Assembly (NCBI GenBank): GCA_016946835.1
Contig: JACVTC010000008.1
Location: 582,501-630,000 of the forward strand
Reading direction: 5' to 3'
DNA: 47,500 bases
Origin: Neocallimastix lanati (nom. inval.)
Lineage: Eukaryota > Neocallimastigomycota > Neocallimastigomycetes > Neocallimastigales > Neocallimastigaceae
A program made the position numbers and the translations under genes. A model generated the notes under the pieces. It made no database searches. It was not told the DNA's origin and saw nothing but the letters and a program-made list of their open reading frames with translations. Each line of letters starts with the position of its first letter. Position 1 is the first letter of the stretch. Shown piece after piece: positions 1 through 47,500 of the stretch.

Positions 1-738
1 AATTTTCTTTCCGTTATAATGAATTGAATAGTCCTTGGTACTTTTAAGATATTTTAGTATTTGTATACCTGCATTCAAATCAGCTTTTGTTGGATTCTCA
101 GAAAATCTTGCAGCTTGATTTACTGCAAATGCTATGTCAGGTCTTGTTTTTGTTGATACATATAATAGAGATCCAATCACTCTTTTATAATCAGTTTTGT
201 TAATTTTCTCAGAGTTTTCTCTATCTTCTAATTTTGCATTAATACATGGTATTCTAGTTATTTTAGTATTGTTTATGTTGTGGTTAGTTAACATTTTTTC
301 AATATAATCTTTTTGATTAATTTTGTACCCTTTATTTGTTTTAACTATATTGATTCCAATAGTTTTATTTGTTGATTTATCTGTGGAGACTTTGTATTTA
401 CGTTTTATCTTTGAAACAACTTTTGGTAATTTCTTTATTCTCTCCTGCAATTAGTATATCATCAACATAGAGTGTTAGTAATAAGCATAATTTATTATTT
501 ATATATTTACCAAATAAACAACTATCTGTATTATATTGAGTTAACCCAATTTTCTTTAAGAAAACCGGAGATTTCGTAAAAACCATTGTCTTCCAGCTTG
601 TTTGAGTCCATAGAGAGCCTTTCGTAATAATCCTGATTTTCCGCAATTGAAATTTTTATCACCGATTGGAATTTGTACATAAATTTTCTCATCTAATTTA
701 GCGTTCAAATATGCAGTTTTAATATCGATTTGCCTCGT
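1..738 (-). pseudogene. Copia (Ty1-like) pol remnant: reverse transcriptase to RNase H linker, cut by window edge
   Basis: Translation of the minus strand gives classic Copia reverse-transcriptase motifs in order: a YLNAKLDEKIYV segment, ALYGLKQAGRQW, then YVDDILIAG (catalytic YVDD), then RVIGSLLYVSTKTRPDIAFA and a following segment typical of the RT-RNase H connection. The frames shift between KQAGRQW and YVDD, so it cannot make an intact polymerase. Protease and integrase are missing: the RT segment joins the gag segment directly at about position 738, an internal deletion. The element continues beyond the left edge. It is a retrotransposon relic with no host function implied. Confidence 0.88.
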
Positions 739-1268
739 TATTGTATTCTGTAAATAATGAGTTAAGATTATCTAAATACAGTTTAAAGTCATCGTTTTCG
801 ATTTCTAGCTTTTTTTATCTTCATTTCAATTTCAAATAATCTTGAAGGGCCTGTTTCTGAAAATCTTTCCTTTAATTCCTTTATCATTAAGTAGGCACTT
901 GTACAATTATTTAATAAGCTTTTTATATATTCGTCGAGGCTGTTCAATATTATAATTCTGACTGTACTGTCATATTTTAAATGTTTTTTATTTGTGTTTA
1001 TATCTTTAATATTTTTTGATATATAATCACCCAATTCCTCAGAATCAAGGAATAATTTTAAATCTGAATACCATTTGTGAAAGTTTTCATTTGTAATTCT
1101 AAAGTTTTGAATGTGAAATTTATTAATTGTGTTGGTTTGAATATTTGGAGGTTCTACTTCGGCAAGAGTATCATTCATTGTTGTACTAGATGTATTTGTA
1201 GTCTTTGTTGTCTTTGAAGAAATTTTTGAGGAGCTCCCCGTAGCTGTTGAATTATCTGATTTAGTCAT
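739..1268 (-). pseudogene. Copia Gag N-terminal region (UBN2-like), frameshifted
   Basis: The ORF opens at ATG 1268 with a Ser/Thr-rich leader (about residues 1-45). A Copia-type Gag core follows: FRITNENFHKWYSDLKLFL, a middle helix region, and a stretch ending in KELKERFSETGPSRLFEIE. This is the usual layout of gag_pre-integrase/UBN2 proteins that package retrotransposon RNA. After residue ~150 an A-run causes a frameshift; the other frame continues as gag-like sequence (EIENDDFKLYLDNLNSLF) before the junction to RT. No zinc knuckle was seen, consistent with loss of the C-terminal half. Confidence 0.75.
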
Positions 1269-1364
1269 TTTAATGTGACTGCCAATATTTCTTTATTTTA
1301 ATATTTAATGAATGTTTAATATTTAATATATTGGATTTTGATATCAACAATTGTTAATGAATTA

Positions 1365-1387
1365 TTGAGTCATTGAGACTCTTAATC
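1365..1387 (-). other. Primer-binding site resembling the anticodon arm of tRNA-Lys(CUU)
   Basis: Immediately inside the LTR end (TTAACA on the minus strand) lies GATTAAGAGTCTCAATG. Its complement contains GACTCTTAATC, the anticodon loop and inner stem of eukaryotic tRNA-Lys(CUU). Copia-group elements are known to prime from internally cleaved (half) tRNAs rather than the tRNA 3' CCA end, so the match fits. The tRNA identity rests on remembered tRNA sequence and is an inference. Confidence 0.55.
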
Positions 1388-1538
1388 TGTTAAATATAAC
1401 ACTTAAATTCAAAAATGATATTTATATTTTATTATATGTTTATGTATTTATTTATTTATTGCTTTTACATTTAGAAAGACCTTCATCATTTAAGAATATG
1501 TTATTACATGTTATTTATATTTATTTTCTAGTCTAACA
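1388..1538 (-). repeat. Probable 5' LTR of the left-edge Copia element
   Basis: The segment begins TGTTA and ends TAACA, the inverted dinucleotide-plus ends typical of Copia LTRs, and abuts the primer-binding site upstream of gag. The outer boundary is uncertain because another TAACA lies 12 bp further out, and the matching 3' LTR is outside the window. Confidence 0.5.
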
Positions 1539-2319
1539 TTATTGGTAACATTTAACGTTACACCGCATTATATTATCGAATAAAAAATATTTTACACTTA
1601 ATAATATAGTATAATATACAATGTAATTAAACACATAACTGTAATATTTAACAATTTAATATTATTTTTATTATATATTTTTTTTATTTTATTTTAAAAA
1701 TTTTTTATGTATTTTATTTTAATAGTATAATTAAATTATTTTTAATTTTTAATAACAAAATAAAAAATAAATAAATGAAATTTATATTTTAAGCAAAAAA
1801 AAAAAAAAAAAAAAAGGCCATTCTTTTATGGATTCTGGTTTGTTTCTCATTGACTAAAGAAAAAAAAAAGAATTTAAAATAAAATTAAAAAAAAAAAAAA
1901 TTTTTTTTAATTTTCTATTATTAAAATATTAAACTTCTATAAATATATTTAATATAATTTATAATATAAACTTAAAGAAATATATTTAATATAATTTATA
2001 ATATAAATGAAATATAAAAGAAATATAAAATAGATTGAAGTTAAATAATAAATATATAATAGATATAAAATATATATTATATATATATAATAATTAAATA
2101 TAATTATTTTTCATTTATGTATTTAATACAATTAAACAAATAAAGATATCATTTTATATAAAAATATTTTGCAATAATTATATTTACAATAATATAAAAT
2201 TAAATATAAATAAAATATTATTGTCAACAATCATTTCACATAAGAAAAAATATATATAAAATTCATTTACATTAATTTTATATATTTTTAATTATAAATT
2301 TTTTTTTCTTTTTTTTTAA

Positions 2320-2350
<31 letters not shown>

Positions 2351-2580
2351 TTTTATTGTATTTTTACATTTCTCTTAAATTAATATTAATTTTACATTTT
2401 ATATTTTATTTTAAATTTATTTTATTTTTATTATATAATTATTTTATTTTTAATTTTTATTTATGTTTTTTTTCTTTTCTATTTAGTTTTTCTTAATTTA
2501 TTATTATCTTTAATTTATAAATAACTATTAAATTTACTTTTAATAAAGAGTAATATTTAATTATTTTCTATTAATATAAT
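1539..2580. other. AT-rich spacer, no gene seen
   Basis: Nearly pure A/T with homopolymer A and T runs (an A run near 1795-1815) and no conserved reading frame on either strand. The part from about 2220 onward resembles the sequence on the 3' side of the other transporter copies, so the repeat unit probably extends into it. Confidence 0.6.
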
Positions 2581-2842
2581 TTTCAATTAGTTGCATCATC
2601 TTTTTTTTTTTATTTATCAACATTTCTAAGGACATTGCATTTTTTTATTTTATTTGTTAAATATCAATATTTCTATATTTTCACATTTTCATATTTTCAT
2701 ATAAAATATGAAATATGAAATATTAATATTTTATTGAATTTTTATTTTGGATTTTAAATGGTACCATATAATTATACAATGATACCTTCTATTTATAATT
2801 TATTTTTATAATTCATTTAATACCTTATAATGTCATTTCTAT
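2581..2842 (-). repeat. 3' flank of transporter copy 1, with inverted repeat
   Basis: This sequence is shared with the 3' sides of copies 2-5, including the landmark TTTCAATTAGTTGCATCATC. It contains an imperfect inverted repeat, GGTACCAT (2760-2767) and ATGATACC (2779-2786), starting about 55 bp after the stop codon, and A/T-rich TTTCATATAAAATATGAAA dyads near 2690-2725. A role in 3'-end formation or mRNA stability is possible but inferred. Confidence 0.55.
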
Positions 2843-4360
2843 TTAAGCCTTACCAGCCATCTTAGCATCCATTTCATCAATACTAAGACCCTTACATTCA
2901 ATAACATAGAATTGAGAGTAAATCCAGGCAAGGAGACAGGCAGCTGCGAAAAGAAGGAAAGTTCTGGTAGACCAGGCTTTCATAAGAGCTGGTCCAACAA
3001 AGGCAATAATCCAGTTGTTAAGGAAGTTAGAAACCGTACCAACAGCAGAACCCTTAACTCTGACACGAAGTGGGAAAACTTCGGCTTGGTAAACCCATGG
3101 AACTGGTCCCCAGGTCCAGGCGAAAGAGAAGACGAATAAGAAGACTGAAGCAACGGCAAGATATTGCCATAATTTACCATTGTGAGTTTGAGTAGAACAA
3201 GCCCAAGTAGAAATGTGGAAGACCATCATCATAAGAGCTCCAACAACTAATAAAGTCTTACGACCTAATTTTTCAATACCCCACATACCTGGGAAGGTAG
3301 AAACGAAGTTGACAAAGTTGTTAATAATTGGAAGAACAACAGTAGACATGAACTTAGAGAAACCAATTTCATCGTAAATTTGTGATTGGTAGTACATAAT
3401 GACATTAATACCAGTCCATTGTTGGAAAAGTTGCATTAAGAAAGTAATGAAGGTACGACGACGAATAACTGGTGAGAAAAGTTCACCGAAGGATGAAGAA
3501 CCAGCAGCACGAGTAGCTGCAACATCTTCTTGAATAGCCTTAAGCTCACTTTGGACAAGTTCATCAGAAGTGGAAGCAGCATTAAGTTTAGCTAAAACTT
3601 CAACAGCTTCTTCATCACGATCCTTAGAACATAACCAACGTGGTGATTTTGGAAGGAAACTCATGAGAATGGCAAGACCAAGACCTGGAATAATTTGGAA
3701 TAAAAGTGCAAATCTCCATTCAAAGTTAGCAACTTCGCCCCAGATATTATCTCTCTTTATACCTAAACCTTCTGGAGAAGAGTTAGTGTAGTACCAGACA
3801 ATAGAGTTAATGATGGCGGCAACAATAATACCGAAAGTGGTCATAAGTTGGTAGCAAGAAGAAAGAGTACCTCTGATCTTAGCTGGTGCGACTTCAGAAA
3901 TATAAGTTGGACAAAGGACACCATTACAACCAATGGAAAGACCAGTAATAAGACGACCAATGGCAATCATAATCCAAGAACGAGCAGAGAGACCTTGAAT
4001 GATAGCACCACATGTGAAAATACAGGCTCCAATCATAATAGTTCTTTGACGACCATACTTTTCACCAAGGTATGTAGCCATAAGAGCACCACAAAGTGCA
4101 CCAAGAACGAAACTAGAAGTAATAATACCTTCAAGAGTAGCCTTGTTATCAGCTTCTGTTAACTTACGGTACATCATCTTAGCCTTATCAGTAGTATCCT
4201 TACCATTTTCATCGAGAGCATCACCATTCCAACTATGGAATTTGAAGAAGATACGGAAAGCATCCATAACAAGGACGACATTCATGACACCTACTTCATA
4301 ACCGAAAAGAAGACCACCAAATGAGGCAGTAAGTGCAACTAAAAATTGAAAACTATTCAT
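2843..4360 (-). CDS. MFS sugar transporter (sugar porter family), array copy 1
   Basis: A 505-residue intronless protein of the major facilitator superfamily, expected to be a plasma-membrane monosaccharide transporter with 12 helices. Signatures in order are GGLLFGYE (15-22, helix 1), GEKYGRQR (99-106, cytoplasmic loop 2-3), GRLITGLSIG (135-144), PTYISEVAPAKIRG (151-164), PKSPRWL (237-243), QQWTGIN (313-319, helix 7 sugar site), GRKTLL (366-371) and WGPVPW (417-422, helix 10). Length is normal for the family. The loop after helix 1 (about residues 40-75) is long and charged, plausibly extracellular. The helix-1 GGLLFG fits the G-G/F-xxx-G pattern reported for xylose-compatible yeast transporters, so hexose and/or pentose uptake is likely; exact substrate unknown. 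Codons are strongly biased (GGT, GCT, CGT, AAG), suggesting high expression. Residue 353 is Val. The start is supported by identical ATG context in all six copies. Confidence 0.95.
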   Translation of the reverse strand: MNSFQFLVALTASFGGLLFGYEVGVMNVVLVMDAFRIFFKFHSWNGDALDENGKDTTDKAKMMYRKLTEADNKATLEGIITSSFVLGALCGALMATYLGEKYGRQRTIMIGACIFTCGAIIQGLSARSWIMIAIGRLITGLSIGCNGVLCPTYISEVAPAKIRGTLSSCYQLMTTFGIIVAAIINSIVWYYTNSSPEGLGIKRDNIWGEVANFEWRFALLFQIIPGLGLAILMSFLPKSPRWLCSKDRDEEAVEVLAKLNAASTSDELVQSELKAIQEDVAATRAAGSSSFGELFSPVIRRRTFITFLMQLFQQWTGINVIMYYQSQIYDEIGFSKFMSTVVLPIINNFVNFVSTFPGMWGIEKLGRKTLLVVGALMMMVFHISTWACSTQTHNGKLWQYLAVASVFLFVFSFAWTWGPVPWVYQAEVFPLRVRVKGSAVGTVSNFLNNWIIAFVGPALMKAWSTRTFLLFAAACLLAWIYSQFYVIECKGLSIDEMDAKMAGKA

Positions 4361-4615
4361 TTTATAGTTTTATTTTTTTTTTTTTAAACTTAAATTAATT
4401 ATTATAAACAATATTTGATTTTTTAAAAATTTTTATTTTTAGAAAAATTTTGATCCTTTTATATGAAATACTCTCCAAGAATAATAATATAAATATTTGT
4501 AATATAGAAAATATTAAATTAATAATTATATTTAAAGAATATTAAGAATTTTCAAATAAAATAATATTTGATTTTAATTAATAATGCTCTAGGAGTTTCG
4601 AATAATATAAAATCA
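4361..4615 (-). promoter_or_regulatory. Conserved promoter of transporter copy 1
   Basis: On the coding strand, TATAAAAG (plus-strand 4456-4463) lies about 100 bp before the ATG. Further upstream is the block CTCTAGGAGTTTCGAA (4587-4602), containing the TTCGAA palindrome and a near-palindromic CTCTAGGAG. Both are preserved in all six array copies within otherwise drifting A/T sequence. The TATA assignment fits consensus; the upstream block is a candidate activator site of unknown factor. Confidence 0.65.
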
Positions 4616-4727
4616 AATTAATTAAAATAAAAAACAAAAAAGAATTTTATAATTTAATTTATTTGTGTAACTTTTTAAAACAATAAATTCTATTATTTAA
4701 AGTTATTTTTTAAAATTAAATCTATTA

Positions 4728-4940
4728 ATGAAAATTATGAAAAAAAGTGAAATTTTTAATCTTATTAAATATTACTATAAATTTAATAAATATAAATATG
4801 ATAGTGATAATAATAAAAATAATAGAAATTGTAAAAATGTTAAAAGTAATGATAATATAATAATAGTAATAAGACTAAAACTAATAATAAAATTAATAAA
4901 TTATTATTATTGTAAATATTCCATAATTATTATTACATGA
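4728..4940 (+). CDS. Small divergent ORF upstream of copy 1 (hypothetical, possibly truncated)
   Basis: A 70-residue lysine/asparagine/isoleucine-rich ORF starting with MKIMKKSEIFNL. The first ~25 residues recur upstream of all six transporter copies, always pointing away from the transporter, while the C-terminal part varies in length and frame between copies. This looks like the remnant 5' end of a gene sharing a bidirectional promoter, or a non-coding conserved segment. No family was recognised. Confidence 0.3.
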   Translation: MKIMKKSEIFNLIKYYYKFNKYKYDSDNNKNNRNCKNVKSNDNIIIVIRLKLIIKLINYYYCKYSIIIIT

Positions 4941-5109
4941 CAGTAAAATTTAACAATATAAAAAAATATAGGGTAATAACAACTAAAATTATCCTTTTTC
5001 TAATTATCATTCCATATTTTCCTATTAACTAAATATTAAATATTTAAAAATATTAAAATGATACTATGCATTAAATGAATAAAACTTTAATTATTATTAA
5101 TTGTGAAGA

Positions 5110-5931
5110 AAAGTTACATATATCATTTATACTTTTTAATTTATAAAATTTAAATTTTCCATAATTACAAAAATTTAATTTTCCATAATTACAAAATTTT
5201 AATACAAAAATATTCAAAAATTTTTAATAGAATATAATTTCTTTAATTTAATTTTATATAAATATTATAAAAATAATTATTTATTATTATTAATATTTAA
5301 CTATTCCTCAAGAACAATTTTAAGAATAGTTTTTTTGTTTTTTTTTTGCTTAATATTTATTTTATTATATTAGATTATTTAATTATTTAACAATATTATT
5401 ATTAGCTCTAATATAAAGATTTCTAAATGAAGAATCATTTTACCAAGAAATGTTATAATTAGAAATTAATCTCATTTAATATTCATTTAATTTTAGTTAT
5501 TCTTTATTTTTTACTTTAGTCAATCTTTTAAGAATATTAATATTAAATGTTATCTATTGTTCATTACTTCAATAAAAATTATAATTTCTACTAAATAATT
5601 ATTAATAAATTAAAAAATAAAAAAAATTTTAATATCATATATAATATAATTAATATTTATTTTAAATAGATATTAATAGATAAAAAAAATAAGACATAAA
5701 TATATATATTATAAATAAATAAATATAAATATATAAATATATTTATTTTGAATTTAATGAAATAATATTGATATTTTTTTTAAATATAATATTAATATAT
5801 AATAATAATAAATTTTATTTATTCAATTATGAAATAAATAGATTATAAATTTGTATCTAGAAATAATAATTATGAAATTTAAATTTTGCATTTCTACATA
5901 ATTTTATTTTTTAAACAAAATAAATTAAAAT

Positions 5932-5977
<46 letters not shown>

Positions 5978-6310
5978 AAAATTAATGAATAATAAATATT
6001 ATTCCCGAAATAACTTTAATATTAATTGATATGAAATTTTATTAAAAATATTATATTTTGTTTTTATTAAAATATAGTAGAATTAATTAATATTTAATTT
6101 ATTTAATAATATAATTAAAATAAAACATTTTTTACAGATCCAGAAAAACTTTTTATCAAAATTTTCAAATTATTAAAAAAAAAAAAAAATAGTCAAATTA
6201 AATCATTCTTTTTAATAATATTAATTTCATTATTATAAATTTAATTATAATTGAAATATGATAAAATTATATTAATATTTCATGATAAAATGAGAATTCA
6301 ACTACAAATT
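5110..6310. repeat. Block R, copy a (AT-rich dispersed repeat)
   Basis: A roughly 1.2 kb sequence found upstream of each transporter. Landmarks shared with other copies are CATTTATACTTTTTAATTT, ATTCCTCAAGAACAATTTT, AAATGAAGAATCATTTTA, TTACAGATCC(A/G)GAAAAACTT and a GATAAAATGAGAATTC end. No coding capacity was seen. It holds a 41-base T run (5933-5973) at the position where another copy has a TTTTA array. A second copy lies only 2 kb to the right, so this unit has two. It may be a non-autonomous element or part of the amplified unit. Confidence 0.6.
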
Positions 6311-6434
6311 TATATATTAATGCTAATGATAAATATATTATGCAATATTTGAAAAATATATGTAAAAATAAAATTTATAACAAATCAAATGTTAAAATAT
6401 TAGTAAATAAGATTATGTACATTTTTTTTTTTTT

Positions 6435-8397
6435 GACTTAGATAAAAGTTTATTTAATATATAATAATAATAAAATTATATGACTTAAATGAAAAATAAA
6501 AAATAAGATACATGAAATGAAATATTATATATTATATAATTATAAAAGTGCGTTAGTATCAATAGTTTCTAATTTTTCCCATTCATAGATGATAACACTA
6601 CGTCCATTATTGCGAGTAATAATTTCAGTATTAGTGTTATCAACCGAATCTGTATCAGATCCTTTTGCCGGGAGGTGAAAATCCATGCCTTATCAATTCG
6701 ACGTCGACGCTCTTAGTAACGGTTGATTCAATAGATTCAAAGGAATACCATTTCATTATCAATCTAAAAGATCGGCAAATTAATGGTATTACATTTGTTA
6801 GAAACTACGCAATCCCCACAAAATACGGAGCAGTCGACAAAGTTGAACTTTATTTAAAAATATTGTCAACTAATTGTCTTTGTTCCCCATCAATTAACTT
6901 TTAATTTGTTCATATATTGAACGCCCGCCTAGAAGAGCACTCAATATAAAATAATAAATATTATTATCATAATCCTTTTCTGAATCTAGAGAAACATCTA
7001 AGGATTTTTGTTCAATTATCATTACAAACTTCAAAAAGAGATCATCTAGAAAAGGTAAAGTCTTATATCTGTAATTTTCCAATTCTTTACAGGCAAAGAT
7101 CCAGTGAGAAAAGCTAGGTACACTAACACCACAACATGGGCAACATTTAGAGCCATCTTCTGAGACTATTTTTCTTTTAATGGAAATACTTAATGTCAAC
7201 TTTAAAACCACACCTAATTCGAGAAATCCAAAAAGAATCCCAACTGATACTTAGGATATTGAAATGTTAAGTTTTTGATTTCTGAAATAAATCTAAAATC
7301 ATTCTCCTTGTAAATAAATTGCTTTTTTTTTTAACTTTTTTGAGGGTTTGAAAACATTTCTTTCCCAATAAAACTTATTTATTTCACTTGTTTTTTTACC
7401 ATTTATTTCTTATCATCCAAAGTCTTTGATTCTTTAGTCTATGAATGAGATGATTAATAATATTATTAGTGAGATAATTAATAATACATGATAAATTTTT
7501 CCATTTTACTAAAGCAGCCTAAATTGAGATATAACACAGACAGCTGAAAAAGGAGGTATTCTCAATTCACAAGTAATATCATAGAGACTAACATAAGAAT
7601 TACGAGATTTAAATCCATTACTCCAATAAAGTCCTCTATTAATAATTTTTTGAGCTTTAAAGCATCTACTCTTATTTGAACTAAATAGAAGAGCATAATA
7701 TAAAACAAGACTAAGAATAAAGGAAATTAAAACATATTTCTCCAATGGGAGAGGAATAGATCTATTAACTAATAAAGAAATCGAAAGTACGAATTTATCT
7801 TGTCATTTAAATTACTGTTTAATTTGGATTGTATAGGTTTCAATGATAAAGATTCATCAAATGGAATACCAAGATAAGTATAGTTGTCAGTTTTAGGTAA
7901 GTTGTTATTACCAATATAGAAAGATGGATCTTCATAATTTATTGGTTTAACAAAATTTTTTTCGTTTTCACAACAAGAGTATCACACTTATTAATTCCAA
8001 AAGTCGTTTCATTTTTAATAGCCCATTCATGAATCTTATTAAAAATTTTCTTAAGTGCTTGTTTAGATTGAGCAACTAAAACAATATTTATCACAATCAT
8101 TCAATACATCGTTAATGAATAAATTGAATAATATAGGAGATAGAGGGCATCCTTGTCTAACAGCACGATTAATCGAAAATTCTTCTGAGAGATTACCATT
8201 TAAAAAAGCACGAGCTTTAGAGGAGAGATAAAGATTCCTTAAAAACAGATGACATTTACCTCTAATTCCTAAGTTATATAATTTGATCAGAATTTTAAAG
8301 ATAGGTACTGAATCATAGGCTTTTTTAAAATTAAGAAAAGCAGGATAACTGAAATTTCCTTGAAAATTTTCTTCTTTGACATATTTCCCTAATTGAA
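6435..8397 (-). pseudogene. LINE (non-LTR) retrotransposon ORF2, C-terminal half, inactive
   Basis: Minus-strand translations give reverse-transcriptase fingers/palm (8396 to ~8095: KAYDSVP ... AVRQGCPLSPILFNLFIND), then ~8090-7750 with HEWAIKNETTFGINKCDTL and YTYLGIPFD, the thumb region (7745-7509), and a CCHC zinc finger (CPCCG ... SHWIFAC) followed by LLGGRS (7211-6894). A tail ending WEKLETIDTNALL and a stop lies near 6543. A 13-base T run (6422-6434) is the poly(A) tail. It is dead: the sequence reads LNFKKAYDS where the first catalytic Asp is expected, the YADD box is deleted near 8090-8105, and several frameshifts occur. The 5' end is truncated. Confidence 0.88.
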
Positions 8398-8400
8398 ATA

Positions 8401-9655
8401 TATAAACTTATACTTTTTATTTTATAAAATTTTAAATTTCCATAATTACAAAATTTTAATACAAAAATTTTCAAAAAAGTTTTAAATTTTTTTTAATATA
8501 GTTTTATATAAATATTATAAAAATATTTATTTATTATAATTAATATTTAACAATTCCTCAAGAACAATTCTAAGAATAATATCTTTTTTTTTTTTTTTTT
8601 ATTTTGTTTAATATTTATTTTATTAGAATAATTTTTTTTAATTCAGTAACAAACAAATATTTCTACAATATATATTTTTTTTATTAGCTTTAATATAAAA
8701 ATTTGTAAATGAAGAATCATTTTATCAAGAATTATTATTATTGAAAATTAACTATAATTTTTCTACATCATTTATAATGATATTAAATAACCTAACCTTA
8801 TAACATAAATATTTATATAACTTTCTAGTCAGCATATATATTTAATATATATAATTCTATATCAATATAAATAGTTATTATATATAAGCAATATAAGCAT
8901 ATATTGGTATATATCATTTCATATTCAATTAATTTTTTTAATTATTTATTCCTTTCTTTAGTCAATCTTTTAAAAATATCAAAATTAAATAATATCTATT
9001 GTTCATTACTTTAATGAAAATTAAAATAAAAAAAATACTATATATAATGTAGTTAATATTTATTTTAAATAAATATTAAAGAATAAAATAAAAAGATAAT
9101 TATACAAATTATAAAAAAATATTATATATATTATATTTTGAATTTTGAATTTTGAATTTTTTGATACATTTTAAAATTAAAAAGGAATAATATGGATATT
9201 TTTTTTTAAATAAATTAATATTAATATATAATAATAATTAAATTTATTTATTCAAATATAGAATAAATAAATTATAAATTTGGATTTAGACATAATAATT
9301 ATGAAATTTTGTATTTCTACTTAATTTTATTTTTTAAACAAAATAAATCAGAAATTAAAAATAATTGATATCAATTTATATTAAATATATTATTTTTTGT
9401 TTTTATTAAAATATAGTAGAATTAATTAATATTTAATTTATTTAATAATATAATTAAAATAAAACAAAATCTGTATTAACTATAATCTTTTATAATTTTT
9501 ACAGATCCGGAAAAACTTCTTTTTTTTCTAATTTTTTAAATTATTAAATATATATTAGAAATAAATAATATTTAATTAAGAAATAATTATAATTGAAATA
9601 ATAAGGTAAAGTTATATTAATATTTTATGATAAAATGAGAATTCGGTCACAATTT
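8401..9655. repeat. Block R, copy b
   Basis: This is the same AT-rich repeat as at 5110-6310, re-entered directly after the LINE fragment at TTATACTTTTTATTTTATAA. It runs through the CAATTCCTCAAGAACAATTC and AAATGAAGAATCATTTTATC landmarks to the GATAAAATGAGAATTCGG end, then joins the Copia pol fragment. No genes were seen. Confidence 0.6.
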
Positions 9656-9667
9656 TATATATTAATG

Positions 9668-10842
9668 TTAATTACCCTAATATATCGATTGATGGGGAAA
9701 GTAATAATATACAACTGATAAATTCTAATAATAATAATAATATTAATTATAATAATAATAATATAAATTATAATAATAATATTATTATTATTAATAATAA
9801 TTATATTAATTATAACGATAATAAAAATATTAATAACTATAATAATAAATATATCTATAATAACTATAATAATAATAAATATAATAATAATAACTATAAT
9901 AATAACTATAATAATAACTATAATAATAACTATAATAATAACTATAATAATAATTATCATAATAATGGTAATATCAACATTAATAATAATATTAACAATA
10001 ATAATATTAAATTTAATGACTTATTAGTTAATAATATTAGTAGAAAAAAAAAGAATTCAAGATGATTAAGACTCAGATAATGATTCAAATACTCAAACAC
10101 TAAATATTATCTAAAAATAAAAATATTATTAAAAAAAATAAAACCTTCAATATTATAACAAAAAAATTCAAGTACATATGAGGAAGCTACATATTCAAAA
10201 GATTTAAAAGAATGGATTATAGCTATAAAAAATTGAAATTAAAAATATATACGAGAAAAATGTAATGATGGCGATTAACATTAATAATATATCAAAAAAA
10301 AAAAAAAAAGAAAATATTATAGACACAAGATGGGTTTTATTAATAAAAAAAAATGACAATACAAAAAAAGCTAGATTAGTAGTTAAAAGTTGTCAACAGA
10401 AAGAAGGCGAAGTTTTTATTTCATCATATTCACCAACAGAACTATCAGATAGTTTAAGAATCTCTAACCCCTAACCCATCATGGTAGTCACATCAATAAA
10501 TAAATGGAATTTAAAAACAATTAGATTTAAAAGTCAGCATATTTAAATACTAATCTCAATGAAACAGTATATGTTAAAATTCTAAAAAGAGATAAAAAAT
10601 TACAGCAAAAACAAAGTATGATTATTAAAAAAAGGCATTATATGTATTAAAACAAGCTGGACGTATGTGGAATGAAGAGATAACTAATTACTTAAATTCA
10701 AATGGTTTCAACTAATACAAATCAGTCAAATAATTATTTTATAAATATAATAAAGACAATAAATTAATAGGGTTATAATCTTTATATATCGATGATACTT
10801 TAATAATTTGTGAATATTAAAAATTTAATTATGAAATTAGAA
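9668..10842 (+). pseudogene. Copia pol relic: Asn-rich linker plus RT N-terminal half (unit 1-2)
   Basis: The first part is an (AAT/TAT)n Asn/Tyr-rich linker such as lies between integrase and RT in Copia polyproteins. Around 10175-10260 the frame reads like YEEATYSKDLKEW. At 10265-10474 a recognisable RT start appears: DTRWVLLIKKND ... KARLVVKSCQQKEG ... YSPTELSDSLRI. Beyond this it is out of frame with stops, although KQAGR-type sequence remains (near 10650). Ancestry is clear, function lost. It runs opposite to the transporter and recurs at 16.2-17.4 kb and 32.7-33.7 kb. Confidence 0.82.
10464..10477 (+). other. Short telomere-like patch inside Copia relic
   Basis: CTAACCCCTAACCC lies within a ~34-bp segment that replaces RT sequence. 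The related relic at 33.0 kb reads through normally here (coding sense AAGAATTATCGCAATCGC). It resembles two CCCTAA telomeric units. Confidence 0.4.
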
Positions 10843-11715
10843 TTTTTTTTTTTTTTTTTTTTTTAACGGCAGCAAACTTGTTTCATCTTTATTAATTAAA
10901 TATTTGATAAAATACATGTAATAAAAAGAAAAAAAAGATAAAAAATAAACAAAAAATAAAACACGAAATAAAATAAAATAATGGTATAATATATTCTAGT
11001 TTCATTTAATTAATATTTGTAAGTCTTCACAAGGGCATTATTATACTGAAGTATAATAATTAATTTTGACTTCGCAATCATAATTTTAAAATACAAAATT
11101 ATGATCTTCATTGGTTGCGCTAGCCCTGCTGGCCTGTCTTACTGTTTCTTCAGCATTGACGCTCTTGGTAGTAGTAGTACGATTCGATTTGAACCTATTG
11201 AACAAAGACCATTGCTGGCCAATAGCAATAGGTATAATCGATTGGAGAAGTGCCGCAGTAACCACCAAGAACGGAGTATCAGAATAAGCACCTGATTTCA
11301 TCTGGCATTTAAATAGATCCTTCCATTCCCTTGTACTATTATTAATACTTCGACCTCCAAGAAGGAAATTAAACATTTTTTCACACACACTAGAATCAAT
11401 ATACACATTATTTTCAATACTATTACTAACAATACTAAAAATACTATTATTAATATTACTATAACTATTATTACTATTACTATTATTACTATTATTATTA
11501 TTACTATTACTATTATCATTATTACTATTAACTATATCATTTGTTAGGTTGCCACGGTAAAAAGCATTATATAAAAATAAAAATTTTATCATTAACTTTA
11601 CTACGAATATGACTGAAAAAAGGACAATCAATTTACCAATGACTTATCCATTGTTTATTACTTTTATAACAGGGACAAAAATTAGGACACATTTGATCTA
11701 TTATTTTTGCAGCTA
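10843..11715 (-). mobile_element. 5'-truncated LINE insertion with 12-bp target-site duplication
   Basis: An 873-bp insert interrupts the Copia relic. It begins with a T run (10843-10862, the poly(A) tail of a minus-strand LINE) and is flanked by direct repeats ATGAAATTAGAA (10831-10842 and 11716-11727). The paralogous relic near 17357-17372 shows the uninterrupted site. Coding content on the minus strand is the extreme C-terminus of ORF2: a zinc finger (CPNFCPC ... HW, then C after an in-frame stop near 11640), then an Asn/Ser-rich frame with LLGGRS as in the LINE at 6.4-8.4 kb, ending ATNEDHNFVF at 11086. It is the same family as that element. Confidence 0.85.
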
Positions 11716-11727
11716 ATGAAATTAGAA

Positions 11728-12567
11728 ATATAATAAATTTAATATAATTTATAATATAAAATTAATATATAATAAATATAAAATAAACGTGAAATAAATT
11801 TGAAATTAAATAAAAAATATGAAATAAATATTATATAATTAATTATAACTATTTTATATTTATGTAATTAAAACAATTAAACGTTTTTTTCAAATTTAGT
11901 AATAATATTTACTATAATATAGAACTTTTAATAAATTAAATATTATTGTAAAAAGTCATTTCACATAATAAAATATATATATAAAATTCATAATATATTA
12001 ATATTTTATAATTATTAGAAAATTTTTATCTTTTTCTTCTATTTTATTTTTTATTTTTTTATTTTTTTTATATTATTATTTATTATTTGGTATTATTAAA
12101 TTTTTACATTTTTCTTAAATTAATATTTTTGTTACATTTTTTATTTAAATTTATTTTATATTTATTTTAATTTTTATTTATTTTAAGGTTTTTTCTTTTT
12201 ATTTAGTTGTTTTTTAATTTATCTTATTTTAATTTATTAATTTACGATTTTATCATAAATAACTATTAAATTTACTTTTATTAAAGAGTAAAATTTAATT
12301 ATTTTCTATTAATATAATTTTCAATTAGTTGCATCATCTTCTTTTCTTATTTAAAAGACATTGAATTTTTTATTTTATTTGTCAAATATCAATATTTCTA
12401 TATTTTCATATTTCCATATTATCATATAAAATATGAAAAATGAAATATTAATATTTTATTGAATTTTTATTTTGGATATTAAATGGTACCATCTAATTAT
12501 ACAATGATACCTTCTATTTATAATTTATTTTTATAATTCATTTAATGCCTTATAATGTCATTTTTAT
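11728..12567 (-). repeat. 3' flank of transporter copy 2
   Basis: AT-rich sequence shared with the 3' sides of copies 1, 3 and 5, with no gene. An imperfect inverted repeat GGTACCAT / ATGATACC spans 12485-12511, starting about 57 bp beyond the stop, and TATAAAATATGAAA dyads lie near 12425. Confidence 0.55.
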
Positions 12568-14085
12568 TTAAGCCTTACCAGCCATCTTAGCATCCATTTC
12601 ATCAATACTAAGACCCTTACATTCAATAACATAGAATTGAGAGTAAATCCAGGCAAGGAGACAGGCAGCTGCGAAAAGAAGGAAAGTTCTGGTAGACCAG
12701 GCTTTCATAAGAGCTGGTCCAACAAAGGCAATAATCCAGTTGTTAAGGAAATTAGAAACAGTACCAACAGCAGAACCCTTAACTCTGACACGAAGTGGGA
12801 AAACTTCGGCTTGGTAAACCCATGGAACTGGTCCCCAGGTCCAGGCGAAAGAGAAGACGAATAAGAAGACTGAAGCAACGGCAAGATATTGCCATAATTT
12901 ACCATTGTGAGTTTGAGTAGAGCAAGCCCAAGTGGAAATGTGGAAGACCATCATCATAAGAGCTCCAACAACTAATAAAGTCTTACGACCTAATTTTTCA
13001 ATACCCCACATACCTGGGAAGGTAGAAACGAAGTTGACAAAGTTGTTAATAATTGGAAGAACAACAGTAGACATGAACTTAGAGAAACCAATTTCATCGT
13101 AAATTTGTGATTGATAGTACATAATGACATTAATACCAGTCCATTGTTGGAAAAGTTGCATTAAGAAAGTAATGAAGGTACGACGACGAATAACTGGTGA
13201 GAAAAGTTCACCGAAAGATGAAGAACCAGCAGCACGAGTAGCTGCAACATCTTCTTGAATAGCCTTAAGTTCACTTTGGACAAGTTCATCAGAAGTGGAA
13301 GCAGCATTAAGTTTAGCTAAAACTTCAACAGCTTCTTCATCACGATCCTTAGAACATAACCAACGTGGTGATTTTGGAAGGAAACTCATGAGAATGGCAA
13401 GACCAAGACCTGGAATAATTTGGAATAAAAGTGCAAATCTCCATTCAAAGTTAGCAACTTCTCCCCAGATATTATCTCTCTTTATACCTAAACCTTCTGG
13501 AGAAGAGTTAGTGTAGTACCAGACAATAGAGTTAATGATGGCGGCAACAATAATACCGAAAGTGGTCATAAGTTGGTAGCAAGAAGAAAGAGTACCTCTG
13601 ATCTTAGCTGGTGCGACTTCAGAAATATAAGTTGGACAAAGGACACCATTACAACCAATGGAAAGACCAGTGATAAGACGACCAATGGCAATCATAATCC
13701 AAGAACGAGCAGAGAGACCTTGAATGATAGCACCACATGTGAAAATACAGGCTCCAATCATAATAGTTCTTTGACGACCATACTTTTCACCAAGGTATGT
13801 AGCCATAAGAGCACCACAAAGTGCACCAAGAACGAAACTAGAAGTAATAATACCTTCAAGAGTAGCCTTGTTATCAGCTTCTGTTAACTTACGGTACATC
13901 ATCTTAGCCTTATCAGTAGTATCCTTACCATTTTCATCGAGAGCATCACCATTCCAACTATGGAATTTGAAGAAGATACGGAAAGCATCCATAACAAGGA
14001 CGACATTCATGACACCTACTTCATAACCGAAAAGAAGACCACCAAATGAGGCAGTAAGTGCAACTAAAAATTGAAAACTATTCAT
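12568..14085 (-). CDS. MFS sugar transporter, array copy 2
   Basis: A 505-residue protein identical to copy 1, including Val353, and intronless. Nucleotide differences from copy 1 are synonymous (for example Thr442 ACT instead of ACG, Asn445 AAT instead of AAC, Ser384 TCC instead of TCT). The spacing from copy 1 is larger than elsewhere in the array because the intervening unit holds a LINE fragment, a second block R and a LINE insertion. The ORF is fully open with all sugar-porter motifs intact, so it should be functional. Confidence 0.95.
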   Translation of the reverse strand: MNSFQFLVALTASFGGLLFGYEVGVMNVVLVMDAFRIFFKFHSWNGDALDENGKDTTDKAKMMYRKLTEADNKATLEGIITSSFVLGALCGALMATYLGEKYGRQRTIMIGACIFTCGAIIQGLSARSWIMIAIGRLITGLSIGCNGVLCPTYISEVAPAKIRGTLSSCYQLMTTFGIIVAAIINSIVWYYTNSSPEGLGIKRDNIWGEVANFEWRFALLFQIIPGLGLAILMSFLPKSPRWLCSKDRDEEAVEVLAKLNAASTSDELVQSELKAIQEDVAATRAAGSSSFGELFSPVIRRRTFITFLMQLFQQWTGINVIMYYQSQIYDEIGFSKFMSTVVLPIINNFVNFVSTFPGMWGIEKLGRKTLLVVGALMMMVFHISTWACSTQTHNGKLWQYLAVASVFLFVFSFAWTWGPVPWVYQAEVFPLRVRVKGSAVGTVSNFLNNWIIAFVGPALMKAWSTRTFLLFAAACLLAWIYSQFYVIECKGLSIDEMDAKMAGKA

Positions 14086-14330
14086 TTTATAGTTTTATTT
14101 TTTTTAAACTTAACTTAAATTAATTATTATAAACAATATTTGATTTTTTAAAAAATTTTATTTTTAGAAAAATTTTGGTCCTTTTATATGAAATACTCTC
14201 CAAGAATAATAATATAAATATTTGTAATATAGAAAATATTAAATTAATAATTATATTTAAAGAATATTAAGAATTGTCAAATAAAATAATATTTGATTTA
14301 ATTAATAATGCTCTAGGAGTTTCGAATAAT
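14086..14330 (-). promoter_or_regulatory. Conserved promoter of transporter copy 2
   Basis: Coding-strand TATAAAAG at plus 14181-14188, about 100 bp from the ATG, and the CTCTAGGAGTTTCGAA block at 14311-14326. The spacing of both elements to the ATG matches copy 1. Confidence 0.65.
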
Positions 14331-14451
14331 ATAAAATCAAATTAATTAAAATAAAAAACAAAAAAGAATTTTATAATTTAATTAATTTGTGTAACTTTTT
14401 AAAACAATAAATTCTATTATTTAAAGTTATTTTTTAAAATTAAATCTATTA

Positions 14452-14568
14452 ATGAAAATTATGAAAAAAAGTGAAATTTTTAATCTTAATAAATATTATT
14501 ATAAATTTAATAAATATAAATATGATAGTGATAATAATAAAAATAATAATAATTATAAAAATGTTTAA
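14452..14568 (+). CDS. Small divergent ORF upstream of copy 2 (38 codons)
   Basis: Starts with the conserved MKIMKKSEIFNL peptide, with Asn for Ile at residue 13, and stops after 38 codons in this copy. The DNA after the stop still matches the longer versions, so the difference is a small indel. Hypothetical and possibly not translated. Confidence 0.25.
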   Translation: MKIMKKSEIFNLNKYYYKFNKYKYDSDNNKNNNNYKNV

Positions 14569-14940
14569 AGTAATGATAATATAATAATAGTAATAAGACT
14601 AAAACTAATAATAAAATTAATAAATTATTATTATTATTGTAAATATTCCAAAATTATTTTTACATGACATTAAAAATTTAATAATATTTTCCATTAATTC
14701 CTTAATAACTATATACTATTATTTATAATAATTAATTATAAAGAATTTAATAAATTATTATGTAATATGACAACTACAATACTATTTCTATTCAAGTAAA
14801 ATATTGAGTAATAACAACTAGAACTATCTTTTTTCCAATTATCATTTATCCACATATTTTCCTTATTAACTAAATATTAAATATTTAAAAATATTAAAAT
14901 GATAAATGAAATAAAACTTTAATTATTATTAATTTTGAAG

Positions 14941-16205
14941 AAAAGTTACATATATCATTTATACTTTTTAATTTATAAAATTTAAATTTTCCATAATTAC
15001 AAAAATAACATATTTATTTAATTCTATTACAAAAATATTCAAAAATTTTTAATAGAATAATTTTTTTTAATATAATTTTATATAAATATTATAAAAATAA
15101 TTATTTATTATTATTAATATTTAACTATTCCTCAAGAACAATTTTAAGAATAGTTTTTTTGTTTTTTTTTTGCTTAATATTTATTTTATTATATTAGATT
15201 ATTTAATTATTTAACTATATTATTATTAGCTCTAATATAAAGATTTCTAAATGAAGAATCATTTTACCAAGAAATGTTATAATTAGAAATTAACCTCATT
15301 AAATATTCATTTAATTTTAGTAATTCTTTATTTTTTACTTTAGTCAATCTTAAATGTTATCTATTGTTCATTACTTCAATAAAAATTATAATTTCTACTA
15401 AATAATTATTAATGAATTAAAAAATAAAAAAAATTTTAATATCATATATAATATAATTAATATTTATTTTAAATAAATATTAATAGATAAAAAAAATAAG
15501 ACATAAATATATATATTATAAATAAATAAATATAAATATATAAATATATTTATTTTAAATTTGTTGATAAATTTTAAAATTGAAATGAAATAACATTAAA
15601 GTTTTTTTTTGTAAAAATAAAAAATTAATAATAATAATAAATTTTATTTATTTTAAATATAAAATAAATAGGATATAAATTTGTATCAAGAAATAATAAT
15701 TATGAAATTTAAATTTTGTATTTCTACATAATTTTATTTTTTAAACAAAATAAATTAGAATGATTTATTTTATTTTATTTTATTTTATTTTATTTTATTT
15801 TATTTTATTTTATTTTATTTTATTTTATTTTATTTTATTTTATTATTTATTTTTTTTAATAAAATTAATGAATAATAAATATTATTTCTGAAATAACTTT
15901 AATATTAATTGATATGAATTTTTATTAAAAATATTATTTTTTGTTTTATTAAAATAGAGTAGAATTAATTAATATTTAATTTATTTAATAATATAATTAT
16001 AATAAAACAAATCTGTATTAACTATAATCTTTTATAATTTTTACAAATCCAGAAAAACTTACTTTTTTTCAAATTTTTTAAATTATTAAATATATATTAG
16101 AAATAAATAATATTTAATTAAGAAATAATTATAATTGAAATAATAAGGTAAAGTTATATTAATATTTTATGATAAAATGAGAATTCGGTTATATTTTTAT
16201 ATATT
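14941..16205. repeat. Block R, copy c
   Basis: AT-rich repeat with the same landmarks as the copies at 5.1 and 8.4 kb. It contains a (TTTTA)n array of about 80 bp (15765-15845) exactly where copy a has a 41-base T run. No genes were seen. Confidence 0.6.
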
Positions 16206-17372
16206 ATAGTTAATTACCCTAATATATCGATTGAGGGAAAGTACTAATATACAACTGATAAATTCTAATAATAATAATAATAATAATAATAATTATAATA
16301 ATAATAATATTATTATTATTAATAATTATATTAATTATAACGATAATAAAAATATTAATAACTATAATAATAGTAATATCTATAATAACTATAATAATAA
16401 TAATAACTATAATAATAATAATAACTATAATAATAATAATAACTATAATAATAATAATAATTATCAAAATAATGGTAATATCAACATTAATAATAATATT
16501 AACAATAATAATACTAAATTTAATAACTTATTAGATAATAATATTAGCAGAAAAAAAAGATTTCAAGATGATGAAGACTCAGATAATGATTCAAATACTC
16601 AAACACTAAATATAGGAAAAGAAATATTATCTAAAAAAAAATATTATTAAAAAACAATAAAATCTTCAATATTATAACAAAAAAATTCAAGTACATATAA
16701 AGAAGCTATAAATTCAAAAGATTTAAAAGAATGTAGCATAGCCATAAAAAATTGAAATTAAAAATATATACGATAAAAGTGTAATGATGGCAGTTAACAT
16801 TAATAATACATCAAAAAAAAAAAAAAAAAAAAAAAAGGAAGAAAATATTATAGACACAAGATGGGTTTTAGTAATTAAAAAATGACAATACAAAAAAAAG
16901 CTAGATTAGTAGTTAAAAGTTGTCAACAGAAAAAAGGCAAAGTTTTTATTTCATCACATTTACCAACAGCACTATCAGAGAGTTTAAGAATCTCTAACCC
17001 CTAACCCATCATGGTAGTCACATCAATAAATAAATGGAATTTAAAAACAATTAGATTTAAAAGTCAGCATATTTAAATACTAATCTCAATGAAACAATAT
17101 ATGTTAAAATTCTAAAAAGAGATAAAAAATTACAGCAAAAGCAAAGAATGATTATTAAAAAAAGGCATTATATGTATTAAAACAAGCTGGTCGTATGTGG
17201 AATGAAGAGATAACTAATTACTTAAATTCAATTGGTTTCAACTAATACAAATCAGTCAAATAATTATTTTATAAATATAATAAAGACAATAAATTAATAG
17301 GATTATAATATTTACATATCGATGATACTTTTATAACTGATGAATATTAAAAATTTAATTATGAAATTAGAA
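16206..17372 (+). pseudogene. Copia pol relic (unit 2-3), no LINE insertion
   Basis: An Asn/Tyr-rich linker (open frame 16231-16650, ending with an acidic DDEDSDNDSNTQT patch) is followed by a decayed RT start (DTRWVLV near 16855, KARL near 16900) and KQAGR-like sequence near 17185. Several stops and frameshifts. It is collinear with the relic at 9.7-10.8 kb and preserves the empty LINE target site (ATGAAATTAGAA near 17361). It carries the same telomere-like CTAACCCCTAACCC patch (16994-17007). Confidence 0.82.
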
Positions 17373-18273
17373 ATATAATAAATTTAATATAATTTATAAT
17401 ATATTATAAATATAAAATAAATATAAAATAAATAATATAATTAATTATAATTATTTTATATTTATGTTATTAAAATAATTAAACATATAAATATAACATA
17501 TTTTTCCTTTTCTTTGTTATAAAAATTTTTTATAAAATTTAGTAATTATATTTAATATAATATAGAATTTTAATAAATTAAATATTATTGTACACAGTCA
17601 TTTCACATAATAAAATATATATATAAAATTCATAATATATTAATATTTTAAAATTATTAGAAAATTTTTATCTTTTTCTTCTATTTTATTTTTTATTTTT
17701 TTATTTTTTTATATTATTATTTATTATTTGGTATTATTAAATTTTTACATTTTTCTTAAATTAATATTATTGTTACATTTTTTATTTAAATTTATTTTAT
17801 ATTTATTTTAATTTTTATTTATTTTAAGGTTTTTTCTTTATATTTAGTTGTTTTTTAATTTAATTTTTATTTATTTTAAGGTTTTTTCTTTATATTTAGT
17901 TGTTTTTTAATTTACCTTATTTTTATTTATTAATTTACGATTTTATCATAAATAACTATTAAATTTACTTTTAATAAAGAGTAAAATTTAATTATTTTCT
18001 ATTAATATAATTTTCAATTAGTTGCATCATCTTCTTTTCTTATTTATCAACATTTCTATGGACATTGCGTTTTATTTATTATACTTCTTATATATCAATA
18101 TTTTTATATTTTCATATTATCATATTATCATATAAAATATGAAATATGAAATATTAATATTTTATTGAATTTTTATATTAGATTTGAAATGATACCATAT
18201 AATTATATCATGGTATCTGCAATTTAGAATTTATTTTCATTATTCATTTAATGCCTTATAATGTCATTTCTAT
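17373..18273 (-). repeat. 3' flank of transporter copy 3
   Basis: AT-rich and non-coding. A 52-bp segment is tandemly duplicated at about 17810-17913. A perfect 8-bp inverted repeat, GATACCAT (18191-18198) and ATGGTATC (18210-18217), begins about 57 bp past the stop codon, the same dyad as in copy 5. Confidence 0.6.
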
Positions 18274-19791
18274 TTAAGCCTTACCAGCCATCTTAGCATC
18301 CATTTCATCAATACTAAGACCCTTACATTCAATAACATAGAATTGAGAGTAAATCCAGGCAAGGAGACAGGCAGCTGCGAAAAGAAGGAAAGTTCTGGTA
18401 GACCAGGCTTTCATAAGAGCTGGTCCAACAAAGGCAATAATCCAGTTGTTAAGGAAGTTAGAAACCGTACCAACAGCAGAACCCTTAACTCTGACACGAA
18501 GTGGGAAAACTTCGGCTTGGTAAACCCATGGAACTGGTCCCCAGGTCCAGGCGAAAGAGAAGACGAATAAGAAGACTGAAGCAACGGCAAGATATTGCCA
18601 TAATTTACCATTGTGAGTTTGAGTAGAGCAAGCCCAAGTAGAAATGTGGAAGACCATCATCATAAGAGCTCCAACAACTAATAAAGTCTTACGACCTAAT
18701 TTTTCAATACCCCACATACCTGGGAAGGTAGAAATGAAGTTGACAAAGTTGTTAATAATTGGAAGAACAACAGTAGACATGAACTTAGAGAAACCAATTT
18801 CATCGTAAATTTGTGATTGATAGTACATAATGACATTAATACCAGTCCATTGTTGGAAAAGTTGCATTAAGAAAGTAATGAAGGTACGACGACGAATAAC
18901 TGGTGAGAAAAGTTCACCGAAAGATGAAGAACCAGCAGCACGAGTAGCTGCAACATCTTCTTGAATAGCCTTAAGTTCACTTTGGACAAGTTCATCAGAA
19001 GTGGAAGCAGCATTAAGTTTAGCTAAAACTTCAACAGCTTCTTCATCACGATCCTTAGAACATAACCAACGTGGTGATTTTGGAAGGAAACTCATGAGAA
19101 TGGCAAGACCAAGACCTGGAATAATTTGGAATAAAAGTGCAAATCTCCATTCAAAGTTAGCAACTTCTCCCCAGATATTATCTCTCTTTATACCTAAACC
19201 TTCTGGAGAAGAGTTAGTGTAGTACCAGACAATAGAGTTAATGATGGCGGCAACAATAATACCGAAAGTGGTCATAAGTTGGTAGCAAGAAGAAAGAGTA
19301 CCTCTGATCTTAGCTGGTGCGACTTCAGAAATATAAGTTGGACAAAGGACACCATTACAACCAATGGAAAGACCAGTGATAAGACGACCAATGGCAATCA
19401 TAATCCAAGAACGAGCAGAGAGACCTTGAATGATAGCACCACATGTGAAAATACAGGCTCCAATCATAATAGTTCTTTGACGACCATACTTTTCACCAAG
19501 GTATGTAGCCATAAGAGCACCACAAAGTGCACCAAGAACGAAACTAGAAGTAATAATACCTTCAAGAGTAGCCTTGTTATCAGCTTCTGTTAACTTACGG
19601 TACATCATCTTAGCCTTATCAGTAGTATCCTTACCATTTTCATCGAGAGCATCACCATTCCAACTATGGAATTTGAAGAAGATACGGAAAGCATCCATAA
19701 CAAGGACAACATTCATGACACCTACTTCATAACCGAAAAGAAGACCACCAAATGAGGCAGTAAGTGCAACTAAAAATTGAAAACTATTCAT
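18274..19791 (-). CDS. MFS sugar transporter, array copy 3
   Basis: 505 residues, intronless, identical to copies 1, 2, 5 and 6 except Ile353 instead of Val in the helix 8 region. It shares this replacement and most silent sites with copy 4, its mirror-image neighbour; by eye the pair differ at only about five silent positions (for example GGA/GGT at the Gly of WGEV). All family motifs are intact. Confidence 0.95.
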   Translation of the reverse strand: MNSFQFLVALTASFGGLLFGYEVGVMNVVLVMDAFRIFFKFHSWNGDALDENGKDTTDKAKMMYRKLTEADNKATLEGIITSSFVLGALCGALMATYLGEKYGRQRTIMIGACIFTCGAIIQGLSARSWIMIAIGRLITGLSIGCNGVLCPTYISEVAPAKIRGTLSSCYQLMTTFGIIVAAIINSIVWYYTNSSPEGLGIKRDNIWGEVANFEWRFALLFQIIPGLGLAILMSFLPKSPRWLCSKDRDEEAVEVLAKLNAASTSDELVQSELKAIQEDVAATRAAGSSSFGELFSPVIRRRTFITFLMQLFQQWTGINVIMYYQSQIYDEIGFSKFMSTVVLPIINNFVNFISTFPGMWGIEKLGRKTLLVVGALMMMVFHISTWACSTQTHNGKLWQYLAVASVFLFVFSFAWTWGPVPWVYQAEVFPLRVRVKGSAVGTVSNFLNNWIIAFVGPALMKAWSTRTFLLFAAACLLAWIYSQFYVIECKGLSIDEMDAKMAGKA

Positions 19792-20030
19792 TTTATAGTT
19801 TTATTTTTTTTAAACTTAAATTAATTATTATAAACAATATTTGATTTTTTAAAAAATTTTATTTTTAGAAAAATTTTGGTCCTTTTATATAAAATACTCT
19901 CCAAGAATAATAATATAAATATTTGTAATATAGAAAATATTAAATTAATAATTATATTTAAAGAATATTAAGAATTGTCAAATAAAATAATATTTGATTT
20001 AATTAATAATACTCTAGGAGTTTCGAATAA
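19792..20030 (-). promoter_or_regulatory. Conserved promoter of transporter copy 3
   Basis: Coding-strand TATAAAAG at plus 19882-19889 and the CTCTAGGAGTTTCGAA block at 20012-20027. One base next to the block differs from the other copies (ACTCTAGGAG rather than GCTCTAGGAG), as also in copy 6. Confidence 0.65.
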
Positions 20031-20152
20031 TATAAAATCAAATTAATTAAAATAAAAAACAAAAAAGAATTTTTTAATTTAATTAATTTGTGTAACTTTT
20101 TAAAACAATAAATTCTATTATTTAAAGTTATTTTTTAAAATTAAATCTATTA

Positions 20153-20269
20153 ATGAAAATTATGAAAAAAAGTGAAATTTTTAATCTTATTAAATATTAC
20201 TATAAATTTAATAAATATAAATATGATAATAACATTAATAAAAATAATAGTAACTATAAAAATGCTTAA
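20153..20269 (+). CDS. Small divergent ORF upstream of copy 3 (38 codons)
   Basis: MKIMKKSEIFNLIKYY start as in the other copies, with the KYDNNINKNNSNYKN variant shared with copies 4 and 6. It stops after 38 codons. Hypothetical. Confidence 0.25.
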   Translation: MKIMKKSEIFNLIKYYYKFNKYKYDNNINKNNSNYKNA

Positions 20270-20659
20270 AGTAATGATAATATAATAATAGTAATAAGAC
20301 TAAAACTAATAATAAAATTAATAAATTATTATTATTGTAAATATTCCAAAATTATTATTACATGACATTAAAAATTTAATAATATATTATTATTTTCCAT
20401 TAATTCCTTAATAACTATATACTATTATTTATAATAATTAATTATAAAGAATTTAATAAATTATTATGTAATATGACAACTACAATACTTTTTCAGTGCA
20501 AGTAAAATATTGAGTAATAACAACTAGAACTATCTTTTTTCCAATTATCATTCATCCACATATTTTCCTTTTAACTAAATATTAAATATTTAAAAATATT
20601 AAAATGATACTATGCATTAAATGAAATAAAACTTTAATTATTATTAATTTTGAAGAAAA

Positions 20660-22150
20660 GTTACATATATCATTTGTACTTTTTAATTTATAAAATTTTA
20701 ATTTTCCATAATTACAAAATTTTAATACAAAAATTTTCAAAAAAGTTTTAAATTTTTTTTAATATAATTTTATATAAATATTATAAAAATAATTATTTAT
20801 TATTATTAATATTTGTTAAAAGTCAATAGTTTGGGTTTTATAATTATGTCAACTTTATTAATATATTTTATGATAAAGAGCTGCAAATATTTAAATTTAA
20901 TAAATTTACATGCTTTTATATTAATACATTGTGGCTCATACATTACATATATAACAAATACATTTTAATACATTTAACGTATATTTCATATTTATTTCAC
21001 ATATTCTAACAATATTTAACTATTCCTCAAGAACAATTTTAAGAATAATATCTTTTTTTTTTTTTTTTTATTTTGTTTAATATTTATTTTATTAGAATAA
21101 CTTTTTTTAATTCAGTAACAAATATTTCTACAATATATATTTTTATTATTAGCTTTAATATAAAAATTTGTAAATGAAGAATCATTTTATCAAGAAATAT
21201 TATAATTGAAAATTAACTATAATTTTTCTACAACATTTATATATTAAATAACCTAACCTTATAACATAAATATTTATATAACTTTCTAGTTAGCATACAT
21301 ATTTAATATATATAACTCTATATCAATATAAATAGTTATTATATATAAGCAATACAAGCATATATTGGTATATATCATTTCATATTCAATTAATTTTTTT
21401 AATTCTTTATTCCTTTCTTTAGTCAATCTTTTAAAAATATCAAAATTAAATAATATCTATTGTTCATTACTTTAATGAAAATTATAATTTCTAAAAAATA
21501 ATTATTAAAAAATTAAAAAAAAAAAAATACTATATAACTATATATAATGTAATTAATATTTATTTTAAATAAATATTAAAGAATAAAATAAACAAGATAA
21601 TTATACAAATTATAAAAAAAAATAATATATATATTATATTTTGAATTTTAAATTTTGAATTTTTTGATACATTTTAAAATTAAAATGAAATAATATTGAT
21701 GTTTTTTTTTTAAATATAATATTAATATATAATAATAATTAAATTTATTTATTCAAATATAGAATAAATAAATTATAAATTTGGATTTAGACATAATAAT
21801 TATGAAATTTTGTATTTCTACTTAATTTTATTTTTTAAACAAAATAAATCAGAAATTAAAAATAATTGATATCAATTTATATTAAATATATTATTTTTTG
21901 TTTTTATTAAAATATAGTAGAATTAATTAATATTTAATTTATATAATAATATAATTAAAATAAAACAAAATCTGTATTAACTATAATCTTTTATAATTTT
22001 TACAGATCCGGAAAAACTTCTTTTTTTTCTAATTTTTTAAATTATTAAATATATATTAGAAATAAATAATATTTAATTAAGAAATAATTATAATTGAAAT
22101 AATAAGGTAAAGTTATATTAATATTTTATGGTAAAATGAGAATTCAATTA
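20660..22150. repeat. Block R, copy d, interrupted by a solo LTR
   Basis: AT-rich repeat with the usual landmarks (CCTCAAGAACAATTTTAAG at about 21024, AATGAAGAATCATTTTATC at about 21173, TTACAGATCCGGAAAAACTT near 22000, AAAATGAGAATTC near 22135). No genes. Confidence 0.6.
20814..21011. mobile_element. Solo LTR, 198 bp, with 5-bp target duplication
   Basis: The segment starts TGTTA and ends TAACA, canonical LTR ends, and is bordered by ATATT on both sides (20809-20813 and 21012-21016). The homologous block R copies (for example 15111-15130) read straight through TAATATTTAAC with a single ATATT, so this is an insertion. No internal genes, hence a solo LTR left by LTR-LTR recombination. The sequence differs from the LTRs at 1.4 kb and 27.1 kb. 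Confidence 0.85.
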
Positions 22151-22365
22151 CATTTTTATATATATATTTTTTTTGCTAATGATAAATATATTTTGTAATA
22201 TTTGAAAATACATATATATAAATATAAAATTTATAATATATATTTGAAAATACATAAATATAAGCATAAAATTTATAATATCTAGTGATATTTGAAAATA
22301 TATTTATCATTAGTATTAATATATAAAATTGTAATTTAATTCTCATTTTATCATGAAATATTAAT
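22113..22365. repeat. Inverted-repeat junction at the centre of the array
   Basis: The left arm (about 22113-22205, from ATTAATATTTTATGGTAAAA through TGCTAATGATAAATATATTT) is repeated in reverse complement at about 22290-22365 (ending ATGAAATATTAAT). The spacer is itself A/T-rich with short ATTTGAAAATA repeats. This is where the two halves of the array turn round. Homology beyond the right arm is weaker than on the left, so the palindrome is imperfect. Confidence 0.65.
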
Positions 22366-23035
22366 AGAATTAATATATAAACTTTTATATTTTATTTTTT
22401 TTTCTATTAATAATTATTTATTAGAAATTATTATATATAAATAAAGAAATATATTACAATTAACATTTTATAATTATTTATTTTTCGATATTACAGTTAT
22501 TTAAGAAATAAAAAATAGCTAAGAATCGAAATTGACATAATTAATAAAAATAATTAAAATAAAAGAAAATAATAAAAATTAATTGAATAAATGAAAATAT
22601 ATAAACAAAATATTATATATATATATATACTGATCATAAAACATAATAATTTATTTATATATTACTGTATTATACAAATTATTCTATTTAAATATTTTTT
22701 TGTATTTTTATTGTATTATTTTGTTTAAATATTAATTTTATTAATAATAGTTTATATTAATGTTGTTCCTAGAATTACACTAAAAAATTATAATTATAAT
22801 AATTTTCCATAATACAAAATATTAAAGTTGGAAAAGTGCCAATCAAATATAGATACTCTTGAATATTTATATTAACTTTTTCTTTATCAATAATAATTAA
22901 AGTTTAAATATATGAAATATTTAACATTTAATTAATAAAAAGAAAATTGTATGTTTAAAAACAATTAGAAAAGATAATTTTCTTGTACAGAAAAAATTGT
23001 CTAATTTTGTTTTTCTCAATTATTCATTATATAAA
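22366..23035. other. AT-rich spacer, no gene seen
   Basis: Low-complexity sequence. Parts resemble, in reverse complement, the region around 26100-26350 (TTTTATTTTAATTATTT and ATTTATTTTTCGATAT-like stretches), suggesting shared dispersed repeats. No reading frame of note. Confidence 0.5.
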
Positions 23036-23278
23036 TTAACATGAATAATTATTTACTAAAAAATTATAGCTAATACTTAATATTTCGGAATTAATAGCAA
23101 TTAAGGAAAATAATATGTTTTTATTAATTTTTCCATTATATAATAATTTTTTAATATTTATTATAATATTTTTATAATTACTATTATTTTTATTAATGTT
23201 ATTATCATATTTATATTTATTAAATTTATAATAATATTTAATAAGATTAAAAATTTCACTTTTTTTCATAATTTTCAT
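23036..23278 (-). CDS. Small divergent ORF upstream of copy 4 (80 aa, longest version)
   Basis: Begins MKIMKKSEIFNLIKYYYK like the others but continues with a different, more protein-like tail (KKLLYNGKINKNILFSLIAIN ...) and ends VNNYSC. The homology shared with the other five copies stops near 23165, so this may be the least disturbed form of the original upstream gene's 5' end, or a chance extension. No family recognised. Confidence 0.35.
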   Translation of the reverse strand: MKIMKKSEIFNLIKYYYKFNKYKYDNNINKNNSNYKNIIINIKKLLYNGKINKNILFSLIAINSEILSISYNFLVNNYSC

Positions 23279-23399
23279 TAATAGATTTAATTTTAAAAAT
23301 AACTTTAAATAATAGATATTTATTGTTTTAAAAAGTTACACAAATTAATTAAATTAAAAAATTCTTTTTTGTTTTTTATTTTAATTAATTTGATTTTAT

Positions 23400-23655
23400 A
23401 TTATTCGAAACTCCTAGAGCATTATTAATTAAATCAAATATTATTTTCTTTGACAATTCTTAATATTCTTTAAATATAATTATTAATTTAATATTTTCTA
23501 TATTACAAATACTTATATTATTATTCTTGGAGAGTATTTCATATAAAAGGACCAAAATTTTTCTAAAAATAAAATTTTTTTTTTTTTTTTAAAATCAAAT
23601 ATTGTTTATAATAAATTAATTTAAGTTAAGTTTAAAAAAAAAATAAAACTATAAA
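23400..23655 (+). promoter_or_regulatory. Conserved promoter of transporter copy 4
   Basis: The reverse orientation of the CTCTAGGAG block (TTCGAAACTCCTAGAG, 23404-23419) and TATAAAAG at 23542-23549, 114 bp before the ATG. The extra distance comes from a longer T/A run just upstream of the leader. Confidence 0.65.
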
Positions 23656-25173
23656 ATGAATAGTTTTCAATTTTTAGTTGCACTTACTGCCTCATTTGGT
23701 GGTCTTCTTTTCGGTTATGAAGTAGGTGTCATGAATGTCGTCCTTGTTATGGATGCTTTCCGTATCTTCTTCAAATTCCATAGTTGGAATGGTGATGCTC
23801 TCGATGAAAATGGTAAGGATACTACTGATAAGGCTAAGATGATGTACCGTAAGTTAACAGAAGCTGATAACAAGGCTACTCTTGAAGGTATTATTACTTC
23901 TAGTTTCGTTCTTGGTGCACTTTGTGGTGCTCTTATGGCTACATACCTTGGTGAAAAGTATGGTCGTCAAAGAACTATTATGATTGGAGCCTGTATTTTC
24001 ACATGTGGTGCTATCATTCAAGGTCTCTCTGCTCGTTCTTGGATTATGATTGCCATTGGTCGTCTTATCACTGGTCTTTCCATTGGTTGTAATGGTGTCC
24101 TTTGTCCAACTTATATTTCTGAAGTTGCACCAGCTAAGATCAGAGGTACTCTTTCTTCTTGCTACCAACTTATGACCACTTTCGGTATTATTGTTGCCGC
24201 CATCATTAACTCTATTGTCTGGTACTACACTAACTCTTCTCCAGAAGGTTTAGGTATAAAGAGAGATAATATCTGGGGTGAAGTTGCTAACTTTGAATGG
24301 AGATTTGCACTTTTATTCCAAATTATTCCAGGTCTTGGTCTTGCCATTCTCATGAGTTTCCTTCCAAAATCACCACGTTGGTTATGTTCTAAGGATCGTG
24401 ATGAAGAAGCTGTTGAAGTTTTAGCTAAACTTAATGCTGCTTCCACTTCTGATGAACTTGTCCAAAGTGAACTTAAGGCTATTCAAGAAGATGTTGCAGC
24501 TACTCGTGCAGCTGGTTCTTCATCTTTCGGTGAACTTTTCTCACCAGTTATTCGTCGTCGTACCTTCATTACTTTCTTAATGCAACTTTTCCAACAATGG
24601 ACTGGTATTAATGTCATTATGTATTATCAATCACAAATTTACGATGAAATTGGTTTCTCTAAGTTCATGTCTACTGTTGTTCTTCCAATTATTAACAACT
24701 TTGTCAACTTCATTTCTACCTTCCCAGGTATGTGGGGTATTGAAAAATTAGGTCGTAAGACTTTATTAGTTGTTGGAGCTCTTATGATGATGGTCTTCCA
24801 CATTTCTACTTGGGCTTGCTCTACTCAAACTCACAATGGTAAATTATGGCAATATCTTGCCGTTGCTTCAGTCTTCTTATTCGTCTTCTCTTTCGCCTGG
24901 ACCTGGGGACCAGTTCCATGGGTTTACCAAGCCGAAGTTTTCCCACTTCGTGTCAGAGTTAAGGGTTCTGCTGTTGGTACGGTTTCTAACTTCCTTAACA
25001 ACTGGATTATTGCCTTTGTTGGACCAGCTCTTATGAAAGCCTGGTCTACCAGAACTTTCCTTCTTTTCGCAGCTGCCTGTCTCCTTGCCTGGATTTACTC
25101 TCAATTCTATGTTATTGAATGTAAGGGTCTTAGTATTGATGAAATGGATGCTAAGATGGCTGGTAAGGCTTAA
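23656..25173 (+). CDS. MFS sugar transporter, array copy 4
   Basis: 505 residues, intronless, Ile353 as in copy 3. It is the first plus-strand copy, so it is divergently oriented to copy 3 about 3.9 kb away. By eye it differs from copy 5 at 14 of 1518 bases, 13 silent and one giving V/I353, and from copy 6 at 16, 15 silent. All sugar-porter motifs are intact. Confidence 0.95.
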   Translation: MNSFQFLVALTASFGGLLFGYEVGVMNVVLVMDAFRIFFKFHSWNGDALDENGKDTTDKAKMMYRKLTEADNKATLEGIITSSFVLGALCGALMATYLGEKYGRQRTIMIGACIFTCGAIIQGLSARSWIMIAIGRLITGLSIGCNGVLCPTYISEVAPAKIRGTLSSCYQLMTTFGIIVAAIINSIVWYYTNSSPEGLGIKRDNIWGEVANFEWRFALLFQIIPGLGLAILMSFLPKSPRWLCSKDRDEEAVEVLAKLNAASTSDELVQSELKAIQEDVAATRAAGSSSFGELFSPVIRRRTFITFLMQLFQQWTGINVIMYYQSQIYDEIGFSKFMSTVVLPIINNFVNFISTFPGMWGIEKLGRKTLLVVGALMMMVFHISTWACSTQTHNGKLWQYLAVASVFLFVFSFAWTWGPVPWVYQAEVFPLRVRVKGSAVGTVSNFLNNWIIAFVGPALMKAWSTRTFLLFAAACLLAWIYSQFYVIECKGLSIDEMDAKMAGKA

Positions 25174-25480
25174 ATAGAAATGACATTATAAGGCATTAAA
25201 TGAATAATGAAAATAAATTCTAAATTGCAGATACCATGATATAATTATATGGTAACATTTCAAAACTAATATAAAAATTCAATAAAAAATTAAAATTTCA
25301 TATTTCATATTTTATATGATAATATGATAATATGAAAATATAAAAATATTGATATATAAGAAGTATAATAAATAAAATGCAATGTCCATAGAAATGTCTT
25401 TTAAATAAGAAAAGAAGATGATGCAACTAATTGAAAATTGTATTAATAGAAAATAATTAAATTTTACTCTTTATTAAAAG
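25174..25480 (+). repeat. 3' flank of transporter copy 4
   Basis: Shares the AAATGACATTATAAGGCATT start and the GATACCAT dyad (25230-25237) with copies 3 and 5, but the right arm is altered (ATGGTAAC, 25249-25256). It ends around the TGATGCAACTAATTGAAAAT landmark. Non-coding. Confidence 0.55.
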
Positions 25481-26499
25481 TAAATTTAATTGTATTAAAA
25501 TAAAAATATAAAATTAAAGAAAAACTATAAAATAAAAAAAGAAAAAAACATAAAATAAGTAAAAATCAAAAACGAAATAAAAATAAAATAAAAATAAAAT
25601 AAAAAATGTAAAAATAATATGTAAAAAATACAATAATGAAACATAATAACAAGAAAATAAAAAATTTTATTAAATAAAAAATAAAAAAAAAAATAAAAAA
25701 TAATAAGGAAAATAAGAAAAAAAATTTTAATTCATTAATAGGGAATATTAATCTATTATGAACTTATATTATATTATATAAATAATTTGACATTTAATTT
25801 ATTATTAATTTTATATTATTTTTTTCTTTTAATTCTACAAATAATATTATTTATTATTTTTGTTTAAATATTTATTTAATTAAAAAATAATTTATATAAT
25901 ACAGTAATACAAAAATATTTTAATAGAATATTTTGTATAATAGAGTAATATATTAGTATTTTACAATATATTTTATGATTAGTAAAATAATTGATTCGTG
26001 TGATTCAAGTTGAGTTGTGTGGTGCTATTTCAATACCAAACCCTACGAAAATGCGATGCTAGCTGGTAGTATAAATATAGTATTTTGTAAATAAAGTATC
26101 ATTTATTCAATTAAATTTTATCATTTTCTTTTATTTTAATTATTTGTATTAATTATATCAATTTCAAATTTTAACTCTATTTTATTTCTTAAAAAAATAT
26201 TATATCAAAAATAAATAATTATTAAATATTAATTAAGAAATATGTAACAATTAATATTTAATAATTATTTATTTTTTGATATAATATTTATTTAATTTTT
26301 ATATTATGGTTTCTAATTAATAATTATTAATAGGAAAAAAAAAAAAAAATAAAATATAATTATTCGTTTAATATAAATTTTATATTTATATATATGTATT
26401 TTCAAATATTACACAATATATTTATCATTAGCATTAATATATAAAATTGTAACTAAATTCTCAGTTTATCATGAAATATTAATATAACTATGTCACATT
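25481..26499. other. AT-rich spacer with a small GC-richer island
   Basis: Mostly A/T. The Copia relic seen in the equivalent place of units 1-2, 2-3 and 5-6 is absent. A GC-richer patch at about 25985-26075 (AGTTGAGTTGTGTGGTGC ... ATGCGATGCTAGCTGG) stands out; it has a short open frame but no recognisable product and no obvious tRNA fold. Confidence 0.45.
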
Positions 26500-27140
26500 T
26501 CATTATAATTAAATTTAAAATTATGAATTAATATTATTAAAAATATGATTAAATGTAACTATTATTTATTTCTAATATATATTTAATAATTTAAAAAATT
26601 AGAAAAAAAAGAAGTTTTTCCGGATCTGTAAAAATTATAAAAGATTATAGTGTTTTATTTTAATTATTTTATTAAATAAATTAAATATTAATTAATTCTA
26701 CTTTATTTTAATAAAAACAAAAAATAATATATTTAATAAAAATTGATATTAATTAATATTAATTTAAGAAAATAATATTTATAATTAATTAATTTTATTA
26801 TAAAAAAAAAATTTTTTTATTTTATTTAAAAAATATAATTAAGTAGAAATACAAAATTTAAATTTCATACAAATTTATATATTATTTACTTCATATATTT
26901 GAATAAATAAATTTAATTATTATTATATATTAATATTAATTTATTTAAAAAAAATATCAATATTATTCCTTATTTTAAAATGTATAAAAAAATTCAAAAT
27001 TCAAAATTCAAAATTCAAATATATATAAATATATAATTATTTATTATATTACGTGATAAAATGACTCTTCATTTACAAATTTTTATATTAAATCTAATTA
27101 TAAAATATATTGTAGAAATATTTGTTTATTAATGAATTTA
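26500..27140. repeat. Block R, copy e, first part (interrupted by Copia element)
   Basis: Reverse-orientation block R: AAGTTTTTCCGGATCTGTAA near 26612-26632, then ACTCTTCATTTACAAATTTT near 27063. It breaks at the left LTR of the Copia insertion and resumes at about 29182. Confidence 0.6.
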
Positions 27141-27344
27141 TTAAGGTTTATATGATATTATATTTATTGTACATTACAGTATTATAAATATTTTATTATG
27201 TATGTAACATAAATAATATACAATAGAAACAATATGTAATATTATTGAGTCCTTTTTATCATAAAATTATTATTAAACAAATTATATATTAAATATAACA
27301 TTACTAATATAAAAATTATACATTTTGTGTCTGACTCCTTAACA
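27141..27344 (+). repeat. Left LTR of the internally deleted Copia element
   Basis: Direct repeat of 28937-29135: TTAAGGTTTATATGAT, TTGTACATTACA, TTGAGTCCTTTTTA and TAAAATTATTATTAAA are shared in order. It ends CCTTAACA just before the primer-binding site. The exact 5' boundary is uncertain. Confidence 0.75.
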
Positions 27345-27365
27345 GATTAAGAGTATCATTGCTTA
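27345..27365 (+). other. Primer-binding site, tRNA-Lys(CUU) anticodon-arm type
   Basis: GATTAAGAGTATCATTGC directly follows the LTR end TTAACA. The complement contains ACTCTTAATC as at the left-edge element, with one change in the outer stem. Half-tRNA priming is inferred. Confidence 0.55.
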
Positions 27366-27442
27366 GATACCAAAATTATATTAAAATTTTAATTATATTA
27401 CTATATTTTTGTTTTTAAATTATTTTAAAAAAAATTTTTTTA

Positions 27443-28341
27443 ATGGGTAAAAGAAAGGGTAATGAAAAATCAATTGAAGAAAGTTCTAGTTCATCGACTC
27501 CAACGGATATTAAGAACAATGAATCTATTTCTTTCAATGACTTGTGAAAATCTTGAATTTTCTGATGATTCTGATAATCAAAATGAAAATAATAAAAGAA
27601 TCATCATCAATAAAATTAAATATTTCAGTAATGTACCAAATTCTGTTTTTAATATAAAATGTTTCAATCTAACAAAGGAAAACTTTTTATAATGGTACGA
27701 GTCTCTGAGGAGACATTTAATTGCAAATAATTTTGATATTTACATTTACAAAAGATTAAATATACAATATATGAACATAGATCAGATTGAGTTTAATAAT
27801 GCAGTTCAATTTATTATAATAACTAGACTTGAAGAATCAATTCAGGAATATTTAGTAGGATGTAAAACAGCTTTTCAAATGATGCAGAGATTAAAAGATC
27901 CCTTTTACTAATCTGGTCAAGCTCTTATAAACATCTTAGAATATAAAATTATAAATTTAAAAATAGTAAATAATGATTATATTCAATAATATCAATGAAT
28001 TGAATAATTTATTTGATCAACATGATATAGAATACAAAAAGCTAATAAGACCTCCTCTAGATGAAGAAACTAAAATTTTGTTTTTTTTACCAAAGTTAGA
28101 TCGTATTAGAATAATCTCCTCTCCTATTTATAATTTTAAGAATATTGATAATCTAATAAACGAATTATACAGAAGGTATGACTCGAGAAACAATATTTTG
28201 AAATATATTAATAAAATAAATATTAGGTCTAATATTAACAATATCAATAAAAGTAAAATAAATTTTAATAAAAATAAAAAATGTGATATATCTCAAAATA
28301 ATAGAAATTATAATATCATTAATGATAATAACAAATTATAA
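27443..28341 (+). pseudogene. Copia Gag, frameshifted
   Basis: ATG at 27443 opens with GKRKGNEKSIEESSSSS. A frameshift moves the reading to frames carrying NIKCFNLTKENFL, then (after a TAA where the alignment expects a residue) WYESLRRHLIANNFDIY and TRLEESIQEYLVGCKTAFQMMQRL, matching the layout of UBN2-type Gag. A further frame at 27973-28341 holds LPKLDRIRIISSPI and an Asn/Lys-rich tail, the position of the Gag C-terminus. At least three disruptions make it non-functional. Confidence 0.75.
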
Positions 28342-28420
28342 TGATAATAATACATATAATAATAATAATATTTATTAAATATTAATATTAACATTAACAA
28401 TAATTATAATAATAATAATG

Positions 28421-28471
<51 letters not shown>

Positions 28472-28480
28472 TATATTTTT

Positions 28481-28847
28481 AATAGGAAACAATCCAATAT
28501 CTTGGAAGTCCCAATTATAAAAGAATGTCATTTTACAAATTCTGAGGAAGCAGAATGTGTTAAACAAGGTATATGGTTTAAAAATTTATTTAAGGAAATG
28601 TATAATACAAATATAAGTATAAAAATTACTGTTAATAATAAAGCTTATATTTCAATTAGTCAATATATTATCCAAAGGAAGATGTATGTATATGGAAAAA
28701 AGATTTAAATATATTGAAGAAGAAATTAAAAATAATAATACTAAACTAGGATATATAGACATAGAAAACATGGTAGTTAATCCCATAACAAAAAGAATTT
28801 CAAATATCAAAATTAACATTTCACAAAACATAATTTTTAAAGATTAA
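28481..28847 (+). pseudogene. Copia RNase H and C-terminus
   Basis: Reads ECHFTNSEEAECVKQGIWFK followed by NLFKEM and ITVNNKAYIS, the SEAEYVA-type RNase H signature of Copia polyproteins. After a frameshift it continues KKRFKYIEEEIKNN ... YIDIENMVVNPITK, corresponding to the usual ADxLTK end. It follows Gag with only an (AAT)n tract between, so protease, integrase and RT were deleted. Confidence 0.82.
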
Positions 28848-28923
28848 AATATATTAAATATGAAAAAAAAAATATAGATATATATATATAGTAAAGTAAA
28901 ATAAAGTATTTTATAATACCTAA

Positions 28924-29135
28924 TGTAGGAGGATGGTTAAGGTTTATATGATTGTATATATATTGTACATTACAATATCATAAATATTTTATAATGTATT
29001 TAATATGTTAATAATATAAAATAGAAGCAATATATAATATTAAATAATTGAGTCCTTTTTACTATAAAATTATTATTAAATAAAATAGATATTAAAAATA
29101 AAGTTATTTTAAAAATTATACATTTATGTCAGAAT
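28924..29135 (+). repeat. Polypurine tract and right LTR of Copia element
   Basis: GTAGGAGGATGG immediately precedes the second copy of the TTAAGGTTTATATG LTR, as expected for a polypurine tract priming plus-strand synthesis. The LTR 3' end is blurred by a ~39-base A run (29143-29181), so no target-site duplication could be fixed. Confidence 0.75.
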
Positions 29136-29137
29136 CG

Positions 29138-29181
<44 letters not shown>

Positions 29182-29183
<2 letters not shown>

Positions 29184-29440
29184 TATTAATCTTATAAAAT
29201 ATATATTAAATAAAATAAAAAAAAATATTATTCTTATAATTGTTCTTGAGGATTAGTTACATATTAATAATAATAAATAAATATTTATATAATATTCTAT
29301 TAAAATTTTATGAAAATTTTGGTATAAATAAATTAATATATTATTAAAAATAAATATATTTCAAAGAAATTATAAATAATATTAAAATGAGATTAATTAA
29401 ATAATTATGGAAAATTAAAATTTTTTAATTAAAAAGTATA
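29182..29440. repeat. Block R, copy e, remainder
   Basis: Resumes block R after the Copia element (TTGTTCTTGAGGATTAG near 29240-29260, AAAAGTATAAATGAT near 29430), confirming that the element split this copy. Confidence 0.55.
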
Positions 29441-29748
29441 AATGATTTATTTAATTTTTTTTCCAAATAATAATAATTAAAGTTTTATTCACTTAAATAA
29501 TATCATTGTAATATATTTAAATATTTAATATTTAGTTAATAGGAAAATATGTGGATGAATGATAATAGGAAAAAGGATAATTTTATTTGTTACTAAATAT
29601 TATACTTGTACTGAAAAAGTATTGTATGTCATTTATGTCATATTTCATAATAATTTATTAAATTATTAATAATTAATTATTATAAATAATAGTATATAGT
29701 TATTTAGGAATTAATGGAAAATAATAATATATTATTAAATTTTTAATG

Positions 29749-29961
29749 TCATGTAAAAATAATTTTGGAATATTTACAATAATAATAATTTATTAATTTT
29801 ATTATTAGTTTTAGTCTTATTACTATTATTATATTATCATTACTTTTAACATTTTTACAATTTCTATTATTTTTATTATTATCACTATCATATTTATATT
29901 TATTAAATTTATAGTAATATTTAATAAGATTAAAAATTTCACTTTTTTTCATAATTTTCAT
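29749..29961 (-). CDS. Small divergent ORF upstream of copy 5 (70 aa)
   Basis: MKIMKKSEIFNLIKYYYKF start and nearly the same 70-residue sequence as the version upstream of copy 1, differing mainly at the last residues. Conserved length between these two distant copies is the best hint that it might be translated. Function unknown. Confidence 0.3.
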   Translation of the reverse strand: MKIMKKSEIFNLIKYYYKFNKYKYDSDNNKNNRNCKNVKSNDNIIIVIRLKLIIKLINYYYCKYSKIIFT

Positions 29962-30084
29962 TAATAGATTTAATTTTAAAAAATAACTTTAAATAATAGA
30001 ATTTATTGTTTTAAAAAGTTACACAAATTAATTAAATTATAAAATTCTTTTTTGTTTTTTATTTTAATTAATTTGATTTTATAT

Positions 30085-30329
30085 TATTCGAAACTCCTAG
30101 AGCATTATTAATTAAAATCAAATATTATTTTATTTGACAATTCTTAATATTCTTTAAATATAATTATTAATTTAATATTTTCTATATTACAAATATTTAT
30201 ATTATTATTCTTGGAGAGTATTTCATATAAAAGGACCAAAATTTTTCTAAAAATAAAATTTTTTAAAAAATCAAATATTGTTTATAATAAATTAATTTAA
30301 GTTAAGTTTAAAAAAAATAAAACTATAAA
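30085..30329 (+). promoter_or_regulatory. Conserved promoter of transporter copy 5
   Basis: TTCGAAACTCCTAGAG block at 30087-30102 and TATAAAAG at 30226-30233, 104 bp before the ATG. Leader ends AAAACTATAAAATG as in all copies. Confidence 0.65.
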
Positions 30330-31847
30330 ATGAATAGTTTTCAATTTTTAGTTGCACTTACTGCCTCATTTGGTGGTCTTCTTTTCGGTTATGAAGTAGG
30401 TGTCATGAATGTCGTCCTTGTTATGGATGCTTTCCGTATCTTCTTCAAATTCCATAGTTGGAATGGTGATGCTCTCGATGAAAATGGTAAGGATACCACT
30501 GATAAGGCTAAGATGATGTACCGTAAGTTAACAGAAGCTGATAACAAGGCTACTCTTGAAGGTATTATTACTTCTAGTTTCGTTCTTGGTGCACTTTGTG
30601 GTGCTCTTATGGCTACATACCTTGGTGAAAAGTATGGTCGTCAAAGAACTATTATGATTGGAGCCTGTATTTTCACATGTGGTGCTATCATTCAAGGTCT
30701 TTCTGCTCGTTCTTGGATTATGATTGCCATTGGTCGTCTTATCACTGGTCTTTCCATTGGCTGTAATGGTGTCCTTTGTCCAACTTATATTTCTGAAGTC
30801 GCACCAGCTAAGATCAGAGGTACTCTTTCTTCTTGCTACCAACTTATGACCACTTTCGGTATTATTGTTGCCGCCATCATTAACTCTATTGTCTGGTACT
30901 ACACTAACTCTTCTCCAGAAGGTTTAGGTATAAAGAGAGATAATATCTGGGGTGAAGTTGCTAACTTTGAATGGAGATTTGCACTTTTATTCCAAATTAT
31001 TCCAGGTCTTGGTCTTGCCATTCTCATGAGTTTCCTTCCAAAATCACCACGTTGGTTATGTTCTAAGGATCGTGATGAAGAAGCTGTTGAAGTTTTAGCT
31101 AAACTTAATGCTGCTTCCACTTCTGATGAACTTGTCCAAAGTGAACTTAAGGCTATTCAAGAAGATGTTGCAGCTACTCGTGCTGCTGGTTCTTCATCCT
31201 TCGGTGAACTTTTCTCACCAGTTATTCGTCGTCGTACCTTCATTACTTTCTTAATGCAACTTTTCCAACAATGGACTGGTATTAATGTCATTATGTACTA
31301 TCAATCACAAATTTACGATGAAATTGGCTTCTCTAAGTTCATGTCTACTGTTGTTCTTCCAATTATTAACAACTTCGTTAACTTCGTTTCTACCTTCCCA
31401 GGTATGTGGGGTATTGAAAAATTAGGTCGTAAGACTTTATTAGTTGTTGGAGCTCTTATGATGATGGTCTTCCACATTTCCACTTGGGCTTGTTCTACTC
31501 AAACTCACAATGGTAAATTATGGCAATATCTTGCCGTTGCTTCAGTCTTCTTATTCGTCTTCTCTTTCGCCTGGACCTGGGGACCAGTTCCATGGGTTTA
31601 CCAAGCCGAAGTTTTCCCACTTCGTGTCAGAGTTAAGGGTTCTGCTGTTGGTACGGTTTCTAATTTCCTTAACAACTGGATTATTGCCTTTGTTGGACCA
31701 GCTCTTATGAAAGCCTGGTCTACCAGAACTTTCCTTCTTTTCGCAGCTGCCTGTCTCCTTGCCTGGATTTACTCTCAATTCTATGTTATTGAATGTAAGG
31801 GTCTTAGTATTGATGAAATGGATGCTAAGATGGCTGGTAAGGCTTAA
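30330..31847 (+). CDS. MFS sugar transporter, array copy 5
   Basis: 505 residues, intronless, Val353. It carries the silent pair Thr442 ACG with Asn445 AAT, a combination not seen in any other copy, plus private silent changes such as GGC for the Gly of EIGF. It shares several silent sites with copy 6 (TTC/GTT at Phe349-Val350). All motifs intact. Confidence 0.95.
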   Translation: MNSFQFLVALTASFGGLLFGYEVGVMNVVLVMDAFRIFFKFHSWNGDALDENGKDTTDKAKMMYRKLTEADNKATLEGIITSSFVLGALCGALMATYLGEKYGRQRTIMIGACIFTCGAIIQGLSARSWIMIAIGRLITGLSIGCNGVLCPTYISEVAPAKIRGTLSSCYQLMTTFGIIVAAIINSIVWYYTNSSPEGLGIKRDNIWGEVANFEWRFALLFQIIPGLGLAILMSFLPKSPRWLCSKDRDEEAVEVLAKLNAASTSDELVQSELKAIQEDVAATRAAGSSSFGELFSPVIRRRTFITFLMQLFQQWTGINVIMYYQSQIYDEIGFSKFMSTVVLPIINNFVNFVSTFPGMWGIEKLGRKTLLVVGALMMMVFHISTWACSTQTHNGKLWQYLAVASVFLFVFSFAWTWGPVPWVYQAEVFPLRVRVKGSAVGTVSNFLNNWIIAFVGPALMKAWSTRTFLLFAAACLLAWIYSQFYVIECKGLSIDEMDAKMAGKA

Positions 31848-32690
31848 ATAGAAATGACATTATAAGGCATTAAATGAATAATGAAAATAAATTCTAAATT
31901 GCAGATACCATGATATAATTATATGGTATCATTTCAAATCTAATATAATAATTCAATAAAATATTAATATTTCATATTTCATATTTTATATGATAATATG
32001 TAAATATAAAAATATTGATATTTAACAAATAAAGTAAAAAAAAATGAAATGTCTTTTAAATAGGAAAAGAAGATAATGCAACTAATTGAAAATTATATTA
32101 ATAGAAAATAATTAAATTTTACTCTTTATTAAAAGTAAATTTAATAGTTATTTATGATAAAATCGTAAATTAATAAATTAAAATAAGGTAAATTAAAAAA
32201 CAACTAAATATAAAGAAAAAACATTAAAATAAATAAAAATTAAAATAAATATAAAATAAATTTAAATAAAAAATGTAACAATAATATTAATTTAAGAAAA
32301 ATGTAAAAATTTAATAATACCAAATAATAAATAATAATATAAAAAAATAAAAAAATAAAAAATAAAATAGAAGAAAAAGATAAAAATTTTCTAATAATTT
32401 TAAAATATTAATATATTATGAATTTTATATATACATTTTATTATGTGAAATGACTGTGTACAATAATATTTAATTTATTAAAAGTTCTATATTATATTAA
32501 ATATAATTACTAAATTTTATAAAAAATTTTTATAACAAAGAAAAGGAAGAATATGTTATATTTATATGTTTAATTATTTTAATTACATAAATATAAAATA
32601 ATTAAAATTAATTATATTGTATTTATTTTATATTTATTTTATATTTATTATATATTATAAATTATATTAAATTTATTATATTTCTAATTT
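31848..32690 (+). repeat. 3' flank of transporter copy 5
   Basis: AT-rich and non-coding. A perfect 8-bp dyad GATACCAT (31904-31911) / ATGGTATC (31923-31930) lies about 57 bp past the stop codon. The sequence matches the copy 3 flank in reverse orientation up to the Copia relic boundary near 32690. Confidence 0.6.
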
Positions 32691-33740
32691 CATAATTAAA
32701 TTTTTAATATTCACCAGTTATAAAAGTATTATCGATATGTAAAGATTATAATCCTATTAATTTATTATCTTTATTATATTTATAAAATAATTATTTGACT
32801 GATTTACATTAGTTGAAACCAATTGAATTTAAGTAATTAGTTATCTCTTCATTCCACATACGTCCAGCTTGTTTTAATATATATAATGCCTTTTTTTAAT
32901 AATTATACTTTGCTTTTGCTGTAATTTTTTATCTCCTCTTAGAATTTTAACATACATTGATTCGTTTAAATTACATATAAATATGCAGTCTTTTATATCT
33001 AATTGCTTTAAATTCCATTTATTTATTAATGCGATTGCGATAATTCTTAAACTATCTGATTGTGTTGTAGGAGAAAATGTTGAAATAAAATTTTCACCTT
33101 CTTTCTGTTGACAACCTTTAGCTATTAATCTAGCTTTTTTAATATTGTCATTTTTTTATTACTAAAACCCATCTTTGGTCTATAATATTTTTTTTTTGTA
33201 TGTATTATTAATGCTAATCGCCATCATTACAATTTTATCGTATATATTTTTCATTTCAATTTTTTTAGCTATGCTACATTCTTTTAAATCTTTTGAATTT
33301 ATAGCTTCCTCATATGTACTTGGATATTTTTTGTTATAATATTGAAGATTTTATGTTTTTTATTAATATTTTAATTTTAGATATTATTTCTTTTCTTATA
33401 TTTAGTGTTTGAGTATTTGAATCATTATCTGAGTCGTAATTATCTTGAATTCTTTTTTTACTACTAATATTATTATCTAAGAAGTCATTAAATTTAATAT
33501 TATTATTGTTAATATTATTATTATTTTTGATATTACCATTATTATGATAATTATTATTATTATTATAGTTATTATTATTATTATAGTTATTATTATTATT
33601 ATTATTATTATAGTTATTATTTTAATTATAATTATTATAGATATTATTATCCTTATAATTATTATAATTATTATTATTATTATTATTAAAATTTATCAGT
33701 TGTATATTAGTACTTTCCTTCAATCGATATATTATGGTAA
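32691..33740 (-). pseudogene. Copia pol relic (unit 5-6), best preserved RT of the three
   Basis: Minus-strand frames give KARLIAKGCQQKEGENF, STFSPTTQSDSLRI, INKWNLKQLDIKDC, KQAGRMWNEEITNYL and a SLHIDNTFITGE segment where LYVDD is expected, so the catalytic Asp pair reads D-N. Upstream in sense direction (33400-33735) is the Asn-rich linker. Unlike the relics at 9.7 and 16.2 kb it has no telomere-like patch. It lies in the same position and relative orientation with respect to its transporter as in the left half. Confidence 0.85.
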
Positions 33741-34905
33741 TTAACATTACTATATAAAATTGTGACCGAATTCTCATTTTATCATAAAATATTAATATAA
33801 CTATACCTTATTATTTCAAATATAATTATTTCTTAATTAAATATTATTTATTTCTAATATATATTTAATAATTTAAAAAAAAGAAGTTTTTCCGGATCTG
33901 TAAAAATTATAAAAGATTATAGTTAATACAGATTTTGTTTTATTTTAATTATATTATTAACTAAATTAAATATTAATTAATTCTACTCTATTTTAATAAA
34001 AACAAAAAATAATATTTTTAATAAAAATTGATATCAATTATTTTTAATTTAAGAAAATAATATTTATAATTAATTAATTTTATTATAAAAAAAAAAAATT
34101 TTTTTATTTTGTTTAAAAAATATAATTAAGTAGAAATACAAAATTTAAATTCATAATTATTATTTCTAGATACAAATTTATAATCTGTTTACTTCATATT
34201 TGAATAAATAAATTTAATTATTATTATATATTAATATTATATTTAAAAAAAAAAAAAAAACATCAATATTATTTCATTTTAATTTGAAAATATATCAAAA
34301 AATTCAAAATAAATATATATATATAATATATATTTATATATATTTATTTATAATATATATATGTTTTATTTCTTTTATCTATTAATATTTATTTAAAATA
34401 AATATTAATTATATTATATATAATATTATAATTTTTTTATTTTTTAATTCATTAATAATTATTTATTAGAAATTATAATTTTTATTGAAGTAATGAACAA
34501 TAGATAACATTTAAGATTTACTAAAGTAAAAAATAAAGAATAACTAAAATTAAATGAATATTAAATGAGGTTAATTTCTAATTATAACATTTCTTGGTAA
34601 AATGATTCTTCATTTAGAAATCTTTATATTAGAGCTAATAATAAAATATATTGTTAAATAATTAAATAGTCTAATTTAATAAAATAAATATTAAGCAAAA
34701 AAAAAACAAAAAAACTATTCTTAAAATTATTCTTGAGGAATAGTTAAATATTAATAATAATAAATAAATATTTTTATAATATTTATATAAAATTAAATTA
34801 AAGAAATTATATTCTATTAAAAATTTTTGAATATTTTTGTATTAAAATTTTGTAATTATGGAAAATTAAAATTTTATAAATTAAAAAGTATAAATGATAT
34901 ATGTA
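33741..34905. repeat. Block R, copy f
   Basis: Reverse-orientation copy from the CCGAATTCTCATTTTATC end through TTTTCCGGATCTGTAAAA, AAATGATTCTTCATTTAG and TTCTTGAGGAATAG to AAAAAGTATAAATGATATAT. Non-coding. Confidence 0.6.
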
Positions 34906-35195
34906 ACTTTTCTTCAAAATTAATAATAATTAAAGTTTTATTTCATTTAATGCATAGTATCATTTTAATATTTTTAAATATTTAATATTTAGTTAAAAGG
35001 AAAATATGTGGATGAATGATAATTGGAAAAAAGATAGTTCTAGTTGTTATTACTCAATATTTTACTTGAATAGAAATAGTATTGTAGTTGTCATATTACA
35101 TAATAATTTATTAAATTATTAATAATTAATTATTATAAATAATTATATATAGTTATTTAGGAATTTATGGAAAATAATAATATATTATTAAATTT

Positions 35196-35414
35196 TTACT
35201 GCCATGTAAAAATAATTTTGGAATATTTACAATAATAATAATTTATTAATTTTATTATTAGTTTTAGCCTTATTACTATTATTATATTATCATTACTTTT
35301 AACATTTTTATAGTTACTATTATTTTTATTAATGTTATTATCATATTTATATTTATTAAATTTATAATAATATTTAATAAGATTAAAAATTTCACTTTTT
35401 TTCATAATTTTCAT
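35196..35414 (-). CDS. Small divergent ORF upstream of copy 6 (72 aa)
   Basis: MKIMKKSEIFNLIKYYYKF start with the KYDNNINKNNSNYKN middle of copies 3 and 4 and the VKSNDNIIIVIRLKLIIKL tail of copies 1 and 5, a mosaic of the two versions. Hypothetical. Confidence 0.3.
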   Translation of the reverse strand: MKIMKKSEIFNLIKYYYKFNKYKYDNNINKNNSNYKNVKSNDNIIIVIRLKLIIKLINYYYCKYSKIIFTWQ

Positions 35415-35537
35415 TAATAGATTTAATTTTAAAAAATAACTTTAAATAATAGAATTTATTGTTTTAAAAAGTTACACAAATTAATTAAATTATAAAATTC
35501 TTTTTTGTTTTTTATTTTAATTAATTTGATTTTATAT

Positions 35538-35781
35538 TATTCGAAACTCCTAGAGTATTATTAATTAAATCAAATATTATTTTATTTGACAATTCTTAAT
35601 ATTCTTTAAATATAATTATTAATTTAATATTGTTATATTACGAATAATTATATTATTATTCTTGGAGAGTATTTCATATAAAAGGACCAAAATTTTTCTA
35701 AAAATAAAATTTTTTAAAAAATCAAATATTGTTTATAATAATTAATTTAAGTTAAGTTTAAAAAAAAAATAAAACTATAAA
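35538..35781 (+). promoter_or_regulatory. Conserved promoter of transporter copy 6
   Basis: TTCGAAACTCCTAGAG at 35540-35555 and TATAAAAG at 35677-35684, 105 bp before the ATG. The block is preserved although nearby A/T sequence has changed. Confidence 0.65.
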
Positions 35782-37299
35782 ATGAATAGTTTTCAATTTT
35801 TAGTTGCACTTACTGCCTCATTTGGTGGTCTTCTTTTCGGTTATGAAGTAGGTGTCATGAATGTCGTCCTTGTTATGGATGCTTTCCGTATCTTCTTCAA
35901 ATTCCATAGTTGGAATGGTGATGCTCTCGATGAAAATGGTAAGGATACTACTGATAAGGCTAAGATGATGTACCGTAAGTTAACAGAAGCTGATAACAAG
36001 GCTACTCTTGAAGGTATTATTACTTCTAGTTTCGTTCTAGGTGCACTTTGTGGTGCTCTTATGGCTACTTATCTTGGTGAAAAGTATGGTCGTCAAAGAA
36101 CTATTATGATTGGAGCCTGTATTTTCACATGTGGTGCTATCATTCAAGGTCTCTCTGCTCGTTCTTGGATTATGATTGCCATTGGTCGTCTTATCACTGG
36201 TCTTTCCATTGGTTGTAATGGTGTCCTTTGTCCAACTTATATTTCTGAAGTCGCACCAGCTAAAATCAGAGGTACTCTTTCTTCTTGCTACCAACTTATG
36301 ACCACTTTCGGTATTATTGTTGCCGCCATCATTAACTCTATTGTCTGGTACTACACTAACTCTTCTCCAGAAGGTTTAGGTATAAAGAGAGATAATATCT
36401 GGGGAGAAGTTGCTAACTTTGAATGGAGATTTGCACTTTTATTCCAAATTATTCCAGGTCTTGGTCTTGCCATTCTCATGAGTTTCCTTCCAAAATCACC
36501 ACGTTGGTTATGTTCTAAGGATCGTGATGAAGAAGCTGTTGAAGTTTTAGCTAAACTTAATGCTGCTTCCACTTCTGATGAACTTGTCCAAAGTGAACTT
36601 AAGGCTATTCAAGAAGATGTTGCAGCTACTCGTGCTGCTGGTTCTTCATCCTTCGGTGAACTTTTCTCACCAGTTATTCGTCGTCGTACCTTCATTACTT
36701 TCTTAATGCAACTTTTCCAACAATGGACTGGTATTAATGTCATTATGTACTATCAATCACAAATTTACGATGAAATTGGTTTCTCTAAGTTCATGTCTAC
36801 TGTTGTTCTTCCAATTATTAACAACTTCGTTAACTTCGTTTCTACCTTCCCAGGTATGTGGGGTATTGAAAAATTAGGTCGTAAGACTTTATTAGTTGTT
36901 GGAGCTCTTATGATGATGGTCTTCCACATTTCCACTTGGGCTTGCTCTACTCAAACTCACAATGGTAAATTATGGCAATATCTTGCAGTTGCTTCAGTCT
37001 TCTTATTCGTCTTCTCTTTCGCTTGGACCTGGGGACCAGTTCCATGGGTTTACCAAGCCGAAGTTTTCCCACTTCGTGTCAGAGTTAAGGGTTCTGCTGT
37101 TGGTACTGTTTCTAACTTCCTTAACAACTGGATTATTGCCTTTGTTGGACCAGCTCTTATGAAAGCCTGGTCTACCAGAACTTTCCTTCTTTTCGCAGCT
37201 GCCTGTCTCCTTGCCTGGATTTACTCTCAATTCTATGTTATTGAATGTAAGGGTCTTAGTATTGATGAAATGGATGCTAAGATGGCTGGTAAGGCTTAA
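35782..37299 (+). CDS. MFS sugar transporter, array copy 6
   Basis: 505 residues, intronless, Val353. It is the most silently diverged of the plus-strand copies (for example ACT TAT for Thr-Tyr at 96-97, AAA for Lys161, GCA for Ala402) yet encodes an unchanged protein. Thr442 ACT with Asn445 AAC is unique to this copy. It is the last copy of the array; homology to the other 3' flanks is disturbed right after AATGACATTA. Confidence 0.95.
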   Translation: MNSFQFLVALTASFGGLLFGYEVGVMNVVLVMDAFRIFFKFHSWNGDALDENGKDTTDKAKMMYRKLTEADNKATLEGIITSSFVLGALCGALMATYLGEKYGRQRTIMIGACIFTCGAIIQGLSARSWIMIAIGRLITGLSIGCNGVLCPTYISEVAPAKIRGTLSSCYQLMTTFGIIVAAIINSIVWYYTNSSPEGLGIKRDNIWGEVANFEWRFALLFQIIPGLGLAILMSFLPKSPRWLCSKDRDEEAVEVLAKLNAASTSDELVQSELKAIQEDVAATRAAGSSSFGELFSPVIRRRTFITFLMQLFQQWTGINVIMYYQSQIYDEIGFSKFMSTVVLPIINNFVNFVSTFPGMWGIEKLGRKTLLVVGALMMMVFHISTWACSTQTHNGKLWQYLAVASVFLFVFSFAWTWGPVPWVYQAEVFPLRVRVKGSAVGTVSNFLNNWIIAFVGPALMKAWSTRTFLLFAAACLLAWIYSQFYVIECKGLSIDEMDAKMAGKA

Positions 37300-38866
37300 A
37301 TAGAAATGACATTAAATGAATTATCAAAGTAAAATTAGATTTTACTATTGCAATTCTAAAATAAAAATCATTAAAATATTAATATTACATATATGAAGAT
37401 ATGAAAATATAAAAATGTGCAATGTCCTTTAAAATATTGATAAATAAGAGAAGGAGATGATGCAACTAATTGAAAATTATATAAATAATAAATAATTAAA
37501 TTTTACTCTTTATTAAAAGTAAATTTAATAGTTATTTATAATAAAAATAGAGAATAATAAATTAATAATGAAATAAATAAAGAAAAACTAAATTAAAAAA
37601 AAAAATAACATAAATTAAATATAAATTAAAAGGGAAATAAAAAAAAATAATAATAAAATAAAAATAAAGTAAATAATATAAAATAAAAAAAATGTAAAAA
37701 TAATAAAAACGAAAATTTTAAAACGAAACATTAAATGAATATTTAGTAATAAATATTTATTTAATATTAAACAAAAATAAATTAATAAAATAAAATAAAA
37801 TAAAAAATTTTAAATAAACTATAATAATTTCTTTTTTATATTTAATATTTATTATTAAATATTAAATTTGTAACTTTTTGTCATCAGTATTATTATTTAT
37901 ATTAAAATTTATATCAAAAATATAAAACTCTTCTGTACATTATAATATATAATGAAAAGTTATTATATTATAGTTGATATTATCTAAATATTATTATTTT
38001 ATATTTATTTATTATTAATCTATAATTTTGTAATTTTGTATGTAAAATAATCCTATAGTAATAACGATCCATCGCATAATTATTTAGATGGAGGTCAACT
38101 ATTATAAAAGTAGTATGATTTAAAATAAATGAACTATAAAATCAATATTGCTAATTGAACTATCAAAACTATATCATTTATATGTATTCTAAACATATAT
38201 TGTTTATTTAATTATATCAAGTTATAATGTTTACTGATTATATATTAAAAAAAAAATAATATAATTATGCTAAGTAAAAATAATGGCACATAAAAGTTTC
38301 GCATATCAAAAATTGGTGGATGCACTAGTATAGTTAAGTTATTTTAAGAATCTTGTTTTGAAAATTATAATTAAATATTAATAAAACATTTTAAAACATT
38401 AAAATTATATTTTTATTAGAATTATATTGTAATTATTATAATATTAATAATAACGATGTAAAAATTAAATTTATTAAATATAATACTTAAAGACAACTGG
38501 GAATTTATACCAGAGTAAAAACGATTAAGTCTTTAATTTCATTAAAATTAATAAAAATAATTAGTAATAATATTATTAGTTATAATAATTATAATTAATA
38601 ATTGTAAATATATTTATAATATTAGTTATAAAAATTATATTTAATAATTGTATATATATAAATATATAAAAATTCAACAATATATATTAATAATAGTTAG
38701 ATGTGACAATTAAGAAAGCTAGTAATATTATTATAGAAAAGAAAAAATAAAACAAATAAAAAAAAATCAAAATAAAATAAAATTGATAAAATAAAATAAA
38801 ATTTATATATATTAATATTTAAAAGTTGTAAATTTAATACATAAGCATTATTATAAATAATATTTA
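37300..38866. other. AT-rich spacer right of the array
   Basis: The first ~300 bases retain parts of the array's 3' flank (GATGATGCAACTAATTGAAA near 37455) but lack the GATACCAT dyad. The rest is A/T-rich with no recognisable gene. A slightly GC-richer patch at 38050-38100 gave no hit by eye. Confidence 0.5.
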
Positions 38867-39520
38867 ATGACAAAAATAAGTAGTAGTAGTGGTAGTGGTC
38901 GATTCATTGATACTATTTTGAATGTCGACACATGAACCCTTCCAAGAATCGATGGATCTCGTAGAGATGCAGAAATTTGTAAGTTTAGAATTGATGGATG
39001 ATTCAAAAAAGAAGATATTATTTCTGATGAAAACAAATTCAATTATATTATTGATGCTGCTGAAGATGACATTGTAAGAGTTTTAAAAGAAAAGAAGGCC
39101 AGAAGAAAATAGACCTCTGACATTAGATGAATGAGATAAATAGGTATAGAAGAAATATTGGAGAAAGAAAAAAAAATAATAAATTAAGACAATTAAAATG
39201 TTTTTATTATTTAGCCAAATGAAACAGTATACCATTTTAATTCTAGATATTTAGGTTTATATGATGTCTCAAATAGTTATAACTCTCATGGAAACAATAA
39301 TCGACATATTTATAAATAATAATGATTTAAATAGTAGAAATAATCATCATTATAAAATCGGTAATAATCAATCACCAAATAATGATGAAAGAATGGTAGA
39401 ACTTGTAAATAAAAATGAAGCATTTACAAACTAAAACTTGTTCCTTTTGTGATAAACCCCGGGCCATTTGATAAAAGATTGAGTAGAATTGGTAAAGTTA
39501 AAACCAGATCCTAATTTTGT
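38867..39520 (+). pseudogene. LTR-retroelement Gag relic with zinc knuckle
   Basis: A frame from ATG 38867 to TAG 39112 reads GSGRFIDTILNVDT, stop, TLPRIDGSRRDAEICKFRI, stop, then FKKEDIISDENKFNYIIDAA; both internal stops are TGA. Further on, about 39439-39475, CSFCDKP then (shifted) GHLIKD recalls a CCHC zinc knuckle whose last Cys position is TGA. The arrangement is Gag-like. Family (possibly Ty3-like) is uncertain. Confidence 0.5.
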
Positions 39521-40500
39521 CAATTCTATATTTATTCACAAAAAAAAAACGAATAATAAAAGAAGGTAAACTTCTTGTTATCAAATTGCCACTTCTCCAA
39601 CCCAACCATTACAGTAGCAACATGGAATAATAATGATTATGATGTTATTATTTTTGATAATAAATTCTCTATTTTTTGATATAATAATTAATTTAAAAAC
39701 TCCAATCCAATTATAAATTGTTAGTAGATATATATAGCAAATATTTATATATAAAAAAAAAATAATGTTAATAATATCAATGTCCTATTTACTTTTAGTA
39801 TAGTACCATTAGCATCGTTAGAAGAATGTGCATGACGTTCATTATCAGTCTATGTTTTACTCCATCATAGAAAATAATTCAACTTTAGTTAACAGTACCA
39901 CTAATTTAACAGGTAGAAAAAAGGGAAATAATAATGATGATGAAGAAAACTATAAAAATTAATAATAATTTGGAAAATAATTATGTAAAATAGTAGTAAT
40001 ATTAAAGATGATAATAATATAAAAAAATATTGATAATAACATTAATGAAAATAGATGGGTTAAATTATTTTAGATGACATCGAAAATGAAAAATATATTT
40101 CTGAATTCATGAAAATTTATTTAAATGGCAGAATTATAATCATTGAGGGTAAAACTTATTGTAGAGATAAAGATAAACTTAGGTTTAATTATAGATGATT
40201 ACATGGAGAAGATCAAAAAAAAAATTATTGGAATGACTCATAGGCCAGCCATGAAAGAGAAATTTTAAATGGTATTATAAAGGATCTAATAGATAATATT
40301 CCTAAGAAATCACATTTTTCTTGGATTAAAAAAAAAATCAAGTTCATTCTCTTTAAAAAATTAAATTAAAGAGATGAAAATATTTTAAGAAGAAATTAAA
40401 GATAATGATAAAGATAAAAATGTAAATTTGAATTCTATTGATTAAATAATGGTTAAACTAAACGGTCAGTTAAGGAACGAAAAAAAAAAGGCACAAATTA
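39521..40500 (+). pseudogene. Degraded retroelement pol-like sequence
   Basis: Short frames such as NDYDVIIFDNKFS (about 39635-39670) and EKYISEFMKIYLNGRIIII followed by EGKTYCRDKDKLRF (about 40085-40190) look like the protease end and integrase N-terminal region of Ty3-type pol. No catalytic motif is visible and stops are frequent. Tentative; placed with the preceding Gag relic because of order and strand. Confidence 0.3.
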
Positions 40501-41049
40501 AGGTATATTATAAAAGATATGGAAACATGAAAATTTTCCAACTACCTCCTTGAATATCCATGAATATCCTCCACCCCTCCTTCAATTTAAATTTAAATTT
40601 AAATTTTAAAGTTTTAACTGGATTTTATTTTTTTTTTTAACTTTCAGAATTTTTTTTTTTATTCTCTATTACATTAAATTTTCGATACAACTATTAACTA
40701 TAAAAATAAAAATATATACATTTATATATATATATATTGTTAAAGAGTCAATATAAGATATAATGTAAATAGATTTTCTTTTTTTAGACTAGGAAGAAAA
40801 TACACATCCAATGTTTTATTAAACAGATTAAAATATTTTTATATATTACATTTAATAATAAAAAAAATACATTATATAATTAAAAGACATAAAAAAAAAA
40901 AACATTATATAATTAAAAAATAAAAAATAAATAAAATGTATGTAAAAGATTAGGTAAAACAAAAATAATAAAATTAAACATATACAAATTTTAAATAATC
41001 AAATAAAATTTAATGTAATATAGAATAAAAAATAAGTTCAAAAGTTAAA
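40501..41049. other. Spacer, no gene seen
   Basis: Contains a pyrimidine-rich patch near 40545-40585 (CCATGAATATCCTCCACCCC), an AAATTT short repeat, T runs and a (TA)n tract. No coding potential. Confidence 0.5.
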
Positions 41050-42450
41050 AAAAATTTCGGTGTGAGGTATACTATGTGTAGTAACATGATCACCTGTTAA
41101 ATCTAAAAATAATAAAATAAAGAAGTAACATCTTTAATAAATTAGATAGTGTGGTATTCACCAAATTCTCCCTTGAACCACAAGAAAGATCTTTTTAAAA
41201 GTTAATGGAACTTCATTGGATAAAAAAATGGAGAAAGAAAATAAGGATTTTCTAACTCTAGTATGCCTAATTAAAAAACTTGTCGAAGTAGAGCCTTCAT
41301 TTTTCTTTCACTAGGAGCTATAAGAAACAATATCATCAGCAAAAAAGACCACCACCACATTTTTTTATTACCAATACTAACATCATATTTCTTTGGATTA
41401 CGAGGATTATTTCGGAAAACATTTGCCCAATAGTCTTGATTTAAGCTATGACTAGTAGAATCAGACGCTAAATCCTTGTAATGTTCAGTCCAACATTGAA
41501 GTTGATCGTTGAATCCTGACCATATTTAGGCTTAACAAGATGAAGAGTAGAAGCTGAATGTGAAGGTTTAGAAATCTTCTTGAGACCACACCAACCACGC
41601 CTATAGTCTTTGCTTTATAAAATAGTTACTAATTTTGACAATATTTGCTTTATAACGATTGGAACGTTAAGGTGCTTTTAAGTTTTTTTTTTTTTTTTTT
41701 TTCAAATTTTTGTCAAATTTATGAAACTGAATAAATTGATCTAAATAAGTATCCATCTATCTAAGGGCAATCCGAGAAAGGTTTAATATTTTCGTATGAT
41801 AAATGTTTGGCAATTGAAATCTTCTTTACATATTCTGGGCAGTGGAAAGCAGGGTCTATAAATTTTGAGGGAATAAAAGGTATAATTTCTTTACAAACAT
41901 TAATTGAAGTATTACAAAATTTTTAAACCATATCATCTGCTGATGCTTCATTAAATTTGGATTCAAGATTACTTGTTAAAACAGAAAAATAATTATGAAA
42001 CAGTATATTTTGTATTCGGTGTATTTACAAATATGTTTAGACCATTTAAAAGTTTTTCTTAGGTTTATTATAAACCATCTGAAAGATTTATATTGCAAGA
42101 TAAGAGGATAGGACAATAATCAGAAATCTCATTTGCAAATGAGCAAGCACAAGATAAAATATACATGAGGAATCATAGCTTTATTATAGATAATATGGTC
42201 GATGTAAGAAGATTTGGGAACCTATAGAATAAGTAACACTACTACCAGTAAGATTAGCAACAGTCCAGTCAGGGGAAATTTTTGATAATATACTTCTTAA
42301 AAGTTTTTTTGGAAGAGCATATTAATAATCACCTAAAAGAACAGTAAGTGAATTTTCCTTATTATGACTATTTAATCATTTTTCCATTTTCAGAGAAAAG
42401 CATTTAAACAAGCTTCAGGCCATCTATATTGAGGAAAGTAGATATTGCCA
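41050..42450 (-). pseudogene. LINE ORF2 N-terminal fragment: APE-type endonuclease plus linker
   Basis: Minus-strand frames give IILIGNIYFPQYRWPEACL (42450 side), TVLLGDY, ISPDWTVANLTGSSVTYS, SYIDHIIYNKAMIP and SFANEISDYCPILLS, matching the order of motifs in apurinic-endonuclease domains of non-LTR elements (GDFN, then the IDHI block, then SDH, here SDY). Downstream are linker frames with GFNDQLQCWTEHYKDL and YWANVFRNNPRNPKKYD. No RT follows, and multiple frameshifts are present. The SDY in place of SDH would remove the catalytic His. Confidence 0.75.
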
Positions 42451-42682
42451 ATAAGAATAATGTAAAGAAATAAAAATATAAAAAAAATATTAAATATTAT
42501 ATATATTCAAAACTATTTATAATTAAATCTAATTCTATAAACAACTTCTTTATATATTTTTCCAAATTCAAGTGTATTCAAATTAAAAGTAATATACTTG
42601 AACTTAAATACTTCGATATACCAATACACTACAAAAATGTATTATATAATTAAATGTTATCTATATATATAATTCAATAAAA

Positions 42683-42720
<38 letters not shown>

Positions 42721-42975
42721 ACTCAATATTAATTTTATAAAATAATTCTACTTTTTATATTTTACATACAAGTTATTACATAATCAAAAATTGTAAATAT
42801 TCATAATTCTTTAATGTACAAAGTTTTTAACATCTATATATATATATTTATATTTATATTAAATAATAATTTTTTTTTTTTAACAAACTATTTTATATTT
42901 AAATATTATATATATATATATATATATTTAGTTATAAAATAAGATAAAGAAATTATAACTATAAAATAAAATAAA

Positions 42976-43014
<39 letters not shown>

Positions 43015-43422
43015 ATGTTAAATAATTATTTTTTTTTCTTTTTAATAAACAATTTTTTTTAGTTTTATATATTTTATAATAAATTATATAAAATTATTTT
43101 ATTATTAACATTATTACTGTTATTATTTATAATAGTCTTTTTTTTTTAACATGAAAAATACAATAAAAAAAAAAATATTATTATTTTTTTTTATATATAT
43201 ACATACATATTTATATATAAAAAAGCATATTTTATATTAATAATATATAGATAATTATATAGATATTGATATTACGATTATATTAATTTTTTTTTTTTTT
43301 TTTTTTATTGTATTAATTTTTATTTAAGAACATAAAAAAAAATTTTTAAAATATTAAAATATAAGTTTCGTAAAATTGTTAGATATAAATAATATATAAT
43401 GTAATTTGATAAATATTTCACT

Positions 43423-43457
<35 letters not shown>

Positions 43458-43670
43458 GTTTTAAAATATTATTTCAATTTTCATTTCATAATTTTAAATT
43501 TAATTTTTTTGTTTATAATTACGATAATGCTTTTTTTTTTTTTTTTTTTTAATTTTATTTTATCTTATATATAAATATATATAATTTATTTATTTATTTT
43601 TGGAATAACTTTTTTTTTATATATGAAAATAAATAAATATATAACTAACGAATTAAAATTTTAGAATTCT
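42451..43670. other. AT-rich spacer and 3' region of the ArfGAP gene
   Basis: Dominated by homopolymers (A runs at about 42688-42715 and 42979-43011, T runs at 43425-43453 and 43531-43550) and (TA)n. No gene was seen; the part next to 43670 is presumably the 3' untranslated region of the minus-strand gene. Confidence 0.55.
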
Positions 43671-45507
43671 TTAGAAATCTCCCCAGTCATCTTCCCACTT
43701 TGAAGATTTATTAGTATTTTGGTTTTGATTATTTAAAGAAGAGAAATTATTTGAACCAAATCCATTATTAGTTTTGTTAAAACTACCAAAACTACTGTTA
43801 CTATCAGTTCTATTAAATCCATTTTGATTTTGATTTTGATTAGTATTGAAACTACCAAAACTATTACTACTATTAGTTCTACTAAATCCATTTTGATTGC
43901 TAGTATTATTATTGCCATTGTTATTACCAAAACTATTAAAGAAATCATTATTATTATTATTATTATTACTGGAATCATTATTCTTTACGACATAAGGTTC
44001 ATTTCGCATACTTCTACGATTTGGATTACCACCTTGTTGGAAATTTTGATAGGCTTGACTAATTTGTCCAGCAGCTTGAGAAGCCTTTTCAGAAACAGTA
44101 CGTTTAAAACTTTCTGCATAAAAACCTATATTTTGAGTAAAGTTTGGATCACGAACAGCATTAGATGCTGGTTTAATATAATTTTCATTCAAACTACTAG
44201 CACCAGCAGCGGCAATTTTAACACCAATCTTTGCTTTTTCAGCTAAGAAAGACCAACCAGAAGATAAACTTTTTTGGAGTTGAGCAAGATTTTCATTTTG
44301 TGGTTGTGGGTCATTCATAAGTGGGGTACTACCAAAACCAGTATATTTACCTCCTTGACTTGGTGGAATATCATCTCTTCTATTTTCATTTTCTCTACCC
44401 TTTCTAGCAAAGAATTCTTCATTCTTAGCCTTGTCAGGTATAAACATAGTTTGAGCATTATTAGTAAAAACATTAGAATTGGAATTGGAATTATTATTAT
44501 TATTATTAAAACCAAATCCATTGTTGTTATTGGAATTGAAATTATTAGAACCAAAACCACCAGTTGGTCCAAAACCATTGTTTGAACCGAAACCATTTGA
44601 TTTATTAGTATTGGAGCTAAAGTTATCCCAAGAATTTGTTCTACTATTACCACCAAAACCATTATTATTATTATTATTATTAGAGAAAGAAGAATTAGTG
44701 GTTTGAGCTGGTGGTAATTGACTTACAGGAGGTGCAACCCAAACTCTTCCTTCACATTCTGCTTGTAATTTTTCACGGTAAAGTTTAGCAAAGTTTGAGT
44801 TATATTTTTCTTTAATAGACATACCTTCACGGTAATCTGGTTGAGATTGGAAAAATTGTAAAGCCTTGGTATTACCACCGAGTTCCATTTTCTTCAACTG
44901 TTCATCAGACCATTTATCCATAGTAATCGAACGAACAAAACTAATATGAACACCTAAAGAACGATGAATACCGGAACAATTTAAACAGAAGAAAATACCA
45001 TAAGTTACACTAGCCCTATAATTATTAATAAATATTACAAAATCATTTTTTATATATTTATATAGATATATAGATATATAGATATATAGATATATAGATA
45101 TATAGATATATATATATATTTTATTATTTTAAAATTTTATATATTGTATGAATAATATATATATAAGAGATTAAAAATATTTAAAAGTTATATAATCATT
45201 TAAAAATAATATATAATAATAATAATAAATAAATAAAAAAATATTAATATATTTTTTTTGATTTAAATAATATATTTATATAAAATTATAAATTTCAAAA
45301 AACTATTATTATTAAAAAAAAAAAAAAATACCATTGTGGGTTTGGAGCACCACAATCAATACAAATATTATTTCCTTCTTGTTTTTGTAATTCTATTTTA
45401 AAGTACATATAAAATATTAAATAATTATTATTTATATAAAAATAAATATTAATATATAATATATATATATCATTCTTTTTACCGTATAATTTTTGTTTAT
45501 ATTCCAT
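43671..45507 (-). CDS. GCS1: Arf GTPase-activating protein, ArfGAP1/Gcs1 type (three exons)
   Basis: Exons 45507-45483, 45392-45332 and 45015-43671, joined by GT..AG introns of 90 and 316 bp, give 476 residues. Residues 19-42 form the ArfGAP zinc finger C-x2-C-x16-C-x2-C (CIDC ... CLNC), followed by GIHRSLGVHISFVRS with the catalytic arginine finger (Arg47), then MDKWSDEQLKKMELGGN. It should stimulate GTP hydrolysis on Arf1 at Golgi/COPI and endosomal membranes. The middle and C-terminus are rich in Asn/Gly/Phe. A segment with LSSGWSFLAEKAKIGVK and ESFKRTVSEKA corresponds to the curvature-sensing/coat-binding region of ArfGAP1. The protein ends KWEDDWGDF, a tryptophan-acidic motif used by ArfGAPs to bind coat subunits. 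The start is the ATG of exon 1 (MEYKQKLY), in line with the family N-terminus. Gcs1 rather than Glo3/ArfGAP2-3 is favoured by the close match after the finger. Confidence 0.92.
45061..45115. repeat. 8-bp microsatellite within ArfGAP intron 2
   Basis: About six tandem TATAGATA units, followed by (TA)n, inside the 316-bp second intron. Expected to be length-variable between strains. Confidence 0.9.
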
Positions 45508-45800
45508 CTTTATTATATCTTATTTATAGTATCAAATATATATATATATATAAAGTTTTCTATTATATAAAAATAAAATAAAAAAAAAAATAATAATAAT
45601 CAAAGCTCCTACATTAATTTTAAATACAAATTTATATATATATATAAATATAAAATATAATAAAAAAAAATTTCAAGTTAGTAAAAATTATTATTTCTAT
45701 ATAATATTTAGAACCTATATATTTTTTATTAGAGATCTTAAAATTTTGAATTTTTCAATTTATTAAGAGTAGAGTATATATACTTAATTTTAATTTAATC
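45508..45800. promoter_or_regulatory. Upstream region of the ArfGAP gene
   Basis: A/T-rich with (TA)n and A runs next to the start codon. No distinct promoter box could be picked out of the composition. Direction of transcription is toward lower coordinates. Confidence 0.35.
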
Positions 45801-45801
45801 A

Positions 45802-46038
45802 TAATAATTTAATTGTGAAATATAAATAAATATATTTCATATTGAAATATTTTCTTTTTTCTTTAAAATTATAATTATAATTTTGGTTATTTTTATTATT
45901 ATTATTATTATTATTTTGTATTTCTCATTTATTAATTGAAATGTTTTCCTTAATAATTTAATTGTGAAATATAAATAAATATATTTCATATTGAAATATT
46001 TTCTTTTTTCTTTAAAATTATAATTATAATTTTGGTTA

Positions 46039-46070
<32 letters not shown>

Positions 46071-46105
46071 TTGTACTTCTCATTTATTAATTGAAGTGTT
46101 TTCCT
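45802..46105. repeat. Tandem duplication, period 149-155 bp
   Basis: TAATAATTTAATTGTGAAAT begins at 45802 and again at 45951. The two copies stay aligned through CTTTAAAATTATAATTATAA, an (ATT)n array (longer in the second copy) and TTCTCATTTATTAATTGAA. Few substitutions, so the duplication is recent. Confidence 0.9.
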
Positions 46106-46620
46106 AACTATCCAAATAAAATAATTGCTTATCAAAAATATCTTTATCCTTCCTTGATACTTTTTTTTAATGTAATTTACTTTTCCTTGTCATTATTTAT
46201 TATTTATTATTTATTTTTATAATAAAAATCAAGGTAATCATTGGATTATAATAAGGTATTTTAAAATACTTACTTTTAAAAATATTTTAAAATTATAATA
46301 AATAAAATATATACTTTAAATAAAAAAAAAAAATAAATAAATAAATAAATTATATTGACAAAGATTATTGGAAAAAAAAAAAAAAAAAAAAAAAAGAAAA
46401 AAGTGAAAATATTATAGCTTTATTAATATATTAAATAATTTTTTAAATAATAATATCTTTTTTTTTTTTTTTTCTCTCTAATTTTATAAAGATATTATTA
46501 GAAATTCTTTCTTTCTTTAATTTTTTTTTTATTTTTTTCTTTAGACTTTTCTCTGTAGTTTAATAAAAAGAATAAAATAAAAATAAATTTTTTTTTTCTT
46601 TTGTCTTTTTAAATAATATT
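46106..46620. other. AT-rich intergenic sequence
   Basis: Homopolymers and simple repeats, including a (TTATTTA)n stretch near 46195 and an A run near 46372-46395. No gene seen. Confidence 0.5.
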
Positions 46621-46624
46621 AAAA

Positions 46625-46925
46625 TCTTTAATAAATAAATAAATAAATAATAAATAAATGAATAGATAATAAATAATTAATTAATTAATTATAATAATAA
46701 ATAAATAAAAAAATAATAAATAAATAAATAAATAATAAAATAAAATTTATTTATTTATTAAAAAAAAACTTTTTCCTTATTAAAAAAAGTTTTATATATA
46801 ATATTTTAATATCTATATTTTTTATTTATTTATTTTTTATTTATTTATTTATTATTATAATTATTTATTTATTTATTTATTTATTATCTATTCATTCATA
46901 TATTTATTTATTCATTTTTAAATAT
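46625..46925. repeat. Imperfect palindrome, about 300 bp, of TAAA/TTTA repeats
   Basis: The left arm contains AATGAATAGATAATAAAT and the right arm ATTTATTATCTATTCATT, with ATAATAATAAATAAAT and its complement further in. The centre, near 46781, is AAAACTTTTT / AAAAAGTTTT around CCTTATT. The shared non-repetitive GAATAGATAATA shows genuine inversion rather than chance from simple repeats. Confidence 0.7.
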
Positions 46926-47500
46926 TGATATTTATTTATTTATTTATTTATATAATTATATTTATTTATTTATTTATATATTTATCTTTCTATCTATTTA
47001 TTTATTTACTATTTATTAATTAATTAATCGTTATTTAACAATTGGCTTTAATCAATCTAATTAATTAATTGGAAGTAAATTAATCAATAGCCTCTTTTGA
47101 AATATATTAAATATTTATGTATTAAAAACGAGGCTTTATAAATTTAATTAATAATGCTTAATATTATGTATGGCGCATTAGATGTTACAATATAATATAA
47201 CTAAATTTAAAAAAATTAAAAAAAAATAAAAAATAATTGAACCCTATAAAAATAAAAATTAAAAATAAAAAAGTTTTTTACATTATATTAGATATTAATT
47301 AATTATTATATTATACAATATAATAATTTTAATAAATATAATATAATATAATATAATATAATATAATAATTTTAATAAATATAATATAATATATTTATTG
47401 CTTTAACTAATATAATTAATAAATTAAAATGATTTGTGTAACATAAATTAAGCATGTAATTTAATTTTATTTGATATTATCATAAACTATAATTATTATT
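46926..47500. other. AT-rich intergenic sequence to window end
   Basis: (TTTA)n, a short GC-richer patch near 47040-47100, and an (ATATA)n minisatellite at 47330-47395 containing a duplicated TAATAATTTTAATAAATA. No gene seen. Confidence 0.5.

Follow-up and report, generated by a model that had tools for sequence, protein, structure and literature searches.

Sugar porter copies in the gene arrays of a gut fungus appear to overwrite one another's coding sequence while the surrounding DNA drifts

The window (the whole stretch of DNA analysed, 47,500 nucleotides; contig label C741) harbours an array of six intact, intronless sugar porter ORFs of 505 amino acids each, in the strand order ---+++. 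Copies A (2843-4360), B (12568-14085) and C (18274-19791) are on the minus strand, and copies D (23656-25173), E (30330-31847) and F (35782-37299) on the plus strand; all were defined by ORF and pairwise identity, supplemented by Pfam for A and by flank alignments for D and F. Nucleotide identity among the copies was 98.95-99.67%, which bears out a preliminary description of six intact, near-identical transporters, three on the minus strand facing three on the plus strand. Purifying selection on the porter is strong: 25 of the 26 variable sites are silent, and residue 353 is the sole variable amino acid (isoleucine in C and D, valine in the others). Groupings of the copies by silent sites conflict with each other. 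The promoter flank is shared, as had been described, with a difference of 0-3.1% in the 400 bp immediately upstream of the ATG across the 15 pairs.

Start-to-start distances from A to F are, in order, 9.7, 5.7, 5.4, 6.7 and 5.5 kb. Units had been described as measuring about 5.5-5.7 kb unless expanded by transposons. The 9.7-kb A-B spacing contains a dispersed element of approximately 2 kb (6422-8425, minus strand) with a reverse-transcriptase fragment (RVT_1, 8063-8407, minus strand); in the 6.7-kb D-E spacing, three ORFs without a Pfam match and no identified element were found. The units have 2-4 kb around the gene in common, and the shortest homologous stretch measures about 2.7 kb (D), the longest about 8 kb (B-C against F-E). 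Collinear homology of copy D to the other copies is limited to about -540 to +2123 relative to the ATG. The main alignments of copy F to all five others end 24 bp past the stop codon, with weaker ones resuming at 76-83%; its 3' flank differs by 12.8-16.4% from the other copies, compared to 3.7-11.9% among those.

The longest mirrored block pairs B, spacer and C (12543-20714) with E, spacer and F (29402-37323, reversed) around an axis at about 25.0 kb, inside D; its 500-bp segments are 0.89-0.998 identical over their aligned bases, with gap columns numbering up to 100. The array had been called a mirror image; the ---+++ order agrees with this, but the mirror is only loose, its longest block and axis lying off the C-D centre. 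That divergent centre (19792-23655) has about 0.5 kb of common promoter on either side and about 2.9 kb of unmirrored sequence between. A strict mirror would need the B-C spacer to match D-E, but only the two ends of D-E do so, and the full-length counterpart is the E-F spacer. A single mirror-pairing event (A-F, B-E, C-D) was likewise rejected, as it gives 30 coding differences and ties fourth-fifth of the 15 pairings (27 to 38). Of the 64 strand orders possible for six genes, 2 divide them exactly 3:3 with a single switch, so that finding ---+++ in one array considered by itself is not especially unlikely. BLAST revealed no short interrupted inverted repeats at the C-D centre, where a junction could have decayed.

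Copy A matched the Pfam Sugar_tr profile with 394.9 bits (residues 8-499, profile positions 1-450 of 452). The earlier statement that every sugar-porter motif is present goes a little too far: the two sugar-transport signature patterns match all six copies at residues 358 and 138, but the PESPR and PETKG motifs read PKSPR and IECKG in all six, and the GRR motif of the N-half reads GRQ in the sequence. The protein is homologous to plant STP6 and STP10 over residues 3-498, and E22 aligns with D42 of STP10, which we take to be the acidic proton site in TM1. Plant STP and bacterial GlcP and XylE, with solved structures, resemble the gut-fungal porter in homology, signature patterns and an acidic residue at the TM1 site; by contrast, it has Glu where STP10 has Asp, its PETKG motif is degenerate and its substrate is a prediction. 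Judged from its sequence, the transporter is probably a proton-coupled sugar importer.

The host is an anaerobic gut fungus (Neocallimastigomycota) rich in fungal dockerins (CBM_10; 1440 first-look candidates, 150 of them scored and matched, and none in 14 control genomes). Its 199-Mb genome contains at least 85 detected sugar-porter matches, 74 with at least 88% identity and 82 without internal stops; the match lists of the families are lower bounds, and a Pfam Sugar_tr genome search, which scored 9 of 198 candidates, was not used for counts. The copies sit mostly in arrays, mostly 3-7 kb apart. Clustering at 12 kb detected 16 arrays, of which the window array is one; others have the strand orders --+++, -+++, ---+ or mixed orders. 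A tree was built for 48 of the 87 known places (without arrays C566 and C32 and one incompletely extracted C746b copy); its 14 contig groups require 13 changes, the fewest possible, compared to a shuffled mean of 36.5. Each sampled array is one clade, its copies being closer to each other than to those of other loci. Mean dS within 12 groups was 0.00-0.05 in 11 and 0.10 in the C746b pair. Among the 60 closest of the 91 between-group pairs, 52 had a dS of 0.21-0.48 and eight were below 0.1 (six among C12, C48, C666 and C79a, plus C746a/b and C3/C532).

Coding sequences are far more alike than their flanks in much of the family. Mean coding dS was 0.015, 0.046 and 0.031 in C532, C57 and C4, while substitutions in the upstream/downstream 400 bp reached 0.196/0.195, 0.215/0.250 and 0.160/0.185 respectively, so that beside the ATG and the stop the flanks of several arrays come close to the divergence of unrelated AT-rich DNA (0.268). 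Upstream flanks differed by only 7-10% in 3 of 26 pairs (C57, C532, C4 and across C3). AT-rich flanks may outpace silent sites under codon selection, the comparison being scaled to unrelated AT-rich DNA rather than to single-copy genes. Two copies of C79 (C79_843288 and C79_831543) have 0 of 1518 coding differences and 0.000 downstream, but 0.113 upstream; C48 and C666, on separate contigs, have 15 of 1518 coding differences and flanks at 0.27-0.28. A homogenised tract with diverged flanks is strong in C57, C532, C4, C3, C48/C666 and C79, and weak in C741. In C3 and C532 flank kinship seems to disagree with coding kinship, but only a small number of silent differences (about 5 vs. 6, and 3 vs. 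6) bear on this.

Copies on opposite strands are about as alike as those on the same strand. In C741, dS was 0.0303 for same-strand and 0.0300 for opposite-strand pairs, and over seven arrays the mean difference was 0.0035 (permutation p 0.09); opposite-strand pairs were somewhat less alike in C57 (0.054 vs. 0.033) and C500 (0.021 vs. 0.014). Flank and strand comparisons were made without C4_208152, whose coding end was not recovered. Unequal crossing-over without rearrangement does not homogenise inverted copies, and the likeness across orientations therefore argues for gene conversion.

The nearest competing explanation is that each array was amplified recently and independently by duplication, under dosage selection alone and without conversion. 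Each sampled array is indeed a single clade with low dS, and mean promoter divergence does not exceed dS in C741, C500 and C79b. Recent amplification nevertheless predicts similar flanks, and these differ in most C57, C532 and C4 pairs, in the C3 c-versus-d pairs, in C48/C666 and in several C79 pairs. Identical coding sequences beside promoters that are 11-13% different would need recurrent duplication breakpoints at start and stop codons. Since coding sequences are alike while flanks approach saturation elsewhere in the family, one recent amplification is insufficient, and we consider this explanation unlikely. The upstream flank of C741 is no more diverged than its silent sites (0.016 vs. 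0.030), so that recent duplication would also account for this array when it is viewed in isolation. Conversion within C741 is suggested by the 3' flank of F and by the conflicting silent-site groupings, the latter of which could also arise by recurrent mutation.

An assembly or polishing artefact, in which mixed paralogue reads created a false likeness of the coding parts or a misjoin produced the inversion, is less probable still. Near-identical 1.5-kb blocks are a hard case for polishing, but the copies retain their own silent changes in a pattern that random error would not produce, they differ in their spacers and flanks, and the arrays recur on many contigs (0.48-1.88 Mb where size was shown). 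Spread by reverse transcription of mRNA, as a coding part without promoter, would suit the intronless genes, the likeness limited to the coding part in some arrays and the dispersed element within C741, but is hardly credible given copies arrayed at short spacing, within-array flanks whose alignments are longer than those of unrelated DNA, and the sequence shared around the C741 genes.

Codon use is strongly biased in the six copies: proline is CCA in 78 of 78 cases and glycine GGT in 210 of 240, with GGC at 3/240, CCC at 0/78 and CGC at 0/78. The C-ending fraction was 0.53, 0.33 and 0.71 in C741, C746 and C48, compared to 0.14-0.29 in five ORFs of at least 300 aa and 0.43 and 0.29 in two GH6 ORFs. 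Because the choice is codon-specific, translational selection fits the higher GC3 better than GC-biased conversion. Selection for uptake dosage, proposed earlier, is plausible: the absence of amino-acid drift and the codon bias agree with it, as do intactness, purifying selection and the number of close copies (at least 74). The symmetry once cited for it is no evidence, because the mirror is loose, sister arrays are lopsided and the GH6 and GH11 layouts are similar. The parallel drawn with yeast hexose-transporter expansions leaves out gene conversion.

Arrays with ends on different strands face mostly outward. Pooled at 12-kb clustering, sugar porters, GH6 and GH11 form 47 arrays with 85 tandem, 35 divergent and 17 convergent neighbours; the net order was -..+ in 22 arrays and +..- in 4 (one-sided sign p 0.00027), with 10:1 for sugar porters, 7:2 for GH6 and 5:1 for GH11. 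At 8 and 20 kb the ratio was 18:4 and 23:5 respectively. Dropped rows were 8 of 88 for GH6 (fragments) and 4 of 127 for GH11 (three weak, one a repeat domain of an already-counted gene); in the C761 array, 2 of 6 GH6 matches are partial. The dockerin list (7:2, p 0.09 alone at 12 kb) was kept out of the pool owing to its overlap with GH6. The outward bias is not independently proven, because it was the sugar and dockerin lists that prompted the idea and the families taken later as new gave 1:1 by eye for GH43 (3 divergent and 3 convergent neighbours among 17 clustered genes) and 2:0 for GH48 (2 divergent, 0 convergent, counted by eye). The GH43 count omits the fragment C6:165363, with which C6 would have no net change and one extra divergent pair.

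The arrays probably grew by local duplication, after which ectopic gene conversion and purifying selection would have maintained the near-identity of their copies. We infer conversion as the molecular process, as well as the order of duplications. Segments would have been duplicated locally in either orientation, and conversion, mainly within an array and across the mirror axis, would keep the copies alike. Flanks would escape and diverge, confining later conversion to the still-homologous coding part; in C741 the promoter would have been homogenised too, while promoters differ in other arrays. The probable benefit would be a large, interchangeable supply of one high-expression importer for plant cell wall sugars.

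A broader and doubtful, though conceivable, extension is that the plant-sugar genes of this fungus (transporters, GH6, GH11) lie in outward-facing mirror arrays acting as dispersed miniature Y-palindromes, where conversion across the mirror would reset coding sequence against mutational decay in an extremely AT-biased and apparently asexual lineage, leaving promoters free to diverge and providing one protein with many regulatory inputs. The part of PMC8480134 consulted makes no mention of asexuality in gut fungi.

Most work on concerted evolution concerns head-to-tail arrays, in which unequal crossing-over is difficult to distinguish from gene conversion; mirror arrays separate the two, as homogenisation across the axis occurs only by conversion. 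Such conversion seems to act at many protein-coding loci, often ending near the coding edges. This suggests that near-identical need not mean recent, and that transporters and enzymes of gut fungi may be undercounted in transcriptome or short-read studies. Among the open-access titles and abstract openings listed, none dealt with gene conversion or the layout of arrays in these fungi. In the part of PMC5168858 consulted, which concerns the same organism group and function class, 12 MFS sugar-uptake proteins are given for Neocallimastix, compared to the many close copies of one type found here, and arrays are unmentioned. ODIRA also yields inverted extra copies of a chromosome segment, but its proposed starting points are short interrupted inverted repeats and its proposed products inverted triplications, unlike the long unmirrored C-D centre. 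As far as the sections of PMC1855330 consulted describe them, the Trypanosoma brucei arrays, which undergo concerted evolution, are similar in being multi-copy, homogenised in gene trees and attributed to conversion; they are tandem and polycistronic, whereas the gut-fungal arrays have mixed, often divergent orientation and a promoter per gene. Y-chromosome palindromes, according to the excerpts of PMC3723533 and PMC3403216 consulted, also keep inverted copies alike by arm-to-arm gene conversion, but over whole arms (>99.9%), while in the gut fungus the likeness is often confined to the coding part and recurs at many loci.

Six 505-aa ORFs, three per strand, were found in the window, with DNA identities of 98.95-99.67%. 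Their Pfam Sugar_tr match (394.9 bits) identified them as MFS sugar porters, confirming the six intact, near-identical sugar transporters of the preliminary description. Plant STP6 and STP10 were the closest relatives with a solved structure. Asp42 of STP10, a residue with a role in proton coupling, aligned with Glu22 of the sugar porter, which is likely to be proton-coupled because its Glu22 occupies this position. The six coding sequences harboured 26 variable sites, 25 of them silent. Given a neutral expectation of approximately 20-23% silent, the chance of one amino-acid change or fewer is 1e-15 to 1e-16, a value that assumes independent sites while conversion may spread changes among copies, the direction being nonetheless beyond doubt; the six copies are under purifying selection. 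Codon bias was strong (CCA for every Pro, CGT for every CG-type Arg, mainly GGT for Gly, AAG above AAA), as expected in highly expressed genes. The C-ending codon fraction was 0.53 in the six copies vs. 0.14-0.29 in five other ORFs of at least 300 aa; two GH6 ORFs had 0.43 and 0.29. Codon bias differed between arrays (on contig C746, fraction 0.33 and AAA above AAG). A 416-aa ORF at window 43671-44921 (sub-threshold ArfGap match, low GC3) is useful as a low-bias comparison gene.

The window is C741:582501-630000 of an assembly that comprises 199 Mb in 762 contigs. Fungal dockerin gave 1440 first-look candidates, and all 150 that were scored matched (0 of 14 control genomes). Plant-wall hydrolases were abundant (127 GH11 and 88 GH6 matches) and intergenic 1-kb windows frequently had 8-20% GC. 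Dockerins, hydrolase sets and low intergenic GC identify the host as an anaerobic gut fungus. A whole-genome protein search revealed 85 sugar-porter matches, 74 at 88-100% identity and 11, on contig C32, at 73-74%; 82 of the 85 lacked an internal stop. Together with two further DNA hits, these made 87 places, which 12-kb clustering resolved into 16 arrays (70 genes) and 17 singles. Strand orders under 20-kb clustering included --+++, -+++, ---+, --++-, -++- and +++--++-+. GH6 and GH11 layouts were similar, with one ---+++ array each (on C761 for GH6, where two of the six matches are partial, and on C17 for GH11). Among sugar-porter, GH6 and GH11 arrays with ends on different strands, 22 were divergent (-..+) and 4 were +..- (one-sided sign test 0.00027). 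The divergent bias is probable, not independently proven, because the families taken afterwards gave a net 1:1 (GH43) and 2:0 (GH48, counted by eye). GH11 strands alternated strictly at C113:105240-123050 (-+-+-+) and C15:620768-629921 (+-+-), unlike the mirror arrays. At C566:135550-195037, sugar-porter genes lie on both sides of two divergent frames, each of which contains three GH11 domains; this arrangement suggests mixed uptake/hydrolase neighbourhoods. A single 1869-aa frame at C554:363523-368088 carries six GH11 domains in a row with equal scores; perhaps repeats are homogenised within a protein too.

In the window, the longest mirrored block paired 12543-20714 (minus-strand copies B and C with their spacer) with 29402-37323 (plus-strand copies F and E with theirs), the arms being 0.89-0.998 identical per 500 bp, counted over aligned bases. 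Three minus-strand copies do face three plus-strand copies, as in the mirror image proposed from the sequence alone, but the axis of this block (~25.0 kb) falls within copy D and the D-E spacer breaks the strict mirror, which would need B-C paired with E-D. Since the D-E spacer resembles its B-C counterpart at the ends only, D is homologous to the other copies only from about -540 to +2123, and the A-B spacer is also related to the B-C spacer, the 3:3 symmetry did not arise from one mirror event. The closest relatives by coding sequence were not mirror partners. The B-C and F-E blocks may have originated by inverted block duplication; alternatively, a single inverted copy may have come first, and the array may then have grown in tandem in both directions. 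The A-B spacer is broken by a dispersed element of ~2 kb (window 6422-8425) with a reverse-transcriptase (RVT_1) fragment. Of 2326 first-look candidates for this element, 40 were scored, and these gave at least 39 other places at 86-90%. Copies of it also lie less than 10 kb from the arrays on C12, C48 and C79. Retroelement pieces (Retrotran_gag_4 and two RVT_2, all under Pfam cut-offs) occupy the left edge (window 1-1292, minus strand).

A tree of 48 coding sequences sampled from the 87 places (arrays C566 and C32 left out) placed every contig group in one clade (14 groups, 13 changes). Mean silent divergence (dS) was 0-0.05 within 11 of 12 groups and 0.10 in the C746b pair. Of the 91 comparisons between groups, the 60 with the lowest dS comprised 52 at 0.21-0.48 and eight below 0.1: six among C12, C48, C666 and C79a (0.003-0.04), C746a/b (0.08) and C3/C532 (0.09). 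If arrays were merely young, their flanks would be expected to be alike too. Promoter divergence was low in C500 (0.013) and in the window array (C741, mean 0.016), in keeping with the same promoter flank claimed for its copies. In C57, C532, C4 and between the two C3 pairs, however, most of 26 gene pairs differed by 14-29% in either 400-bp flank (only 7-10% upstream in three), near the unrelated AT-rich DNA control (0.268), despite a mean coding dS of 0.015-0.046. The flanks of divergent C3 neighbours differed by 0.3-6%, which shows that likeness can extend beyond the gene after a young duplication.

The divergence step was at or near the start and stop codons, abrupt in C57 and climbing across the first 50-200 bp in C3, C532 and C500. 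The clearest examples came from C79, C666 and C48. Two copies on C79 (C79_843288 and C79_831543) had 0/1518 coding differences, an identical downstream 400 bp and 11% upstream difference; the C666 pair was comparable (0/1518, 0.000 downstream, 0.114 upstream). Genes of C48 and C666 differed at 15/1518 coding positions and by 27-28% in the flanks. Nearest relatives by flank and by coding sequence disagreed in C532 and C3, based on few changes. The 3' flank of copy F differed by 12.8-16.4% from the other five (3.7-11.9% among themselves), its coding sequence being just slightly more distant. One GH11 centre pair in C17 differed by 3.5% in coding sequence, 2.8% upstream and 24% downstream. At C48:49820-59559, two divergent copies 6.7 kb apart showed no difference in their 1518 coding bases or in the 400 bp on each side; they either stem from a very recent inverted duplication or were duplicated in the assembly.

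Direct repeats are the substrate of unequal crossing-over, yet opposite-strand copies were about as alike as same-strand copies (in the window array, dS was 0.0300 across strands and 0.0303 within a strand; over seven arrays the difference averaged 0.0035, with a permutation p of 0.09), with opposite-strand pairs somewhat less alike in C57 and C500. This pattern points to homogenisation across the mirror axis by gene conversion. As flanks diverge, the coding part would be the only homology left for conversion tracts, and the sharp edges of likeness near the start and stop codons would thereby be accounted for. The likeness of the copies could, with low probability, be a polishing artefact of assembly. 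A large stock of one importer suits a fungus freeing sugars from cellulose and xylan, and purifying selection and codon bias both fit a high demand for it. Dosage selection with all six copies expressed is a candidate benefit; alternatively, differing promoters (C57, C532, C79, C48 vs. C666) could diversify the regulation of a near-constant protein.

In Neocallimastix, 12 MFS sugar-uptake proteins were described (PMC5168858), and 1,754 transporters in N. lanati (PMC8561657); the passages of both papers on these make no mention of array layout. The genome-scale combination in gut fungi had no match in the open-access literature searched. Its components are already known: sugar porters, concerted evolution of gene arrays (PMC1855330), gene conversion in palindromes (PMC3723533, PMC3403216) and inverted amplification (PMC4689423).
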